64,000 nucleotides of DNA from NCBI RefSeq assembly GCF_025770765.1, contig NZ_JANZKY010000015.1:1-64000 (forward strand), in the 5' to 3' direction. Shown here piece after piece: positions 1 to 64,000 of the stretch (position 1 is its first letter; the number at the start of each line of letters is the position of its first letter). The translations under genes and the position numbers were made by a program. Under the pieces are notes generated by a model, which saw nothing but the letters and a program-made list of their open reading frames with translations, was not told the origin of the DNA and made no database searches. The DNA is from Propionivibrio soli (GTDB lineage: Bacteria > Pseudomonadota > Gammaproteobacteria > Burkholderiales > Rhodocyclaceae).

Positions 1-140
1 GCGTGGTGCAGCGCGTGGCCCAGGAAGAAGACTTCGAAAACTTCCTGCTCATGCACGCCATGGGTGCCAACGCCGCCGGCCAAGTCGCCAGCGTCGTCGC
101 CGGCGGCGTCGTCCTCGCCCTCATGGGTGCCGGCGGGTAG
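1..140 (+). CDS. C-terminal end of a sodium-pump decarboxylase beta subunit (OadB/GcdB family), cut by the window edge
   Basis: Reading frame 3 is open from the window edge to TAG at 138-140, giving 45 residues. The segment FENFLLMHAMGANAAG followed by a hydrophobic helix rich in Gly, Val and Ala looks like the last part of the beta subunit of sodium-translocating oxaloacetate, glutaconyl-CoA or methylmalonyl-CoA decarboxylases. In this family the subunit is the membrane channel that couples decarboxylation to sodium export. The substrate cannot be told from this fragment. The two-component pair that follows may regulate it, but that is only inferred from position. Confidence 0.6.
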   Translation, partial: VVQRVAQEEDFENFLLMHAMGANAAGQVASVVAGGVVLALMGAGG

Positions 141-188
141 GCGAGGGGTGATATAGCGATTAACGGGATGGCACGGCCAACCCGTGCG

Positions 189-229
189 GTGCGGCGGCTT
201 TCCTTTTCTGCGAAGGATGGCCGCCGCAC
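189..229. terminator. Strong hairpin after the decarboxylase gene, possible terminator
   Basis: A 10-bp perfect stem (GTGCGGCGGC at 189-198 with its complement at 220-229) contains a further short stem (TCCTT at 201-205 with AAGGA at 213-217). It lies 50 bp after the decarboxylase stop codon and before the kinase gene. There is no T-run, so intrinsic termination is uncertain. Confidence 0.4.
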
Positions 230-346
230 GGTCGCTTATGGGATTTGCGGGGGGTACTTGCGGTGGTGGAGGTACGCGGAATGCATTGCGCCGCCTTTTG
301 TTGCTATCGTTGACGTTCGCCATGACGATGAGGCGGCCTTGACCGC

Positions 347-2338
347 ATGAGATCCAGCGCCGAAACGAGGTACCTACCCGCGCAGATGCCGCCGCAGCGG
401 TGGTCGAACTGGTATCTGACCGCCCTCAAGTCGGCGGTCGGTCTGCTCCTGGTGCTGCTCATCGTTCTGTTCTGGCTGCTACGGCAGAACGAAGCCGAAG
501 AACAGCGCTCGACACTGATTGCCGACGTGCTTTGGCTCGAACAGAGCATCAGCTTCCATCTCGAAGGAAACGCGGAACAGCTGCGCCAACTGGCAACCAA
601 TCTGGCCAACGAGCACGACGGACGATCGGTGTTCGAACTGAATGGCAAATACCTCCTCAATAACAGCCCGGATATTCAGCAGCTGATATGGGTCGACGCT
701 GCGCAGCAAGTCGTCGCATCCTTGCCGACGCAAACGTTGCCGCGTCTCGGTGTCGATGGGCTGGGCAACGAGGTTCAAGCGCGTTCGATCGCCATGGCCA
801 GCAAGCTTGGGAAGACGGTTTATACCGAGGCTTACAGCGCCGCTGACGTAACACAAGTCGAGGTCTATTCCCCGATCTTTGCCAACGGACGGTATCGCGG
901 ATCGTTGATAGGCGTCTATTCGCTGAATACGCTGCTCAAGACGATGGTCCCTTGGTGGTTCGCCGAGAAATACCAGGTAACGATCCAGGATGCCAGCGGC
1001 AATACCCTGGCAAGCAAGTCGAAAATCAGCGCGGCCATGACCAAGATCAGCTACTCGGTGCCGTTCGATCCGCCGGGGTTCGGTCTGGTGTTCCAGGTGT
1101 CGGCGTACCGCAATTCGACCAACATGGCGCAGACGATGATCGCGGCGTTGATCATCCTTCTTGCCGCGGCCGTTCTGTTGAGCCTGCTGGCCTTGCGCGG
1201 GCACATCCGCCGTCGGCTCGCCGCGGAGTACGCACTGCGCTCGGAACACGCCTTCCGCAACGCCATGGAGAATTCGCTGACAGTCGGCATGCGCGCCCGC
1301 AACCTGGAAGGCAGGATCATCTACGCCAACCCGGCGTTTTGCCAGATGACGGGCTACAGCATCGAGGAACTGATGAACGCCCGGCCACCCATGCCTTACT
1401 GGCCGACGGAGGAGATCGACCGAGCACAAGCCTTCCACGACCATGCGATCGACTGGCAAATGCCGCGTGAGGGCGTGGAATTCCGCTTCGTGCGCAAGGA
1501 CGGAACGCCGTTCGACGCCCTGGTTTACGAGGCTCCGCTGATCGACGCCGACGGCAAGCATACCGGCTGGATGGCTTCGATCGTCGACGTCACGGCACGG
1601 AAGAAGGTCGAGGATCTCTGGCGCTCACAGCAGGAGCGGCTGCAGTTCACCTCGCGCCTGATCACGATGGGTGAACTCGCTTCGTCGCTCGCCCACGAGC
1701 TGAACCAGCCCTTGGCGGCCATTGCGAACTACAACGCCAGCTGCCGGAACAAGCTGGAAACGGGCCGATTCACCGTCGAGGACCTCAAGGGCATCGTCGC
1801 CAAGCTTGCTGTGCAGGTGCAACGCGCCGGACGCATTGTTGGTCGCGTGCACGACTTCGTGCGCAAGAGCGAACCGAAGCTCGCGCCTTGCGACCTGGCG
1901 CTGATCGTTGACGACAGCATCGGGTTCATCGAGGCAACGGCAAAACTCGCACGCATCCGCATCACGCATGAATTTCCTGAGCATTGCCCGCCGCTGATGG
2001 CCGATCGCGCCATGCTTGAACAGGTGATGCTGAATCTGATGCGCAACGGGCTGGAAGCCATGCGCAATGCGCCTTCGGAACGCCGCCGGCTGCATGTCGC
2101 GTTGAGTGAAGTCGAAGGCCAGATGCTGATTCGGGTCATCGACTTTGGCGAAGGCATTCCTCCCGAGGTCCAGTCGAAGCTCTTCACCCCGTTCTTCACG
2201 ACGAAAGCTGAGGGGATGGGCATGGGGCTCAACATCTGCCGCTCGATTGTCGAGTTTCACCAAGGGCGGCTTTGGGTCGAGGACAACCCGGAAGGCGGTA
2301 CCATTGCATGTGTCACGCTACCGATAGCCACACCATGA
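347..2338 (+). CDS. Membrane sensor histidine kinase with periplasmic sensor and PAS domain
   Basis: A 663-residue sensor kinase. A first membrane helix lies near residues 25-45. An extracytoplasmic region of about 215 residues follows, then a second helix near 262-285. A PAS domain (about 300-415) contains RIIYANPAFCQMTGYS. The dimerisation/phosphoacceptor helix contains HELNQPLAA, whose His is the phosphorylation site. The HATPase domain has the N-box (LNLMRNGLEAM) and the glycine boxes. HELNQPLAA is typical of kinases paired with FixJ-type regulators, as in DctB, FixL and TodS relatives. The stop codon overlaps the start of the regulator gene (ATGA), so the two are translationally coupled. 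A later start at 386 is possible. The signal sensed is unknown; a carboxylate is a guess from the upstream decarboxylase. Confidence 0.9.
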   Translation: MRSSAETRYLPAQMPPQRWSNWYLTALKSAVGLLLVLLIVLFWLLRQNEAEEQRSTLIADVLWLEQSISFHLEGNAEQLRQLATNLANEHDGRSVFELNGKYLLNNSPDIQQLIWVDAAQQVVASLPTQTLPRLGVDGLGNEVQARSIAMASKLGKTVYTEAYSAADVTQVEVYSPIFANGRYRGSLIGVYSLNTLLKTMVPWWFAEKYQVTIQDASGNTLASKSKISAAMTKISYSVPFDPPGFGLVFQVSAYRNSTNMAQTMIAALIILLAAAVLLSLLALRGHIRRRLAAEYALRSEHAFRNAMENSLTVGMRARNLEGRIIYANPAFCQMTGYSIEELMNARPPMPYWPTEEIDRAQAFHDHAIDWQMPREGVEFRFVRKDGTPFDALVYEAPLIDADGKHTGWMASIVDVTARKKVEDLWRSQQERLQFTSRLITMGELASSLAHELNQPLAAIANYNASCRNKLETGRFTVEDLKGIVAKLAVQVQRAGRIVGRVHDFVRKSEPKLAPCDLALIVDDSIGFIEATAKLARIRITHEFPEHCPPLMADRAMLEQVMLNLMRNGLEAMRNAPSERRRLHVALSEVEGQMLIRVIDFGEGIPPEVQSKLFTPFFTTKAEGMGMGLNICRSIVEFHQGRLWVEDNPEGGTIACVTLPIATP

Positions 2339-2949
2339 CGCCACAGACTTACATCGTCGATGACGACGAAGCCGTACGCGATTCGCTCGCCTGTCTGCTC
2401 GAATCGCGCGGTATCGAAAGCCAGACTTATCCGTCGGCCGAAGCCTTTCTCGAAGCCTGGAATCCATCGCTCGCCGGTTGCATCGTGCTCGATATCCGCA
2501 TGGAAGAGATGAGCGGTATCGAGCTCTTCGACCGTTTGCTGGAACTGGGTTGCCGCCTGCCCGTGATTTTTCTCACCGGGCACGGCGACGTGCCGATGGC
2601 TGTTTCCACCTTGAAGAACGGAGCCTTCCACTTCATCGAGAAACCCTGCAATGACACGGAACTCGTCGAGCGTATCGAAGAAGCCCTGCGGGTGGACGCG
2701 GCACGGCGCGATGCCGAAGAAAGCGCCGTTTCAATCGAGGTCCGTCTGAAGCGTTTGTCGCCACGCGAGCGCCAGGTGATGGAGCTCGTGCTGGCCGGCA
2801 AGATCAACAAGCAAATCGCCGATGAACTGAATATCAGCGTGCGTACCGTCGAAGTCCGGCGTGCGAGCGTCTTCGAAAAAATGGGCGTAAAGACGGCCAT
2901 CGAGCTTGGGCAATTGATCGCGCGTTCCGACGGCCAGCGGCGGTCGTGA
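2335..2949 (+). CDS. FixJ/NarL-type response regulator
   Basis: A 204-residue cytoplasmic partner of the kinase. The receiver domain (1-120) has the acidic pair in TYIVDDDEA, the phosphoacceptor Asp in CIVLDIRM, and the conserved Thr and Lys in FLTGHGD and FIEKPC. A LuxR-type helix-turn-helix follows (about 138-200; LSPRERQVMELVLAGKINKQIA). ATG at 2335 is chosen because it overlaps the kinase stop codon. The reading frame itself opens further upstream inside the kinase gene. It probably activates a transport or catabolic operon nearby. Confidence 0.9.
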   Translation: MTPQTYIVDDDEAVRDSLACLLESRGIESQTYPSAEAFLEAWNPSLAGCIVLDIRMEEMSGIELFDRLLELGCRLPVIFLTGHGDVPMAVSTLKNGAFHFIEKPCNDTELVERIEEALRVDAARRDAEESAVSIEVRLKRLSPRERQVMELVLAGKINKQIADELNISVRTVEVRRASVFEKMGVKTAIELGQLIARSDGQRRS

Positions 2950-3000
2950 TTTACCGACTGGAAACAACACCGGTTCGGTCTGACCGTTCTCAATGATCGA

Positions 3001-3681
3001 ATGAAGCGTCCCGTGACAGGAACCGTCGACGTCGCAACCATTTTCGCGCTTTACCCGGCGCTGGCCGATCTGCCTGCAAGTTTGAGTGAGCAGATTTTTC
3101 CGGCGCAGGGTCCGTATCGTCTGCCGGCGGGCGCCGAACTGTTCGTCGAACGTCAGCCTTGTCATGGCTTCCCGCTGCTCATCGAAGGTCGCGTCAAGGT
3201 CGTCAAGCAAGCGGCGAGCGGACGCGAGCTCCTGCTGTACCGTCTCGGGCCCGGCGCTTCGTGCCTCATCACATCGAGCTGCCTGCTCGGCCATTCTCCC
3301 TACAATGCACGCGGCATTGCCGAAACCGATGTCGTCATGGCGGCGCTTCCCGAGCCCGCGTTCTGGCAGTTGATGGAGGAACACGCGCCGTTTCGCGATT
3401 TTGTGTTTCATCTTTTTGCCGACCGTATCAGTGAACTGATGCAACTCGTCGAGGAGGTGGCCTTTGCGCACCTCGACGAGCGCTTGGCGAAACTGCTCAT
3501 CGCCCGGGACGACGACGTCCTGCGCGTTTCTCATCAACTGTTGGCCGACGAACTGGGCAGCGTGCGCGAAATTGTCAGCCGACTGCTCAAGGGGTTCGAG
3601 GCACAGGGCTTGGTTTTACTGGGACGAGAACAGGTGACGATCGTCGATCGCGAAGGCCTGCAAAAACTCACCGCTGTGTGA
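3001..3681 (+). CDS. Crp/Fnr family transcriptional regulator
   Basis: A 226-residue regulator with a cyclic-nucleotide-binding beta-roll (about 30-120) and a winged helix-turn-helix at the C terminus (LLADELGSVREIVSRLLKGFEAQGLV). The N terminus lacks the four-cysteine pattern of true FNR, so an oxygen-sensing [4Fe-4S] cluster is unlikely. Together with the DUF2892 gene just downstream it resembles a common proteobacterial pair linked to redox, nitric oxide or sulfide stress; that is context, not proof. The ATG at 3001 has no clear ribosome-binding site. Confidence 0.85.
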   Translation: MKRPVTGTVDVATIFALYPALADLPASLSEQIFPAQGPYRLPAGAELFVERQPCHGFPLLIEGRVKVVKQAASGRELLLYRLGPGASCLITSSCLLGHSPYNARGIAETDVVMAALPEPAFWQLMEEHAPFRDFVFHLFADRISELMQLVEEVAFAHLDERLAKLLIARDDDVLRVSHQLLADELGSVREIVSRLLKGFEAQGLVLLGREQVTIVDREGLQKLTAV

Positions 3682-3752
3682 CCCAGGTTACAGACAGCCG
3701 GCGTCGCGAAAAATACACTGGGTTCCGTCATCAACCCGGTGGAGTGCGAATC

Positions 3753-3944
3753 ATGAAAACAAATGTCGGCGGCATCGATAAGGGGCTGAGAATCGTGGCA
3801 GGTCTGGCGCTCATCGTGTGGGCGCTTGCGGGTGGCCCGGTATGGGCATGGGTTGGCTTGGTTCCTCTGGCGACCGGCCTGTTCGGACTGTGTCCGCTTT
3901 ACTCGCTGATCGGGATCAGTTCGTGTCCGCTGAAGAGGGAATGA
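3753..3944 (+). CDS. DUF2892 (YgaP-type) small inner-membrane protein
   Basis: A 63-residue protein with two hydrophobic segments (LRIVAGLALIVWALA and VWAWVGLVPLATGLFGLCPLYSL). It carries the MKTNVGGIDKGLRIVAG start and the GLCPLYSLIGISSC pattern of the DUF2892 family, as found in the membrane part of YgaP. ATG at 3753 is preferred over the upstream in-frame start because it matches the family N terminus. The two cysteines in the C-terminal segment are family features. It probably shares a transcript with the Crp/Fnr gene 71 bp upstream. Confidence 0.8.
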   Translation: MKTNVGGIDKGLRIVAGLALIVWALAGGPVWAWVGLVPLATGLFGLCPLYSLIGISSCPLKRE

Positions 3945-4010
3945 GTCGAAGTTTCGGCGAAGCGAAGGCATCCATGGTGGATACTCATCCGCGTGTTTCA
4001 CCGAGTGTTC

Positions 4011-5783
4011 CTACCTCGCCGCGCTGACGTCCTCGCCGAAGAGTCGTTCGAGCTCTTCGGCGCCTTGCTTCGATGCTGCCATGAGCTTGGCTTCATCCTC
4101 GTGAATCTTGTGCTGCTCGGCAAGCAGTTTCTCGTCATGCTCTCGGAACACTTGCACGGCCTTGCGCGCTTCAGCGGCAGGGTAGCCGAGCGCGATCAGG
4201 ACATCCCGAGCCAGCTCGAGGCTTGACAGGAAGGTCTCGCGGATCAGCTTGTCGACGCCGACGTCCATCAATTGATAGGCATGAACGCGATTGCGGGCCC
4301 GCGCGTAGATCTTGAGGTGCGGGTAGTGCTTGCGCACCATCGCGGCGGTTCTGACCGACGCTTCAACGTCGTCGATGGCGAGCACGAAGACTTCAGCTAG
4401 ATCGGCACGTGCCGCGCGCAGCATGTCGAGCCGCGACGCGTCGCCAAAGTAAATCTTGTTGCCGAACTTGCGCACGAAATCCACCTGCTCGAAACTCGCC
4501 TCGAGTGCCGTGAAGGGGATTTTCTTCATGCGCAGCGTGCGGGCGATCATCTGCCCGAAGCGGCCGAAGCCGGCGATGATCACCCGGTGCTCGTCGACGT
4601 CCACAGTATCGAAGGCACGCTCTTCCGCGCTGCCCTGGCCAATCCCAAGCCATTTCTCGTTCAACGTCGCCAGGAGGGGCGTGACCACCATCGAAAGAGA
4701 AACAACAACCACCAAGGTGTCGCTGGTCGACTTGTCGAGAAGGCCTGCACCCGCGGCAACCCCGAAGAGGACGAAGGCGAACTCGCCGCCCTGCGAGACG
4801 AACAGCGCGAAATTGACCGCCGACCCATGGCTGTGCTCATTGAAGCGGGCCAGCGCGTACAGTATGAGCGCCTTGATTACGACCAAACCGATCGTCAGCG
4901 TGACGATGACAAGCGGCTGTTTCGTGACCAGACTGAGGTCGACCGACATGCCGACGGCCATGAAAAATAGTCCAAGCAGCAACCCTTTGAAGGGGTCGAT
5001 GTCGGCTTCGAGCTCATGCCGGTACTCCGAATCCGCAAGCAGGACGCCGGCCAGAAAGGCCCCCAGCGCCATCGACAGACCCGCCAGTTGCATGAACAGC
5101 GCCGTGCCGACGACAACGAGCAGCGCCGCCGCGACAAAGACCTCATGACTCTTTGCCGAGGCGGCAATGCGCAAATAGGGACGCAGCAGCCAGCGCCCGA
5201 TGACGATCACCAGAACGACGATGACAACGGCCTTTAGCGCGCCGAGCCAATGCCAGCCTTGGCCGGCGCTACCGCCGAGAAGGGGCAGGACGGCCAGGAG
5301 CGGAATCGCGGCCAGATCCTGAAAGAGCAGGACGGCGAACGAGGCGCGGCCGTGCTGGCTGGTGAGCTGCTTTTTCTCGGCGAGCATCTGCAGAGCGAGG
5401 GCCGTCGATGACAAGGACAACGACAAACCGACCACCAGCGCGACGGGGGCCGAGAGGCCAAACGCCATGGCCGCACCGCCGAGCGCGAGGCCGGTCACCA
5501 GGAGCTGCGCTCCACCGAGGCCGAATACTGGGCGACGCAAGGCCCACAACCGTGAAGGTTGAAGTTCGAGGCCGATGACGAATAGCAGCAGCACGACGCC
5601 GAGCTCGGCGACGTGCAGAATCTTTTCGACGTCGCGGATGAGCCCCGACGTCCAGGGTCCGATCAGGATGCCGGCCGTGAGGTAACCGATCACTGCGCCG
5701 AGGCCCAACCGCTTGAAAAGAGGAACGGCGATGACCGCGGCCACCAGAAAGACAACGGTTTCTTGCATCCAGGACTGGTTCAT
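4011..5783 (-). CDS. Kef-type monovalent cation:proton antiporter (CPA2) with RCK domain
   Basis: A 590-residue protein with about 12 membrane helices (residues 5-380), from MQETVVFLVAAVIAVPL through the ELGVVLLLFVIGLELQPSRLW motif of the CPA2 family. A cytoplasmic TrkA-N/RCK domain (about 400-520) has the Rossmann motif GFGRFGQMIARTL. The tail is charged. The family exports potassium or sodium in exchange for protons and is gated by ligands on the RCK domain. The gene stands alone and faces the DUF2892 gene at its 3' end. Confidence 0.9.
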   Translation of the reverse strand: MNQSWMQETVVFLVAAVIAVPLFKRLGLGAVIGYLTAGILIGPWTSGLIRDVEKILHVAELGVVLLLFVIGLELQPSRLWALRRPVFGLGGAQLLVTGLALGGAAMAFGLSAPVALVVGLSLSLSSTALALQMLAEKKQLTSQHGRASFAVLLFQDLAAIPLLAVLPLLGGSAGQGWHWLGALKAVVIVVLVIVIGRWLLRPYLRIAASAKSHEVFVAAALLVVVGTALFMQLAGLSMALGAFLAGVLLADSEYRHELEADIDPFKGLLLGLFFMAVGMSVDLSLVTKQPLVIVTLTIGLVVIKALILYALARFNEHSHGSAVNFALFVSQGGEFAFVLFGVAAGAGLLDKSTSDTLVVVVSLSMVVTPLLATLNEKWLGIGQGSAEERAFDTVDVDEHRVIIAGFGRFGQMIARTLRMKKIPFTALEASFEQVDFVRKFGNKIYFGDASRLDMLRAARADLAEVFVLAIDDVEASVRTAAMVRKHYPHLKIYARARNRVHAYQLMDVGVDKLIRETFLSSLELARDVLIALGYPAAEARKAVQVFREHDEKLLAEQHKIHEDEAKLMAASKQGAEELERLFGEDVSAAR

Positions 5784-5975
5784 TACGCCTCGCTCTCGGC
5801 TGACTTTGGATTTGTCACCGTGTAGCCGACCTTGAAGACGTCATCAGGTTCCCGGACGCGTTTCCGACCGTTCCGGGTTTCATGCCGAGGCATGCGAACG
5901 ATGATTTGTCGCCCGGTTTTTGAGCATGGGTCGTGAGCCCTTGGGGGGGCTCAGTTTCAGGCGGGTTTTCCCGTG

Positions 5976-6002
5976 GGTTTTCCACAGATTCTGTGGAAAA
6001 CC
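5976..6002. repeat. Perfect 12-bp inverted repeat in the 5784-6123 gap
   Basis: GGTTTTCCACAG (5976-5987) pairs perfectly with CTGTGGAAAACC (5991-6002) around a 3-base loop. It lies in the 340-bp gap between the start of the Kef gene and the end of the sorbosone-dehydrogenase-like gene, both on the minus strand. It may terminate the upstream gene or serve as an operator; there is no flanking T-run. I see no gene in this gap. Confidence 0.5.
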
Positions 6003-6123
6003 GGTCTCCTCGGTTTCGGCCTTATTGGGAGCGATGTTCAGACAGGGCGTGGTTGAGGTCCCATGGCCAGGAAAGTATCTTTGAATCGTAGCCTTACGGA
6101 CTCGTCGTGACCGAGCGACTGGT

Positions 6124-7458
6124 CTATTGCGCCCGGCTCACACGCCAAATAATATTGCCTACGTCATCGGCGACGAGCAGCGCACCTTGGCGGTCAAGCG
6201 CGACGCCCACTGGACGTCCGTAGGCTTCTCCGTCTTCGCTAAGGAAACCGGTGAGAACGTCGAGCGGTTCGCCGGACGGTTTGCACTTGGCAAACGGAAC
6301 GAAGATCACCTTGTAGCCGCTGTGCGGCCGCCGGTTCCACGACCCGTGTTGACCGATGAACATGCCTTCGGCAAAAACGTCAGGCAATGTCGTGCCGGCC
6401 GAGGAGGCGAGCCCCAGCGACGCCGTGTGCGGCCCGAGCGCATAATCCGGCACAATCGCTCTGTTCGCAAGGTCCGGTCGCGGCGGTTTCATGCGTTCAT
6501 CGAGGTGTGCGCCGAAGTAACTATAGGGCCAGCCGTAGAATCCGCCTTCCCGTACGGACGTCAGATAATCGGGCACCAGATCGCTTCCAAGTTCGTCGCG
6601 CTCGTTCACCACGGTCCACAGATCGTCGCAGTCGGGCTTCCAGGCTAGGCCGTTGGGATTACGCAACCCGGTCGCCAACAACCGGTGTGCGCCGCTGTGC
6701 AGATCGACCTCCCAGATCGCCGCCCGTTCGGCTTCCGCCTCGATGCCCCGTTCTCCGACGTTGCTGTTCGAACCGACCGTCACGTAGAGCTTACTTCCAT
6801 CCCGACTGGCGATGATGTTCTTGGTCCAGTGATGATTGATCGGGCCGGCGGGCAGGTCGGTGACCTTCGTCCCATGCGTCGTGATGCGCAAAGCGCCCGA
6901 CGTGTAAGGAAAACGAACGATGGCGTCGGAATTGGCGACGTAGAAATCGTTACCCACCAGCACCATGCCGAAAGGCGAATTCAGTCCTTCCAGAAAGACG
7001 GAACGGATGTCCGCCACGCCGTCGCCATCGCTGTCGCGCAACAAGGTGATGCGGTTGGCACTCGGAACGCCAGCGCCCGCGCGCTTCATCATCAGCCCCA
7101 TCACCCAGCCTTTGATGCCCTTGTTGTCCTCGGGCTTGGGTGGCGCATTGGTTTCGGCAACCAGCACGTCGCCGTTCGGAAGCACGTAAATCCAGCGCGG
7201 ATGATCCAGCCCGGACGCAAATGCGACGACCTGCGTGCCAGAGGCGGCGTGCGGTTTCATGCCGCCCGGCCAACCCTGAGCGGGGGCGATGCTCACGGTG
7301 GGGACGAGCGTCCTGTTCGGCTCCGGCAGCGCCGGCGTCGGTCCGGTGCCGGCTGCAACGGGTAAGGTCGCCATCTCGCCGCAGGCCGTGAGGGCGAGTG
7401 TCGCTAGAGTTGAAAGGAGGCAAAGCCACACAAACAACCACGTACGTCGTGCCGTCAT
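6124..7458 (-). CDS. Lipoprotein of the glucose/sorbosone dehydrogenase beta-propeller family
   Basis: A 444-residue exported protein. The N terminus is a lipoprotein signal ([20 protein letters not shown], then a lipobox LTAC near residue 26). The mature part carries beta-propeller repeats of the GSDH/NHL type, such as [40 protein letters not shown] and [12 protein letters not shown]. Relatives include PQQ-dependent soluble aldose dehydrogenases and L-sorbosone dehydrogenases, but many members have no known substrate and PQQ use cannot be assumed. It is monocistronic by spacing. Confidence 0.8.
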
Positions 7459-7701
7459 CGTCAGCCTCTGCGCCTCAATGAGGCGGGAAGTCCGGTTTCC
7501 AGCACGCGGGCACTGTCACCGACTACGTTTCGCCTCGTTTTCCCCTCGTCACTGGCCCAACCTAGATAAGGAGTTGTGCCCGTCCGCAGCTTGGCAAGCC
7601 GGATGCCCACCAGCAGGAAAGGAAATCGAGAAGGGCTCCAAAAGGGCGCCAGCATTCGTCTACATGACAGCCAAGGTGCTCGCTTTCCGCACCCGGGTTT
7701 G

Positions 7702-8658
7702 TCAATGCTGTTCGGGCCCTCGCACAATCGAATAACCGTCGTCGCTTTGACGCATGAAGAGTTCCGTGCACACTCCACGCAGCCATTGGTTTCCAGGATC
7801 TCGGTGATAGCGTGAATGCCAGTATTGCTTGACTGTGAATCCCGGGATCGGAACGGGGCAAGCGAAAACTCGTAAATCCCCCCGGGCGGCCAATGTTTCG
7901 CCAATATGCCGAGGCAGAGTGGCTAGCAGATCGGTCGTTGCGACAATGGCAGAGAGTCCGAGAAAGCCGGGCAGTTCGAGCACGACCCTATGCTCCAGGT
8001 GAAGCCGGTCAAGGCTGGCGTCGAGCAATTGATGACCCGTGCCCGAAACGATCGTAATGTGTCCTTCCCGTTGATAGTCCTCTTGCGTAAGGCTTTCGCC
8101 GAGACGGGGATGCCGAGCGTTCGCCAGGCAAACCCAATCCTGGTTGTAGAGGCTTTGCTGATAGAAACCGGCGTCCAGCCCCGGAATCAGCCCGAGGGCA
8201 AGGTCGGCTTCTCCGGATTCGAGCCGCTGCCCTGTTCTGTCGTCGATACGTTCCGCACCAAGGCGTACTCCGGGGGCCACGCTCCTGACGTGGATAAGGA
8301 GTTGCGGAAGCAGGGTGACGTGGCTCGCGTCTGTCATGCAGATGCGGAAGCGACGCTGGCTCGTCGCCGCATCAAACCTGGTTTGCCGCTGAGCCAAGCC
8401 ACGCAGCAGCTCCAGGGTCTGTCGTACTGTCCCGATAAGGGCATCTGCTTCAGGGGTGGGAAGCATCCCGGACGGTGCGCGCACGAAGAGCGGGTCGCCC
8501 ACGTGTTTGCGCAGCTTGCCCAGCCAGATGCTCACCGTCGGTTGCGCTAAGCCGAGGCGCTCGGCTGCGCGCGTGACGCTACGCGTGTCGTAGATCAACT
8601 CGAAGAGTTGGAGAAGGTTGGCGTCGAGCAAAGGGTCGGCAATCTCTTCTTTTTTCAT
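7702..8658 (-). CDS. LysR-type transcriptional regulator, divergent from the TRAP binding protein
   Basis: About 318 residues from MKKEE at 8658; the frame also allows a start at 8673. The N-terminal winged HTH (LLQLFELIYDTRSVTRAAERLGLAQPTVS region) is followed by a LysR substrate-binding domain (about 95-300). Divergent transcription from the TRAP binding-protein gene at 9052 suggests that it controls that gene and the cluster behind it in response to the transported acid. A palindrome of LysR-box type abuts its start. Confidence 0.88.
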   Translation of the reverse strand: MKKEEIADPLLDANLLQLFELIYDTRSVTRAAERLGLAQPTVSIWLGKLRKHVGDPLFVRAPSGMLPTPEADALIGTVRQTLELLRGLAQRQTRFDAATSQRRFRICMTDASHVTLLPQLLIHVRSVAPGVRLGAERIDDRTGQRLESGEADLALGLIPGLDAGFYQQSLYNQDWVCLANARHPRLGESLTQEDYQREGHITIVSGTGHQLLDASLDRLHLEHRVVLELPGFLGLSAIVATTDLLATLPRHIGETLAARGDLRVFACPVPIPGFTVKQYWHSRYHRDPGNQWLRGVCTELFMRQSDDGYSIVRGPEQH

Positions 8659-8659
8659 A

Positions 8660-8674
8660 ATTGCACTACGCAAT
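8660..8674. promoter_or_regulatory. LysR-type box between the regulator and the TRAP gene
   Basis: ATTGCACTACGCAAT is a perfect palindrome (ATTGC-N5-GCAAT) of the T-N11-A kind that LysR regulators bind. A second half-like site, ATTATTGCAT, follows at 8688-8697. The rest of the 8659-9051 gap contains no gene I can support. Two short overlapping frames there have no ribosome-binding site or recognisable sequence. Confidence 0.5.
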
Positions 8675-9051
8675 CGGAGAGATTTCGATTATTGCATAGA
8701 CCTCATATGCCTTGCTGACTAGAGTCTTTTCACGTTCCAATCGATTGCTTGGAATACCGCTCCGTTCGTAAAGGAAATCGCGGAAGGGCGAGGTCTGTCG
8801 TCCTGCACACGGTTCGGAACGCTGGCAACAAACTGTATTGCGTATTGCAGGCGCGCGGCGCCTGGTTTCAAGGACCTGCCGGTGCTTCTCTCCGCATCGG
8901 CAGGCCGAGTTTCATCGGTGAGAAGGAAGCTCGCGCAATAAACCGGCTGTTTCGAAAAGCAACAGCCTTTCAAATCGCAACAAGAAGGTTGGCGTAGATC
9001 AACTCGGTGCGCTCCGCCGTAACGGGGCGAAATCTCTTCAAGGAGGCAAAC

Positions 9052-10062
9052 GTGAAAGCACCAAAATGCATTGCCTGCGCTGCCATAGCGCTACTCGGTA
9101 CGGTGATGGTTTCGGGAGTGCAAGCCCAAATCAACGACCACACATTCCGTCTCGCCTGCGCCGGGGCGCCAGGACATCCTGGGGTCATGGGAGCGGAGAA
9201 GTGGGCCGAACTGATCAAAGAAAAAAGTGGCGGCAAATTAACGCTCAAGGTTTTCCCTGCAGGCGTTCTTGGTGGCGATGTGCAAGTACTATCCGCCGTT
9301 CAAGGCGGGACGATTGATTTCACGGTGATGAACTCGGGAATTCTCCAATCGCAGATCAAAGAGTTCGCCATCTTCGATTTTCCATTCATGTTCGAGAACG
9401 GGAAGGAAGCGGACCCCATTCTCGACGGTGCCTTCGGCAAGAAACTGGCTGGTCTTACACCGGCAAAGGGGCTGTATAACCTCGCCTACTTTGAGCTCGG
9501 CTTCCGCAACATGACGAACAGCAAGCGAGCCATCAGCAAGCTCGAGGATCTGGCCGGCCTGAAGATGCGTGTGATCCAATCCCCGCTCTATATCGATACG
9601 TTCAATGCCTTGGGCGCAAATGCCGTCCCGATGCCGATCACCGAGGTTTACACCGCGATGGAGCAAAAAATCATCGATGGCCACGAGAACCCGTTTTCGG
9701 TTGTTGAAACGAGCAAATTCTATGAAGTCCAAAAATTCCTGACCATCAGCAATCACATCTACAACCCGCAGTCTGTGCTTGCGAGCAAGAAGAAATGGGA
9801 TGCGCTGAGCAAAGACGAACAGGCGCTCCTGACCTCGACGTTGGTTGAAGCCACCACCTGGCAACGTCAGAACGCGCGCAACTTGGCGGATCAATCACTG
9901 AACAATCTGAAAAAGACGATGACGGTGACTGTCCTGCCGCCGGAAGAGATCGCCAAAATACGCACGAGAATCCAGCCGGTGATCGACAAGTTTGCGGCGA
10001 ACGTAGGACCCGAACTCGTCAGAGAGCTTCAGTCTGAGCTGGAAAAGAATCGCAAAAAGTAA
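9052..10062 (+). CDS. TRAP transporter solute-binding protein, DctP family (orphan)
   Basis: A 336-residue periplasmic binding protein. GTG at 9052 is chosen because AAGGAGG lies 5 bp upstream and because it gives a proper signal peptide (KCIACAAIALLGTVMVSGVQA, cleaved near residue 26). DctP features are present, including WAELIKEKSGGKLTLKVFPAG, the LKMRVIQSPLYIDTFNALGANAVPM region with the carboxylate-binding Arg, and EVYTAMEQKIIDGHENP. These proteins bind organic acids for TRAP uptake. No dctQ or dctM membrane subunit is nearby, so it must work with a transporter encoded elsewhere. The aroE/aroQ genes downstream make quinate or shikimate one candidate ligand; this is inference. Confidence 0.9.
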   Translation: MKAPKCIACAAIALLGTVMVSGVQAQINDHTFRLACAGAPGHPGVMGAEKWAELIKEKSGGKLTLKVFPAGVLGGDVQVLSAVQGGTIDFTVMNSGILQSQIKEFAIFDFPFMFENGKEADPILDGAFGKKLAGLTPAKGLYNLAYFELGFRNMTNSKRAISKLEDLAGLKMRVIQSPLYIDTFNALGANAVPMPITEVYTAMEQKIIDGHENPFSVVETSKFYEVQKFLTISNHIYNPQSVLASKKKWDALSKDEQALLTSTLVEATTWQRQNARNLADQSLNNLKKTMTVTVLPPEEIAKIRTRIQPVIDKFAANVGPELVRELQSELEKNRKK

Positions 10063-10090
10063 ATCCGCCTCGCATTCCCTGAGCCAGGAA

Positions 10091-10121
10091 AGTCCGCGAC
10101 ATTTGCCGCGGACTTTTTTTT
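10091..10121 (+). terminator. Rho-independent terminator after the TRAP gene
   Basis: AGTCCGCG (10091-10098) pairs with CGCGGACT (10107-10114) across an 8-base loop and runs straight into eight T residues. It separates the TRAP gene from the catabolic operon that starts at 10246. Confidence 0.9.
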
Positions 10122-10245
10122 GCTGCCCTCTTGGCCATTTAAAAACGCAATCTCGATGATTACATCCATTGCCTATACCGCAATGCGTTGGCCGCATAGA
10201 GTCCCTGTGTCGCCAAACAAATGAAACGAAAAACAGGCTCTCAAT

Positions 10246-11184
10246 ATGAAGATATGCATGCTTGGTGCCGGCGCGCTCGGTTGTTCGATCGGCGGCCTGT
10301 TGGCTCGTGGTGGTTCTGACGTTATCTTGGTCGATCGCTTTCAGGCTCACGTCGACGCGATTAACGCCAACGGCCTGAAAATGAGCTTCGGCGACAGCGA
10401 GGAAACGGTCCGTGTCGCGGCTTTTAACTCGTGCGATGGCTTGGCTCCGGTCGACCTCATCATCGTGCTGGTGAAATCGGCGGCAACGCGCGCCGCGATC
10501 GAATCAGCGCGCCCTTTGCTGGCGAGCCACACGATGGTGATGTCTATCCAGAACGGCCTCGGGCATGAGGACATCCTGGCGGAAGTTGCCGGACGCGAGA
10601 AGGTCTTGGCCGCCAAGACCTATGTCGGTGGCGTCTTTCTGGCGCCCGGGCATATTGCCTCCGGTTACCTGGGAAAGCAGACCTACATCGGCGAACTCGA
10701 CGGCCGTCTGACGCCGCGGCTCCAGACCGTGGTCGACGAGTTCAACAAGGCCGGCCTCCTGGCGACGGCGAGCACGAACATCTACGGGACGATGTGGGAC
10801 AAGCTGTTGGTGAACGTCGCCACCGGGGCGCTTTGTGCGATTACACGGCTTCCCTATGGCTGGCTGTACAAGGTCAAGGAAATCGAGGAGGCGGCGCTTG
10901 CTGCCGTTGCTGAGGGCATTGCCGTAGCACGGGCCAACCACATCCGATTGGTTTCGGAAGAACCCCGGTATTTCTGGGATCTGGCCGCCGAAGGTCTGCC
11001 GGCCGAGTTCAAGACGTCGATGCTGCAAAGCCTTGAAAAAGGCGAAGTCACTGAAGTCGATTTCATCAACGGATCGGTCGTGCGCTGGGGCGATCGCTCC
11101 GACATTGCTACGCCGGTCAACAAAACGCTCGTTGCGCTCGTCAAGGGCATCGAGAACTTCCAGTCCAGTTTCGGAAAGCGGTAA
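10246..11184 (+). CDS. Ketopantoate reductase family (ApbA/PanE-like) dehydrogenase
   Basis: A 312-residue NAD(P)-dependent 2-hydroxyacid-type dehydrogenase. The Rossmann motif GAGALGCSIGGLLA is at residues 7-20. Family features VMSIQNGLGHEDIL and TNIYGTMWDKLLVNV (with the catalytic Lys) are present. True PanE makes pantoate for CoA synthesis. Its position as first gene of a catabolic cluster (VOC, MaoC, CoA-transferase, AroE, AroQ) suggests that this paralogue reduces a different 2-oxo acid. Confidence 0.82.
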   Translation: MKICMLGAGALGCSIGGLLARGGSDVILVDRFQAHVDAINANGLKMSFGDSEETVRVAAFNSCDGLAPVDLIIVLVKSAATRAAIESARPLLASHTMVMSIQNGLGHEDILAEVAGREKVLAAKTYVGGVFLAPGHIASGYLGKQTYIGELDGRLTPRLQTVVDEFNKAGLLATASTNIYGTMWDKLLVNVATGALCAITRLPYGWLYKVKEIEEAALAAVAEGIAVARANHIRLVSEEPRYFWDLAAEGLPAEFKTSMLQSLEKGEVTEVDFINGSVVRWGDRSDIATPVNKTLVALVKGIENFQSSFGKR

Positions 11185-11193
11185 GGAGTGGGC

Positions 11194-11580
11194 ATGGCCT
11201 ACAGCAAGAGAGCCTACGTCGAGCACGTCGCGATCAAGGTCAAGGACATCGGCTGGCACATTCGATTCTTTCGCGAGGTGTTGGGCATGACGGTGCGCGA
11301 AGCGATGGGGCCAGATGGAGCTCCGGAGAAAGCCTGGACGATCGGGGGCCTGCAGTTCAATGCCGATCCAAGTTTCAGCGGGCCTGAAGGTCGCATGGCC
11401 CACCTCGGCATCATGGTCGAGGATCTCGAAGCTGCGCTTGCCGAGGCGCGTAGTTGGGGGGTTAAAGAACTGCCCATGGGGCGCAATTGGCTCGCTCTGC
11501 CGGACGGCCTCGAACTTGAGTTGATGCAAGCGCACGGCAATGCCGTGGCTGAGGCGCTGGCTGTCGAACCGCGCGCATGA
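11194..11580 (+). CDS. VOC (glyoxalase/bleomycin-resistance fold) family protein
   Basis: A 128-residue single VOC-fold protein (VEHVAIKVKDIGWHIRFFREVLGMTVRE at the start; MAHLGIMVEDLEAALAEARSWGVKELP in the second half). His residues at the starts of both repeats and a C-terminal Glu could form a metal site. AAGGAG at 11183-11188 supports ATG at 11194. It follows the dehydrogenase by 9 bp, so it is in the same operon. The reaction is unknown; lyase, epimerase or dioxygenase activity is possible in this superfamily. Confidence 0.78.
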   Translation: MAYSKRAYVEHVAIKVKDIGWHIRFFREVLGMTVREAMGPDGAPEKAWTIGGLQFNADPSFSGPEGRMAHLGIMVEDLEAALAEARSWGVKELPMGRNWLALPDGLELELMQAHGNAVAEALAVEPRA

Positions 11581-11612
11581 AGAAAGACTAAACGGGTGCA
11601 GAGGAAACGAGC

Positions 11613-12068
11613 ATGGTCAGGAAAGAACTGTATTTCGATGAGATCAAGGTAGGCGACAAGGGCATCAGTCCGTCTTACACGTTTACCGAGGAGCGCATCA
11701 ATGCGTATGCCGAGCTGACTGGCGATTTCACGCCAGTGCATGTCGACGAGGAATACGCCAAGAAAACCCCCTTCGGCACGCGGGTTGCGCACGGGCTGTT
11801 CGGTCTGTCGGTCGCCGACGGGCTAAAGACGCAAAGCGCCTATTGCTTTCAGCCGGGCATGTCGCTGGGCTGGGAATGGAGCTTCGTCTTGCCGATCAAG
11901 ATCGGCGATACCTGTCACATCGAGTTTCAGGTGGCCAGCGTGCGCGAATCAAAGAGCCGACCCGGATGGGGGATCGTCGTTGTTCCCGTCGAATTGATCA
12001 ACCAGCGCGGCGAGGTTGTCCAGAAGGGCGAACACCGCGTCATGGTCCCATGCAAGCCCAAAGATTAA
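11613..12068 (+). CDS. MaoC-like (R)-enoyl-CoA hydratase family protein
   Basis: A 151-residue hot-dog-fold protein with the hydratase-2 motif: YAELTGDFTPVHVDEEYAKKTPFGTRVAHGLF supplies the catalytic Asp and His (D..PvH). It is typical of single-domain MaoC dehydratases that act on acyl-CoA thioesters. It sits between the VOC and CoA-transferase genes, so it probably hydrates or dehydrates the CoA ester made by that transferase. Confidence 0.85.
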   Translation: MVRKELYFDEIKVGDKGISPSYTFTEERINAYAELTGDFTPVHVDEEYAKKTPFGTRVAHGLFGLSVADGLKTQSAYCFQPGMSLGWEWSFVLPIKIGDTCHIEFQVASVRESKSRPGWGIVVVPVELINQRGEVVQKGEHRVMVPCKPKD

Positions 12069-12084
12069 TAATGAAAGATCGAAC

Positions 12085-13320
12085 ATGACCACCCAGTCAC
12101 TTCCCCTAGCCGGCATCCGCGTCGTCGACTACAGCCACTTCCTTGCCGGCCCGTTCGTCTCGCGTTGCCTCGCGGCGCTTGGCGCCGAGGTCATCAAGGT
12201 CGAACGGCCGACCGAAGGCGATGCCGGCCGCACGCATGCCTACTTGATCAACGGCCAGAGCGGATACTACTTGCAGCAGAACATGGGCAAGGAGGGCCTG
12301 TGCGTCAACATCAAAGACCCGCGTGGGCTCGAACTGGTGAAGAAACTCGTCGATTCGGCCGATGTGTTCGTCGAGAACTATCGGCCCGGCGCGCTCAAGA
12401 AACTCGGGCTTGGTTACCAGGAACTCTCCAAGACGAATCCCGGCCTTGTCTATTGCTCGGTATCGGCCTACGGCCACACCGGACCTGATGCGCCACGCCC
12501 AGGTTTCGGTTTGATCGCTGAAGCCAAGAGCGGCATCATGGCCATGGTCGGCTCACCCGGCGAAGCGCCACCTTTGCTGCGTATCGCCCTTGGCGATATG
12601 TACACCGGTGCGAATGCGGTTGGGGCGATTTGCGCAGCGCTCCTTGGCCGCGTCAAGTCGGGCCGCGGGCAGCATATCGACTTGGCGTTGTATGACTGCT
12701 TGGTGTCGATGCACGAATACGCGATTCAGTGCTACACGCTTTCGGGCGGCAAGGACATCCCGAAGCAGGCCGGACACGATTTGCCCAACTCGACGCTCTA
12801 CGGGGTGTTTACGGCGAAAGACGGTTATGTCGTGATCGCGGCCCAAGTCGACGACGCATGGAAACGCCTTGCCCGCCTGATCGGCGGTGAGGCTCTGGCC
12901 GCCGATACGCGTTTCCACTCGCAGTCCGGGCGCAACGCTCATCGCACCGAAATCCTCGGGATTGTTCGCGCTTGGGTGCAAGAACTTGCGGTATCGGACT
13001 GCTTGTCTCTTCTCGATGGGATCGACGTGCCCTGCGCCAAAGTGCAAAACATCGACGAGGTGCTGGCGGATCCTCAAATTCAGGCGCGCGGCATGATCGT
13101 GGAGCAGGAGCATCCGGTCCTTGGAAAGATCCGGTTGGGTAACCTGCCGTTTCATTTCTCCGAATGCGACACGACTGTCCGGACACCTGCGCCGTTGCTT
13201 GGTCAGCACAACCGCCAGGTTGCTGCCAAGTTGGGTTACTCGCCCGAGGAGATCGAGGCGATGGTCAAGGCGGGCGTGTTGTACTCGGAAGCCGCGGTTA
13301 CCGAAGCCGTCGCGGGCTGA
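12085..13320 (+). CDS. Class III CoA-transferase (CaiB/BaiF family)
   Basis: A 411-residue type III CoA-transferase starting MTTQSLPLAGIRVVDYSHFLAG. Family motifs include LGAEVIKVERP near residue 40, and DVFVENYRPGALKKLGLGY and LVYCSVSAYGHTGP further in. The catalytic Asp is expected in the LGDMYTGANA region. These enzymes move CoA between carboxylic acids. ATG at 12085 follows the MaoC gene by 16 bp. The substrate pair is unknown. Confidence 0.88.
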   Translation: MTTQSLPLAGIRVVDYSHFLAGPFVSRCLAALGAEVIKVERPTEGDAGRTHAYLINGQSGYYLQQNMGKEGLCVNIKDPRGLELVKKLVDSADVFVENYRPGALKKLGLGYQELSKTNPGLVYCSVSAYGHTGPDAPRPGFGLIAEAKSGIMAMVGSPGEAPPLLRIALGDMYTGANAVGAICAALLGRVKSGRGQHIDLALYDCLVSMHEYAIQCYTLSGGKDIPKQAGHDLPNSTLYGVFTAKDGYVVIAAQVDDAWKRLARLIGGEALAADTRFHSQSGRNAHRTEILGIVRAWVQELAVSDCLSLLDGIDVPCAKVQNIDEVLADPQIQARGMIVEQEHPVLGKIRLGNLPFHFSECDTTVRTPAPLLGQHNRQVAAKLGYSPEEIEAMVKAGVLYSEAAVTEAVAG

Positions 13321-13327
13321 GAAAGCC

Positions 13328-14161
13328 ATGACTGACAAGTATGCGGTAATTGGCAATCCGATCGGACACACCAAGTCGCCCCTGATCCATGCGACCTTCG
13401 CCCGGCAGACCGGGCAGGACATCGATTACCTCGCCATCGAGGGAGAAATCGGCCACTTTGCCGAGAATGTCGAGACCTTCAGGCGAGACGGAGGGCGGGG
13501 CATGAACGTCACCGCGCCGTTCAAGCTTGAGGCCTTCGATTACGCGACGGATCTCTCCGAACAGGCGCGTCTCGCCGGAGCAGCCAACGCCCTCAAATTC
13601 GAAGGCGGCCGGATTTTTGCTCAGAATTTCGACGGCGTCGGGCTCACTCGCGACATCGTAAGCAACCTTGCCTTCACGATGCGCGGCCGGCGCGTTCTGC
13701 TCCTGGGAGCCGGCGGTGCGGCGCGCGGCGCCATGCTGCCTTTCCTCAACGAGAGACCGGCGAAACTGGTGCTGGTCAATCGAACGGTAAGCAAAGCTCA
13801 GGCGTTGTTCGAACAGTTCAAGCCGTATGCCGAAGGAGACTTCTCGTGGTGTTCGTACTCGGAACTCGCAGAGGCGGCGGAGCCGTTTGACCTCGTGGTC
13901 AACGCCACGTCGGCCAGTCTGCGCGGTGAATTGCCGCCCGTGCCTGTTGGTGTGTTTGCGTCAGGCGGCGTCGCCTACGAACTCGCCTATGGTAAAGGCC
14001 TGACACCTTTCCTCAAGCGTGCGCAGGATGCCGGAGCCGCGCAGCTCGCGGACGGAGTCGGTATGCTCGTTGAACAGGCCGCGGAGTCTTTCGAATGGTG
14101 GCGTGGTGTCCGGCCCGAGACGGCGACGATGATCCGAACCTTGACCGTTCCGCTTCGATGA
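13328..14161 (+). CDS. aroE: Shikimate dehydrogenase family protein
   Basis: A 277-residue AroE. The substrate domain has GNPIGHTKSPLIH and NVTAPFKLEAF with the catalytic Lys, and the catalytic Asp lies in QNFDGVGL. The NADP domain has GAGGAARGA and the NRT motif. It starts 7 bp after the CoA-transferase gene. Placement in a catabolic operon next to a type II dehydroquinase suggests the quinate/shikimate catabolic form rather than the housekeeping biosynthetic copy. Confidence 0.88.
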   Translation: MTDKYAVIGNPIGHTKSPLIHATFARQTGQDIDYLAIEGEIGHFAENVETFRRDGGRGMNVTAPFKLEAFDYATDLSEQARLAGAANALKFEGGRIFAQNFDGVGLTRDIVSNLAFTMRGRRVLLLGAGGAARGAMLPFLNERPAKLVLVNRTVSKAQALFEQFKPYAEGDFSWCSYSELAEAAEPFDLVVNATSASLRGELPPVPVGVFASGGVAYELAYGKGLTPFLKRAQDAGAAQLADGVGMLVEQAAESFEWWRGVRPETATMIRTLTVPLR

Positions 14162-14222
14162 AGAGACGAGTCGCGGACATGGCGAATGACAGTATTTCTA
14201 ACTACCTGTGGAGAAAACAATC

Positions 14223-14660
14223 ATGAAGGTCCTCATGTTGCATGGCATCAACCACAACATGTTCGGCAAGCGTGACCCCAAGCAATACGGCACGATTACG
14301 CTCGCGCAAATCGACGAGAAGCTCGTCGCGCTCGGCAAGGAATTAGGTACCGAGGTTGAGAGCTTTCAGACCAATCACGAAGGCGAGATGGTCGAGCGTA
14401 TTCACAAGGGATATTTTGACGGTGTCGATGCGGTGCTGATCAACGCCGGAGCCTGGACACACTACAGCTATGGCATTCGGGACGCACTGGCGATTCTGAC
14501 CTGCCCCGTGATCGAAGTGCATATGTCGAACATCCACGCGCGCGAGGCGTTTCGGCACCACTCGTGCTTCGCGGAAATCGTCAGAGGGCAGATCTGCGGT
14601 ATCGGCGTCGATGCCTATCTGATGGCACTGCGTGCGGCCGTGTCCGCGACGCAGTCGTAA
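14223..14660 (+). CDS. aroQ: Type II 3-dehydroquinate dehydratase (divergent)
   Basis: A 145-residue AroQ-like protein. The catalytic set is kept: the Arg and Tyr of KRDPKQYG, the Asn of NAGAWTHYS, the His of EVHMSNIHARE, and the Arg of FRHHS. The usual N-terminal GPNLNLLG is replaced by GINHNMFG. It converts 3-dehydroquinate to 3-dehydroshikimate, next to AroE in the same pathway. ATG at 14223 (MKVLMLHG) fits the family start better than the ATG 15 bp upstream. Confidence 0.82.
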   Translation: MKVLMLHGINHNMFGKRDPKQYGTITLAQIDEKLVALGKELGTEVESFQTNHEGEMVERIHKGYFDGVDAVLINAGAWTHYSYGIRDALAILTCPVIEVHMSNIHAREAFRHHSCFAEIVRGQICGIGVDAYLMALRAAVSATQS

Positions 14661-14816
14661 CGAAAGAGTCGGCGATACATCTGAGATGCCGCTTGCGGAG
14701 GGCACGGCATGGCATGGTCTTTGCCGCTTGGCGATTCGGCCCGGGAGAAATGACGGGTCGCATTCCTCGCTGCTTGGCAAGCCAAGTGCCCATTACCGCA
14801 AGACAGGAGATCGACG

Positions 14817-15251
14817 ATGACCGAAAAGACCGCTACCGTTCATTGGGAAGGCCAAGGCAAGAAAGGCCAGGGGACAATCAGCACCGAAACCGGGGCGTTG
14901 AAACAATACCCCTACGGTTTTGCCAGCCGCTTTGAGGACGATCGACGCGGCACCAATCCTGAGGAAATTCTCGGCGCCGCTCACGCAGCATGTTTCACGA
15001 TGGCCTTTTCGTTTGCATGCGATAAGGCGGGCTGGGCGACGACGTCGGTCGATACGACCGCCAAGGTACGTTTATCGAAGCAGGGCGAAGGCTTCGTCAT
15101 CGACCGCATTGCCTTGACGATGGAGGCGAGCATTCCGGGGATCGACGAAGCGGCCTTCCAGGAGCTTGCCGCCGCCGCGAAGCGCGACTGCCCGCTTTCG
15201 AAAGCGCTGGCGAGCGTCAGTGAGATCACCTTGCAGGCGACCTTGAAGTAG
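14817..15251 (+). CDS. OsmC/Ohr family peroxiredoxin
   Basis: A 144-residue OsmC-like protein with the two redox cysteines of the family, one in AAHAACFTMAFSF and one in KRDCPLSKAL. It reduces organic or hydrogen peroxides with thiols. A clear ribosome-binding site (CAGGAGATCGACG) precedes ATG at 14817. The 156-bp gap from aroQ suggests a separate transcript. Confidence 0.9.
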   Translation: MTEKTATVHWEGQGKKGQGTISTETGALKQYPYGFASRFEDDRRGTNPEEILGAAHAACFTMAFSFACDKAGWATTSVDTTAKVRLSKQGEGFVIDRIALTMEASIPGIDEAAFQELAAAAKRDCPLSKALASVSEITLQATLK

Positions 15252-15393
15252 CTGGCGAGAGTAGCCAGAATGCGCGGGCTCAACGGACCGCTGAGCGGAA
15301 CCGGGCGCCCGCGACGGTGCGCTTCCTCGCGGAAGCCATCAGTCGAAGCAGGCAATCGCCGCCGTTCGCCCTCAGTCGTGTTTGTCTCAGTTC

Positions 15394-16296
15394 TTACGTC
15401 AGTGATACCCGTTCAACAAGGAAATCGAGCAACACGCGAATGCGCGCAGGCATGAGGTCGCGCCCAAGAAAGATCGCGTGGAACTCCTCGCGATCGTCCG
15501 GGTTGAAATCTTCCATCACCGCCACGAGCCGGCCCGCGCGCAGGTCGTCATGGATAGTGAAGGCCGCCAGCCGGGCAAGACCGACGCCGCACAAGGCCAA
15601 CTGCCGTAACGATTCGCCGTCGCTGGCGGTGATTCGACCCTGCACTGGGACGGTAACAGCTTTCCCGTCCGTCACGAGAGGCCAATCGTTTTGCGCACGC
15701 GCGTAGCCGAAACCCAGGCGGGGGTGCCGTTCCAATTCCTTCATCGTGTGGGGCGTCCCGGCGCGCGTCAAATAGTCGGGCGAGCCGACGATAAGCTTAC
15801 GCGTCGAACCGAGCTTGCGCGCCACGAGACGGGAACTCTTCAAGGGGCCCGCGCGGACCGCCACGTCCGCCCGAGCCTCGAGTAGATCGACGACGGCGTC
15901 GGTGTACGTGAGGTCGAGCGTGATGCCCGGATAACGCTCGAGAAACTCGGGAAGCAACGGCGAGAGAACGTGGACGCCGAACGAGGCACTGGTGTTGATG
16001 CGAATCTGCCCCGTCGGTTGCTCACCCAAGGAAGCGCTTCGTTCCGCCTCATCGATATCGGCCAGAATCCGCGCGGCGCGCGCGTAGAAATCGCACCCCT
16101 CCGAGGTGAGCTTGAGCCCGCGCGATGACCGATTGAACAAGCGCACGTTGAGCCGCATTTCCAGCCGGGAAACGAGTTTGCTGACGGCCGACGGCGTCAT
16201 GCCGCGCAGGCGAGCTGCCGCCGAGAAGCCGCCTTGCTCCACCGCCTGGACGAAGACCGACATTTCTTCGGAACGATTTACTCCGGATCGGGCCAT
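15394..16296 (-). CDS. LysR-type transcriptional regulator
   Basis: A 300-residue LysR protein. The start at 16296 (MARSGVNRSEEM) has AGGAG upstream on the minus strand; the longer frame begins at 16341. The HTH reads GGFSAAARLRGMTPSAVSKLVSRLE and the effector domain covers about 95-295. It is divergent from the aldo/keto reductase gene, the usual arrangement for a LysR-controlled oxidoreductase. Confidence 0.9.
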   Translation of the reverse strand: MARSGVNRSEEMSVFVQAVEQGGFSAAARLRGMTPSAVSKLVSRLEMRLNVRLFNRSSRGLKLTSEGCDFYARAARILADIDEAERSASLGEQPTGQIRINTSASFGVHVLSPLLPEFLERYPGITLDLTYTDAVVDLLEARADVAVRAGPLKSSRLVARKLGSTRKLIVGSPDYLTRAGTPHTMKELERHPRLGFGYARAQNDWPLVTDGKAVTVPVQGRITASDGESLRQLALCGVGLARLAAFTIHDDLRAGRLVAVMEDFNPDDREEFHAIFLGRDLMPARIRVLLDFLVERVSLT

Positions 16297-16357
16297 GCGC
16301 ATCTCCTGGCAAAGGCTGGTGGGCTGTACGAACGGTTGCAAAGGCTGAAGACCTTCA

Positions 16358-16370
16358 TGAATCTAATTCA
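16358..16370. promoter_or_regulatory. LysR-type box between the regulator and aldo/keto reductase genes
   Basis: TGAATCTAATTCA is a perfect TGAAT-N3-ATTCA palindrome of T-N11-A form in the 291-bp divergent intergenic region. It is the best candidate operator for the LysR gene at 16296. Confidence 0.45.
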
Positions 16371-16587
16371 CAGATGGCTTTCCGAAAAGCCGTCTATGTC
16401 ACTGCGACTTTCGATCGCATCATTGGTTTCGTCAGCGCGCGTGACGCAAGGCGCCTGCGCGGTTTGGCACCTCGTATCTACTCGCGAGGGCGTTCCTTGG
16501 CGGCATGGTTCTCCCTCCTCTTGCTAACCGCGGCCAAGTCAGCGCCGTGAATGTGCCGCGCTCACAATCAACCAAAGGAGAATTTCA

Positions 16588-17622
16588 ATGGAATACAGAC
16601 GTTTGGGCGCATCGGGGTTGAAGGTCCCGGTACTGAGTTTTGGTGCCGGTACGTTTGGCGGCTCGGGGCCGCTATTTGGCGCATGGGGTCATACCGACGA
16701 AGAGGAAGCGCGCCGGTTGGTCGACATTTGCCTTGAAGCTGGCGTCAGCCTTTTCGACACAGCCGACGTCTATTCGGCGGGAGCGTCCGAAGAGGTACTT
16801 GGTGCGGCCATCAAAGGTCGGCGCGACCGGGTGCTGATTTCGACCAAGACCACGCTGCCAATGGGTGAGGGCGCCAACGACGCAGGTTCATCGCGCTCCC
16901 GGCTTGTCCGCGCGGTCGAGGACGCTCTGCGCCGCCTGAACACCGACTATATCGACCTGCTGCAATTACATGCCTTCGATGCGGGGACGCCGATCGAGGA
17001 AGTGCTGTCCACGTTGGATAGGCTGGTTCGGGCAGGGAAGCTGCGCTATGTCGGCGTGTCGAATTTCTCCGGCTGGCAACTCATGAAATCGTTGGCCATC
17101 GCCGACCGTCATGGCTGGCCGCGCTATGTGGCGCACCAGGTGTACTACTCCTTGGTGGGACGCGATTACGAGTGGGACCTCATGCCGCTGGCCAAAGACC
17201 AAGGCGTCGGCGCGCTCGTTTGGAGCCCTCTGGGTTGGGGGCGCCTGACCGGCAAGATTCGACGTGGCCAGCCGCTCCCTGAAGGGAGCCGCCTGCATGC
17301 GACGGCCGATTTCGGCCCGCCCATCGACGATGCACGCATGTACGCCGTCATCGACGTGCTGGACGAGATTGCGAGGGAAATCGACAAGACGGTGCCGCAG
17401 GTCGCGATCAACTGGCTGCTCCAACGACCCACGGTGTCGAGCGTGATCATCGGCGCTCGCAACGAGTCCCAACTCCGCCAAAACCTCGGCTCCGTGGGAT
17501 GGCAATTGGGCGCCGAACATATGGCGCGACTCGATGCGGCCAGTCAAGTCACGCCACCTTATCCGCATTTCCCGTATTACCGGCAGGAGGGATTCACACG
17601 CCTCAATCCGCCGTGCGTGTGA
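16588..17622 (+). CDS. Aldo/keto reductase
   Basis: A 344-residue (alpha/beta)8 reductase. The catalytic tetrad is recognisable in DTADVYSAGASEEVLG (Asp, Tyr), STKTTL (Lys) and LLQLHAFD (His). NADPH-binding features GVSNFSGWQL and the C-terminal VIIGARNESQLRQNL are present. AAAGGAG lies upstream. It probably reduces an aldehyde or ketone; the substrate is unknown. Confidence 0.9.
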   Translation: MEYRRLGASGLKVPVLSFGAGTFGGSGPLFGAWGHTDEEEARRLVDICLEAGVSLFDTADVYSAGASEEVLGAAIKGRRDRVLISTKTTLPMGEGANDAGSSRSRLVRAVEDALRRLNTDYIDLLQLHAFDAGTPIEEVLSTLDRLVRAGKLRYVGVSNFSGWQLMKSLAIADRHGWPRYVAHQVYYSLVGRDYEWDLMPLAKDQGVGALVWSPLGWGRLTGKIRRGQPLPEGSRLHATADFGPPIDDARMYAVIDVLDEIAREIDKTVPQVAINWLLQRPTVSSVIIGARNESQLRQNLGSVGWQLGAEHMARLDAASQVTPPYPHFPYYRQEGFTRLNPPCV

Positions 17623-17708
17623 GTGGGGCCCGGTCGGTCTTGGGAAAAAGCGGCACTTGCGGGGCGATTTGGCATCGCTTCAGGCATCCGCCCTGCGATT
17701 TTTCGAAG

Positions 17709-17780
17709 TGTCCCATTTCGTGACACTCTTTTCGGGCGCAACATAGTTGCAGGATTCGAGCATTGGTCTATCAATACAAT
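17709..17780 (+). promoter_or_regulatory. Regulon palindrome and putative promoter of the AcoR-like regulator gene
   Basis: TGTCCCATTTCGTGACA (17709-17725) is a 17-bp imperfect palindrome, extended by AG/CT on its flanks. It is centred at 17717. A good -10, TACAAT, lies at 17775-17780, exactly 58 bp from the centre, with no clear -35. The same element recurs before six other operons in the window. This copy would give autoregulation of the downstream regulator. The 17623-17880 gap has nothing else I can support. Confidence 0.65.
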
Positions 17781-17880
17781 ACGATGCCAGAAATAGAGGC
17801 GACGAATACGTGCCTACATGGGGAGGGTGCCGCTAGCGCCCAATAAGAAAGACAAGCTGTTCCATCTCGGGAGCGGGAAG

Positions 17881-19797
17881 ATGGCTACACCAAGCAAGCC
17901 TGATCGCGCCAGTCTGCGGCGCGCGCGCGACCTGATGCTGCAGCGCGGGGAAGTTCCGCTCGGTTATCTCGTCAGTGCGCTGCTGGCCCGCTCATGGCGA
18001 CGCAGTGTCGAAGCGGGGCTCGCTCCCGACGGGCGCCTGCCGGATTCATGCCGGCTGACGGCGACCGAACTGGCACGCGCTACAGAACGTCAGCGCGACC
18101 TGATCGCGCATGCTCAGCCGGTCATGGAGTACCTGCATGCGCAGACGCGTGACTCAGGCAGCATGGTGATCCTGGCGGACGACAAGGGGGTTTTGCTCCA
18201 GGCGTTGGGTGATGCCGATTTCCTGACGCGTGCCGAGCGCGTCGCGCTGATGCCGGGTGCTTCATGGAACGAACGCCATCGGGGAACGAATGCGATCGGG
18301 ACCGCTCTGGCCGAAGCGCGGCCGCTCGTCGTTCACGGAGGCGAACACTTTCTCGAACGCAACGGTTTCCTTTCATGCGCCGCCGTTCCGCTCTCCGCGC
18401 CTGATGGGCGCTTGCTCGGCATCCTGGATATTTCCGGCGACGAACGACAGCATCATCCGCACACCTTCGGGCTGGTGCGCGCCGCTGCGCAGATGGTGGA
18501 AAACCGCTTATTCGATGCCCACCATGCCCGCAGCCTGCGCGTTCGCTTCCATCCGATGGCCGAAGGAATCGGCACGTTCGCCGAGGGGATCGCCGCGTTT
18601 TCCGACGATGGCTGGCTGGTCGGCGCCAACCAGGCGGCGCTCGGGATGCTCGGGCTGCAGCCCGCCGATCTCAAGATAACGATGTTCGAACGCCTCTTCA
18701 GGCTCCGTCTCACCGACCTCCTCGACTGGAACCGTCGCCGCCCCGGCGAACCGATGCTCGTCGCGCGTTCGGATGGCTCACGTTTTTTCGTGCGCGTCGA
18801 GCCGGCCCTGATGACGCGTCCTTCCGGCGTTTCGGTCGCTCTACCGACGCCGCCGGCCGCCCGTCCGAAAACCGCGCTTTCCGCGCTGGATACCGGCGAC
18901 GATCGCATTTCGACAGCGATCGAGAAGGCGCACAAGCTGATCGGCAAGCCGATTTCTCTGCTCCTGCAAGGCGAACCCGGCGTCGGCAAGGAGAGCTTCG
19001 CCCGCGCGTTTCACGCCTCCGGACCGCGCCAGGACGGGCCATTCATTTCGGTCAATCTGGCGGCACTCCAGGACAGCCTGATCGAGGCCGAGCTTTTCGG
19101 CTTCGCGCCCACTCTGTGTAGGGAGGGGGCTCTGGGGCGAATACGCGAAGCGCATAACGGAACGCTCTTCCTCGACGAGATCGAGTGCCTGCCAAAAGCT
19201 CTGCAGGCTCGGCTGCTGAAAGTGATTCAGGAGAGGCGCATCACGCCGCTGGGTGGCGAGTCCGAACCCGTCGATATCGTCTTGATCTCAGCCACGAACG
19301 CGAATCTGAAAGCAGAAATCGAAGCCGGGCGGTTCGACGCCGATCTCTACTATCGCATCAACGGGCTGACGCTCCAGTTGATTCCATTGAGACAACGAAA
19401 GGACTTCCCGTCGATCGTGGCGCGCATCCTGGAAGACCTGGCGCCGGATGGTGGAGTGAGCCTTGAGCCCGCCGTTGCCACGGCATTTGCCGAATACCCG
19501 TGGCCGGGCAACCTGCGCCAACTGAGCAACGCCCTGCGTGCTGCGTGCGCCTTGCTCGAAGAAGGGCAGACACGTATCGGTTGGGAGCATCTGCCGGACG
19601 ATCTGGCTGAAGAGTTGCGCTGGCCCGTCCCGCAGGTACAAGCCCCAGCGGGCGAGACCACTGAGAATCTGCGCGAATTGTCCCAGGCGACGATCGCTCG
19701 CGCCGTCGCTTTGAGTCACGGCAACATGTCGGAGGCGGCACGAAGGTTGGGTATCAGTCGCAATACGCTGTACCGCCGCATGAATGCCAAGAGCTAG
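17881..19797 (+). CDS. AcoR-like GAF/PAS-AAA+-Fis regulator lacking the GAFTGA loop
   Basis: A 638-residue bacterial enhancer-binding-protein homologue; the start at 17881 is preferred over 17818 because GGGAGCGGGAAG precedes it. An N-terminal GAF-type sensor (about 55-210) and a PAS-like region (about 220-320) lead into the AAA+ domain. Walker A (GEPGVGKE), Walker B (GTLFLDEIE) and the arginine finger (DADLYYRING) are kept. The Fis-type HTH is at the C terminus (NMSEAARRLGISRNTLYRRM). In place of GAFTGA between ELFG and GRIREA it has FAPTLCREGAL, several residues shorter. That loop is the sigma54 contact in this family, so it probably activates sigma70 promoters, as TyrR does. It is the prime candidate to bind the palindromes. 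Confidence 0.85.
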   Translation: MATPSKPDRASLRRARDLMLQRGEVPLGYLVSALLARSWRRSVEAGLAPDGRLPDSCRLTATELARATERQRDLIAHAQPVMEYLHAQTRDSGSMVILADDKGVLLQALGDADFLTRAERVALMPGASWNERHRGTNAIGTALAEARPLVVHGGEHFLERNGFLSCAAVPLSAPDGRLLGILDISGDERQHHPHTFGLVRAAAQMVENRLFDAHHARSLRVRFHPMAEGIGTFAEGIAAFSDDGWLVGANQAALGMLGLQPADLKITMFERLFRLRLTDLLDWNRRRPGEPMLVARSDGSRFFVRVEPALMTRPSGVSVALPTPPAARPKTALSALDTGDDRISTAIEKAHKLIGKPISLLLQGEPGVGKESFARAFHASGPRQDGPFISVNLAALQDSLIEAELFGFAPTLCREGALGRIREAHNGTLFLDEIECLPKALQARLLKVIQERRITPLGGESEPVDIVLISATNANLKAEIEAGRFDADLYYRINGLTLQLIPLRQRKDFPSIVARILEDLAPDGGVSLEPAVATAFAEYPWPGNLRQLSNALRAACALLEEGQTRIGWEHLPDDLAEELRWPVPQVQAPAGETTENLRELSQATIARAVALSHGNMSEAARRLGISRNTLYRRMNAKS

Positions 19798-19874
19798 GGT
19801 CGCGGATCCCTGATCGGGCACACCGCCGCATCGACGTTCGCTCCCCGCCAGTACCCACTGCGGAAATCGCGATG

Positions 19875-19945
19875 TGTCATTTCGTGACACGGAGGTGCGT
19901 ATAGGCCTTGGAGAACTCGTGCGCCGTTCGGGTGTGCGGTAAAAC
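19875..19945 (+). promoter_or_regulatory. Regulon palindrome (15-bp form) and putative promoter of the molybdopterin operon
   Basis: TGTCATTTCGTGACA (19875-19889), inside GTGTC-N7-GACAC, is the short-spacer version of the repeated operator. A weak -10, TAAAAC, sits at 19940-19945, 58 bp from the operator centre at 19882, and no recognisable -35 is present. It lies between the regulator gene and moeB. The -10 assignment is guided by geometry seen at stronger promoters and is tentative. Confidence 0.55.
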
Positions 19946-20030
19946 AGACACTGGAAGGCGAAACCACCGAAGCCACGCGATCAGCGAACGCCTATCCAGG
20001 AATCCAGGCGTATGGAGCCAACTCAGGGAT

Positions 20031-20867
20031 ATGGAGATGAACGATCAGCAACTCATGCGGTACAGCCGGCACATCCTGCTGAATGAGATTGGCATCGAAG
20101 GGCAGGCGAAACTGCTCAGCAGCCGCGCGTTGATCGTTGGAGTCGGAGGCTTGGGATCGCCGGCCGCACTCTACCTTGCCTCCAGCGGGGTGGGGAGGAT
20201 CACCTTGTGCGATCCGGATGTCGTCGATTTCAGCAACCTGCAACGCCAGATCATCCATCGCACGCGTGCGGTCGGCCGGCTGAAGGTCGAGTCCGCCAAG
20301 GAAACGCTGGAAGACGTCAATCCCGAAATCAAGTACGTCACCTTGGCAGAACGTGTTGACGACGAGCGTTTGCTCGAACTCGTCGCGGATGCCGACGTCG
20401 TGCTCGACTGCAGCGACAATTTCGCCACGCGCTATGCGGTCAATCGGGCATGTGTCGCCAAACGCACACCCCTGGTGTCGGGCGCGGCGATCATGATGCA
20501 CGGGCAGTTGTCGGTTTTCGATTTTCGCCGTCCGGATGCGCCTTGCTACAACTGTCTGTTTTCCGAAGAAAGCGAAGCACCGGAGCTGCGGTGCGCGACC
20601 ACCGGCGTGTTCGCCCCCTTGGTCGGCATCATCGGCGCCATGCAGGCGGCCGAAGCCATCAAGCTCCTGGCCGGCATCGAGCGCGGCTTGAGCAACCGGC
20701 TGTTTTTCGTCAATGCGCTGGACATGAACGTGATGATCAGCGACGTGAGCAAGGACGCGTCGTGCAAGGTATGCGGAGCGCATCCAAGCCTTGTCGACAG
20801 GGCGAGATCGCCGGCGGAGTCCTGTTCGGTCAAATCTTCGTCGTGCCTAGTGGTAGGAAAGGAATAG
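20031..20867 (+). CDS. moeB: MoeB/ThiF-type sulfur-carrier adenylyltransferase
   Basis: A 278-residue E1-like enzyme starting MEMNDQQLMRYSRHILLNEIG. The ATP site GVGGLGSPAALYLASSGVG is near residue 38. The catalytic Cys segment RCATTGVFAPLVG and paired CxxC zinc motifs (CYNC, CKVC) are present. It adenylates the C-terminal Gly-Gly of MoaD so that it can be thiocarboxylated for molybdopterin synthase. It heads an operon that includes moaC, moaD, moaE, moeA and mog. The tail after CKVC is unusual (PAESCSVKSSSC). There is no rhodanese domain. Confidence 0.9.
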   Translation: MEMNDQQLMRYSRHILLNEIGIEGQAKLLSSRALIVGVGGLGSPAALYLASSGVGRITLCDPDVVDFSNLQRQIIHRTRAVGRLKVESAKETLEDVNPEIKYVTLAERVDDERLLELVADADVVLDCSDNFATRYAVNRACVAKRTPLVSGAAIMMHGQLSVFDFRRPDAPCYNCLFSEESEAPELRCATTGVFAPLVGIIGAMQAAEAIKLLAGIERGLSNRLFFVNALDMNVMISDVSKDASCKVCGAHPSLVDRARSPAESCSVKSSSCLVVGKE

Positions 20868-20877
20868 GTATTACTCC

Positions 20878-21378
20878 GTGGACGACTTGACGCATTTTTC
20901 CGACACCGGGCGAGCCCGGATGGTGGATGTTTCGGAGAAAACGAGCACTCAGCGCACGGCGATAGCCAGCGGCGTGTTGCGCATGCGGCCGGCCACGCTC
21001 GAACGCATCCGGGCGGGACGGGTCGCCAAAGGCGATGTGTTGACCGTGGCGGACGTCGCGGCCGTCATGGCGGCCAAGCGTACGCCGGAGATGATTCCGA
21101 TGTGCCACTCGCTTTCGTTGTCCGGGGTGGATGTGGCGTTCAGCGAAGTGACGGAGCCGGATGCTGGCGGGTGCGTCGGAATCAAGGCTGCAGTTACCGC
21201 GACGTGCGTCGGCCAGACGGGCGTCGAGATGGAGGCGTTGTGCGGGGCGAACGTGGCTCTGCTGACGATCTACGACATGTGCAAGGCGATCGATCGCGGC
21301 ATGCGGATCGAATGTGTGCAACTCGAAGAAAAACGTGGCGGCAAGAGCGGCCACTGGAGACGTGGAGACTTGAAATGA
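20878..21378 (+). CDS. moaC: Cyclic pyranopterin monophosphate synthase MoaC
   Basis: A 166-residue MoaC with GTG start. Family motifs are VDVSEKTSTQRTAIA, PMCHSLSLSGVDV and VGIKAAVTATCVGQTGVEMEALCG-like segments, with the catalytic Lys and the cofactor-binding His. It completes the first step of molybdopterin synthesis after MoaA, whose gene is not in the window. Its stop overlaps the moaD start (ATGA). Confidence 0.95.
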   Translation: MDDLTHFSDTGRARMVDVSEKTSTQRTAIASGVLRMRPATLERIRAGRVAKGDVLTVADVAAVMAAKRTPEMIPMCHSLSLSGVDVAFSEVTEPDAGGCVGIKAAVTATCVGQTGVEMEALCGANVALLTIYDMCKAIDRGMRIECVQLEEKRGGKSGHWRRGDLK

Positions 21379-21614
21379 TCAACGTGTTGTTTTTCGGCCC
21401 GGTCGCCGACCGTGTGGGTGCAGCCGTGCTGCAATTGGAGCATCGCCAAGGATGGAGCGTGAAGGACCTGCGCGGGGAACTGGCCCAACGGTATCCGGAA
21501 GCCTTCGATATCGCGTGTTTTACTGCCGTCGATGGCGCGCACGTGCGCGACCTTGGGCGCACGCTTGACGACGGCAGCGAAGTCGCCTTCATGGCAAAGT
21601 TCTCGGGAGGCTAG
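21375..21614 (+). CDS. moaD: Molybdopterin synthase small subunit MoaD
   Basis: A 79-residue beta-grasp protein (MINVLFFGPVADRVGAAVLQL) ending in FSGG. The terminal Gly-Gly is the site of MoeB adenylation and thiocarboxylation. It is translationally coupled to moaC by ATGA and followed by moaE after one base. It is the canonical MoaD among three MoaD-like proteins in the window. Confidence 0.93.
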   Translation: MINVLFFGPVADRVGAAVLQLEHRQGWSVKDLRGELAQRYPEAFDIACFTAVDGAHVRDLGRTLDDGSEVAFMAKFSGG

Positions 21615-21615
21615 C

Positions 21616-22041
21616 GTGCATAAAGCCGTACGAATTCAGTACGAGGATTTTTCCACGGACGATGAGATCGAGGCGTTACGTGCAACGTCGAAACGCATCG
21701 GCGGCATCGGCCTGTTCCTCGGCTGTGCGCGCGATTTCTCCGAGGGAAGGGAAGTCTCCGAGATCGATTTCGATGCTTACGACCGCATGGCGCTCTCCGA
21801 GTTGAGCGCGTTGCGTGACGAAGCTATCGCCCGATTTGGTCTGATGGGTGCCCGCATCGTCCACCGGGTCGGCACGGTGACGAGCGGAGAGAACATCGTC
21901 CTCATCGTGACGGGGGCCGAACACCGTGCAGCCGCTCTCGACGCCTGCCGCTGGATCATCGACGAACTGAAAGAACGGGTACCGATCTGGAAGAAGGAGA
22001 TCACCCCGGAAGGCGACTCCTGGGTCGTGCCGCATCCTTGA
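21616..22041 (+). CDS. moaE: Molybdopterin synthase large subunit MoaE
   Basis: A 141-residue MoaE starting at GTG 21616 with GGAGG just upstream. Family segments include GGIGLFLGCARDFSEGREV, VHRVGTVTSGENIVLIV and the C-terminal PIWKKEITPEGDSWV with the catalytic Lys. It transfers sulfur from MoaD to precursor Z to give molybdopterin. Confidence 0.94.
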   Translation: MHKAVRIQYEDFSTDDEIEALRATSKRIGGIGLFLGCARDFSEGREVSEIDFDAYDRMALSELSALRDEAIARFGLMGARIVHRVGTVTSGENIVLIVTGAEHRAAALDACRWIIDELKERVPIWKKEITPEGDSWVVPHP

Positions 22042-22082
22042 TAGCGAAATGGCGAACGACAAGAAATAAGCGGAGCCGGATC

Positions 22083-23321
22083 ATGGAGAACGTGAAAGCC
22101 AGCGAGGCGCAACGGATTATCGGCGAGTGCATCAAGCCGCTCGGCGTCGAAAGCGTGTCGCTCGAGCAATCGCTCGGACGCGTGCTCGCAGAGCAACTCA
22201 CCGCCAATCGCGACTTGCCGCCCTTCGCCGTTTCGGCGATGGACGGCTTTGCCGTGCGTGCCGTTGACGTGGGAACGGCGCCCAAAACGCTCGAGATAAT
22301 CGAAGAGATCAACGCCGGTGAGATGCCGCGGCTCGCCGTCCAGGCGGGTCAATGCGCGCGCATCATGACCGGAGCGCCCATGCCTCGGGGTGCCGATGCC
22401 GTGATCAAGGTCGAGGACACCGAAGCGGTAGAGGAGGGGCGCGTGCGGATCGGCGTGACCGCCGACGCCGGAAACTTCGTTCGTCCACGTGGCGAGAGCA
22501 TGCATTTGGGCGACGTGGTGCTCACGGCTGGAACGCCGATTTTCCCGGGCGTCGTCGGCGTGTTGGCCACCGTCAAGGCGCGCCGGTTCTCGGTCTATCG
22601 CCGTCCCACGGTGGCCATTCTTTCGACCGGCGATGAGCTGGAAGGCCTGGACGAGCCCGTCGATCCGACCAAGATTCCCGATTCGAACACCTATGCGGTG
22701 ATGGCGCAGGTACAGAGCCTCGGCATCGAGCCCGTCATGCTCGGCATTGCGCGCGACGATCCGGTTGCTCTGGAGGCGCTGCTCAAGCACGGCCTCGAAT
22801 GCGACGTCCTGTTGGTCTCCGGCGGCAGCTCCGAAGGCGCCCGCGATTTGGTGCGTCCCTGCGTTGAGAAGCTTGGTGTGCAGATCAAGTTCTGGCGTGT
22901 GGCGACGCGGCCCGGCCACCCCTTCGCGTTCGGTCAGCGCGAGGCAACGTACTTCTTCGGGCTGCCCGGGTATCCGGTGTCGAGCATGGTCTGCTGCGAA
23001 CAGTTCGTTCTCCCCGCCCTGCGTCGCCTGATGGGCCAGACGCGCGTCTATCGGCGTACGGTGAAAGCTCGGTTGGCACAGCCGTTCAGAGCACATCCCG
23101 GGCGTACCGAGTTTGTGCGCGTCGTGCTGTCGCAGGAGGCGCTCGAGTTCGTCGCCACACCGACAGGCAGCCAGAGCAGCATGGTCTTGCTGTCCATGGC
23201 GCGTGCGGAAGGCTTCATGATCGTCCCTGCCGACTGCAAGGGCCTTGCCGCGGGCGATTACGTCACCGTGCAGTTGCTCGACGGCGCCGTGTTGCAGGAG
23301 AGCATGGGATTCAACGAGTAA
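22083..23321 (+). CDS. moeA: Molybdopterin molybdenumtransferase MoeA (copy 1)
   Basis: A 412-residue MoeA. The hallmark AMDGFAVRA and the metal-insertion segment RIMTGAPMPRGADAVIKVED are present, with the domain 3 motif LSTGDEL, the GGSSEG loop and the GLPGYPVSSMVC region. It inserts molybdate (or tungstate) into adenylylated molybdopterin. A second, diverged MoeA lies at 38535-39767. Two MoeA proteins occur in organisms that separate molybdenum from tungsten cofactors, as in archaea. Confidence 0.94.
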   Translation: MENVKASEAQRIIGECIKPLGVESVSLEQSLGRVLAEQLTANRDLPPFAVSAMDGFAVRAVDVGTAPKTLEIIEEINAGEMPRLAVQAGQCARIMTGAPMPRGADAVIKVEDTEAVEEGRVRIGVTADAGNFVRPRGESMHLGDVVLTAGTPIFPGVVGVLATVKARRFSVYRRPTVAILSTGDELEGLDEPVDPTKIPDSNTYAVMAQVQSLGIEPVMLGIARDDPVALEALLKHGLECDVLLVSGGSSEGARDLVRPCVEKLGVQIKFWRVATRPGHPFAFGQREATYFFGLPGYPVSSMVCCEQFVLPALRRLMGQTRVYRRTVKARLAQPFRAHPGRTEFVRVVLSQEALEFVATPTGSQSSMVLLSMARAEGFMIVPADCKGLAAGDYVTVQLLDGAVLQESMGFNE

Positions 23322-23354
23322 GGCAGCGAACAAGAGCCATTGAGGAGGGCGATC

Positions 23355-23897
23355 GTGAGCAGTGCACGAATCGGCATGGTGACGGTCTCCGACCGAGCCA
23401 GCCGCGGCGACTACGAAGACAAGGGGGGACCGGCCATCCGGGCTTGGCTCGACCGCGTACTGATCGGCGCTTGGGAGCCGGTGGTTCGCATCATCCCGGA
23501 CGAACAGGCACTGATCGAAGCAACGCTTGTCGAGCTCACCGACAACGAAGAGTGCTGCCTGGTCATCACGACCGGCGGTACTGGCCCCGCAGCGCGCGAC
23601 GTGACGCCGGAAGCGACGGAGGCGGTCTGCCAGAAGATGATGCCGGGTTTTGGCGAGTTGATGCGCGCGGCCTCACTCAAGGTCGTGCCGACGGCTATCC
23701 TTTCCCGGCAAATGGCCGGCATCCGCGGCAAGAGCTTTATCGTCAATCTGCCGGGCAAGCCTTCGGCGATCGATGATTGCCTGAACGCCGTTTTCCCGGC
23801 GATTCCGTATTGCATCGACCTGATCGGCGGCGATTATCTGCAAGCCGATCCGGCGCAGTGCAACGTTTTCCGTCCGCCGCATGCCGTCAAACGATAG
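23355..23897 (+). CDS. mog: Molybdopterin adenylyltransferase (Mog)
   Basis: A 180-residue MogA/Cnx1G-type protein. GTG at 23355 has AGGAGGG upstream. Motifs are VTVSDRASRGDYEDKGGP, ITTGGTGPAARDVTPEAT and INLPGKPSAI-like VNLPGKPSAID, the MPT-AMP forming site. It activates molybdopterin for metal insertion by MoeA, encoded just upstream in the operon. Confidence 0.92.
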   Translation: MSSARIGMVTVSDRASRGDYEDKGGPAIRAWLDRVLIGAWEPVVRIIPDEQALIEATLVELTDNEECCLVITTGGTGPAARDVTPEATEAVCQKMMPGFGELMRAASLKVVPTAILSRQMAGIRGKSFIVNLPGKPSAIDDCLNAVFPAIPYCIDLIGGDYLQADPAQCNVFRPPHAVKR

Positions 23898-24225
23898 CGG
23901 GGTTTCCGATACCCGGTGTGCGGAGGCACCGGAAAGTATCGGAAGCGCCCAAGCCATAGAACTCCATGCCTTCATGGGGCTCGCCGAACTCTTCCGCGCT
24001 CGCGGGTGGACGAATCCTGTGTCTTACCCTATCCAAGAGGCGATGGCCGGAGGTGCCTTGCTCGACCGGCTCGACATTCCGCGTAATGACGTCGAGGTGA
24101 TGTTCATCAACCGCAAGGCGGTGGCGGCGGACTGCGCCGAGGTTCATCCCGGCGACCGTGTTGCGCTCGTACCGCCCGGCGTGCCGGGCCCGCATCGATT
24201 TCTTCTCGGCTTCAAGAACCGCTGA
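23881..24225 (+). CDS. MoaD/ThiS-like beta-grasp protein without a C-terminal Gly-Gly
   Basis: A 114-residue protein at the end of the molybdopterin operon; its frame overlaps mog by 17 bp. After about 25 variable residues comes a ubiquitin-like beta-grasp pattern (IELHAFMGLAELF, LLDRLDIPRNDVEVMFINRKAVAADCAEVHPGDRVALVPPG). It ends HRFLLGFKNR instead of Gly-Gly, so it cannot be thiocarboxylated in the usual way. It may bind a pterin-enzyme subunit or act as a scaffold. A later start near 23974 would trim the N terminus. It converges on the flavodiiron gene with a gap of 6 bp. Confidence 0.7.
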   Translation: MPSNDSGVSDTRCAEAPESIGSAQAIELHAFMGLAELFRARGWTNPVSYPIQEAMAGGALLDRLDIPRNDVEVMFINRKAVAADCAEVHPGDRVALVPPGVPGPHRFLLGFKNR

Positions 24226-24231
24226 TCGGGT

Positions 24232-25419
24232 TCAAGCCGGGAGCGGCTCGACCGAGTTCGCGGTGAGGATCGCGGCAGCCAAAGCGTCAAGCGCGGCGTA
24301 GCTGTCGGCCTTGGGTACGCCGGCGATATTCACCGGCGGGAACCATTCAACCTTGAGGTTGGGCAGCAGCGGCGTGAGTGTTTCGGGCATGGTCGTACCC
24401 CAGCCATACGACCCGATGATCGCGGCGAACTTCGTTTTCGGACGCAAGGCGTTGATCAGGTAAGCCGCGGATGCCATCGCCGGATGCGGACCTTCAAGCA
24501 CGGTCGGCGAAGCGAAGACGATCGTCGAAGCCTCGACCAATGACGACGCGAGGCGACCGGTGTCGAGGTCGACGACGTTGTAAGGCTGAACCGCCAACCC
24601 TTTCTCCATCAGCCGGTCGACCAGATAGGCGACCATCTTTGCCGTGCTCTCGTACATCGAGAGGTAAGGAATGACGACCAGCGGTCGGGTGTCGTCGCCC
24701 GCCCAGCGCCGGTACAGCGAGAGGATGAACTCAGGGCGCGCGTACACCGGACCGTGGCTGGCGCCGATCATCGCGATATCGAGACTTTCGAGGCGCTTGA
24801 GCGCTTTGATCACGTTCGGACGGTACGTCATCATGATTTCCGCGTAGTACGTGAGGGCCGCCCGTTCGACCCGAGCCTCGTCGTCAGCGTAGAGGTCTGA
24901 TGTCGCGAGATGGGCGCCGAGGAAGTCGCACGAGAAGAGAATGCGGTCCTCCCGCAGATAGGTGAACGTCGTATCCGGCCAATGCACCCAGGGCACCCAC
25001 ATGAAGTGCAGCGACTTGTCTCCCATAGAGAGCGTCTGGTTGTCCTGGAGCAGAACCAGAGATTCCGGCGGTAGATCGAAGCTTGCCTTGAGCAGGCTTC
25101 GGCATTTGACGTTGGCGAGTACCTTGGCGTCCGGGTACTCGGCCAGCACCGCCGGGATCGATCCGGAGTGGTCGGGTTCAGCATGGTTCGAGACGATGTA
25201 GTCGAGCCGTTCGAGGCCGAGGCTTTTCAGCGCGCGAATGAACTCGCCGCTCATCGTCGGGTGCACCGTGTCGATGAGTGCCGTTTTCTCGCTGCCCTTC
25301 ACCACATACGCGTTGTAGCTCGTTCCCTCTGGCAGCGGCACCAGTTCGTCGAACAGCTTGCGGTTCCAGTCGATGGCTGAAATCGAGTACACGTTCGGTT
25401 TGAGTTTTCTGACGATCAT
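24232..25419 (-). CDS. Flavodiiron protein (A-type flavoprotein)
   Basis: A 395-residue protein with an N-terminal metallo-beta-lactamase diiron domain (about 1-245) and a C-terminal flavodoxin domain (about 250-390). The diiron ligands are visible in HAEPDHSG, the DTVHPTMSGE region and GASHGP. These enzymes reduce oxygen to water or nitric oxide to nitrous oxide with electrons from rubredoxin, ferredoxin or NADH. As last gene of the Mop/Trs-type operon it probably protects the oxygen-sensitive radical SAM, tungsten and hydrogenase enzymes. Confidence 0.92.
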   Translation of the reverse strand: MIVRKLKPNVYSISAIDWNRKLFDELVPLPEGTSYNAYVVKGSEKTALIDTVHPTMSGEFIRALKSLGLERLDYIVSNHAEPDHSGSIPAVLAEYPDAKVLANVKCRSLLKASFDLPPESLVLLQDNQTLSMGDKSLHFMWVPWVHWPDTTFTYLREDRILFSCDFLGAHLATSDLYADDEARVERAALTYYAEIMMTYRPNVIKALKRLESLDIAMIGASHGPVYARPEFILSLYRRWAGDDTRPLVVIPYLSMYESTAKMVAYLVDRLMEKGLAVQPYNVVDLDTGRLASSLVEASTIVFASPTVLEGPHPAMASAAYLINALRPKTKFAAIIGSYGWGTTMPETLTPLLPNLKVEWFPPVNIAGVPKADSYAALDALAAAILTANSVEPLPA

Positions 25420-25440
25420 GATGAAATCCCCTTTCGTGTT

Positions 25441-26067
25441 CTATTGATCCTGCGCGCCATCGTGGCGAAGGTCGGCCGTGCGGCCGTTGATGAGGCGTAC
25501 CTTGATTTGTTCGCCGTTGCATTCAACGACGTTCACGCAACCGTAGTCCTGGCCGATGCGAAAGATGTTCTCGACGGGCATGCCGAGCAGGTCGGCGAGC
25601 AACAAGCGATTGACGCCGGCATGGCCGACGACCGCGATACTGCGGTGGCCGCTGTGGAGCATCGCATTCCAGACGGAGAGGACACGGCCCCGGACGTCCG
25701 AAAAACTTTCTCCACCTGGGACGCGGTAATGCTCAAGATCGGCGCCGCGTGATGCGTATTGCGCAGGGAAGCGCGAAGCGACTTCGCGCCGCGTCAGTCC
25801 CTCCCACTCCCCGAGCGCAATCTCGCGCAAGGCAGGCCGCGCCTCGATCGAGGCGCCGGTCTCCTCGCCGATCAACCCGGCTGTCTGTCGGGAACGCAGC
25901 AGATCGCTGCAATAGATCGTCTCGATGCCACAATCGCGCAGCGCTTCGCCAAGCCTCCTGGCTTGACGAAAGCCTTCCGGCGACAGCGGCAGGTCGGTCT
26001 GCCCGATGAAGCGGGCATGGCTGTCGGCAGACAAGGCGCCATGGCGCAGCAGGTAAAGCGAGGTCAT
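25441..26067 (-). CDS. Histidine phosphatase family protein (phosphoglycerate mutase-like)
   Basis: A 208-residue phosphatase with the RHG catalytic motif near the N terminus (YLLRHGALSAD). The second His is in VVGHAGVNRLLL and a conserved Arg in CSDLLRSRQTA. CobC-type alpha-ribazole phosphatases look alike. Its start overlaps the stop of the CoA-ligase gene (ATGA), so it belongs to the Mop operon. It may remove a phosphate from a nucleotide-linked intermediate made by the neighbouring enzymes; the substrate is unknown. Confidence 0.88.
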   Translation of the reverse strand: MTSLYLLRHGALSADSHARFIGQTDLPLSPEGFRQARRLGEALRDCGIETIYCSDLLRSRQTAGLIGEETGASIEARPALREIALGEWEGLTRREVASRFPAQYASRGADLEHYRVPGGESFSDVRGRVLSVWNAMLHSGHRSIAVVGHAGVNRLLLADLLGMPVENIFRIGQDYGCVNVVECNGEQIKVRLINGRTADLRHDGAQDQ

Positions 26068-27374
26068 CGTTCCGCCTCGATAAGGAGGCGACGCTTGCCG
26101 CGATGTAGAAGCGTCGTCTCGGCCGAAGTCGCGGCAGTTACGCGCACACCGGCGGCCTTCAAGGTGGGGATGGCCTCAACGGCGACGCGCACCGCTGATG
26201 CGATGGCCATGCCGCCGTTGCTGGTCGGCACGGTGCAACTCACGTCGAGATCGAGCCAGGGCGGAACGCCGGCTCGGAAAACAGCATGAAAATCGGCGAC
26301 GCCCGGAACGGCGAAAACGGTTTCATCGAGCATGCCGATTGTCAGGTGGCCCGTAGTGCCCAGGTCCACGCCGCCGGATACCCGGCGTGCGATGCGCTGC
26401 AGGCGGCGCAGCGGCGAACCGCAAGGGCAGGGGTCGGGGAGCAGGCGCGAGAGATCGCCGGTACGGTAACGAATCAGCGGCATGCCGCGCCGGCGCAAGG
26501 TGGTGACGACCACTTCGCCCGGTTCGCCGAGCGGTACGGCCTCGCCGCTCGCCGGATCGACAACCTCGACGAGCAGTTCGCTCTCCCGCACGTGGTAGCC
26601 GGCATGCGCGGAGCAATCGACGCCGCCGCCCAACCCCATCTCCGTCATGCCGTAGTGTTCGAATACCTCGCAGCCCCAGAGGTCGGCGAGCCGGCGGCGC
26701 AGGCTTTCGGCGGCGTGATCGGCGCTCAGGAGCACGCTGCGGACGCTTGTCGGCGAGCCCTTGGCTGCCGCGTGGCACGCGATGGCAAGCACCGCCACCG
26801 GTGTGCCGGCGACGACATCGGGGCGCTCTTTGCGCAGGACAGCTGCGGCGGCCTCCGGATCTTCGGGCCAGCCGTGCAGAATCGGCATTGCACCCAGGCG
26901 AGCAAGAGCCCGCGCGAGCAGATCGCCGACGCTTCCTTGTCGGCCGCCAGGAAACAGAATCAGCACCCGGTCGCCAGGTCGTGCCGGCAACTGCATGCCA
27001 TGGGTGAAGAAATCGAGCGTCGCTTCCAGCTCTTCAGACATGAAGAACAGGCGCTTGGGCGCTCCGCTGGTGCCCGAACTGTCGAGCGTGACGACATGGC
27101 TGATCGCGTTTTGGGAAACGCAAAGCAGTGGCGGATCGTTGCGGCGCAGGTCGTCGGCGGTGGTCAGTGGCAGCCGGGGCAGGTCGCCCAGAGCCTTCAA
27201 TTCCGCCGCATCGATGTCTTCTAGCCGGCGCCGGTAGAAGGGGCTGGCGCGTTTCGCCCAGTCCACCGTCTCGCGCAGCCAAAGCCGCTGATAGACATCC
27301 AAGGCGGCCCGCGTCAGCGGCAACTCGCTGCCGATCGCGCGCGCTGTCCAGGCGTCGAGCGGGTTTTCCTGCAT
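26064..27374 (-). CDS. PaaK-like AMP-forming CoA ligase (DVU_1553-type)
   Basis: A 436-residue member of the phenylacetate-CoA ligase branch of the adenylate-forming enzymes. The ATP loop is SSGTSGAPKR, the adenine motif is EHYGMTEMG, and LIRYRTGDLSRL and the GDL Asp follow. A CPCGSPLRRL segment may bind zinc. The C-terminal domain is short. The gene is sandwiched between a radical SAM gene and a phosphatase in an operon led by a molybdenum aldehyde oxidoreductase, as I recall for DVU_1553 in Desulfovibrio. It probably activates a carboxylate as a step in an unknown cofactor pathway or on the oxidoreductase product. Confidence 0.85.
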   Translation of the reverse strand: MQENPLDAWTARAIGSELPLTRAALDVYQRLWLRETVDWAKRASPFYRRRLEDIDAAELKALGDLPRLPLTTADDLRRNDPPLLCVSQNAISHVVTLDSSGTSGAPKRLFFMSEELEATLDFFTHGMQLPARPGDRVLILFPGGRQGSVGDLLARALARLGAMPILHGWPEDPEAAAAVLRKERPDVVAGTPVAVLAIACHAAAKGSPTSVRSVLLSADHAAESLRRRLADLWGCEVFEHYGMTEMGLGGGVDCSAHAGYHVRESELLVEVVDPASGEAVPLGEPGEVVVTTLRRRGMPLIRYRTGDLSRLLPDPCPCGSPLRRLQRIARRVSGGVDLGTTGHLTIGMLDETVFAVPGVADFHAVFRAGVPPWLDLDVSCTVPTSNGGMAIASAVRVAVEAIPTLKAAGVRVTAATSAETTLLHRGKRRLLIEAER

Positions 27375-27378
27375 GGTT

Positions 27379-28779
27379 TCAAGCCTCGGCCAGCGCGGAC
27401 GCGCGGTACAGCGACTCGCCGGACATCGACGTGAGGTTGTGGGCGCAGAACGGGATCACACGGCGGTCCGCGGAGACGACATGGATGAAGCACTCCCGCA
27501 GCCGCTCGAGGTCGAGCGTCCAGGCGTCCTGAAAGGCCATGCCCGAGATGCTGAACGTGTGACCGCGTGCGGCCAGAAAGGCGTCGAAACTTGACACGTC
27601 GGCGCCCGCGACGGGCATCCGGTTATCCGGCTGCCGTGTGGTTGCCGCCCAGCGTTGCGCCACGACGCGGCGCGAAGGAGACGCATCGTCAGAAGGCTTG
27701 CCGCATCCGCACCCGGCGTTCGTTTCCCGGTCTTGCGCCTGCGCGGTGCTGCAACACGCCGTACGCCGCGCCGAGTGCAAGCGGCCCGCGCCGTCGATCT
27801 CGAACTTGCCGACGAAGGAACACAACGCGTGTTCCGAGGTACCGGGACCGAAATCCTCGACGCGGATCCGGCCGCTGGTTTGGCGCTCAATCTCGGTCAT
27901 CACTTCCGGCAGTGTGATGCGTTGCGCATCAACGGGCGACGTCGGATAGCGGCCGAAGTAGCTGATCGGCTGGAAATGCACCGCGCGCACCGCAGGCACG
28001 TGTGCCAAAGCGAAGTCGATAATGGTGCCGATCTCGCCGATATTCACGTTCGGAACCAGCGTCGGCACCAGCACGATGGCGAGCCCGGCTTCGGCACAGT
28101 TCTGGATCGCTTGTCGCTTGATCTCAAGCAGCCGCGCGCCGCGCACTCTCTCATACGTTGCGTCATTGACGCCGTCGAATTGCAGGAAGGCGCAATCGAG
28201 GCCGGCGCCGGCCAGCGTTCGCGCGTAGCCCGTCTCTTTGGCAAGGCGAATGCCGTTGGTATTGATCTGCACGAACCCGAAACCGCGCGACCGGATGCGT
28301 TCGATGATCGTCGGCAGATCGTCGCGCACCGTCGGCTCGCCGCCGGAGAGCTGGATATTGATCGGGCTGCCGTGTGCTCGCAGGCCCTCGGCCCACGTTT
28401 CGATTTCTTCGAGCGACGGATCGTCGTTGCGATCAGCGCTTCCGGCGTCTGCAAAGCAGACAGGGCAGCGCAGGTTGCAGCGCTGCGTCACTTCGAGCAG
28501 CACGCAGCAGCTTTGCTGACGGTGATCGGGGCACAAACCGCAGTCGTAGGGGCAGCCCTGGCGGACGGTCGTCTCGGCAACCGGTGGCGTGGCGGTTCGG
28601 CTGCCTCGCTCTAGCCATCGCTGGTAGGTGGTCAAGCCGCGCCAGATAATCGTCTTGAACTCGCCATGCTCCGGGCAGTGCTTGATGAGGAAAACCTCAT
28701 CGCCTTCCGCCACACGTCTGGCGTCGATCCGTCGCAGGCAGACCGGGCAGATGCTTTCGGTAACGGCAAGGAGCGACAC
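27379..28779 (-). CDS. Radical SAM protein of the TrsS / DVU_1554 type
   Basis: A 466-residue radical SAM enzyme. The start is GTG at 28779, which follows the TAG of the upstream gene by 2 bp and has GAGG upstream; the longer frame is only read-through of that gene. Residues 11-14 (CPVC), 35 (CPEHG), 76-83 (CPYDCGLC) and 91-92 form an N-terminal cysteine cluster. The SAM [4Fe-4S] motif CNLRCPVC is at 101-108. The SPASM-like C terminus is Cys-rich (TACCSTA, GCGCG). This arrangement also occurs in enzymes related to tetraether synthase and to SAM-dependent C-alkylating enzymes. Some relatives are selenoproteins, but no in-frame TGA is needed here. The substrate is unknown. Confidence 0.85.
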   Translation of the reverse strand: MSLLAVTESICPVCLRRIDARRVAEGDEVFLIKHCPEHGEFKTIIWRGLTTYQRWLERGSRTATPPVAETTVRQGCPYDCGLCPDHRQQSCCVLLEVTQRCNLRCPVCFADAGSADRNDDPSLEEIETWAEGLRAHGSPINIQLSGGEPTVRDDLPTIIERIRSRGFGFVQINTNGIRLAKETGYARTLAGAGLDCAFLQFDGVNDATYERVRGARLLEIKRQAIQNCAEAGLAIVLVPTLVPNVNIGEIGTIIDFALAHVPAVRAVHFQPISYFGRYPTSPVDAQRITLPEVMTEIERQTSGRIRVEDFGPGTSEHALCSFVGKFEIDGAGRLHSARRTACCSTAQAQDRETNAGCGCGKPSDDASPSRRVVAQRWAATTRQPDNRMPVAGADVSSFDAFLAARGHTFSISGMAFQDAWTLDLERLRECFIHVVSADRRVIPFCAHNLTSMSGESLYRASALAEA

Positions 28780-28781
28780 GA

Positions 28782-29939
28782 CTATGCCTCGGCAGGTATG
28801 CCGCAGTCCGCGAGGATGGCGGACATCGGCGCGCGTGCGCGGCGTTCGATGACGCGATAGATTTCGCAAGCGGTCTCGTAACGACGCCTTGCTCCTTGCA
28901 AGGACTCTGGCTGATCGCGGAAGCGTTCGAACGAAGGCTTGTAGCGCTCCTCGAGCGACACCCGGCGGTCCGTGCGCACTAGTTTGTCGGCCAGGAATAC
29001 GACGGCCGCCTCGTTCGGCGTCGTGCCGTCGAAGGTCATGGCCATATGCTGACGGATGATTTCCGCGACCGCAGGATAGCCCAACGAGGCGATGATAGAG
29101 GCTCCCAATTCGGCGTGTCCCGGCTCGCCCTTCGCAATGTCGTGCAAAAGGCTGGCGGCGATGACGAGCTGCCGGTCGATGCGCACCCCGCGTTCGGACA
29201 GGCGCGTGGCGATCGTGCGGGCAATGGCCGCTACCGCCCGGCCGTGACGGCGCAGTGGCTCGGCGATCGGCCGCGTGGATAGAATCGCTTCGCACTCGGC
29301 TGGCGTCGGCAAATGGCGGCGTTCGGCCAGGCCAACGAGTTGGGCGTAGTCTTCCGGCGTGTCCATGTCGAGCATCACGCCTTCATCGAGGACGTCGACA
29401 TCGGCTGAGTCGGCTTGATGCTTCCTCAACAGTTCGCGTAGGCCGCCTTCGCCCTTGCCGGCAAGTATTTCGGCGAACAGGGCGCTCGATACGAGAGGAG
29501 GGTGGCCGCGCTGTCCGCTGAAGCGCGGATACGTAATCGGAGCCCGGCGTTGCGCGAAGGCTTCGGCGAGCGCGGCGACCGACTCCGGACGCACGAGCGG
29601 GATATCCACCGGCAAAAGAAAGCAGGCATCGACGGTTGGCAGAAGCGAACCGATGCCAGCCTGAATGCTCGAGTACATGCCTTGCTGGTAGTCGGGATTG
29701 CGCACGACGGTGGCGCCGATACTGACGACGACCGGCTCGATCTGTTCCGCGCAGTGGCCGGTAACGACACCGATGCGATCGATGCCCGCCGCCCGGAGCA
29801 TCGCCACGACGTGCGCAATGACTGATGTTCCGGCGATCGGCAGCAGTGGCTTGAACCGGCCCATGCGGCTCGAATACCCCGCCGCCAGGATCAGTGCAGC
29901 CAACACCGGAGACGAATTGTTGTTTATCGGTTGCTCCAT
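28782..29939 (-). CDS. MocA/MobA-like nucleotidyltransferase fused to an HD domain (DVU_1551-type)
   Basis: A 385-residue protein, ATG at 29939 with GGGGAGGAG upstream. The N-terminal half (about 10-200) is a molybdopterin nucleotidyltransferase fold (LILAAGYSSRMGRFKPLLP, then LLPVDIPLVRPE and RGHPPLVSS). That is the pattern of MocA, which makes the cytosine dinucleotide form of the molybdenum cofactor used by xanthine-oxidase-family enzymes such as Mop. The C-terminal half (about 225-345) has an HD phosphohydrolase motif (LLHDIAKGEPGH). The HD fusion is unusual for MocA and may degrade or edit a nucleotide. Its start overlaps the end of the upstream gene by 16 bp. Confidence 0.87.
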   Translation of the reverse strand: MEQPINNNSSPVLAALILAAGYSSRMGRFKPLLPIAGTSVIAHVVAMLRAAGIDRIGVVTGHCAEQIEPVVVSIGATVVRNPDYQQGMYSSIQAGIGSLLPTVDACFLLPVDIPLVRPESVAALAEAFAQRRAPITYPRFSGQRGHPPLVSSALFAEILAGKGEGGLRELLRKHQADSADVDVLDEGVMLDMDTPEDYAQLVGLAERRHLPTPAECEAILSTRPIAEPLRRHGRAVAAIARTIATRLSERGVRIDRQLVIAASLLHDIAKGEPGHAELGASIIASLGYPAVAEIIRQHMAMTFDGTTPNEAAVVFLADKLVRTDRRVSLEERYKPSFERFRDQPESLQGARRRYETACEIYRVIERRARAPMSAILADCGIPAEA

Positions 29940-30391
29940 GACTGCTCCTCCCCGCTTTTCCCGTCGAGATCGAAGCCGTTCGCTTCGAGCACCTCGCGCG
30001 CCTTGTGTACGCATTCTAGTATCAGCCCGGGACAGCGTTCGGCTCGCTGCATGGGATTGGCGCCGGTAATTTGCGCGCAGTCGGAACCCCCGAAGCGCTG
30101 CTCGCAATCCTCGCGGAACCAGTCGACGTATTCCTCAAGCATGCGCGGCAATTTCTCATGCTCACCCTGGCGTGCCCCGTCCATGCCGGCATACATCCCG
30201 ATCAGGCAGCAACCGCCGGTCAATGCTCCGCAGGTCAGGCCGCACCCCAAACCGGTAGCTAGCCCGGACATCGCGCGAAGCAACTCGGGGTTATCCTTGC
30301 CCAGCGCGTCGAGCCCGATCTGTACCAGGATGTGGCTGCATTTATAGCCTTTGAGGGTGAGTTCGGCGACGCGGAAATCGTCGTTGTTCAT
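29924..30391 (-). CDS. C-GCAxxG-C-C family protein (DVU_1555-type)
   Basis: A 155-residue protein of the C_GCAxxG_C_C redox family. The cysteine signature reads GLGCGLTCGALTGGCC (about residues 47-62), with further Cys in KCSH, EDCEQ, SDCAQ, ERCPG and LECV. Members are thought to hold iron-sulfur clusters or act as thiol redox partners, but none has a firm function. It lies between the methyltransferase and nucleotidyltransferase genes, the same order I recall for Desulfovibrio. Confidence 0.85.
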   Translation of the reverse strand: MNNDDFRVAELTLKGYKCSHILVQIGLDALGKDNPELLRAMSGLATGLGCGLTCGALTGGCCLIGMYAGMDGARQGEHEKLPRMLEEYVDWFREDCEQRFGGSDCAQITGANPMQRAERCPGLILECVHKAREVLEANGFDLDGKSGEEQSWSNR

Positions 30392-30403
30392 GTCATCCGG
30401 TTC

Positions 30404-31108
30404 TCAGTGTGTTCTTGCGTCGCGGGTGGCGACGAGAAGGAAGTAACCCGGGCGGCGAGCCCGCAATGCCTCGGCGTAGGCCGGGCCATCGCCATTCCAC
30501 AATGCCTCGGCTCCTTGTCCGGAGAAGATGAGTTGCGCGACAAACGTTCTGAGCCGGTCGGAATGGTCTTCCCAGCGCTGTACGACGAAGCCAGCCTCGG
30601 TAAATGCGGTCAAGATGGCCTCGCGGCACATCATGCCGCCGAGGCATCCCGGCAGCGGAGATGGCGAGGCGCCGTCCGCACGCGCGAACAGGTCGGTGAC
30701 CGCGATACGACCGCCGGGGCGCAGAACGCGTCGACATTCACCGAGCGCCGCCGTCGTGTAGCCGATCAGGGAGAGAGCGCATTCGGCGAGCACGCCGTCG
30801 AGCGATCCGTCGGCGAATGGCAGGCGATGCGCATCGCCGGCGACCATCGCGAGTTCCGGCATGGTGCGCCGTGCCCGAGCCAGCCGCGACACGGCGAGAT
30901 CGAGTCCGAGAGCGCAGCAACCCAAGTCGCGTAACTGTTGCGTGGCAACACCTACGCCGCAGCCGAGATCGAGTACGCGTTCGCCAGCGCGGAAGCCGGC
31001 ACAGAGTAAAGCATGTCGCGTGAGTTCGTCGCCGCCCGGGCGCAGGGGCTTACCGGCATCATGGCAGCCGCTTTGGTACGGATGTTCGAGCGTGCATGAA
31101 CTCTTCAT
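30404..31108 (-). CDS. Class I SAM-dependent methyltransferase (TrsM / DVU_1556-type)
   Basis: A 234-residue methyltransferase. The SAM motif VLDLGCGVGVATQQL (about 45-60) is followed by LGLDLAVSRLARAR, MVAGDAHRLPFADGSLDGV and RVLRPGGRIAVTDLF. A Cys-containing N terminus (MKSSCTLEHPYQSGCH) and CLGGMMCRE hint at a metal or thiol substrate. It overlaps the CxxC-protein gene upstream by 4 bp. Its substrate is presumably an intermediate of the unknown pathway shared with the radical SAM and CoA-ligase genes. Confidence 0.85.
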   Translation of the reverse strand: MKSSCTLEHPYQSGCHDAGKPLRPGGDELTRHALLCAGFRAGERVLDLGCGVGVATQQLRDLGCCALGLDLAVSRLARARRTMPELAMVAGDAHRLPFADGSLDGVLAECALSLIGYTTAALGECRRVLRPGGRIAVTDLFARADGASPSPLPGCLGGMMCREAILTAFTEAGFVVQRWEDHSDRLRTFVAQLIFSGQGAEALWNGDGPAYAEALRARRPGYFLLVATRDARTH

Positions 31109-31311
31109 TTGTCTTCAAGCGCTTGTTCGACCTGCAGCATCTTGCCTTGCGCCAGCGCTTCGGAGACGTAAACGAATCCGCAGCCGGGGCAACGCGGCAG
31201 GTCGACCTCGAACGAACTACCGAGGTAGCTTGCCTTGACCTTACCGAGAACCAGAGGTTGGCGGCAGGCTGCGCACAGGAGTTCAGTTTCGACGGGGGCG
31301 TTCGTATTCAT
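31105..31311 (-). CDS. Small two-CxxC redox or zinc protein (DVU_1557-type)
   Basis: A 68-residue protein with two CxxC pairs (LLCAACRQPL near 12-15 and PRCPGCGFVYV near 40-43). This is a rubredoxin-like or zinc-ribbon layout. It overlaps both neighbours by 4 bp, so translation is coupled. It may be the electron carrier between the FAD/FeS protein encoded upstream and the Mop enzyme or the radical SAM protein. Confidence 0.85.
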   Translation of the reverse strand: MNTNAPVETELLCAACRQPLVLGKVKASYLGSSFEVDLPRCPGCGFVYVSEALAQGKMLQVEQALEDK

Positions 31312-33632
31312 GAAGCAGCCTCCACGTCCATGCGGTGGCTATAAGCGCCGTGAATGACGTAGCAACCGCTGTCGGCGTCGATTGCGTATTCGACCCAGTA
31401 GGTGATGCGCAGTGGCCGGTGGCTGGCAACGAAACGCCCGGTCTTGCCGTTCAGCAGACGTTGCCCCGTACGCTCGGCGTGGCGAAGAACCTGGCGGAGA
31501 TCGTCGGTGAGAATCAGTTTCCGCTCGAGGTCGGCTTGTACTTGGGGCGAGATGACGAGTCGTATAGCGTCGGTTGGCTCTTCCATGGCTTCATTCCATA
31601 ACTCGCGCAGCAGACTTCGCTTCAGCCGGCCACGATTCTCCTGGCGCCGCGAGAATCCCGGGTCCGGGCGCGCGGCCGGGTCGTCGCCGTCCGGAAAAAG
31701 CAGATCCAGAACATGCACCGCCCGTTTGTCGCGTCGGGCGAAGTTGTCGCGGCACATGGCGCAGTAGGTCAGGTAATCGGAATTGCTTTGGCCGATGCGC
31801 CGGTCAAGCGCCTTGTCGGCGATCTCGCGGTTGGCGAACTGCGCAAGACCGCCGAAGCCGCAACAGGAGGTGAGTTGCGGGCCGTCCAGCTCGGTGGTCT
31901 TTGTGCCGCAACGGTCCAGCAAGTGGCGCACGGCATCCTGAATCGCCGGTTCGTGCCGTGTGGTGCAGGGGTCGTGGATGGCCAACGCCATGCGACTGTT
32001 CTGAGCCGCCGTTGCTTCTCCCGGCAATTTCCCCCGCGCTAGAACGGGCCACAGCGACTCGACCGGAACCTCCGGCAGATGATCGGCGATCATCCGGTAG
32101 CAGCTCGAACAGGCAGTGAGCACAAGCGGCCGGCCGAGGCTCTGCCATGCGGCTGAGAACTCGGCGTGGGTCTCGGCAAATAGGTCTGCGCGGCCGGCCC
32201 AGTGCGCTGGCGCCCCGCAGCAGCCCAGCATAAGCCCGACGCCATCGTCGATCGTGGCGCACAGATGCGCATAGACGCGCTCCACCTGCTCGGGCGACGA
32301 GGCGGCCAATTGGCAGCCGGGATAGAAGACCACCGCGCTTTGCTTGAATCCGGGTTGGTGCCGGGTCAGCGTGAACGCGTCGCTGCGGCTGTAAGCCAGG
32401 TCGCGCAATGCGAAATCGTGATGGGAAACGGGCATCTTGCCCTTGCCGACCATGCCTTCGCGAGCCGACAGGCATACGTCGCCCATGCTGAGTTTCTCCG
32501 GGCAAACCTCGGCGCATAGACCGCACAGCATGCAGGAATCGATCATGCGGTTCGCTTTGCGGGCGCCCATGACGATCGTTTCGTTGTTGTAGATCTCGCG
32601 GATGTAGCGCTTCGGATAGCCGCCATAGTGCTCGAGGTAGGGGCAGGACCGCACGCACTCGCGGCAGTGGCAGGGGAAGCAACGCGTTGCCTCGGCCTGC
32701 GCTTCCGCCGGGGTATAGCCGTTGTCGGGGTCCGCCGGAACGATCGCCGCAGAGGGCGCATGTCGAGCGAGATTGACGTGAAGCCGCGTCGACTGGCTTC
32801 CCTGGCCCTCGCGATTGGCGGTCAGCGACGCACCTTGCAGCAGGCGGTCGATCGACAACGCGGCGCAACGGCCGTCTTGGAGCGAGGTGATCGGTGAGTA
32901 CGTGTGGGGTGTGCTGCCGTAGCGATGGCTGCCGCCGGCAAAGATTTTCGGATGTCGGCTGGCGTAGGTGAGCGCATCGACGGCGATGCGGCCGTCGGGC
33001 GTGAGATCGACCAGAACGGCCAGATCCGGTACGGCCTGGGCACCCAATCCCAGATAGACCGCATCGAACTCCTTGGCGAGCGCGGTGATATCTGGCCGTT
33101 CGCCGCAGTGGAAGACGATGCCGGTGTTGTCGAAGCGCGCCAAGTCGGCGTCGATCGCGGCGGAGGGCAGCCGCGGATCGCCGCGCAGGCGGGCGAAGAG
33201 TTGCAGTCCGCTTTCGAAGACGGCGACTTCATGCCCCTTGACGATGAGGTCGGCCGCTGCGGTCAGGCCGGAGAGCCCGGCGCCAACGACCGCAACGCGC
33301 TTCCGTTCCGTCGCCCGACCACGACGGAACGGCGATGCCGCGAGACTGCTGCTCACCACAGCGCGCTCGAGTGCGTGGATGCGAATGGCTTCGCCGGCCT
33401 CGGCGCGCCGGCAGACCGATTCGCACGGATGATCGCAGAGATGGCCGATGATGTTGGGGAAGGGGATGAAGCGGCAGAACAACGCTTGCGCGGCCTTGAA
33501 GTCCCCCTTGGCCAGCAATTCGGCCAAGCCGCGCGCGTCAACGTGCACCGGGCACGCGGCGGCGCATGCCGGTGGCGATTCCTCGATGCAGCGCGATTCC
33601 CAGATTCTGACTTGCTGGCCGTCCATCACCAT
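31308..33632 (-). CDS. FAD/NAD(P)-binding iron-sulfur oxidoreductase with CCG (HdrB-like) domains (DVU_1558-type)
   Basis: A 774-residue fusion. The N terminus is a GltD-like cysteine domain (ACAAACPVHVD, HLCDHPCESVC) and a FAD-binding fold (VAVVGAGLSGLTAAADL). FeS motifs of the 4Fe-4S type follow (CFPCHCRECVRSCP, CMLCGLCAEVCP). Two CCG motifs (LGCCGAPAH and SCCGFGG) like those of heterodisulfide reductase HdrB/HdrD come next. The C terminus (about 660-774) has no obvious redox motif. The layout suggests an electron hub between a pyridine nucleotide or thiol and ferredoxin, possibly bifurcating. It lies just after the Mop gene, and the start may be 33632 or 33626. Confidence 0.85.
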   Translation of the reverse strand: MVMDGQQVRIWESRCIEESPPACAAACPVHVDARGLAELLAKGDFKAAQALFCRFIPFPNIIGHLCDHPCESVCRRAEAGEAIRIHALERAVVSSSLAASPFRRGRATERKRVAVVGAGLSGLTAAADLIVKGHEVAVFESGLQLFARLRGDPRLPSAAIDADLARFDNTGIVFHCGERPDITALAKEFDAVYLGLGAQAVPDLAVLVDLTPDGRIAVDALTYASRHPKIFAGGSHRYGSTPHTYSPITSLQDGRCAALSIDRLLQGASLTANREGQGSQSTRLHVNLARHAPSAAIVPADPDNGYTPAEAQAEATRCFPCHCRECVRSCPYLEHYGGYPKRYIREIYNNETIVMGARKANRMIDSCMLCGLCAEVCPEKLSMGDVCLSAREGMVGKGKMPVSHHDFALRDLAYSRSDAFTLTRHQPGFKQSAVVFYPGCQLAASSPEQVERVYAHLCATIDDGVGLMLGCCGAPAHWAGRADLFAETHAEFSAAWQSLGRPLVLTACSSCYRMIADHLPEVPVESLWPVLARGKLPGEATAAQNSRMALAIHDPCTTRHEPAIQDAVRHLLDRCGTKTTELDGPQLTSCCGFGGLAQFANREIADKALDRRIGQSNSDYLTYCAMCRDNFARRDKRAVHVLDLLFPDGDDPAARPDPGFSRRQENRGRLKRSLLRELWNEAMEEPTDAIRLVISPQVQADLERKLILTDDLRQVLRHAERTGQRLLNGKTGRFVASHRPLRITYWVEYAIDADSGCYVIHGAYSHRMDVEAAS

Positions 33633-33793
33633 TCCAGTTGTTCAAACAAACAATTCAGTTTAGGCGGCGACCATGGCGGGCGCCGCAAAGATCGCCTCCG
33701 AACCTTCTCCGTCCTAAAAGAAGGTCCGTCGGCTTTTTTGATCGTCTTCGCGGTACCCGCCATCGCCGGCTGCTCTTTCGATATTCGACGACC

Positions 33794-33819
33794 GCGGACG
33801 CCGGTGAAGCGGCGTCCGC
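33794..33819 (-). terminator. Hairpin after the Mop aldehyde oxidoreductase gene
   Basis: GCGGACGCCG (33794-33803) pairs perfectly with CGGCGTCCGC (33810-33819) over a 6-base loop, 10 bp past the Mop stop codon. There is no T-run, so it more likely causes partial termination or stabilises the mop mRNA than ends the operon. The 196-bp gap it sits in is the largest inside the operon downstream of mop. Confidence 0.5.
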
Positions 33820-33828
33820 AGCCCGGCC

Positions 33829-36585
33829 TCAACTCCGTGCCGGAATGATCGCCGGCTTGCCGGCCGCCTTGAGATCCAGCCCTTTCTTGACCAACTCCGG
33901 CAGCGCCGGCACCTTGAGGATGCGCACGCCGCAGGCGTTGTAGATGGCGTTGAGAATGGCTGGGTGCGGAGCGGTCAGCGGTGCCTCACCGACGCCAGCG
34001 GCACCGTACGGGCCCTGCGGACGCGGCGTTTCCAGATACATAATTTCCATGTCATCGGGAATGTCGCGCGGGTAGGGCAGGCCGCAGTCGAGCAGGTTGG
34101 TGTGCTTCTTGAGGTCGTCGAAGTCCTCGGTCAGCGCGAGGCCGATACCTTGGGCGAGGCCACCGTAGATCTGGCCGTCGACCGTCGCGCGGTTGATGAT
34201 TGTGCCGACGTCGGCCGCCGTGGTGAACTTCACGACCGTCACCTTGCCGGTTTCCAGATCGACCTCGACTTCCGGTACGAACACCTCGTACATGTAGATC
34301 GGGAACGGATTGCCCTGGCCCGTGACCGGATCGATTTCATTGCATCCCTGAACCACCCATTTGCCGTCGTAGCGCAGCGGAATGTTCTCGGCGACCATAT
34401 CCTTGTAGGTGCGGTAGGTGCCGTCCGGTTTCTTCATGGCGTTGAGCAGCATCTCGCAGCTCAGCTTGATGGCGTTGCCGACGAAGACGTTTGAGCGGCT
34501 GCCGCCGGCTGGACCGCTGTTCGGGCAGTCGGTGGTATTCATCACCAGCTTGATCTGCTCCGGCTTGAGGTCGAGCGGCTTCAAGGTTTCATGCGCAAAC
34601 GTGAGCGTGCCGAGATCGGAGCCTTGTCCGTGATCCTGCCAGGCATCGTAGATCGTGACGCCGGTCGCCGTGAGTTCTGCCGCCGCGCCGGCACTATCCG
34701 GGCCATCCAGCCCGCAACCATAGATGCCGATCGAAATGCCGACGCCGCGTTTCTTTCCGGGGACGTTGAACGCCTTGCAACGCGCCTTGGCTTCTTCCCA
34801 TTTCGGCCGGATCAGGTTGAGCAGCTTATCGACCACGAAAACCTCGGGTACTTGGCCGGTCGGTGTCGTTGCGCCGGGCCGGTAGGCGTTCTTGTAGCGC
34901 AGTTCCAGCGGGTCCATGCCCAGCTTCTCGGCCAGCATGTCCATTGCGATTTCCGAGGACAGGAAGGCTTGCGGCGAACCGTAGGCGCGGAAGGCTGAGC
35001 CCCAGGCGTGATTGGTGCACACGGTCTTGCCCTTGCCGCGGATGTTGCGGATGTCGTACCCGGCACCAGTGAATTGCGCCTGACGCGTCGTCAGCAGGTC
35101 GCCGAATTCGGAATACGGGCCGTGGTCGATCCACCAGTCGGTTTCCATCGCCAGCAGGCGGCCCTCGGCGTCGGCGGCGAGACGTGTCTTGACGTTGCCG
35201 GGGGAACGTTTGCCGGTGTAGGTGATGTTCTGGTACTGCGTATAGACCAGCGAGACTGGGCGTTGCACGGCGAGGCAAGCCGCGCCGAGGATAGCCTCGA
35301 TCGTCGGGCTGAACTTGTAGCCGAAAGTGCCGCCGGTGGCGTTCTGTACCAGGCGCAGCTTCTCGGGCGGTACGCCGAGGCCGGGGCAGATCATCGCGTG
35401 GTGCAGGTGCAGACCGATCGACTTCGACTGGATCGTCAGTACGCCGTCATCGTCGATGTAGGCACAACCGCAGTCCGGTTCCAAATGCAGGTGCGGCTGG
35501 CGGCTGCACAGCGTTTCGGCTTCGACGACGGCAGCGGCTTTGGCCATGATCGGTGCGGTGTCCTCGCCCTTGATCACGCCCTGTTCGTAGTAAACGTTCG
35601 GCACGCCCGGGTGAATCTCGATAGCGTCCGGTTCCTGGGCGGCCCAGCCGTCCATGTACGCCGGCAGGATTTCCACGTCGACCTTCACCTTTTCGGCGGC
35701 CGCGCGGGCCTGCTCGACGGTTTCGGCGGCCACGACGGCGATTGCGTCGCCGAACTGGAAGATCTTGTCCTTGCACAGGATCGGGCGATCCCAGCCGTCG
35801 CCCTTGTTGGTCGGGAAGGTGATCAGCCCGGTGATCGCGTTCTTGCCCTTGATGTCCTTCCAGGTGATGACTTTGATCACGCCGGGCATCTTTTCGGCTT
35901 CAGAGGAATCGATCCCTTTGATGTTGGCGTGCGACACCTTGGCCTGTACGAGCGCCAGGTGCAGCGTGTCGGGCGGCATGTGTTGGACGACGTCGGCGCC
36001 GAAATCCCAGGTGCCGGTGACTTTGGCGAGCGCCGATGGACGGTGATACTTGGAACCCAGGATCGAACCGTTGTCGGGAATCTTCTGCGCGAATTCCTCG
36101 GGGGTCTTCTCGCCGCGCATGATCGCCGCCGCATCCATCACCGCATCGGTGAGGGGCTTGTAGCCTGTGCACCTGCAGGCATTGCGGTTGCGGTTGAACC
36201 AGGTGCGCACTTCTTCGCGCGTCGGACTCGTGTTCTTGTCGAGCAGCGATTTGGCCGACATGATGAAACCGGGCGTGCATACGCCGCACTGAGCGCCGCC
36301 GTGATGCATCCAGGTCACTTGCAGCGGATGCAATTTTTCGGGAGTCCCGATGCCTTCGATGGTGACGATTTTCTCGCCATTGCCATATTTGGACACGGGA
36401 ACCATGCACGCCTTGATCGGCTTGTCGTCGATCAACACCGTACAGGTGCCGCACTGGCCGTTGTCGCAGCAGACCTTGCATCCGGTCATGAGCAACTGGT
36501 CGCGCAACACGTCGGCGAGCTTCTTGGCTGGATCGACGATCAGCGGGCGATCCACGCCGTTTACATTGATGATGATTCTTTTCAC
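33829..36585 (-). CDS. mop: Mop-type molybdenum aldehyde oxidoreductase (xanthine oxidase family)
   Basis: A 918-residue single-chain enzyme, like the 907-residue aldehyde oxidoreductase of Desulfovibrio gigas. The plant-type [2Fe-2S] site has Cys 40, 45, 48 and 60 and the second [2Fe-2S] site Cys 100, 103, 137 and 139, the numbering of the D. gigas enzyme. The molybdenum domain keeps the active-site Glu in GAAGVGEAPL (Glu 867). There is no FAD domain, so electrons leave to a ferredoxin or flavodoxin. It oxidises aldehydes to acids with water. GTG start at 36585 with GGAGGAAGTC upstream. Gene order (ferredoxin, XdhC, mop, DVU_1558-type) supports a dedicated ferredoxin. Confidence 0.95.
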   Translation of the reverse strand: MKRIIINVNGVDRPLIVDPAKKLADVLRDQLLMTGCKVCCDNGQCGTCTVLIDDKPIKACMVPVSKYGNGEKIVTIEGIGTPEKLHPLQVTWMHHGGAQCGVCTPGFIMSAKSLLDKNTSPTREEVRTWFNRNRNACRCTGYKPLTDAVMDAAAIMRGEKTPEEFAQKIPDNGSILGSKYHRPSALAKVTGTWDFGADVVQHMPPDTLHLALVQAKVSHANIKGIDSSEAEKMPGVIKVITWKDIKGKNAITGLITFPTNKGDGWDRPILCKDKIFQFGDAIAVVAAETVEQARAAAEKVKVDVEILPAYMDGWAAQEPDAIEIHPGVPNVYYEQGVIKGEDTAPIMAKAAAVVEAETLCSRQPHLHLEPDCGCAYIDDDGVLTIQSKSIGLHLHHAMICPGLGVPPEKLRLVQNATGGTFGYKFSPTIEAILGAACLAVQRPVSLVYTQYQNITYTGKRSPGNVKTRLAADAEGRLLAMETDWWIDHGPYSEFGDLLTTRQAQFTGAGYDIRNIRGKGKTVCTNHAWGSAFRAYGSPQAFLSSEIAMDMLAEKLGMDPLELRYKNAYRPGATTPTGQVPEVFVVDKLLNLIRPKWEEAKARCKAFNVPGKKRGVGISIGIYGCGLDGPDSAGAAAELTATGVTIYDAWQDHGQGSDLGTLTFAHETLKPLDLKPEQIKLVMNTTDCPNSGPAGGSRSNVFVGNAIKLSCEMLLNAMKKPDGTYRTYKDMVAENIPLRYDGKWVVQGCNEIDPVTGQGNPFPIYMYEVFVPEVEVDLETGKVTVVKFTTAADVGTIINRATVDGQIYGGLAQGIGLALTEDFDDLKKHTNLLDCGLPYPRDIPDDMEIMYLETPRPQGPYGAAGVGEAPLTAPHPAILNAIYNACGVRILKVPALPELVKKGLDLKAAGKPAIIPARS

Positions 36586-36775
36586 GACTTCCTCCTTGGT
36601 TGTTCTGTTCGATTGAAAACGCGTGAAAAATCCGGCGACCGAGTTCCTTCGCCCGCTTTACTCAAATGTGGCAACAAAGTGCAGCCAGCTTTTTCAGCGC
36701 CGCGCAGGACACGGCAATGACTCCGCGTGAAGCTATGGCAACAAGGAACAAGGCTGGGCGCATTTCGCTACCGAC

Positions 36776-37612
36776 CTAAGCGCTCTTCTGCTCCAACACT
36801 TCTTCTTTCTCGGGGCGCAAGCCGCGATGCGTCAGGGCGGCATCGCAACGGCGGCGGCTGGCGATCAACTCGGCGACGATCGACACCGCTATTTCCTCGG
36901 GATTGTCGGCGCCGATATCCAATCCGATCGGCGCGTGCACACGAGTGAACGCGTCGGGCGGAACGCCTTCCTTTTGCAGCTCCTTGAAGATTCCCGTCAC
37001 CTTGCGGCGCGATCCCATCATGCCGATGTAGCGTGCGGACGTTCCAAGCGCCCAGCGCAGTACCCGCATGTCGCTCAGGTGGCCAGGGGTCAGCGAGACG
37101 ATGTACGACGTCGATGTCGGCGCCAACTGCATCACGGCCACGTCGAAATCGGCGACGATGATCCACTTCGCTTCAGGGAAGCGTTCCCGGTTGGCAAACG
37201 CCTCGCGCTCGTCGATGACCACGACGTCGAACCCGGCGGCCAGGGCCACACGATAGGTGGCGAGCCCGCAATGGCCGGCACCGAACATGTAGAGGGTCGG
37301 CGCCGGCACGATGGGTTCCACGAAGACATCGAGACTTCCGCCGCACACCATACCGGCGTCCACGCCCGGGCGCTGCGTGAGGTTGAAACTGACCGTCTGC
37401 GGTTTTTCCCGCTCGATCACCTCGCGGGCGATCTGGATGACTTCCAGCTCCCCGGCACCACCGCCGATCGTACCCACGATGCTGCCATCGTCGCGCACCA
37501 GCATCTTCGCCGAGGACGACGCCGGGATCGAGCCGACCGTATTGATGATAGACGCCAGGGCGCAACTTCGTCCCTGTTGCCGCATCAAGATGATTTCTTC
37601 ATACACGTCCAC
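36776..37612 (-). CDS. xdhC: XdhC/CoxI family molybdenum cofactor chaperone
   Basis: A 278-residue XdhC-type protein. An N-terminal domain (YEEIILMRQQGRSCALASII, VGTIGGGAGE) is followed by a Rossmann domain (LYMFGAGHCGLATYRVAL, VVVIDERE). GTG start at 37612 with GGGAGG upstream. XdhC proteins bind the cofactor, help its sulfuration and deliver it to xanthine-oxidase-family apoenzymes. It lies directly before mop in the operon, the expected client. Confidence 0.92.
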   Translation of the reverse strand: MDVYEEIILMRQQGRSCALASIINTVGSIPASSSAKMLVRDDGSIVGTIGGGAGELEVIQIAREVIEREKPQTVSFNLTQRPGVDAGMVCGGSLDVFVEPIVPAPTLYMFGAGHCGLATYRVALAAGFDVVVIDEREAFANRERFPEAKWIIVADFDVAVMQLAPTSTSYIVSLTPGHLSDMRVLRWALGTSARYIGMMGSRRKVTGIFKELQKEGVPPDAFTRVHAPIGLDIGADNPEEIAVSIVAELIASRRRCDAALTHRGLRPEKEEVLEQKSA

Positions 37613-37642
37613 GGCATTTCCTCCCGTGAATGAATGGGCTTT

Positions 37643-37834
37643 TCAGGCGGGAACGCAGGCGTCGGTATTGCAGAGCTGCGCGCACATCGGGCTGTCGTAA
37701 CTGCCCTGGCACTCCTGGCATTTATTCGGGTCGATGGTGAACAGTTTCTCGACGTGGCTGATCGCCCGGTTTGGGCACTCGGATTCACATGCGCCGCAGG
37801 CGTTGCAGAGTTCTGGGATGATTTTGTAAGCCAT
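37643..37834 (-). CDS. 2[4Fe-4S] ferredoxin (copy 1, Mop operon)
   Basis: A 63-residue ferredoxin. The first cluster motif is CNACGACESECP and the second, expanded motif is CQECQGSYDSPMCAQLC, typical of the Alvin-type/YfhL group. It differs from the ferredoxin at 43940-44131 at only two positions (I/V at 6 and S/T near 47). CAGGAG precedes ATG at 37834. As first gene of the xdhC-mop operon it is the likely acceptor for Mop electrons, and donor to or acceptor from the group 4 hydrogenase. Confidence 0.93.
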   Translation of the reverse strand: MAYKIIPELCNACGACESECPNRAISHVEKLFTIDPNKCQECQGSYDSPMCAQLCNTDACVPA

Positions 37835-37996
37835 GGTGTTCTCCTGTTTTCCGGTTGAGTTCCCCACGGGCCGCGCTCCTGAAATCACTAATCAGGCGAG
37901 GCGGGCCGAGGGCAGACACACGGCTTGGAGACGCGTACTCACTCGACGAGGCCTGAAAATCTTGATTACCGATTTCTGCTGCTCGTGTGACGACGG

Positions 37997-38126
37997 AGTA
38001 TTCGCGCGGGATAGACGAGGAACAAGAGAAAGTGGCGAAACAGCGTTTTTATGCTGTCACGTTTCGTGACACCGCCCCTTTTTAAGGGCGGAAAGGAGTA
38101 CGCGCGAGGTGTCCCGTTTTGGGACA
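37997..38126 (-). promoter_or_regulatory. Two regulon palindromes and a sigma70-type promoter for the ferredoxin-xdhC-mop operon
   Basis: On the minus strand, -35 TTGTTC (38025-38020) and -10 AATACT (38002-37997) are separated by 17 bp. Upstream lie a near-perfect operator TGTCACGTTTCGTGACA (38055-38071, centre 61 bp from the -10) and a second one TGTCCCGTTTTGGGACA (38110-38126, 55 bp further). The same -10 and spacing occur at the tungsten-AOR promoter. The transcript would begin near 37990, with a leader of about 155 bases. Confidence 0.7.
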
Positions 38127-38127
38127 G

Positions 38128-38538
38128 TTAGCCCTTCGATGGCGATGTTCTGATCAAACGCGCGTTGCGGAAGCTCCCCGGGGCATGCGAGAAGACCGCC
38201 GACCAGGCGACGACAATCCAGAACAGCGGCTCACGCAGTGACGGCACGACGAGCATTCCGACGAGCAGCGCCAGCTTGAACAACATGCTTACCCCGACGC
38301 CCTCGACGAGGTGAGCCGGGTGGAGCCGGAGGTCGATGGCCCAGAGAAGCACGCCCGAAGCCAGCACAAGAAGGCCGACATATTCTTGCAAGGGGACGTT
38401 GGTTGCACCGAGCAGCAGGGCGCCGAACGCCACGACCGCGAGCAGGTGGAGACTACGCGCGAGAACGGACGACCAGCGCCAGCCGTTGGACACTCCGCCC
38501 GCGCTCTGGAACGGGTTGCCGGCCGCTGACGCCATCAC
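38128..38538 (-). CDS. Small membrane protein of unknown function
   Basis: A 136-residue protein with about four hydrophobic helices (LHLLAVVAFGALLLGA, YVGLLVLASGVLLWAI, VSMLFKLALLVGMLVV, EPLFWIVVAWSAVFS). I do not recognise the family. Its ATG overlaps the end of the second moeA, so the two are cotranscribed. The gene ends right at the distal palindrome of the mop promoter. It may be a transporter accessory or a regulator in the membrane. Confidence 0.65.
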   Translation of the reverse strand: MMASAAGNPFQSAGGVSNGWRWSSVLARSLHLLAVVAFGALLLGATNVPLQEYVGLLVLASGVLLWAIDLRLHPAHLVEGVGVSMLFKLALLVGMLVVPSLREPLFWIVVAWSAVFSHAPGSFRNARLIRTSPSKG

Positions 38539-39767
38539 ATGATGCCTTCGAAGGGTTGTACCTCGACGAAGTCGCCGGACTTTACGTCCTTCCCGCTTTC
38601 CGGAAGCACGATGAAGCAGTTGGCGTTCGACATCGAACTGAGGATGCCCGAACCCTGATTACCGGCGAGCCGGACTTTCCACTCGCCGTTTTCCGTAAAG
38701 AGTATGCCGCGAGGAAACTCCCGCCGCCGCGGCGATTTGTCGATATCCGAGACGCACGCCACCCTGAACAGCGGCTGCTCCGGCAACGGATCGCATCCCA
38801 TCAAGCGCAGAAGCGCGTCGACGACGATCTGGTAGAACGTGACCATGACCGCGACCGGGTTCCCGGGCAAGCCGAATAGCCAGGCGTTGCCAATGCGTCC
38901 GGAAGCCATCGGCCGACCCGGCTTGATGTCGAGTTTCCAGAAACGCACATCGCCCAGACGCGCCATGAGTTCTCGCACGTAGTCGGCTTCCCCGACGGAG
39001 ACGCCGCCGCTGGTGAGGATCACGTCGGCCTGCAGGGAGGCGTCCCTCAGCGCCGATTCGAGGGCCTGCGGGTCGTCGCGCACGACGCCCATGTCGATCA
39101 ACTCAACACCCAGGCGCGTCAGCATGCCGAAGATCGTGTAGCGGTTGCTGTCATAGACCTCGCCGGGGCCGAGTGGGCGATTGAGCGAGGCGATCTCGTC
39201 GCCGGTCGAAAAGAAAGCTACTCGCAAGCGTCGGCGCACGGCCACCTCTCCGATGCCGAGCGAGGCAATCAAACCGAGCTGGCTCGGGCCGAGCCGCTGG
39301 CCAGCCTTCAATGCGGGCTTTCCGCAAGCCAGGTCCTCGCCGGCTCGCCGGACGTTCTGGCCCGCCTGCTGTCCGGGTGGCACAAGGACCGAACCGCCGT
39401 CGTCCGCTAGGCGTACGCGTTCCTGAACGACCACGGTGTCCGCTCCATGCGGGAGAACCGCACCGGTCATGATGCGAACCGCCTGCGTTGCACCGACCGT
39501 GCCGGAGAAGGGGTTGCCAGCTAATGCCCGGCCCACCACGGTCAACCGCACCTCCTGATCTGCCGACAGATCGGCGGCGCGAACGGCGTAGCCGTCCATT
39601 GCCGAGTTGGTATGCGCCGGCACGTCAAACGGGGCGATGATGTCGCGATAGAGAACCCGGTCGAGGGCGCGCCTGATCGGCATCACCTCCCAGCCGGAAA
39701 CGGGGGCGAGGTGTTCGCAGAGCAGGCGGCGAGCTTCCGCCACGGTGAGCGAGTTTGGATTGGTCAT
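38535..39767 (-). CDS. moeA: Molybdopterin molybdenumtransferase MoeA (copy 2, possibly tungsten-specific)
   Basis: A 410-residue MoeA, clearly diverged from the copy at 22083. Hallmarks NSAMDGYAVRA, RIMTGAVLPHGADTVVVQE, FFSTGDEI, TSGGVSVGE and GLPGNPVAVMV are present. ATG at 39767 is used; an upstream in-frame start at 39800 is less likely. In organisms that use both metals, one MoeA is thought to insert tungsten and the other molybdenum. Having one in each Moco-related operon here fits the presence of a molybdenum Mop enzyme and a tungsten AOR. Which copy serves which metal is not visible. Confidence 0.92.
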   Translation of the reverse strand: MTNPNSLTVAEARRLLCEHLAPVSGWEVMPIRRALDRVLYRDIIAPFDVPAHTNSAMDGYAVRAADLSADQEVRLTVVGRALAGNPFSGTVGATQAVRIMTGAVLPHGADTVVVQERVRLADDGGSVLVPPGQQAGQNVRRAGEDLACGKPALKAGQRLGPSQLGLIASLGIGEVAVRRRLRVAFFSTGDEIASLNRPLGPGEVYDSNRYTIFGMLTRLGVELIDMGVVRDDPQALESALRDASLQADVILTSGGVSVGEADYVRELMARLGDVRFWKLDIKPGRPMASGRIGNAWLFGLPGNPVAVMVTFYQIVVDALLRLMGCDPLPEQPLFRVACVSDIDKSPRRREFPRGILFTENGEWKVRLAGNQGSGILSSMSNANCFIVLPESGKDVKSGDFVEVQPFEGIM

Positions 39768-39841
39768 ATCGATTTCGCCGTCAATGAGTTGAAGACTCAA
39801 CAGCGCTGCAGCGCGGGGCAGGGCGCTTTGTCAGTAAAACG

Positions 39842-39968
39842 ATTATTGCAGGCGGAACCGCCTACGGATAGATCCGGAGACCGCGTTTACCGCAAGTGTC
39901 GCAAAACGTGACACTTTGATGGACAGACGTGGCTGGCGACTTGAATGCACCGTCATCCGTCGGATACC
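39842..39968. promoter_or_regulatory. Regulon palindrome in a divergent promoter (moeA copy 2 / nickel-cobalt ECF operon)
   Basis: TGTCGCAAAACGTGACA (39897-39913, centre 39905) stands between two divergent operons. To the left on the minus strand a -10 AATAAT lies at 39847-39842, 58 bp from the centre. To the right a -35 TTGAAT (39941-39946) and -10 GATACC (39963-39968) also begin 58 bp from the centre. The symmetry suggests that one bound activator serves both directions. Confidence 0.6.
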
Positions 39969-40031
39969 TTCCGTCAGGGAACGCAAAACAAGAGCAACGA
40001 CCATGAGCGAAGTGCTGCGGAGAGCCTTTTC

Positions 40032-41108
40032 ATGCATATTCCTGACGGTTACCTGAGCCCGATCACCTGTGTCGCAACCTATGCGGCAGTCATGCCATTC
40101 TGGGTTGTCGCGCTCCGGCGTCTGAAGCGCGTCTTGCATACGCGCATGGTGCCCCTGCTGGCCGTTTTTTCGGCGTTCAGCTTCGTCGTCATGATGTTCA
40201 ACCTGCCATTGCCCGGTGGAACGAGCGGGCACGCCGTCGGAGTGGCGATCGCATCGATCGTCCTCGGCAAATGGGCGGCGATGGTTGCCATCTCGATTGC
40301 CCTCTTGATACAAGCGCTGTTCTTTGGCGATGGCGGAATCACGACCTTTGCCGCCAATTGTCTGAACATGGCGGTTGCCGGTTCGTTCGTCGCCTCGTGG
40401 ACGTTCGCGTCGATTGCCGGCAAAACGAGAGCTGGAGAGGCGAGGCGCCTCTTCGCGGCCGGTCTTGCAGGTTACCTGGCGCTCAACGTGTCGGCATTGC
40501 TTACGGCCGTCGAGTTCGGCATCCAGCCAATCTTCTTCCATGACGCGGCCGGGACTCCGCTGTACGCACCGTATGGGCTCTCGGTCGCGGTGCCGGCCAT
40601 GATGATCGGGCATTTGGCGGTCGCCGGCCTCGCCGAATTGGTGCTGACAGCCGGCCTGTTTGCTTATCTTCTGCGAACGCAATCGGACGCACTGACATGT
40701 GCAGCCATGGTTGAGGTATCAGCCCCGGCTTGCGGCACGAAGCCGATCGCCAGGCTTTGGTACGGGTTGGGCGCGGTGGTTGCGGCAACGCCGCTCGGCC
40801 TGCTCGCCGAGGGAACCGCTTGGGGAGAATGGAGTGTGCAGGATTTCATCGATGACGCTTCGCGCCTGGAGATACTGCGTGTGTCGGACGGTACGGCGCT
40901 CCCGGATGCCGTCCCCGCGGGTCTGCGGCGTTTGTCCGAAGCCTGGACGGCTCCGTGGGCGGATTATGCACCGTCCTTTTTGCACAACCTCTCGCTTGGT
41001 TACGTACTTTCGGCGATCGTCGGTGTCGGGTTGACCCTCACGGCGTGGTATTTGATCGCTCGCTTGCTGCGGGCCGTTACGGCAGCGCGCCCGATCGAGC
41101 GTCTGTAA
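40032..41108 (+). CDS. ECF nickel/cobalt transporter substrate-binding subunit (CbiM/NikM with NikN-like C terminus)
   Basis: A 358-residue membrane protein starting with the signature MHIPDGYLSP, whose N-terminal Met-His-Ile-Pro chelates the metal ion. About seven helices follow, and a C-terminal part (about 255-358; WADYAPSFLHNLSLGYVLSAIVGV) resembles CbiN/NikN, so it is an MN fusion. ATG at 40032 is set by the conserved N terminus. With the [NiFe] hydrogenase and hypA in the same regulon, nickel is the likely substrate. Confidence 0.88.
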   Translation: MHIPDGYLSPITCVATYAAVMPFWVVALRRLKRVLHTRMVPLLAVFSAFSFVVMMFNLPLPGGTSGHAVGVAIASIVLGKWAAMVAISIALLIQALFFGDGGITTFAANCLNMAVAGSFVASWTFASIAGKTRAGEARRLFAAGLAGYLALNVSALLTAVEFGIQPIFFHDAAGTPLYAPYGLSVAVPAMMIGHLAVAGLAELVLTAGLFAYLLRTQSDALTCAAMVEVSAPACGTKPIARLWYGLGAVVAATPLGLLAEGTAWGEWSVQDFIDDASRLEILRVSDGTALPDAVPAGLRRLSEAWTAPWADYAPSFLHNLSLGYVLSAIVGVGLTLTAWYLIARLLRAVTAARPIERL

Positions 41109-41126
41109 CCGACAAGCCGGTGTGGT

Positions 41127-41984
41127 GTGAGACCTATACAACAGTCGAATAGTTACCGCGGCGATCGCGGCGCCGTGTTTGTGGGGCGACTACTGCAGGG
41201 ATTGGCCACAGCGGCTCAATTGGCAGAGGAGGCCGAGGCGCTGAACGCGCGGCAGGGGCTGTTGCAAGGGCTCGATGCGCGCGTAAAGCTCGTCAGCATG
41301 CTGGTGCTGATCGTTGCTGGCGTGCAGACACACTCTTCGAGCGCGCTCGCCTCGCTTCTCGTCATGGCGTTCGTTCTCGCGCTGGTTTCGCGCCTATACA
41401 CGATGCCGGTTCTCCGGCGCCTATGGGTCGGCATTCTGCTCGTTGCCGCGGTGATGGCGCTTCCAGCGCTTTTCCTCGTGCCTGGAGGCATCGCCGGCCG
41501 GCTCCCGATGATCGGTTGGTCGATTACCGAGCCGGGGCTGCGCAGTGCAGCTTTTCTGTTCGGGCGAGCGGCAGCGTCGAGTACCTTCTCCATGTCGCTG
41601 CTCGCCACCACACCGTGGCCCCATGTGCTGAAGGCCATGCGCTGCCTCGGCGTTCCCGCCGTTCTCGTCGCCGTGCTCGGTATGGCGCAGCGCTATATCT
41701 TCCTGCTTTTGCAGACGGCCATGGAGCTCGTCGAAGCCCGCCGCAGTCGCATTCTGGGACCTCTGGGTGCCCCTGGCCGACGGCATATGGCAACCTCGGC
41801 GGCAGGTGCATTGTTCGAGCGGTCGTTCTTTCTGGCGTGCGAAGTCCATCTCGCGATGGTGTCCCGCGGCTACCGGGGCGACGTGCGCCTGCTTGACGAT
41901 TTCCATATGCGGCGGCGCGACTGGCTCGCGGCCTGCTTCGTGGTCGTCGTCGCGCTCATTGCCAGTATCGGGGTTGGGCGATGA
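41127..41984 (+). CDS. ECF transporter transmembrane coupling subunit (CbiQ/NikQ)
   Basis: A 285-residue membrane protein of the EcfT/CbiQ family. It has the start region LNARQGLLQGLDARVKLVSML, several helices, and the coupling motifs ARRSRILG and AMVSRGYRGD that contact the ATPase. GTG start at 41127. Its stop overlaps the ATG of the ATPase gene. It links the metal-binding subunit encoded upstream to the ATPase. Confidence 0.85.
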   Translation: MRPIQQSNSYRGDRGAVFVGRLLQGLATAAQLAEEAEALNARQGLLQGLDARVKLVSMLVLIVAGVQTHSSSALASLLVMAFVLALVSRLYTMPVLRRLWVGILLVAAVMALPALFLVPGGIAGRLPMIGWSITEPGLRSAAFLFGRAAASSTFSMSLLATTPWPHVLKAMRCLGVPAVLVAVLGMAQRYIFLLLQTAMELVEARRSRILGPLGAPGRRHMATSAAGALFERSFFLACEVHLAMVSRGYRGDVRLLDDFHMRRRDWLAACFVVVVALIASIGVGR

Positions 41985-42853
41985 ACGAGCCGGTTTTCGA
42001 ACTCACCGACGTTTCCTATGCCTACCAAAGCGTCCCGGCACTCGATGGCGTCAACCTCAGCATTCGGCGCGGCGAACGCATTGCTCTGCTCGGAGCCAAC
42101 GGCTCGGGAAAATCCACGCTGCTGCGTCTGCTCGATGGCTTGAGTTTCGCCAACGGAGGAAGCCTACGGGCGTTTGGCGAGGCGCTCGACGAAGCGTCTC
42201 TGTCCGACGAGAGAACGCACTATTCGTTTCGGCGGCGCGTGGGGTTCGTTTTCCAGAATCCCGAGGTACAGCTTTTCAACCCGACGGTTTTTGATGAACT
42301 GGCTTTCGGCCCGTTGCAACTGGGTTGGTCACGGGCTGAGATCCTGCAACGGATCGAGGAAATCGCTGAGCGCTTTTCGCTCGGCCACCTGAAGAATCGC
42401 TCGCCGCACCGCCTCTCCGGAGGCGAGAAAAAACGCGTGGCGCTCGCGTCGGTGATGATCGTCGATCCTGAAGTCCTGCTTCTTGACGAGCCCACTGCTG
42501 CACTGGACCCGGAAAGCCAAAGCGAAATGATCCGTTTCCTGGCGGCGAGCAGGAATACTGGACGTACTCTCATCATCGCAACGCACGACCTCGATGTGCT
42601 TCCCGATATTGCGGATTACGCGTACGTTCTCGACCGGGGGCGCGTGGCTGGTGCCGGTACGCCGGCGGAAATTCTCGCCAACGAAGCATTGCTGCGCCGC
42701 ACGCGCCTCATTCACGCGCATTGGCATTCCCATGCCGACGGGACGGCGCACATCCACGCGCACGGACACGGGCATGTGCATCGACATGAAGGCTCGCATG
42801 GAGACCCGGGCTCCTCCGTCTCATCGCCGCCGATGACGAACGGGGTGGGTTAG
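41981..42853 (+). CDS. ECF transporter ATPase (CbiO/NikO) with histidine-rich tail
   Basis: A 290-residue ABC ATPase. Walker A GANGSGKST, signature LSGGEKKRVALA, Walker B VLLLDEPTAALD and the switch His in ATHDLD are present. After the ATPase core (about 1-235) a tail rich in His (HAHWHSHADGTAHIHAHGHG and on to HRHEGSHG) probably stores or senses nickel. It is coupled to cbiQ by ATGA. Confidence 0.9.
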   Translation: MNEPVFELTDVSYAYQSVPALDGVNLSIRRGERIALLGANGSGKSTLLRLLDGLSFANGGSLRAFGEALDEASLSDERTHYSFRRRVGFVFQNPEVQLFNPTVFDELAFGPLQLGWSRAEILQRIEEIAERFSLGHLKNRSPHRLSGGEKKRVALASVMIVDPEVLLLDEPTAALDPESQSEMIRFLAASRNTGRTLIIATHDLDVLPDIADYAYVLDRGRVAGAGTPAEILANEALLRRTRLIHAHWHSHADGTAHIHAHGHGHVHRHEGSHGDPGSSVSSPPMTNGVG

Positions 42854-42862
42854 CATCTAGCT

Positions 42863-43558
42863 ATGCTCGACACATTGACCGACGCCCTATCGTTGCTCGC
42901 CACCTTCGACCGGCAGGTGGTCGCTGTCGTCTGGCTCTCGTTCCGCGTGACGGTGGCGACCACACTTCTTTCGACCTTGATTGGCCTGCCGCTCGGGGCT
43001 CTGGTGGCCGTCGCCCAGTTTCCGGGCCGCGGCTTCGTGACGGTTTTCCTCAACGGGATGATGGCGCTCCCGTCGGTGGTGGTCGGCGTCATCGCCTATC
43101 TTTTCCTGTCGCGCTCAGGTCCCTTCGGAAGTCTGGGGCTGCTTTACTCTCCGGCCGCGATGATCATTGCCCAGACCATCCTGGTGGTGCCACTCATGGC
43201 AGCCCTGACCCGGCAGATCATTGAAGACGCGTGGCGCGAGTACACGCACGAATTCCGCTCGATGCGCTTCCGGTTGCGACACACCGTGGTCGCGCTTCTT
43301 TACGACTGCCGGTTTTCCCTGTCGGTTGCGGTGCTTGCCGGCATGGGCAGGTCGTTATCCGAAGTCGGCGCCGTGATGATCGTCGGCGGCAATATCGAGG
43401 GTTACACGCGCGTAATGACGACGGCGATCGCACTCGAAACGGCCAAAGGCGATCTGCCCTTGTCGCTGGCGCTGGGCATCGTCCTGCTGTCCGTCGTATT
43501 GCTGCTCAATGCCGGCGCGTATGGCCTGCGCCGCTGGGCGATGCGCAAGTACGGCTGA
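42863..43558 (+). CDS. tupB: Tungstate ABC transporter permease TupB
   Basis: A 231-residue permease with about five helices and the EAA-loop region (REYTHEFRSMRFR, then GMGRSLSEVGAVMIVGGNIEGYTRVMTTAIALETAKGDL) that is characteristic of TupB. It follows the nickel/cobalt ATPase gene by 9 bp and is in its operon. Its partners tupC and tupA are 6 kb away in the hydrogenase operon, an unusual split. The transporter supplies tungstate for the AOR at 44197. Confidence 0.9.
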   Translation: MLDTLTDALSLLATFDRQVVAVVWLSFRVTVATTLLSTLIGLPLGALVAVAQFPGRGFVTVFLNGMMALPSVVVGVIAYLFLSRSGPFGSLGLLYSPAAMIIAQTILVVPLMAALTRQIIEDAWREYTHEFRSMRFRLRHTVVALLYDCRFSLSVAVLAGMGRSLSEVGAVMIVGGNIEGYTRVMTTAIALETAKGDLPLSLALGIVLLSVVLLLNAGAYGLRRWAMRKYG

Positions 43559-43743
43559 GTACCACGGCCGTTGCCCAGACTGTCGCTCCGACCGAGCGAA
43601 CGGCGGCATCTGCGCGCTTTGCCGCCGTCAGACGCTTTCCTCGTCTCCCGCAAGCCGAGAATCCTGCCGTCCGCAACCCTGTCCGGGAGCCCGCGCACCC
43701 TGACACACCCTGCCTTTCGGGCTCCGGAAGTCACCAAAAAAAC

Positions 43744-43815
43744 TGTCACGAAAGGTGACAGCGCATGGACAAATCGGCGGGTTCGCTTGAACCGCGACTG
43801 ACCGAATCGAATACT
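43744..43815 (+). promoter_or_regulatory. Regulon palindrome and sigma70-type promoter of the ferredoxin-AOR operon
   Basis: TGTCACGAAAGGTGACA (43744-43760) is centred at 43752. A -35 TTGAAC (43787-43792) and -10 AATACT (43810-43815) follow with a 17-bp spacer; the -10 begins 58 bp from the centre. Transcription would start near 43822, leaving a leader of about 118 bases before the ferredoxin. The 43559-43743 part of this 381-bp gap contains nothing else I can support. Confidence 0.75.
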
Positions 43816-43939
43816 GCGTGCAAGACACAAGGGAGCAATTCAAACCGCTCTCCAGCGTCCTGAGTGAGCAGTTTTTCCATCTCAAAAACACAGCGGAGCG
43901 CCTAGCGCGACGATGCGATAACCAGCAAGGAGAATGTCA

Positions 43940-44131
43940 ATGGCTTACAAGATTGTTCCTGAACTCTGCAACGCCTGCGGTGCTTGCGAATCCGAATGCC
44001 CCAACCGGGCGATCAGCCACGTCGAGAAGCTGTTCACCATCGACCCGAACAAATGTCAGGAATGCCAAGGCACGTACGACAGCCCGATGTGCGCTCAGCT
44101 GTGCAACACCGACGCCTGCGTCCCGGCCTGA
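43940..44131 (+). CDS. 2[4Fe-4S] ferredoxin (copy 2, AOR operon)
   Basis: A 63-residue ferredoxin nearly identical to the one at 37643-37834, with the same cluster motifs (CNACGACESECP; CQECQGTYDSPMCAQLC). AAGGAG precedes ATG at 43940. It lies 65 bp before the AOR gene and is its probable redox partner. Having the same carrier at both enzymes implies that Mop and AOR share one ferredoxin pool. Confidence 0.94.
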   Translation: MAYKIVPELCNACGACESECPNRAISHVEKLFTIDPNKCQECQGTYDSPMCAQLCNTDACVPA

Positions 44132-44196
44132 TTCAAGCGAAATCGAATCCCCGCAGCGGTTTATGACGAGCCGCCGCTACCAATTCGGAGAACGTT

Positions 44197-45927
44197 ATGG
44201 ACAAGATCGTACGCATCAACATGGCGGATCTGAGCAGCCGCATCGAGCCGGTTCCCGAGGAATGGGTCGGGCTGGGAGGGCGAGCCTTGACCTCGACCAT
44301 CGTCGCCACCGAAGTGCCGCCCACGTGTCATGCGCTGGGGCCGAGCAACAAGCTGGTGTTCGCCCCAGGCTTGCTTTCAGGCACGGCAGCGGCGAATTCG
44401 GGCCGGTTGTCGGCCGGAGCGAAGAGTCCTTTGACCGGCGGTATCAAGGAATCGAACGCCGGCGGCACCGCGGCGAAGATGCTGGCCAAACTAGGCATCA
44501 AGGCATTGATCGTGGAAGGCGTGCCAAAGGAAGACAAGTGGTACAGCGTGCACGTGACGAAGAACGCCCTCACCATCCAGGAGGAGACCGAAACGGTCGG
44601 TAAAGGCAATTACTGCCTGGTGAATACGGTGCAGGCGCGCTTCGGTCTCCCGGTCGGCGTGATCACCATCGGCCCGGTCGGCGAAATGAAGATGCTTTCG
44701 GCCAACATCTCTGTGGCCGATCCGGAGTCGCGCATTCGCAGCCTGGGCCGTGGCGGCCTCGGTGCGGTCATGGGGTCGAAGAAACTCAAATTCATTTCGA
44801 TCGACGATACGGGAACACCACCGGTGATGCCCAAGGAGGCCGTCAAGTTCAAGGAAGCCGCGCGGGTATTCGCCAAGACGCTGCTCGATCATCCGGTCAG
44901 CGGGCAGGGCCTGCCGAAGTACGGCACCAATGTTCTGGTCAACATCCTCAACGAAGCCGGTGGCCTGCCGACGCGAAACTTCACCAGCGGCCAGTTTGCG
45001 GCGCACGACAAAATCTCGGGCGAGACGATGTACGAGACGATCGTCGCTCGCGGCGGCACGCCGACGCACGGTTGCCACGCTGGCTGCCAGATCCAGTGCT
45101 CGCAGGTCTACAACGACAAGAACGGCAAGTACGTCACCTCCGGGTTTGAGTACGAGACGATCTGGGGGTTGGGCGCCAACTGCTGCATCGAAGATCTCGA
45201 CGATATCGCTGAAGCCGATCACATCATGGACGACATCGGCTGCGACAGTATCGAAACAGCCGTCATGTTCGGCGTCGCCATGGAAGCCGGCGTGCTGAAG
45301 TTCGGCGACGGTAAGGAAATGGTTCGCCTGCTGCGTGAAGAGATCGGCAAGGGAACGCCGCTCGGCCGTGTTCTCGGCGGTGGCGCTGGCCAGGTCGGGC
45401 GCATCTACGGCGTCACGCGCGTTCCGGTTGTCAAGAATCAGGGCATCCCGGCCTATGACCCGCGCGCCGTCAAGGGCATCGGCGTCACCTATGCGATGGC
45501 GACGATGGGCGCTGATCACACCTCGGGCTATGCAATTGCGACAAACATCCTGAACGTCGGCGGTCACGTTGATCCGTTGTCGAAGACGGGTCAGATCGAA
45601 CTCGCGCGCAACCTGCAGATCGCCACGGCGGCCATCGATTCGACCGGCATGTGCCTGTTTATCGCGTTCCCGGCGCTGGATATCCCGGAATGCCTGACGT
45701 CGTTGATCGACATGATCAACGCCCGGTTCGGCATCAACCTCACGGGCGACGACGTGACCGCACTTGGCAAGGCCGTGCTTAAGCTTGAACACAAGTTCAA
45801 TCTCGAGGCCGGATTGTCGAAAGAGCACGACCGTCTGCCGGAGTTCTTCAGCAAAGAGACGATCGCGCCGCACAACGCCATCTGGGACTTCACACCCGAG
45901 GAACTGGATACATTCTGGAACTTCTGA
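44197..45927 (+). CDS. aor: Tungsten-type aldehyde:ferredoxin oxidoreductase (AOR family, YdhV/WOR-like clade)
   Basis: A 576-residue AOR-family catalytic subunit. The cubane ligands are Cys 293, 297, 301 (HGCHAGCQIQC, C-x3-C-x3-C as in YdhV-like proteins rather than C-x2-C-x3-C of Pyrococcus AOR) and Cys 486 (STGMCLFIAFP). Pterin-binding regions include SGRLSAGAKSPLTGGI and SLGRGGLGAVMGSKKLK. These enzymes hold a tungsto-bispterin and oxidise aldehydes, or reduce acids, at very low potential with ferredoxin. The operon also encodes the ferredoxin, a MoaD-like protein and two unknown proteins. This is not the aorABC-type complex of Aromatoleum. Confidence 0.93.
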   Translation: MDKIVRINMADLSSRIEPVPEEWVGLGGRALTSTIVATEVPPTCHALGPSNKLVFAPGLLSGTAAANSGRLSAGAKSPLTGGIKESNAGGTAAKMLAKLGIKALIVEGVPKEDKWYSVHVTKNALTIQEETETVGKGNYCLVNTVQARFGLPVGVITIGPVGEMKMLSANISVADPESRIRSLGRGGLGAVMGSKKLKFISIDDTGTPPVMPKEAVKFKEAARVFAKTLLDHPVSGQGLPKYGTNVLVNILNEAGGLPTRNFTSGQFAAHDKISGETMYETIVARGGTPTHGCHAGCQIQCSQVYNDKNGKYVTSGFEYETIWGLGANCCIEDLDDIAEADHIMDDIGCDSIETAVMFGVAMEAGVLKFGDGKEMVRLLREEIGKGTPLGRVLGGGAGQVGRIYGVTRVPVVKNQGIPAYDPRAVKGIGVTYAMATMGADHTSGYAIATNILNVGGHVDPLSKTGQIELARNLQIATAAIDSTGMCLFIAFPALDIPECLTSLIDMINARFGINLTGDDVTALGKAVLKLEHKFNLEAGLSKEHDRLPEFFSKETIAPHNAIWDFTPEELDTFWNF

Positions 45928-46033
45928 TCGGCGCTAACGTGATACGGAACACCGCCCACGAATCCCGGCTTGGTGAGATTGCCATACCGGGCTTCGTGGG
46001 CATTCCGCGATCCCTTCGTCATCCCCGCGGACG

Positions 46034-46291
46034 ATGCGCATGAAGGTCAAACTCAAGCTCTTCGCTACATTGCAGGAATACCTTCCAGCCGACAGCGCCG
46101 GGGGGCAGGTCATGCTCGAATTGCCCGATACCGCGACGGTTCCGGATGCGCTTGGCGCGCTCGGGGTGCCGATGAACCTCACTCATATCCTTTTCGTCAA
46201 CGGACGCCATGTTCTGCGGCCCGAGCGGGAGACTTTTCGTCTCAAGGACGGCGACACGCTATCCGCTTTCCCCGCGATCGGAGGAGGCTAG
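46034..46291 (+). CDS. MoaD-like beta-grasp protein of the AOR operon (ends Gly-Gly-Gly)
   Basis: An 85-residue protein (MRMKVKLKLFATLQEYLPADS), or 83 from the second ATG at 46040, with a MoaD fold and C terminus AIGGG. It can be thiocarboxylated by MoeB like MoaD. MoaD-type genes next to tungsten enzymes are common and may supply molybdopterin specifically for the tungsten cofactor. It follows the AOR gene by 106 bp. Confidence 0.88.
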   Translation: MRMKVKLKLFATLQEYLPADSAGGQVMLELPDTATVPDALGALGVPMNLTHILFVNGRHVLRPERETFRLKDGDTLSAFPAIGGG

Positions 46292-46364
46292 GGGGCTCTC
46301 ATCCACAGTCAGATAGCCCGCGCCGACGCGTTGATAACCATTACACAAGGAGGCTCGCGTCATC

Positions 46365-47060
46365 ATGAAAGTTGAAGAACTGCTCCAGCAGTCACTGGAG
46401 ATCGAGGCCCCGTGGCAGGTCGTGGACGTCAGGCGCGACCTGGGGCGAAAGCAGATCGACGTTTGGGTGGGACTGCAGTCCGGAAAGAGCAGCTGGTTGT
46501 TTGGCGCAAAGACCGCCACCGTGCGCGAAGACCAGACGCATGTGTGGCGCCATCTCAATCTCTGCGGTTCGCGGTGCCTGGTGCACGCCGAGGCAACGCC
46601 CGAGTCGGCCACGCAACCGTGGCGAGGCGAGGCGGGGCAGCCCTTTACCCATCTCCTGTCACGGTCCATCGTGAGCATGATCCGGGACGGCATCAAACTG
46701 CAGAGCATTTGCTCCATCCTCGATATTCCGGTGGGTGATTTGTGGAAATTCAAGCATGCGCTCGACAGCGGAAAAACCGGAATTTCTTCGTTGCCACCCG
46801 AGGCGAAACACTCTGCCGACGCCGATTCGGGCGTCCCGGAACCGGACTCGCGCGTATGGATGGCCTTGCTTGAGGGCAGGGTGAATATCGACATCCGGCT
46901 GCTCAGCCTGAAACTTTTGCTCACGAAGATGCGCGAGCAGATGCGCGTCATCGCGGATAATGAAGTTCGTACCTTGAAATGCTACGAATTGCAGCGCTTC
47001 TTCGTCCGATACGAGAAAACCCTCGGCCACGAACTCGCCCAACTGGAAAAGCTCGCCTGA
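46365..47060 (+). CDS. Conserved protein resembling the N-terminal part of an ISL3-type transposase
   Basis: A 231-residue protein with AAGGAGG upstream, transcribed with the AOR operon. The first 130 residues resemble the N-terminal part of ISL3-family transposases: WQVVDVRRDLGRKQIDVWV, then HVWRHLNLCGSRCLVHAEA, then a helical HTH-like region with SIVSMIRDGIKLQSICSILDI. The zinc Cys pairs and the DDE catalytic domain are absent. The rest is helical (LSLKLLLTKMREQMRVIAD). It could be a domesticated DNA-binding protein that regulates or assists the operon. The homology is by eye. Confidence 0.55.
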   Translation: MKVEELLQQSLEIEAPWQVVDVRRDLGRKQIDVWVGLQSGKSSWLFGAKTATVREDQTHVWRHLNLCGSRCLVHAEATPESATQPWRGEAGQPFTHLLSRSIVSMIRDGIKLQSICSILDIPVGDLWKFKHALDSGKTGISSLPPEAKHSADADSGVPEPDSRVWMALLEGRVNIDIRLLSLKLLLTKMREQMRVIADNEVRTLKCYELQRFFVRYEKTLGHELAQLEKLA

Positions 47061-47093
47061 TGGCCAACGCACACTAAAACAGGAAGAACGGCC

Positions 47094-48083
47094 ATGAAAA
47101 CGATTTCCGGACTTGTTTCTATCGCCAGAGCCGCCGAACTGATCAACGACGGCAGGTACCTGAGCATCGCCGGCGACGAAGCCGCGCTGAAGGAACTGCC
47201 CAAAGGCAACTGGATCGGCGGCACCATTCCCTATTTCATGACGGAGGCGGGCGGTGCCGTGTCGCGTACGGAGGTCTTCATCGATGAAATGCCTGTGTTC
47301 GATGAAGCGCCGACGCTGCGTTTCTACGACGTAGACGCGCTTCCCCACCTATGCCGCAACGCCCCTGAATACGGCTACACCTTGATGATCGTGCCGGCGT
47401 TCAGCGCATGCCATAGCACCTTTGCCGAGAATGCCCCGAACTACGAGGACATGTACATCAAGCCGTTGATCGGCTGGATCGCCGGCGTGCATCTGGACGA
47501 CCTACCGCAAGCCGCGCCAAAGACGGTGCTGGGACCGACGGGCGAGTTCTCGACGGAGCAGGCGGTCGTCGTGCATGTTCCATTACCGCCCGAGAAAATT
47601 GCCAACATCGATATCGTGAACTTGTTCCAGCCTGGGGACGGAGAATCGATCACGTTCGAAGGAACAGGATTTTCGGCGCAGCAATGCAAAATTGGCGGGA
47701 AGAGCGCCAATCTGGCGCAATACATGACGGCCTCGGGAATCGATACCCGCCTCCCGTTGGTCGCTGACTATTGCGGCGCAATGATCAACGTCAGCATCAA
47801 GCAGGTCGACGCGGCGGCCGGGCGAGTCGACTTCTACGCCCCGGTGTTTGCCGGCGTGACCTACCGATTTGCGGCGCCGGTGGCCGATTACGTTCGCGGG
47901 TTCGAGCGGGCGCTACCGTCAATCGAAGACGGCGTGGTTTTCTCGTGCAACTGCATCCTCAATTTCCTTTACTCGAACCTGGAAGGCAAGCGCACGGGCC
48001 ATATCGTCGGACCCGTGACCTTCGGAGAAATCGCCTACCAACTGCTTAACCAGACGCTGGTTTATCTGACGATCACCGAGTAG
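47094..48083 (+). CDS. Conserved cytoplasmic protein of unknown function (possibly DUF6976)
   Basis: A 329-residue protein with AGGAAGAACGGCC before ATG at 47094, last gene of the AOR operon. It has no signal peptide and no membrane helices. Conserved-looking segments include GNWIGGTIPYFMTEAGG, MIVPAFSACHSTFAENAPNY and VFSCNCILNFLYSNLEGK. The Cys pair (SCNC) and the shape recall FIST-type small-ligand sensors, but I do not recognise a catalytic motif. It could bind the aldehyde or acid substrate as a sensor. Treated as unknown. Confidence 0.7.
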   Translation: MKTISGLVSIARAAELINDGRYLSIAGDEAALKELPKGNWIGGTIPYFMTEAGGAVSRTEVFIDEMPVFDEAPTLRFYDVDALPHLCRNAPEYGYTLMIVPAFSACHSTFAENAPNYEDMYIKPLIGWIAGVHLDDLPQAAPKTVLGPTGEFSTEQAVVVHVPLPPEKIANIDIVNLFQPGDGESITFEGTGFSAQQCKIGGKSANLAQYMTASGIDTRLPLVADYCGAMINVSIKQVDAAAGRVDFYAPVFAGVTYRFAAPVADYVRGFERALPSIEDGVVFSCNCILNFLYSNLEGKRTGHIVGPVTFGEIAYQLLNQTLVYLTITE

Positions 48084-48219
48084 AACGAGACGGGTGGCGT
48101 GGGGACGGATACGAGCCTGGACATCGCGTGAAATAGGGCCACTCCTCAGGACGAGGGCTAGGAGCACGATTTCAAGAAGCGCCGAGCGGCGCGCGAAGAA
48201 TCAGCGCGGCTGCTCTTAA

Positions 48220-48343
48220 CCCCCTTGTTCCCCTTGTCAGGGGGAAACGGAGTCTCTGCAGTCGATGGTGTTCTCTCGCGCTTTGTGCCTTCTACGTCGA
48301 GGGAAGACTCTTCTCCTATGACAAGGGGAGGATGGGAAGGGGG
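48220..48343. repeat. Small inverted-repeat element in the gap between the AOR and hydrogenase operons
   Basis: CCCCCTTGTTCCCCTTGTCA (48220-48239) is an imperfect inverted copy of the sequence at 48319-48343 (starts TGACAAGGGGAGG, ends AAGGGGG). The pair brackets about 80 bp. This kind of intergenic palindromic repeat is scattered in many betaproteobacterial genomes. It lies in the 315-bp gap between convergent genes and may end transcription in both directions. No gene is visible in the gap. Confidence 0.55.
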
Positions 48344-48398
48344 CAACCGTACGGAGGCCCTGTATATCCCTTGCCAGATGTAGAAGGCTACCGCGTCC

Positions 48399-49217
48399 TC
48401 AGCCGCCTTTCTGCGCATCCGGGAAGAAGAGCTGTTCGCCGTTGATCTTGTAGGCGGCAATCACGTCCTGGCCTTCGCGCGACGTGATCCACTCGATGAA
48501 CTTCATTCCTGCTTGCTGCTTGACGTGCGGATGTTTCGCCGGATTCACGAGCATGACGCCGTAAGGATTGAACAGGCGCTTGTCGCCGGCGAGAACGATT
48601 TCGAGGTCCTGGCGGTTCTTGAACGACAGCCAGGTGCCGCGGTCAGCCAGCGTATAGCCGCCGACGGCCGCGCTCATGTTCAAGGTCGGGCCCATGCCGG
48701 CGCCCGCTTCCTTGTAGCCCGACCAGGCCTTGGGATCGACCCCGGCGTCTTTCCAGAAGCGGAGTTCCGCGGAGTGGGTTCCGCTCTTGTCACCGCGCGA
48801 GATGAACGGCGCCGTGGCGGCCGCCAAGCGCCGGAATGCTTCGACGACGTCCTGAGTCTGCTTCACTTTGGACGGGTCCGCCTTCGGTCCGACGATGATG
48901 AAGTCGTTGTACATCACGTCCCGACGGTCAACGCCCCAGCCTTCCGCCATGAACTTGTCTTCCGCCGGTCGATCATGGACCAGCACCACGTCGGCATCGC
49001 CCCGCCGGCCTGTATCCAGCGCTTGCCCGGTACCCAACGCGACGACTTTCACTTTGATGCCCGTCTGCGCTTCGAAGCGCGGCAGGATGAAGCCGAACAA
49101 GCCTGATTGCTCGGTGGACGTCGTAGACGCGAGGACGATGAATTCCTCGGCGGCAGCGAGGCCAGCCGTCAGCGTCAGGCAAAGAAATACGATCAGTTGT
49201 CGAAAGCGATACGCCAT
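48399..49217 (-). CDS. tupA: Tungstate-binding protein TupA
   Basis: A 272-residue periplasmic binding protein with a signal peptide (FRQLIVFLCLTLTAGLAAAEE). The oxyanion signature ASTTSTEQSG follows the cleavage site. PFISRGDKSGTHSAE and GPTLNMSAAVGGYTLADRGTW are the other ligand-binding parts of the TupA family (compare the TTTS of other members). It is the last gene of the hydrogenase operon; its start overlaps the end of tupC by 25 bp. Confidence 0.93.
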   Translation of the reverse strand: MAYRFRQLIVFLCLTLTAGLAAAEEFIVLASTTSTEQSGLFGFILPRFEAQTGIKVKVVALGTGQALDTGRRGDADVVLVHDRPAEDKFMAEGWGVDRRDVMYNDFIIVGPKADPSKVKQTQDVVEAFRRLAAATAPFISRGDKSGTHSAELRFWKDAGVDPKAWSGYKEAGAGMGPTLNMSAAVGGYTLADRGTWLSFKNRQDLEIVLAGDKRLFNPYGVMLVNPAKHPHVKQQAGMKFIEWITSREGQDVIAAYKINGEQLFFPDAQKGG

Positions 49218-50002
49218 GGCAGTTCTCCCTGAATGAATAACCGGGCTTCGTTGGATTGCGGGTGCGAAAAGAACCGGGCGGCCGGCGCGCGTTCAACGAC
49301 GCGTCCGCCGGCTAGAAAGACCACATCGTCCGAAATGCGCATGGCCTGACCGAGATTGTGGGTCGTCATCAGGATGCGGGTCCCATCGGTGCGTATCTCG
49401 CGGACGATCGATTCGACGGCTTCGGTGGCCGAGGGGTCGAGCGCCGCGGTCGGTTCGTCGAGCAGCAAGAGGCGCGGGCGCGTCGCCCACGCGCGGGCTA
49501 GCGCGAGCCGTTGCCGCTCGCCGCCGGAGAGCAGGCGGGCGCTGTCTTCGCTGCGATGCGCGAGGCCCACGCGTTCGAGTACGTGCGTCGTGCGCCGGCG
49601 AAACTCGACACGGGGCAGGCCAAGCGGCATGAGCCCCAACGACGCATTATGGAAGACGGAACTGCGCAGCATGATCGGGCACTGGAAGACCATCGCGATG
49701 CCGGTGGCCGGAGATTCTCGGCCGTTCCAGTCGATCGATCCGTTGTCGGTCGCTTGCAGCCCGGCGAGAACACGCAGCAGTACCGTCTTGCCGGCGCCGT
49801 TCGGGCCGATGATGCTGGTGATGCCTTCGCTGCCGATATCGAGATCGATACCCGAGAGAATGCTTCGGCCCCCGGGTGAAAATCCGATTTCGGAGAGTCT
49901 GATCGGAAACAGGGATGACTCGCCGAGCCAAGTCTCCGGCCGCCTGAGCGGTCCGCTTGGAGAGCCGTCCCTGAACGCTAGCGCTCGGTGCACGAAATGC
50001 AT
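49193..50002 (-). CDS. tupC: Tungstate ABC transporter ATP-binding protein TupC
   Basis: About 269 residues from ATG at 50002; GTG at 49993 is also possible. Walker A GPNGAGKT, signature LSGGERQRLALARA, Walker B LLLLDEPTAALD and the switch His in MTTHNLG are present. The start overlaps the hydrogenase large-subunit gene by 25 bp, so it is in the hydrogenase transcript. Its permease TupB is encoded at 42863-43558. Confidence 0.9.
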   Translation of the reverse strand: MHFVHRALAFRDGSPSGPLRRPETWLGESSLFPIRLSEIGFSPGGRSILSGIDLDIGSEGITSIIGPNGAGKTVLLRVLAGLQATDNGSIDWNGRESPATGIAMVFQCPIMLRSSVFHNASLGLMPLGLPRVEFRRRTTHVLERVGLAHRSEDSARLLSGGERQRLALARAWATRPRLLLLDEPTAALDPSATEAVESIVREIRTDGTRILMTTHNLGQAMRISDDVVFLAGGRVVERAPAARFFSHPQSNEARLFIQGELPWRIAFDN

Positions 50003-51063
50003 GGGTCGATGCTGTTCACGATGATCGCGATATCCGCGATCTTCGCGTCCTTGAGCATGAAGCGCAGCGCGTCCCAGTTCATGAAGCTCGGCACCCGCCA
50101 CTTGACGCGTTCCGGACGCGGCGAATCGGTGATGCGCACGTAGTAGATCAGTTCGCCACGTGGCGCTTCGCATTTCGCGATGGCTTCGCCCGGTGGAATC
50201 GCCGGACGTTCGCTCGTACAGGCCGTCGGCCCGTCGGGCAATTGGACGAGGCATTGGCGGATGATGCCGATCGCCGTCGCGGCTTCCGCCAGGCGGATCA
50301 TGGCTCGCGACCAGACATCGCCGTCTTTCAAGGTATGCACAGGGACCTGCAGGTTGGGGTAGGCCGAGTAGGGCGCCTTGAGGCGGACGTCGTATTCGAT
50401 TCCCGAGGCACGCGCCACGGGGCCGACCACCGAGCAGTTGATCGCGTCTTCGCGCGAGAGAACGCCGATCCCCCGCGTGCGCCCTAGAATCGAACCGTTC
50501 GTGCGGTAGATCTTGGTGACCTCCGCGATCGCGGGCTCGACCTTGTCGAGTTGCGCTTTGAGGTACTCGGCGTTTTCCGGCGTGATGTCGTAGCGGACGC
50601 CCCCGATGATGTTCGCGCCGATGTCCATGCGGTTGCCGAACACCGATTCCTTGACGTCCTGCATCATCTCGCGGATTTCCATGACGTGCATGAAGAGCGA
50701 CTCGAAGCCGACCAGATGGGCGAGGACGCTGACGTTGAAGAGGTTGGAGGCAACGCGCTTGATCTCGTCAGCAATGACGCGCAGGTACTCGGCACGTGGC
50801 GGCACCGTGAGTCCGGCGATCTGCTCGACCGCCATCGCATACGCTTGCGGGTGGCTGTTCGAGCACAGCGAGCAGATGCGCTCCGTCAGCACGATGTTCT
50901 GGAAGATGTTGCGCTTGGTCACCAGATATTCGATGCCGCGATGTACGTGGCCGGCGTGGATGTCGACGTTGGCTACCGTTTCGCCCTGCACGTCGAAGCG
51001 GAAATACATCGGCTCCTCGAGTGCGACGTGCAGCGGTCCGACCGGGATGGTGAAGGTGCTCAT
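49978..51063 (-). CDS. Group 4 [NiFe] hydrogenase large subunit (Ech/CooH-like, no C-terminal extension)
   Basis: A 361-residue NuoD-like subunit that keeps all four nickel ligands: ICSLC near the N terminus (Cys 64 and 67 with SNSH) and DPCISCTER at the C terminus (Cys 355 and 358). NuoD itself lacks these. The chain ends at the Arg after the second motif, exactly where HycE-type precursors are cut, so no maturation protease is needed, as described for CooH and EchE. ATG at 51063 overlaps the stop of the NuoC-like gene. It is the site of proton reduction or H2 oxidation. Confidence 0.92.
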   Translation of the reverse strand: MSTFTIPVGPLHVALEEPMYFRFDVQGETVANVDIHAGHVHRGIEYLVTKRNIFQNIVLTERICSLCSNSHPQAYAMAVEQIAGLTVPPRAEYLRVIADEIKRVASNLFNVSVLAHLVGFESLFMHVMEIREMMQDVKESVFGNRMDIGANIIGGVRYDITPENAEYLKAQLDKVEPAIAEVTKIYRTNGSILGRTRGIGVLSREDAINCSVVGPVARASGIEYDVRLKAPYSAYPNLQVPVHTLKDGDVWSRAMIRLAEAATAIGIIRQCLVQLPDGPTACTSERPAIPPGEAIAKCEAPRGELIYYVRITDSPRPERVKWRVPSFMNWDALRFMLKDAKIADIAIIVNSIDPCISCTER

Positions 51064-51650
51064 GCGTTGCTCCCTGTCTGGGCCAGGATCTTTTCCCAAA
51101 GCCCTTTGGTGGTGGCGCTGTTGACCAATGCCGAGAAGGGGATCAGGCGTTCGAGGACGGCGCCGTCGATCGCCGGGTCGATGAACAGGCGGCGAGGGTC
51201 CGGGTGGTTGGAAACGACGATCGAGTACAGCTCCATCATCTCGCGTTCGGGCCAGTCGGCCGCCCTGTACAGCGGCGTCAACGAGGCGACTTCACCGCCG
51301 AATGGCACATAGACGACGACCGTGAGCGTGTCGCCATCGACGTCGAAGTGATAGTTGATTTCGAAACTCTTGCCGTCGTTCGGCACGCCGCCGAAGAACG
51401 TGGGCACCACGGGTGTCTCGCCTTCCTTGGGGGGCGGAGCGGGCGGCGCTTTCGGCTGCAGGATGGTGATCGTCGACACGCGCGCACCCCTTTGCTTCAG
51501 AAGCGTCGCGGCCCGCAGCAGATCGTCCTTGCTGGCAAGCCGGGCCCACGCGCTGCCCACGCCCTTGGCATCGGTCCGCCGTGTGTATTGAATGCCCGCC
51601 GGCGCGGCTTCGTTCAGGGGCGCTTCGAGACCTTCGAATAGTTTGCTCAT
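51060..51650 (-). CDS. Hydrogenase NuoC-like (30-kDa) subunit
   Basis: A 196-residue protein with the NuoC/HycE-N pattern near its C terminus (SLTPLYRAADWPEREMMELYSIVVSNHPDPRRLFID). It is separate from the large subunit, unlike HycE where the two are fused. A Pro-rich loop (PKAPPAPPPKEGE) is odd. It is coupled to both neighbours by ATGA overlaps. It bridges the catalytic subunits in the peripheral arm. Confidence 0.88.
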   Translation of the reverse strand: MSKLFEGLEAPLNEAAPAGIQYTRRTDAKGVGSAWARLASKDDLLRAATLLKQRGARVSTITILQPKAPPAPPPKEGETPVVPTFFGGVPNDGKSFEINYHFDVDGDTLTVVVYVPFGGEVASLTPLYRAADWPEREMMELYSIVVSNHPDPRRLFIDPAIDGAVLERLIPFSALVNSATTKGLWEKILAQTGSNA

Positions 51651-52150
51651 GACACGGCTCCTCGTTCAGCCAACGCCTTCTTGCGGCAGGCCGGACACAG
51701 ATTGCGTTGCTGTTCGATTTCCTCGGGGGTGAACGGCGGTTCCACGCCCACGGGGTTGGGTGCGCTCGAGAGTGTCTTGGCGTTGCATCCCGTACAGTTC
51801 ACATAGACGATCGTTTCGCGGATTGCCATCCCGAACTCGTCTTTCACCGGATGCGCCATATGCCAGTCGGTCGTCTGACGGATGGCATCGGTCGGGCAAT
51901 AGTGTTCGCACAGTCCGCAGAAAACGCAGGTGTTGTGCCACATCATGAAGCGCAGGCCTTCCGGCGTCTTGTCGAAGCGTATCGCGCCAGGTGCACATAC
52001 CTGCTCGCAGGCGCGGCACGCCGTGCATGAAGCGAGCTTGAAATCAATGCGGCCGCGAAAATTGTCCGGCGTCCACGCCGGACCGAACGGATAGCTCACC
52101 GTCGATGGCCCGCTCACCAGATTCTGAATCAGCGTTTTTATGAAGTTCAT
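51647..52150 (-). CDS. Hydrogenase 2[4Fe-4S] subunit (NuoI/HycF-like)
   Basis: A 167-residue protein with two cluster motifs (CTACRACEQVCAPGAI and CVFCGLCEHYCPTDAI). An added C-terminal CTGC and CPAC pair may bind zinc. ATG at 52150 has AGGAACC upstream. It takes electrons from the soluble ferredoxins to the small subunit. The absence of NADH or formate dehydrogenase subunits points to ferredoxin as electron partner. Confidence 0.9.
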   Translation of the reverse strand: MNFIKTLIQNLVSGPSTVSYPFGPAWTPDNFRGRIDFKLASCTACRACEQVCAPGAIRFDKTPEGLRFMMWHNTCVFCGLCEHYCPTDAIRQTTDWHMAHPVKDEFGMAIRETIVYVNCTGCNAKTLSSAPNPVGVEPPFTPEEIEQQRNLCPACRKKALAERGAVS

Positions 52151-52167
52151 GGCGGTTCCTGAAGGGA

Positions 52168-52617
52168 TCAAAGGCGCTGGCGCCAGATCTCGATGGCCTG
52201 CGCGATGCCCTCGATGATCGCTTGCGGCCTGGGGGCGCAGCCGGGGACGTTGACGTCGACCGGGATGTACTTGGAGAGCGGAGCGAGGACCGCATAACCG
52301 TCCCTGAAGATGCCGCCTGATATCGGGCAGACGCCCACCGCGACCGTTACTTTGGGATCGGGGACTTCGTCAAAGACGCGCAGCACGCTGTCCTTGACGC
52401 GTGCCGTAAGCGGCCCGGTAACCAGCACGATGTCGGCGTGGCGCGGGCTGCCGCAGTACTGGCAGCCGAGCCGTTCGACGTCGTAGCGAGGAATGAGCGC
52501 CGTGGTCGCGCATTCGACGTCGCAACCGTTGCACGAGCCGGCGTTGATGCGGTAAATCCAGGGCGAGCGGGCCGCCATGCGGCGGCTCTGATCGGAAATG
52601 AACTGTTTGAGGGACAT
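52168..52617 (-). CDS. Group 4 hydrogenase small subunit (NuoB/HycG-like)
   Basis: A 149-residue protein carrying the proximal [4Fe-4S] cluster: Cys 29 and 32 (CNGCDVE), Cys 97 (GVCPISGG) and Cys 127 (PGCAPRP). The start at 52617 (MSLKQFISDQ) follows the NuoH-like gene by 13 bp. It pairs with the large subunit encoded at 49978-51063. Confidence 0.92.
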   Translation of the reverse strand: MSLKQFISDQSRRMAARSPWIYRINAGSCNGCDVECATTALIPRYDVERLGCQYCGSPRHADIVLVTGPLTARVKDSVLRVFDEVPDPKVTVAVGVCPISGGIFRDGYAVLAPLSKYIPVDVNVPGCAPRPQAIIEGIAQAIEIWRQRL

Positions 52618-52630
52618 GGCATGTTTCCGG

Positions 52631-53587
52631 TTAGGCAAGAGCGACGACCGCGAGCGACAGCACCGAGAAGGCCAGTGGCCACTTGAGGAAGAAGCGGAAG
52701 GCCTGGTCGATGCGCATCCGGCCGCACGAGACGCGCACAACCGAGACGCCGATCAGCATGAGCAGAACGAGCTTGGCAAGGTGAACGAGCAGCCCCGCGG
52801 CGCCGTCCGGCGCATAGGGGAAAAAGAGAGCGATGCCAAGCCCGAGCACGACGACCGCCTTGAGGGCCGACATGACCTTGAACAAACCAAGCGCCGGCCC
52901 CGAGTATTCGAGCAGCGGGCCTTCGAGCACTTCGGTTTCGGCTTCCGGAATATCGAACGGGATAATGCCCAGGTTGGCCGGATAGAAAGCCAGGAAGGCG
53001 AGCAGGGCTGGCCACATCACCGGGTCGAGCAGGAAGGCGCCGTGTGTGCGCTGATAGGCAACGATCTCGGTGAGCGAAAAGCTTACCCATCCGCCCTGAC
53101 CGAGCCCCGTGCGCAGCGCGACCGCGGCGACCACAAGTACCAGCGGCCCTTCGTAAGCCAGCATCATCGCCATCTCGCGCGAGAAACCGATGGCACCGAA
53201 AGGAGAGCCCGACGCCGAGCCGGCGACCATCAAGGCGACGGCCGGAACGGTCAGCAGATAGAGCACGACCAGCAGATCGCCGAACGCCGGGTTGGGTGTG
53301 TAGAACCCGGGGATCGGCACCAGCGCGGCGGCCAGCGCCATGGAGACGGCGCCGATCAACGGTGCGCCGAGGAACACCGGCTCGCTGGCGATGTTCGGGA
53401 CCATCGTGCGTTTTTTCGCGAGCTTGACGAGGTCGTATAACGGTTGTGCCAGCGGCGGGCCGACGCGTCGCTGCAGGCGCGCGGCCAGACGGCGGTCGAG
53501 CCCCTTGAGCGCCAAACCGAGAGCCAGTGCGAACAGGCCGCCCGGAAACACCAACATGGCGAAGATGGCGTAGAACGATTCGGTCAT
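52631..53587 (-). CDS. Hydrogenase membrane anchor subunit (NuoH/HycD/EchB-like)
   Basis: A 318-residue protein with about eight helices. It has the NuoH hallmarks ARLQRRVGPPLAQPLYDLVKL and IPEAETEVLEGPLLEYSG, whose acidic residues lie in the proton path near the quinone-like cavity. It links the catalytic arm to the antiporter-like subunit encoded upstream. Confidence 0.92.
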   Translation of the reverse strand: MTESFYAIFAMLVFPGGLFALALGLALKGLDRRLAARLQRRVGPPLAQPLYDLVKLAKKRTMVPNIASEPVFLGAPLIGAVSMALAAALVPIPGFYTPNPAFGDLLVVLYLLTVPAVALMVAGSASGSPFGAIGFSREMAMMLAYEGPLVLVVAAVALRTGLGQGGWVSFSLTEIVAYQRTHGAFLLDPVMWPALLAFLAFYPANLGIIPFDIPEAETEVLEGPLLEYSGPALGLFKVMSALKAVVVLGLGIALFFPYAPDGAAGLLVHLAKLVLLMLIGVSVVRVSCGRMRIDQAFRFFLKWPLAFSVLSLAVVALA

Positions 53588-53599
53588 GATTTTTCTCCG

Positions 53600-56500
53600 T
53601 CAGGCGGCCTTGGTTTGCGGTGGGAGGGCGTGCGCCGGTAGGGCGGCGTGGGTTTCCGTGTTGTCGATCTGATCGACATCGTCGTCGTACCCGGTGTCGT
53701 GCGCGGCGTGCAGGAGACCGCGCATGGTTGCCTCGGGCGATTCGAACAGGTTCGAGGCGCCAACGTGTGCCGCGCCGCTCGGGATGTCGGCGACGCCGCA
53801 CAGGTGGATCGGCGAACGGATCACCGCCGCGTTGCCGCGACCGAGGCGCAGGTAATACGACGCGGCCACGCCGAGAACGAGCAGAATCCCCGACAGGAAT
53901 CCGGGATGCCAGCCGCCGGTGCCGGGCAGCGCTCCGCCCCACGTGGCGGCGATCACTGGCAAGCCGAGGTGTTGCTGGATCATGGCGATCGGCACGAGCA
54001 AGAGCCCGGGCATGAACCCCACCGCAACGCATCCGGCCGTCAACACGATCATCGGTACCAGCATCACCAGCGGCGCTTCCTGCGCGTGCTCGGCGGCAGC
54101 CCCAGGCGACCCCATGAAAGCCGCGTGTGCGAACTTGAGGATCGCGGCCAGCGTGAACAAACTGGCGATCAGCGCAAAGATGCCGAGAACGTAGTGCCCG
54201 GAACCGAACGCTGCTTGGTAGATGAGCCACTTCGACGAAAATCCGTTGAGCGGCGGTATGCCGGCCAGCGAAAGCCCGGCAAACAGAAAAATCCCGAAGG
54301 TGATCGGCATCTTGCGGCCGAGGCCGCCCAGTTCATCCAGTGTGCGCGCATGGCTGGCGACCATGATGCAGCCCGCGCAGAGGAAGAGGAGGTCTTTGAG
54401 CATCATGTGGTTGGCGAAATGCATCAGGCCGCCCGCAACCCCGAGCGTCGTTCCGAGCCCGAGCGCCATGGTGATGTAACCGAGCTGGCACACGGTGCTG
54501 TAGATCAGCAGGCGCTTGATCCCGGTCTGCAACACCGCCATCGCCCCGGCGTAAAGCACGGTAATGCCTCCGATGAGTGCGACGGCGTACACCAGCGTCG
54601 GCATATCGCCCACCATGCCCAGGCGGTTCAATGCCGTCGCCCCGCCAAACAGGGCGAACAGCTTGATGACGCCATACGGACCGCTCTTGAGCAGCACCGA
54701 CGAGATGTAGCCCGAAACCGGCGTCGGTGCGGTGGCCGGGTGCATCTGATAGTCGATGCGGGCGGGCAGCATGGCCGCTTTCATCAGCATGCCGATGAAC
54801 ACTAGCGTCAGCGCCAATCCCAGCCAGCTCGTGCTCATGCCGCGAGCCGCCTGCGCGACGACGGCGAACTCGAAACTGCCGCTCGCGGTACCGAGCATGG
54901 CGATACCGAGGAACATGAACGATGCTCCGGCAGTATTGAACATGAAATACTTCATTGCCTCGCGCCGCGCATCGCCGGTCTCTTCATGAACCAGCGCCAC
55001 GTAAAGCGCCCAGCTGCTCATCAATTCCCAGAACGCGAAGAAATTGAAGAGATCGTGGCTGCCCGCCATGCCGACCAGGCCCGCGATGAGCAGCGAGAAG
55101 GCGGCGTAGAACCGTGCCTGCGCATGGCCGTGGGCCATGTAGCCGGTGGCATACGCGAGGTTCAGCGTACCGACGCCGGCTACGAGCAGGGCGAAGGCAA
55201 ACGACAGCGCGTCGTAACGCTCGGGTTGTCCCAACACGGTGAGAAATGCTGCCAGGGGAACGAAGATCGCCAGCCGTGCCGCGGCTTTCGGCGCTACCTT
55301 GCCGAGCAGCCAAACGGCCACCGCACCTACCGTCGCCACCGCGGTGGCTACCGGCCAGTCGAACATCAGCGGCGGGAGCATCACCGGCATCGAGCCGGAC
55401 CGTCCGGCCACCAGATCGCTGACAGCGCGCACGGCGTCGAGTTGGAGGCGCGGGTCGATACCGCCAAGAATGATGGCCGCGCTGAGGATGGCCAACGCCA
55501 GGAGCATGGATGCCGGCGCTTCGCTGACCGCCGGCCCACGATAAGGCTGGAAGAAGAGTACGCGGACCACGCGCAGGTAGTAGAACGCGGCCACGATACT
55601 GCCGATCAGGAGCAGGGCGGCAACGTCGATCCGTCCCGCCGCGGCTGCTGCCGTGATCATCAGGAACTTGCTCGTGAAACCTGCAAAGGGCGGCAGGCCC
55701 ATGATCGAAACCGTCGCCAGCGCATAGCAACCGGCGCTGAACGGCATCACCTTGCCCAACCCCGCGAGATCCGCGATCTGGCGCTTTCCGCTTTGCAGGA
55801 TGAAGGCGCCGGCCGCGAAGAACAACAGCGTCTTCATGATCGCGTGGTTGCTCGCATGCAGCAGCGCTGCCGAAGTCGCCAGCGACGTGCCAAGACCGAG
55901 GATGGCGACGATCTCGCCGATCTGCGCCAGGGTCGAATACGCGAGCATGCGCTTGATCTCGGTCTGCAACAGCGCCATGACTTCGCCAAGAACGAAGGTA
56001 GCACCGCCGAGGATCAGCAATACCGTGCCGAGGTCCACCGACCCCGCGGAGAACTTCGCCAAGGCCGCGCCACCGAATACCACGTAGAGGACTTTCACCA
56101 CGCCGAAGACACCGGCTTTGGTGAGGATGCCCGACAGCGGCGCCGAAATCGAAGACGGCGCTTCCGGGTGTGCGAGTGGCAGCCAGGAGTGCATCGGGAA
56201 GAGGCCGGCCTTGACGGCGAACCCGACGAAGAAACAAAGCGCCGCAAGGAATCCGACCGCCGGGGTCACTTGGCCGATGCGCTCGGCCACGGCGGCGAAC
56301 TCGAATGTACCGACCTGCGCGTGGACCAGCAGAATGCCGAAGTGCATCACGTAGGCACCGGCCGCGCACATGAGGAAGTACACCATGCCGGCCTTGAGGG
56401 CCTTCGGCGTCTGCTCATGCACAACGAGCAGGTAGGAACTCCACGTCATCAATTCCCAGAAGACGTAGAAGTTGCCGAACTCGTGCGCCGTAGCGAGCCC

Positions 56501-57466
56501 GAGCAGCGAACCGATCAGGAGGAATACGAAGAACGTGTAGCGGTTGGTCTGTTCGGCATGCCGCATGTAGCCATGGGAATACAGAACGACGAGGAAGGCG
56601 ATGCCGACGAAGATAACGGCAAAGAACCGAGAAACGGCGTCGAGCCCCGGTTCCTGCAGCGTCATCACGAGGCTCACGGCGGCAAGAGCCAACGCCGCTG
56701 CGTCGCGGGCGCGCACCGAGTAACGTCCGAGCGCGTAAAGGCAGAAGGCGCCTATATAAGGCACAAGGACCAACGCAGACCATGGCGATTCAAACTGCGG
56801 AATTGCTGCCAGATCGGAGATGCCGGCCATCGCGGCCGCGAGGTGAACGAAAGGTTCCGGCCAGACGCTCATGCCCACCGTCAGCGCGGTGAGCAGTGCG
56901 ATCGGGAGCGGCAAAACCCCAGGAGCAGGCTTCAAGACGCGCTCGGTCGCCGGCGGCGTCAAGCACACGCGCTGGATGACGGCGATGTAGTAAACGGCGG
57001 CGATGATGCTCGCCAACGTTCCGCAGGCGGCCAGTAGCCACTGTCCTTGCTCGATGGCGGCATAGAGAATGATGAACTTGCTGAAGGATCCCTTGAACGG
57101 CGACAGCCCCATCACGGAGAACATGCCGAACCCAAACAACGTGGCCGCCACCGGCATACGGTGGCCGCTGCCTTCCAGATCGTCGAGAGATGACGATCCG
57201 GTCCGGCGGATCAGCCACCACGCCGAGAGCACCACCAGCCCGCGCATCACGATCTGATAACCGAGATGCATCAGCGCACCGGTGCTTCCGGCGTCTCCTC
57301 CCAGGCCGATACCGAGGAGCACGTACCCCGCCTCGGCGACCGTCGAAATCACGATCAGACGCGGCAAGTTGCGGAGCGAGAACAGCGCGGCTGTTTCTCC
57401 AAGCAGGAGAATGATCGCGCCTAGCCAGGCCATGGTCGCGGGGTCGGCGCTTGTCGAGATGAGCAT
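53600..57466 (-). CDS. Giant fused antiporter-like (MrpD/NuoL/HyfB-type) subunit with two and a half modules
   Basis: A 1288-residue membrane protein. Residues about 15-230 are only the C-terminal half of an antiporter module, starting at the helix with LIVISTVAEAGYVL. Residues about 235-700 are a complete module (key Glu 328 in VFWELM, Lys 419 in GFAVKAGLFPMH, QTEIKRMLAYSTLAQIGE). Residues about 705-1210 are a second complete module (Glu 814 in AFWELM, Lys 896 in IGMLMKAAMLP, QTGIKRLLIYSTVCQLGY). A hydrophilic tail follows. Known group 4 hydrogenases use separate genes for such subunits. The design implies two ion-translocating units per complex plus a degenerate spacer. Confidence 0.88.
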   Translation of the reverse strand: MLISTSADPATMAWLGAIILLLGETAALFSLRNLPRLIVISTVAEAGYVLLGIGLGGDAGSTGALMHLGYQIVMRGLVVLSAWWLIRRTGSSSLDDLEGSGHRMPVAATLFGFGMFSVMGLSPFKGSFSKFIILYAAIEQGQWLLAACGTLASIIAAVYYIAVIQRVCLTPPATERVLKPAPGVLPLPIALLTALTVGMSVWPEPFVHLAAAMAGISDLAAIPQFESPWSALVLVPYIGAFCLYALGRYSVRARDAAALALAAVSLVMTLQEPGLDAVSRFFAVIFVGIAFLVVLYSHGYMRHAEQTNRYTFFVFLLIGSLLGLATAHEFGNFYVFWELMTWSSYLLVVHEQTPKALKAGMVYFLMCAAGAYVMHFGILLVHAQVGTFEFAAVAERIGQVTPAVGFLAALCFFVGFAVKAGLFPMHSWLPLAHPEAPSSISAPLSGILTKAGVFGVVKVLYVVFGGAALAKFSAGSVDLGTVLLILGGATFVLGEVMALLQTEIKRMLAYSTLAQIGEIVAILGLGTSLATSAALLHASNHAIMKTLLFFAAGAFILQSGKRQIADLAGLGKVMPFSAGCYALATVSIMGLPPFAGFTSKFLMITAAAAAGRIDVAALLLIGSIVAAFYYLRVVRVLFFQPYRGPAVSEAPASMLLALAILSAAIILGGIDPRLQLDAVRAVSDLVAGRSGSMPVMLPPLMFDWPVATAVATVGAVAVWLLGKVAPKAAARLAIFVPLAAFLTVLGQPERYDALSFAFALLVAGVGTLNLAYATGYMAHGHAQARFYAAFSLLIAGLVGMAGSHDLFNFFAFWELMSSWALYVALVHEETGDARREAMKYFMFNTAGASFMFLGIAMLGTASGSFEFAVVAQAARGMSTSWLGLALTLVFIGMLMKAAMLPARIDYQMHPATAPTPVSGYISSVLLKSGPYGVIKLFALFGGATALNRLGMVGDMPTLVYAVALIGGITVLYAGAMAVLQTGIKRLLIYSTVCQLGYITMALGLGTTLGVAGGLMHFANHMMLKDLLFLCAGCIMVASHARTLDELGGLGRKMPITFGIFLFAGLSLAGIPPLNGFSSKWLIYQAAFGSGHYVLGIFALIASLFTLAAILKFAHAAFMGSPGAAAEHAQEAPLVMLVPMIVLTAGCVAVGFMPGLLLVPIAMIQQHLGLPVIAATWGGALPGTGGWHPGFLSGILLVLGVAASYYLRLGRGNAAVIRSPIHLCGVADIPSGAAHVGASNLFESPEATMRGLLHAAHDTGYDDDVDQIDNTETHAALPAHALPPQTKAA

Positions 57467-57543
57467 GGAGTGAATCCCTTCCTAAGGTCTCGTCCGGCGC
57501 GGCAGACAAGTGATAACCGCGCCGTTTTGTTTTCGGTGTGCGC

Positions 57544-57616
57544 AGTATCGGAGCTGCAAAATTCAGTCGCAATGAAAACTGCGCGAACAAAAAAATCGCT
57601 GTGTCAATTCGTGACA
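57544..57616 (-). promoter_or_regulatory. Regulon palindrome (15-bp form) and promoter of the hydrogenase operon, divergent from hypA
   Basis: TGTCAATTCGTGACA lies at 57602-57616 (centre 57609). On the minus strand -35 TTGCGA (57572-57567) and -10 GATACT (57549-57544) have a 17-bp spacer, and the -10 begins 60 bp from the centre. On the plus strand a possible extended -10 (TGG then TACAAA, 57663-57671) begins 57 bp from the centre and could serve hypA. Confidence 0.65.
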
Positions 57617-57750
57617 GCGGCCTTCTTTGCCCTGGAAAGCCCCTCCGGATGATCTCCTGCGCTGGTACAAATACGCCTGTGGGAACGGTGATGGATCAGG
57701 GCGGCGGATAGCGCCGCGCGACGCCTTACCCACCAGAGGAGAAATAGTCG

Positions 57751-58131
57751 ATGCATGAAACGGCGATCGTTGCCGGCCTGATGCGGATCATTGAGCGGCA
57801 CGCCGCGCAACACGGCGTACGGCACGTAAAAAGTGTGCGCGTGAAGGTCGGCCGCCTGCGCGCCGTCGAACCGCAACAGCTTTGTTCATGCTTCGAGATG
57901 TTCGCCGAGGGCACTGTCGCGGACGGCGCGCAATTGATCATCGACGTGGTCGACGTGCGCGGGCGCTGCCGAACGTGCGCCACCGAGTTTGTCATTCCGC
58001 GCTATCACTTCGAGTGCCCGCATTGCGCTGGAAAAGACATCGACGTAATTCAGGGGCAAGAGCTTTATATCGAGAGCTTCGAGGCGAACGATAGCGGCGC
58101 AGCGGACGAAAACCCGGATCGTTCCGCGTAA
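57751..58131 (+). CDS. hypA: Hydrogenase nickel incorporation protein HypA
   Basis: A 126-residue HypA. The N-terminal MHE nickel site and the zinc site with two CxxC pairs (CRTC and CPHC) are present. GAGGAG precedes ATG at 57751. It delivers nickel to the [NiFe] hydrogenase encoded divergently; no hypB-F genes are in the window. The C-terminal 30 codons are repeated, in diverged form, at 61189-61288. Confidence 0.93.
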   Translation: MHETAIVAGLMRIIERHAAQHGVRHVKSVRVKVGRLRAVEPQQLCSCFEMFAEGTVADGAQLIIDVVDVRGRCRTCATEFVIPRYHFECPHCAGKDIDVIQGQELYIESFEANDSGAADENPDRSA

Positions 58132-58406
58132 CCGCGGCCCCTTCGGAATAGGATGGCTTAAAGCAGCAAGATCTGTCTCAAGAGAAAAGCCGATTGCGCA
58201 GACAAGCTTGCACGCTTACCGCTCCGGACAAAACGCCTATTCGACCGGTCGTCTGTTCGCCTTTCACCGTCACTTCAGAACTGTTTAACTCTGATCACAC
58301 CTGAGCTCGCGGCTAGCCGTTTGTCGACTTCCACGCCAATCGCCATTGTTGTTGATGGCATAATCACCCAATGACATCGAAGTAAATCACAAGAAAGGAC
58401 GTCGCT

Positions 58407-58949
58407 TTGTCTGGAAAACGTGTGATTCGACTGGGTGATCCGACAACGCATGGCGGCACCGTGGTCAGTGCAACGGTGGGTTACGTGATGTTCGGTAAAG
58501 AGGTCGCGGGGAGAGGCGATACGGCTACGTGCCCTATCCGAGGGCATGGCGTCGTCACCATCGTGGAAGGCGACCCTTCCTGGACCATAAACGGCAAGAA
58601 CGTGGCGCTTGAGGGACACAAATGCAGTTGCGGTTGCTCGCTGATTTCAACCCTGCCCAATGTGGGGCGTTCCTACGAGGCGGCGGGAGAGACCGATGCC
58701 GGCATTGGCGTATCGGGGGTGGGGACCCTCGCCAAGTCAAAGGAGGGCGGAAGCTACGACGAACATTTCGTCCTTCGCGATATCGCTACCGGAAACCCGA
58801 TTAGCGGCTTTGCCTATGGCATGGCCACGAGTTTCGGTGAACACCATGACGACACTTACGAGGATGGCGCTACGGCGAAGGCTTATTCGGAATCGCCGAT
58901 ACCCGTCAAGCTCCTGTACGCCATGCAAAAGGAAATCGGACTGCGATGA
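58407..58949 (+). CDS. PAAR-domain protein (type VI secretion spike tip) with C-terminal extension
   Basis: A 180-residue protein with TTG start (AAAGGAC upstream). Residues 1-90 are a PAAR domain (RLGDPTTHGGTVVSA, VAGRGDTATCPIRGHGVVTIVEG, GHKCSCGCSLIST) that caps the VgrG spike of type VI secretion. The extension (YDEHFVLRDIATGNPISGFAYGMA) is the adaptor type seen in PAAR effectors. No other T6SS gene is in the window. Its stop overlaps the next start (ATGA). The 58132-58406 gap upstream shows no gene. Confidence 0.88.
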   Translation: MSGKRVIRLGDPTTHGGTVVSATVGYVMFGKEVAGRGDTATCPIRGHGVVTIVEGDPSWTINGKNVALEGHKCSCGCSLISTLPNVGRSYEAAGETDAGIGVSGVGTLAKSKEGGSYDEHFVLRDIATGNPISGFAYGMATSFGEHHDDTYEDGATAKAYSESPIPVKLLYAMQKEIGLR

Positions 58950-59860
58950 GCCAACAAGCGACTGCTGCAAGCCCAACTCCTATCGCGACATCGACGACAA
59001 GTCCGACGCGGATTACGGAGGGCAAGGAAGTCAAAGTAGATGTCCTCCATCTCGATGAAATTCCCGGTGCCATGGACAAGATGGGGTGGAAGGTCTCGGC
59101 CAAGATGATGCGACGCTGGTTCTCGAACAGTCCCGCCTACGTCATGCCGGAAAACCTGCGAAGCGGCCAGGGCGTCGATTACAGGACGTTGCCAGCCAGC
59201 CAGATCGACGACCAAATCATCAAGATGGACTGGGTGCTGGGGTTTCCGCGTGCGAAGCAGGTCTTCGACAAATTCTGTAAGGAATGGGATAGCCAAAAAG
59301 CAATAGAGACACTGAGAGACAGGAGACTGCGGGGTGCGGGATGGAAGCCAGGAGCCACTGTAGCGATTGGGCAGGGATTGATGTCCGCCAAAGAACTCGA
59401 TATGTCAGCTCAGGTAAATCGAGCCACGTTTGGCGAGTATTCGGATACTTTCGACGACCTATACGGTGCGATTTTCAAGGCGACACTTAAAGTTGCGGTG
59501 GTGGGAAGAACTCGCTACTCATCGCAACTCAGTAAAGACATTTTTGAGATCGAAAAACTCGGCGTCTATGTACGCGATACCTATGATTTCAATTCGGATT
59601 GGTTCACCGACGCCGCCGCTGGACTCGGGATCTGGAGCCGTGATCGATTGCTGAGTAAGGCTGAAACGGCCGAGTACCGAGCAAATCAGGCAAATGCGCC
59701 GATTGGCTGGATGGCCAATCACATCAAGTACAAAGGGTTTGTACCAGTGAAGAATCGAGATTTCCGGAGATGGCAAGAAAAGCACGGTACAGGCGGCGAT
59801 TTCTTCGTTTTTTCGGACGTGAAATGGCTGCAGCCAGGTACCGCCTATGTGGTTCTCTAG
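58946..59860 (+). CDS. DUF6402-type protein, putative T6SS effector
   Basis: A 304-residue protein translated by coupling to the PAAR gene. A Thr/Ser/Pro-rich start is followed by VDVLHLDEIPGAMDKMGWKVSAKMMRRWF and a C-terminal domain ending WLQPGTAYVVL. I associate this with the DUF6402 family found next to PAAR or VgrG genes. No catalytic motif is clear to me. The order PAAR, this gene, then small membrane-anchored proteins is the classic effector-immunity arrangement. Confidence 0.72.
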   Translation: MSQQATAASPTPIATSTTSPTRITEGKEVKVDVLHLDEIPGAMDKMGWKVSAKMMRRWFSNSPAYVMPENLRSGQGVDYRTLPASQIDDQIIKMDWVLGFPRAKQVFDKFCKEWDSQKAIETLRDRRLRGAGWKPGATVAIGQGLMSAKELDMSAQVNRATFGEYSDTFDDLYGAIFKATLKVAVVGRTRYSSQLSKDIFEIEKLGVYVRDTYDFNSDWFTDAAAGLGIWSRDRLLSKAETAEYRANQANAPIGWMANHIKYKGFVPVKNRDFRRWQEKHGTGGDFFVFSDVKWLQPGTAYVVL

Positions 59861-60269
59861 ACACAAAGCTTTAGCCGGTGTGGCAGTTTCCCTGCTCCTG
59901 CTCTGGTACGTCGTATTTCAGTGGGACTGGGTGACCTACACCGATGGAGGCACAACAGCGCAAGAACGGTGCTACAGCCCCAACCATGAGTACTATGTCG
60001 TTCGATCCCATTCGCTTATCCGTTCCCTGATGCCGATTGCTTTTGAACCTGCTTTTGGTACAGCCAAGCTATACGACAAATCGGGAAGATTGCTCTATTC
60101 GGGCAAGACTTTCCTGGATTTTCAAGCCGGGCCTTTATGGGGTGGCGGGCCAACGGCAGATGGCGAGAAGTACTCAGTGTGGTTCATGGGGGATTTGAAC
60201 AACTGGCTATTTACTCTGCCTTCGACACCCGGAGAGGACTTCTCTATCCCGGAGAAACACTGTTTCTAG
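59847..60269 (+). CDS. Immunity-like protein, paralogue 1 (DUF6201-like)
   Basis: A 140-residue protein with one N-terminal helix (LAGVAVSLLLLWYVVF) that either anchors it or exports it to the periplasm. The body has QERCYSPNHEYYVVR, LMPIAFEPAFGTAKLYDKSG and a final IPEKHCF. It overlaps the putative effector gene by 14 bp. Two further copies follow. The likely role is neutralising the neighbouring effector; this is inferred from context only. Confidence 0.7.
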   Translation: MWFSRHKALAGVAVSLLLLWYVVFQWDWVTYTDGGTTAQERCYSPNHEYYVVRSHSLIRSLMPIAFEPAFGTAKLYDKSGRLLYSGKTFLDFQAGPLWGGGPTADGEKYSVWFMGDLNNWLFTLPSTPGEDFSIPEKHCF

Positions 60270-60280
60270 CGAGAACGGGT

Positions 60281-60739
60281 ATGAGGCAGCACGGACGGTA
60301 CAGGCTCTCAAAACGCAAGATTCTCCCTGTGGGCGCCCTCGTTCTTCTGGCAACTTGGTATGTTGTCTTTGGATCGGATTGGATGGCCTACACCGATGGC
60401 GGGCCAGTGGCACAAGAGCGTTGCTACAGTCCTAACCACGAGTACTACGTCGTCCGATATCAGTCTCTTATTCGCGCTTTGATGCCGATTGCCTTTGAAC
60501 CTGCCTTTGGCACCGCGAAGCTATACGACAAGTCGGGCAATCTCCTTCATGCAGGCCAGACGTTACTCGGTTTCCAGGCCGGGCCGAACTGGGGCGATGT
60601 GTCGACATCGCGAGGAAAAGAGTATTCCGTTTTTTTCACTGGTAACGCGGACGACTCGGAGCCCCGGGGCGGTTGGGTGTTTTCCCTCCCCAGTTCTCCC
60701 GGAGATAGTTTTTCTATTCCGGAAAAGCACTGCTTCTAG
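60281..60739 (+). CDS. Immunity-like protein, paralogue 2
   Basis: A 152-residue paralogue of the preceding protein. It shares the N-terminal helix, QERCYSPNHEYYVVR, LMPIAFEPAFGTAKLYDKSG and the ending SIPEKHCF, and differs mostly in the middle (residues 95-130). ATG at 60281 lies 11 bp after the first copy. Confidence 0.7.
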   Translation: MRQHGRYRLSKRKILPVGALVLLATWYVVFGSDWMAYTDGGPVAQERCYSPNHEYYVVRYQSLIRALMPIAFEPAFGTAKLYDKSGNLLHAGQTLLGFQAGPNWGDVSTSRGKEYSVFFTGNADDSEPRGGWVFSLPSSPGDSFSIPEKHCF

Positions 60740-60770
60740 CCCAGTGGATACGAAGCCCCAGGGATGCAGC

Positions 60771-61184
60771 ATGTTCAAACTTAGCGCTCTCCTCGGGGTG
60801 GTGGGCTTTCTTCTGATGGTTTGGTATGTCGTCTTTGAATGCGACTGGATCACGTACACGGGCGGCGCGCCCTCTCAAGAGCGGTGCTACAGCCCGAACC
60901 GTGAATACTATGTTGTTCGCTTGCAGAGTCCGTTTCATGCACTGTTCACCGACTCTCTTTACGCCGAGGGAACGGCGAAACTGTACGACAAATCAGGCAA
61001 GCAGCTCTACACCGCACAAACATCGTTGAGCACTAGAGACGGTCCGATGCGGTTCGACGGATTTTCTGGTGAGCGGCCTTGGGTGACCTATATCGGAGAT
61101 TTGAGCAGCCGATGGGAGTGGAAAGCCGACCTGCCTTCTTCTCCCGGGAGGTATCCGTCCGAGCCTCAACAGAGTTGTTTCTGA
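60771..61184 (+). CDS. Immunity-like protein, paralogue 3 (most diverged)
   Basis: A 137-residue paralogue with a similar helix (LLGVVGFLLMVWYVVF), QERCYSPNREYYVVR and GTAKLYDKSGKQLY. The LMPIAFEPAF block is lost and the end reads EPQQSCF. The gradient of divergence across the three copies suggests successive duplication. It ends 5 bp before the hypA-derived fragment. Confidence 0.68.
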   Translation: MFKLSALLGVVGFLLMVWYVVFECDWITYTGGAPSQERCYSPNREYYVVRLQSPFHALFTDSLYAEGTAKLYDKSGKQLYTAQTSLSTRDGPMRFDGFSGERPWVTYIGDLSSRWEWKADLPSSPGRYPSEPQQSCF

Positions 61185-61188
61185 CAGG

Positions 61189-61288
61189 ATTCGGCGCTAT
61201 CACTTCGAGTGCCCGCACTGCGCCGGAAAAGACATTGATGTCATTCAAGGGCAAGAGCTCTATATCGAGAGCTTCGAGGCTGACGATG
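61189..61288 (+). pseudogene. Fragment of a second hypA 3' end
   Basis: About 100 bp match hypA at 57994-58093 with roughly ten differences, nearly all at third codon positions (RYHFECPHC, GKDIDVIQGQELYIESFEADD when translated). No start or upstream half is present, and the frame runs on to a TGA near 61338. Because the changes are mostly synonymous, the fragment came from a functional hypA allele and is the stump left at the far edge of an inserted module. Confidence 0.85.
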
Positions 61289-61312
61289 TTCCCTGCAAAG
61301 TTAGGCCGGCCC

Positions 61313-61975
61313 TTAGCTCGCCGGCGACTGGCCCATGAAGACCGCCAATTGGGCGGCGAACGCCCGCTGGTAGGCCGGGCGTGCCTCGCCACTGGCTACG
61401 TAAGCGGCCAGGTTCGCATATTCGTCAAGCATGCCCGACGATTTGAGCCTGAGAAGCACGGACACCATCAGGAGGTCGCCTGCGCTGAACACGCCTTCAA
61501 GCCACTCGGCATTTCCGAGCCGAGCGGAGAGTTGGCTCAGGCGACTGCGTACTCGATTCTCCGTGAAGCGAAGGCGCTCTTCATACCATGGCTTTTCACT
61601 CTCTAGGAGCCGCGTAGTCTCGCGGTCAAGGATCGGCGGTTCCACGGTATTGAGCGCGGCAAACATCCACATAATCGCGCGTGCCCGGGCATTGGCTTCG
61701 TCCGGAAATAGACCTGCATGGCGTTCGGCGATATGGAGCACGATCGCTCCCGTCTCGAACAGAGCGAGATTCCCTTCCTCATAGGTCGGAATCTGACCGA
61801 AAGGATGAAGCGCCAGATGTTCGGGCTCCTTCATCGCGCGAAACGAAACAAGTCGAACCTCGTACGATTGCCCGACTTCTTCAAGCGCCCAGCGAACGCG
61901 CATATCGCGTGCGAGCCCTTTGCCTTTGTCGGGTGAGTGTTCGAAGGCCGTGATAATAGGGGATGGAAGCGACAT
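61313..61975 (-). CDS. Glutathione S-transferase family protein
   Basis: A 220-residue protein. The N-terminal thioredoxin fold has the SNAIL-like turn FGQIPTYEEGNLALFETGAIVLHIAE with the conserved cis-Pro and Glu-Thr. The all-helical C-terminal domain contains LGNAEWLEGVFSAGDLLMVSVLLRL. GGAGG precedes ATG at 61975. The substrate is unknown; it is unrelated to the flanking modules. Confidence 0.88.
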   Translation of the reverse strand: MSLPSPIITAFEHSPDKGKGLARDMRVRWALEEVGQSYEVRLVSFRAMKEPEHLALHPFGQIPTYEEGNLALFETGAIVLHIAERHAGLFPDEANARARAIMWMFAALNTVEPPILDRETTRLLESEKPWYEERLRFTENRVRSRLSQLSARLGNAEWLEGVFSAGDLLMVSVLLRLKSSGMLDEYANLAAYVASGEARPAYQRAFAAQLAVFMGQSPAS

Positions 61976-62081
61976 GTGAATCCTCCTTCGATGTCTGTAG
62001 GGATGCCGGAGGGCAGTTCTCGTCGGCTACTGATTCGACGTTCAGGATGGAAGCAAATCGACATCCCTCAACGACTTTCTC

Positions 62082-62231
62082 GTGGCTAGACACATCCGCC
62101 TTGGAGCGGCACTCGGTGCCGACCTCCTGGAGGCCTTCGGAACGTTGATCGGAAACACCGATCGGAAAGCGGAAGAACTGGCGAATGGATTCCTTGCTCG
62201 GCTAGAGAGGGAGAAGCGGTTCACCGGCTGA
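62082..62231 (+). CDS. Possible small or remnant reading frame
   Basis: From GTG at 62082 a 49-residue frame reads VARHIRLGAALGADLLEAFG and ends LEREKRFTG. The composition looks coding (amphipathic helix, charged end), but there is no ribosome-binding site and the frame is open only to a TGA about 45 bp upstream. It may be the tail of a decayed gene. The rest of the 61976-62456 stretch holds nothing I can support; in particular I see no integron integrase. Confidence 0.3.
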   Translation: MARHIRLGAALGADLLEAFGTLIGNTDRKAEELANGFLARLEREKRFTG

Positions 62232-62456
62232 TTTCGGTCTTGCATCGCGGCGCTGGGACAACACGCCGAAATGCCCAGGGGCAGGATACGAAAGCTGGGT
62301 AAATAGCTCGTTGGCTACTGTTCCGTGATCGAAGACGTCGACTTATTGGCCGGAACGGGTGTTAACTTCACCATTCGACGAAGTCAGGAAGCAACCAGAA
62401 GCGATCGTCGAATAAGGCGGACGTTTGCTCTGTCCGTATGATTGTTGGTTGATAAG

Positions 62457-62500
62457 GAGACCGGAACCGGTCGGTCTCTTTTGTATTCAATACGTTAGAC
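62457..62500. other. Cassette-array left boundary: hairpin followed by a GTTAGAC core site
   Basis: GAGACCG (62457-62463) pairs with CGGTCTC (62472-62478), with an unpaired G on one arm when the stem is extended. The core site GTTAGAC (62494-62500, consensus GTTRRRY) follows. The outer sequences CGTAT..TTG and CAATACG can also pair. This looks like an attC or attI-type recombination boundary. The TTTT after the stem means that a terminator reading is also possible. Confidence 0.5.
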
Positions 62501-62584
62501 GCGTCTCCAACGTGTCCGTATTATTAACAATAACCCGGACGCTTTGGCGTCTGAATAACTGTTATGCATCTTAGGAGTCTGTAG

Positions 62585-63427
62585 TTGACCGAATCTCGTA
62601 ACCCATATATCGACGCCAATGGAACTCCGAAACTGAGGCGATCAGTTGTCGGCTTCATCGACATTTTGGGCTATACGGATCTCGTGAAGTCTGCGAAGTC
62701 ACGCAAGGAAAGCCAAGACATACTTGATCGCCTTCATAGGACCCTAAAGCGATCGAGAGAACATGTCGATCCGAACCAATCCGAAGACACATTGCGAAGG
62801 CTCCGCGATAAGGACTTTTCTGCGTTTCGGGCCTTTACTGACAACATCGTCATTGGTCATCCAATACATGATGATGGCGAAATCGAACTTGGTAGCGTCT
62901 TCAACGACCTGTCGTACTTCCAAATGCTCATGACGATGGAAGGATTCTTTGTGCGAGGTGCTATAGCAATTGGCGATCTATATATGGACGACATTGCAGT
63001 TTTCGGTGGAGGATTGATAGAAGCCTACGAAGCCGAAACAACGTTGGCCCGCGATCCGAGAATTGTTCTTGCGCCATCCGCTCAAACTGCAGTGAATCGG
63101 CATCTTGAGTACTACGGCAGAGGTTCTCATGCGCCTCAAAATCGAGACCTTCTCCGTGATAGCGACGGACAATACTTCGTTAACTATCTCGACACTCTCA
63201 TTCCCGAAAACGGCCACTTCTACGAAAAGGAACTTTCTTCTCATAAGGCAAGGATTGAAGAGAAACTAGCGCTACTTAGGTCTCGCCCGCCTGTTTGGGC
63301 AAAGTATCTCTGGGCAGCCAACTACCATAACTATTGGTGCGACCAAAACTCGTGCGTTGACGCATCAATGAAAATTGACACAGAAACTTTTCAACTGTCG
63401 CCCGCTAGGCTGGTGTCAGATGCATAA
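62585..63427 (+). CDS. Integron cassette protein with class III nucleotide-cyclase-like motifs
   Basis: A 280-residue protein starting at TTG 62585 with TAGGAG upstream. VVGFIDILGYTDLVKSA, AFTDNIVIG and GFFVRGAIAIGDLYM recall the two metal-binding Asp strands of class III nucleotide cyclases, but other catalytic residues are not evident. GGGLIEAYEAETTLARDPRIVL is a conserved block in hypothetical proteins of this type. The gene fills one cassette between core sites at 62494 and 63482. Its stop codon lies inside the attC. A role in phage defence is possible but unproven. Confidence 0.7.
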   Translation: MTESRNPYIDANGTPKLRRSVVGFIDILGYTDLVKSAKSRKESQDILDRLHRTLKRSREHVDPNQSEDTLRRLRDKDFSAFRAFTDNIVIGHPIHDDGEIELGSVFNDLSYFQMLMTMEGFFVRGAIAIGDLYMDDIAVFGGGLIEAYEAETTLARDPRIVLAPSAQTAVNRHLEYYGRGSHAPQNRDLLRDSDGQYFVNYLDTLIPENGHFYEKELSSHKARIEEKLALLRSRPPVWAKYLWAANYHNYWCDQNSCVDASMKIDTETFQLSPARLVSDA

Positions 63428-63488
63428 CCTTTCATTCGAGCGGACCTGCGAGAGAAGCCGCGCAGGCCGCTCAATTCAAACGTTAGCC
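63422..63488. other. attC site (59-base element) of the cassette array
   Basis: The site runs from GCATAAC (63422-63428) to GTTAGCC (63482-63488). Its inner stem pairs GAGCGGACCTGCG (63438-63450) with CGCAGGCCGCTC (63461-63472), leaving one extrahelical base, the hallmark that directs integrase to one strand. ATTCGAG and CTCAATT extend the stem. It ends the first cassette and starts the next. Confidence 0.85.
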
Positions 63489-63497
63489 GTCTTAAAC

Positions 63498-63941
63498 ATG
63501 AATCAACCAGTTGTCCGCGAAGTTACGCTGAAAAAAGAGTATTCGTTTCAATACGAGAACTTCGTGTTGTCATCCCAGCACGAGCTCTACCTTGTGCTCG
63601 CCAAAGATGGCTCTTCTGTCAGTGCACTGAAGTTCCGGTTCAGCACATTCAAGTACGGTAGTCCCAATGATGAAGCGCGAGGCAGTCATCCTCTCGCAAA
63701 ATTCGGTTTGGGCTTGTATGGCCTGTATCAAGTCGAGAACTCGCCTTGGATTCATGAACTCATGGTTGCCAACCGGATTCATCCCAGGCATCAGGATTTA
63801 ATGTTTGCTGACCGCAAACACTTTATCGCTTGCTTCAAAGATGTGATGCTGGAGGTTGTCTGTCGTGAATTCGAAGAGATCGAGATCGAAGAGCGCGCTT
63901 TACTGGCTGTTCTTCAGGCGGAGCTGCTGTGCCTAGAATGA
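63498..63941 (+). CDS. Integron cassette protein of unknown function
   Basis: A 147-residue protein starting MNQPVVREVTLKKEYSF at 63498, 10 bp after the attC. It has no signal peptide or membrane helix. Segments LSSQHELYLVLAKDGSSVSALKFRFS and MFADRKHFIACFKDVMLEVVCREFEEIE show a compact alpha/beta protein. I do not recognise it. Base composition is lower in GC than the core region, as is usual for cassettes. Confidence 0.65.
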   Translation: MNQPVVREVTLKKEYSFQYENFVLSSQHELYLVLAKDGSSVSALKFRFSTFKYGSPNDEARGSHPLAKFGLGLYGLYQVENSPWIHELMVANRIHPRHQDLMFADRKHFIACFKDVMLEVVCREFEEIEIEERALLAVLQAELLCLE

Positions 63942-63948
63942 GCGAGAC

Positions 63949-64000
63949 GGCTAACCCTACAGTCGAGCGGGACAGCCAACAAGCTGCGCTTGTTGGTTCC
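63949..64000. other. Second attC site, cut by the window edge
   Basis: GGCTAAC at 63949-63955 is followed by TCGAGCGG and by a stem CCAACAAGC (63976-63984) pairing with GCTTGTTGG (63988-63996). This is the left part of another attC. The right core site lies beyond the window, so the cassette array continues. Confidence 0.8.

Follow-up and report, generated by a model that had tools for sequence, protein, structure and literature searches.

A regulator encoded in a 64,000-nucleotide stretch of the Propionivibrio soli genome (the window) is likely a sigma-54 activator turned sigma-70 regulator of a joint program of aldehyde oxidation and hydrogen metabolism, which it probably activates. The case is comparative, built from protein, operator, and promoter sequences in this and related genomes.

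A shared operator and its genes

The regulator gene, the candidate operators (given without strand), and the neighboring island genes are arranged as follows:

17709-17725: operator TGTCCCATTTCGTGACA, upstream of the regulator gene; equivalents precede canonical regulators
17818-19797, plus strand: AcoR-like regulator with GAF domain, AAA+ domain lacking the GAFTGA loop and the arginine-finger Arg, and Fis-type helix-turn-helix; the start may be 17881
19875-19889: 15-bp operator TGTCATTTCGTGACA, upstream of the moaC-moaE-moeA-mogA-like genes, with ATACT missing from the fixed distance
20450-24225, plus strand: molybdenum cofactor (Moco) genes, namely an ORF without family, moaC, moaE, moeA, a mogA-like gene, and an ORF without family
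24232-37833, minus strand: Mop cassette, namely a small Cys-rich ORF, XdhC, the Mop aldehyde oxidoreductase, a diclust_near_Sec oxidoreductase, a methyltransferase, an ORF that is MobA-like by eye, a TrsS radical SAM protein, a DVU_1553-type ligase, a His phosphatase, and a flavorubredoxin-like ODP
38055-38071: operator TGTCACGTTTCGTGACA, serving the Mop operon; leftward from it, 64 bp from its center, is an ATACT box
38110-38126: upper of the two Mop-operon sites, 55 bp away from that at 38055
38128-39800, minus strand: moeA2 (38538-39800) and an ORF without family
39897-39913: operator TGTCGCAAAACGTGACA, between moeA2 and cbiM
39945-43558, plus strand: cbiM-cbiQ-cbiO cobalt/nickel-type ECF transporter and a TupB-like permease (42863-43555)
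43744-43760: operator TGTCACGAAAGGTGACA, upstream of the AOR operon; conserved in genomes G399 and G400
43811-43815, plus strand: ATACT of the -10-like box CGAATACTGCG, centered 61 bp from the center of operator 43744
43941-48083, plus strand: small Cys-rich ORF, tungsten AOR (44197-45924), two ORFs without family, and DUF6976
48399-50254, minus strand: TupA-like (PBP_like_2) and TupC-like (ABC_tran) genes, after the hydrogenase genes
49978-57466, minus strand: group 4-type [NiFe] hydrogenase genes
57602-57616: 15-bp operator TGTCAATTCGTGACA, in the gap that separates hypA from the hydrogenase genes; both G399 and G400 have counterparts
57751-58131, plus strand: hypA

The sequence-only reading had listed seven palindromes, and all seven are there, each intergenic by the gene calls: 17-mers at 17709, 38055, 38110, 39897, and 43744, and 15-mers at 19875 and 57602. 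Strict forms of the motif match these seven places and no others in the window, as had been claimed. It had also been said that each site fronts an operon of the island; the sites at 38055 and 38110 form a pair serving one leftward operon.

Resampling of the window with a first-order Markov model (200 runs) gave 0.17 expected matches to the loose forms (maximum 2), against 7 observed, and 0.0 (maximum 0) to the AT-centered forms. This test is partly circular, because the motif forms derive from the same sites. A search allowing three mismatches was dropped: its 122 matches, against 126.6 expected, are at chance level, so only near-perfect matches are informative.

Throughout the 4.76-Mb genome, TGTCNC-N5-GNGACA occurs in 11 places and its reversed control in none: five island sites, five matches in long frames, and one intergenic match on contig 35. 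Many equally good sites in unrelated coding sequence would have counted against a regulon; the five matches outside the island that fall within stop-to-stop frames (359-666 aa) all lack the AT-rich center. The 15-bp form TGTCVCGRWWTGACA has three exact places, all on the same contig: 19875, 57602, and 72827. This last site is 8.8 kb past the end of the window, upstream of moaA, hypB (278 bits; cut-off 121), a CCG protein gene, and hypF. Because site 72827 was found from the motif, the motif by itself singled out Moco synthesis and hydrogenase maturation. The proposed regulon thus retains the island operons first listed for it, but extends past the window to moaA-hypB-CCG protein-hypF. A one-mismatch 17-mer at C6:164147 (L111) is apparently intergenic; its neighborhood gave no match in tblastn searches with the island proteins.

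Two further operators were excluded from the regulon, and neither has an ATACT box: the one on contig 35, with an MCP gene on one side and an EAL gene on the other, and one upstream of cstA in G399 (C123). The contig 35 site (L001:8599, which is C35:158598 of this genome) is a perfect operator, TGTCACGATACGTGACA, 83 bp upstream of a FIST-MCP chemoreceptor gene, and locus L042 has an MCP-signal gene between its CCG gene and its regulator. The contig 35 operator and the L042 gene hint at a chemotaxis part of the regulon.

Family scans beyond the first pass covered chosen proteins, and several island ORFs have no family. The Mop cassette exceeds the cut-offs of all four NCBIfam models for such a cassette (NF045668, NF045663, NF045646, and NF045666); what differs from the cassette as modeled is that the operator apparently ties it to the genes for AOR, for the hydrogenase, and for uptake of metals. 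The hydrogenase large subunit contains both CxxC motifs (RICSLC and DPCISC), the cluster's families are complex I-like (Complex1_49kDa, Oxidored_q6, NADHdh, and Proton_antipo_M), and the best PDB relatives are the membrane-bound hydrogenase and formate hydrogenlyase subunit 5. With its CxxC motifs and complex I-like subunits, the enzyme is predicted to be a group 4 [NiFe] hydrogenase. Two small Cys-rich ORFs, one in the Mop cassette and one in the AOR operon, are ferredoxin-like by eye, with no Pfam hit.

Two assignments of transport genes need qualification. Membership of tupABC had been proposed, and tup-like genes are indeed in the set; however, the TupB-like permease (42863-43555; ABC_perm1 above cut-off, TupB below) belongs to the cbiMQO cluster, whereas the TupA-like and TupC-like genes follow the hydrogenase genes, and the TupC-like ATPase falls below every equivalog cut-off. 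Likewise, the transporter taken for a nickel ECF system does carry an operator, but the NCBIfam names for cbiMQO read cobalt, and the metal could be either.

A tungsten AOR in a mesophilic betaproteobacterium has a precedent in Aromatoleum aromaticum (genes aorABCDE), according to excerpts of PMC6365974; these excerpts name no regulator or hydrogenase for aorABCDE. Among solved structures the window AOR is closest to 9mqx and 1aor, both scoring above 8c0z.

Two other features of the island stand alone. The DUF6976 protein after the AOR genes (47094-48080; 476.8 bits) has a 66% relative after the hydrogenase genes of G399. About 3 kb after hypA, beyond PAAR and DUF6402 genes, is a 94% identical hypA fragment (61189-61287), which suggests local duplication or insertion.

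The island recurs in a Rhodocyclales metagenome-assembled genome (G399, JACRIZ010000018.1), where the genes are in a different order. Operators there are found upstream of moaA (10800), between hypA and the hydrogenase genes (11263), and between a CCG gene and AOR (42481); a pair at 26413 and 26469, spaced 56 bp from start to start as against 55 bp in the window, lies upstream of XdhC-Mop, and a further site is at 25546. In G400, another member of the Rhodocyclales whose island is rearranged as well, sites precede the hydrogenase genes, AOR, and moaA. Hence the operator is upstream of AOR, hydrogenase, and moaA genes in three organisms, and upstream of Mop in two. Loose matches in the two other island contigs number 6 against 0.23 expected (maximum 3) and 3 against 0.05 (maximum 1). 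AOR is 85% identical to the window protein in G399, which also has a second AOR-like gene (36%), and 84% in G400; for Mop the identity is 90% in G399, whereas G400 has only piecewise matches of 28-42%. The regulator is grouped with island genes in all three AOR-bearing genomes; in G400 these are hypB and a CCG gene, and the three share a short contig of their own. By the occurrence of one operator before orthologous genes in several genomes, these operons would form one regulon in this genome, G399, and G400; the pattern was not seen in G401. G401 encodes a GAFTGA-less regulator, yet searches there found neither AOR nor Mop, and no AT-centered operator that matches exactly. Therefore loss of the loop may predate the regulon, or G401 may have lost the targets.

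The regulator and its relatives

By sequence the regulator is AcoR-like, with a GAF domain (PF01590), a sigma-54-type AAA+ domain (PF00158), and a Fis-type helix-turn-helix (PF02954). Driving sigma-54 requires both the GAFTGA loop and the arginine finger. GAFTGA or a one-letter variant (GAFSGA, GAYTGA, or GAFTGG) is present in 40 of 44 aligned rows, and missing in four: the window regulator, which reads ELFGFAPTLC----REG with a plain gap at this position, L039, L042, and L050. The same four rows lack the Arg of the FR-x-D motif (the arginine finger). Walker B residues are also missing in L042 and L050; the canonical L014 likewise has a Walker B change.

The four loop-less regulators form one clade, nested among GAFTGA-bearing rows (99/98 in a 43-row tree), and the clade persists when the loop is cut out of the alignment (99/96 in a 30-row tree). 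L010, whose protein is identical to L046, was kept out of the trees; also unused were L054 and two loci of different architecture, L052 and L053. Lacking GAFTGA, the window protein would not be expected to act as a sigma-54 enhancer-binding protein. It instead resembles the GAFTGA-less sigma-70 regulators that descend from enhancer-binding proteins, in which the loop is missing and the DNA-binding domain is kept: its helix-turn-helix is close to that of canonical relatives. Separately, two Cohaesibacter proteins (L052:9860-11596 and L053:9842-11596), encoded after a Mop cassette, combine an AcoR-like N-terminal half with a C-terminal half that by eye is Crp-like.

Relatives at E<=1e-60 occur in 98 of 399 genomes of the order, and 17 loci came from named genomes. 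The near, GAFTGA-bearing set comprises 24 loci (L010-L023, L040, L041, L043-L049, and L055, with L010 and L046 being one place). At 23 of these a divergent aldehyde dehydrogenase gene adjoins the regulator; the other, L041, stops at a contig end. A representative dehydrogenase scores 977.7 bits against the ExaC model, above its cut-off of 900. In the distant set (L024-L038, mostly with 1.5-kb flanks) the dehydrogenase gene is not adjacent, and in wider stretches of G092, G111, G388, and G067 it is some kb from the regulator. No such dehydrogenase gene was found in the stretches examined around the four loop-less regulators. G399 and G401 encode it elsewhere, adjoining a GAFTGA-bearing relative, so both regulator versions coexist there; duplication is the simplest reading, with transfer as the alternative. 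This genome and G400 yielded no such dehydrogenase at E<=1e-100.

The arrangement is known from AcoR-aldB of Phytobacter diazotrophicus, in which, according to the accessible part of PMC12648084, the regulator gene is divergent from an aldehyde dehydrogenase gene and the protein binds near the promoter in gel shifts. Canonical relatives share the divergent pair. AcoR-aldB, as described in the same text, is sigma-54 dependent and has another site, whereas the window regulator has no GAFTGA, no dehydrogenase neighbor, and many candidate targets.

A matrix made solely from the island sites of this genome was run on 25 regulator-upstream regions (G399 and G401 paralogues included; one region extends only to a contig end). 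Such a scan of relatives had been proposed with the first reading, and it gave a match in the regulator/dehydrogenase intergenic region at p<=0.02 in 22 of the 25 loci. In 16 regions the match outscores all control segments; L044, L049, and the G399 paralogue fall short (p 0.055-0.069). Several canonical loci have a second site 16-20 bp away, an arrangement like tandem enhancers. Counted over whole canonical genomes, 17-mers do not outnumber the reversed control overall (3 versus 6 in G013, for example); canonical loci stand out by an AT-centered match at the regulator/dehydrogenase spot, not by genome-wide counts. Together with the sites conserved in rearranged islands, the 22 loci lend comparative support to the assignment, made at the outset, of the operator to the protein encoded at 17881-19797. 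The comparison strongly supports a single operator common to the island operons and owned by the regulator at 17818-19797. The missing sigma-54 contact loop and the constant spacing to a sigma-70-like -10 box go beyond what the sequence-only reading noticed.

Island genes are absent near most canonical regulators; L048 has tup-like and Mop-like genes. The G388 locus (L085, L086) has a canonical regulator with a dehydrogenase gene nearby, and tup-like genes, moaC, and a 33% AOR within kilobases. The neighbors at L048 and G388 imply that the link to tungsten and molybdenum may predate loop loss. A GAFTGA-bearing paralogue in G399 (L109, on C44) has no good operator upstream (7.6 bits, p 0.056), and its helix-turn-helix reads GVSRSTLYRRL, as if the two regulator versions were insulated from each other.

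Promoter elements

Sigma-54 (-24/-12) and sigma-70 elements were scored with approximate weights. A sigma-54-like element is present at p<=0.025 in 13 of 16 dehydrogenase promoters (misses: G260, G062, and L046) and in none of 10 island promoters, the nearest being cbiM (p 0.045). Sigma-54 control of the island finds no support in these 10 promoters, which by the -24/-12 criterion do not look like targets of a sigma-54 enhancer-binding protein.

The operator flanks instead share a -10-like box, CGAATACTGCG, found by reading the flanks. ATACT is centered 61-64 bp from the operator center in 11 of 38 flanks and occurs elsewhere within 250 bp only twice, one of these being the Mop box again, measured this time from the upper operator. 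Within 54-63 bp it is found in 9 of 38 flanks, against 0.09 expected (maximum 1 in 500 runs). No exact ATACT is at the fixed distance in the regulator, moaC, cbiM, moeA2, and hypA promoters of this genome. A sigma-70-like score within the top 3% at 56-64 bp characterizes 19 of 20 island promoters, where chance would give about one quarter by rough estimate. These 20 are the gene-facing subset of the 38 flanks. Omitted on the window contig are the far sides of 17709, 19875, 43744, and 72827, the rightward side of 38055, and both sides of 38110; in G399, the far sides of 10800, 26469, and 25546, and both sides of 26413; and further, the far sides of G400 2499 and 11554, and both sides of the C123 and C35 operators.

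Canonical loci display both arrangements: the sigma-70-like geometry at the regulator promoter (6 of 8, against 1 of 8 dehydrogenase sides by the same score) and sigma-54 elements on the dehydrogenase side. Their ATACT boxes, in 3 of 18 flanks, are always at 61 bp and always towards the regulator. If ATACT is taken as the -10 region, the operator center falls near -71, a class I activator position as known for CRP.

From sigma-54 to sigma-70

These observations suggest a mechanism. The ancestral state would be a sigma-54-type regulator paired with a divergent gene for an ExaC-type acetaldehyde dehydrogenase. Members of one clade stand apart from the dehydrogenase and lack the GAFTGA loop and arginine finger; the tree points to both loss and duplication, and the order of steps proposed here is conjectural. 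The altered protein, presumably bound as a dimer to a single operator near -71 of sigma-70-like promoters, would activate sigma-70 RNA polymerase in class I fashion at the operons for Mop and the tungsten AOR, for the hydrogenase and its maturation, and for Moco synthesis and metal uptake. Its GAF domain may sense an aldehyde or related metabolite, as the neighbor gene of canonical relatives hints. Aldehyde oxidation, small ferredoxin-like proteins, a hydrogenase, and metal and cofactor supply would then be expressed together, with electrons from aldehydes oxidized by AOR and Mop passing through the ferredoxin-like proteins to the group 4 hydrogenase. As to the specific path, we lean towards a copied acetaldehyde dehydrogenase activator that lost its ATPase and sigma-54 contact, and whose own-promoter sigma-70 geometry spread to tungsten/molybdenum, hydrogenase, and supply targets to make one coupling switch.

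The same regulator, at the same operator, might instead be a repressor that blocks or loops promoters until aldehyde relieves it. A TyrR-type paralogue can repress, according to excerpts of PMC3162934. The two Mop sites, 55 bp apart, could loop, and autorepression is plausible at the regulator promoters of canonical relatives, where the geometry is the same. However, the operator is 61-64 bp upstream of the -10-like box, where class I activators usually sit, does not overlap the core promoter, and is single at most targets; repression is unlikely. It is quite improbable that another factor of the same specificity binds the operators and the island regulator is a bystander. The link between operator and regulator does come from sequence comparison, and G401 has a regulator without good operators; but the palindrome sits between regulator and dehydrogenase in canonical loci, and the regulator accompanies island genes in the three AOR-bearing genomes.

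Still less probable are promoters that remain sigma-54 dependent, with the altered regulator acting as part of mixed hexamers or alongside another activator. All four genomes searched have rpoN, the weak cbiM element is -24/-12-like, and this genome has 26 candidate relatives, of which only three were scored, so there are other activators; against this stands the contrast of 0 of 10 island with 13 of 16 dehydrogenase promoters. That a reader merely picked out chance palindromes, as the three-mismatch counts might suggest, is scarcely credible given the excess on three contigs and the placement and spacing conserved in G399 and G400.

Work through sigma-70 by a relative of sigma-54 activators has precedents. 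TyrR, DhaR, and HupR (PMC3162934), and NtrC of Caulobacter and Rhodobacter capsulatus (PMC10274813), are described in the available portions of these papers as GAFTGA-less enhancer-binding-protein relatives that work with sigma-70. All of them, like the window regulator, lack the sigma-54 contact loop, but they belong to other families, with other operators and targets. Here, moreover, loop-bearing relatives retain sigma-54 elements on one side and sigma-70-like geometry on the other. While GAFTGA-less regulators are thus already known, this regulon, its operator, and the path of conversion were not met in searches of the open-access literature. That no regulon of this make-up had been described was the view of the sequence-only reading too; none was found in open-access sources, including the accessible parts of PMC6365974 and PMC13328260.

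Together, these results offer a common physiological frame for tungsten AOR, Mop, and group 4 hydrogenase in betaproteobacteria, and make testable the question of whether aldehyde oxidation drives hydrogen evolution. Moreover, the sister genes, with both forms present in two genomes, allow stepwise comparison of a switch from sigma-54 to sigma-70 in both protein and promoter.
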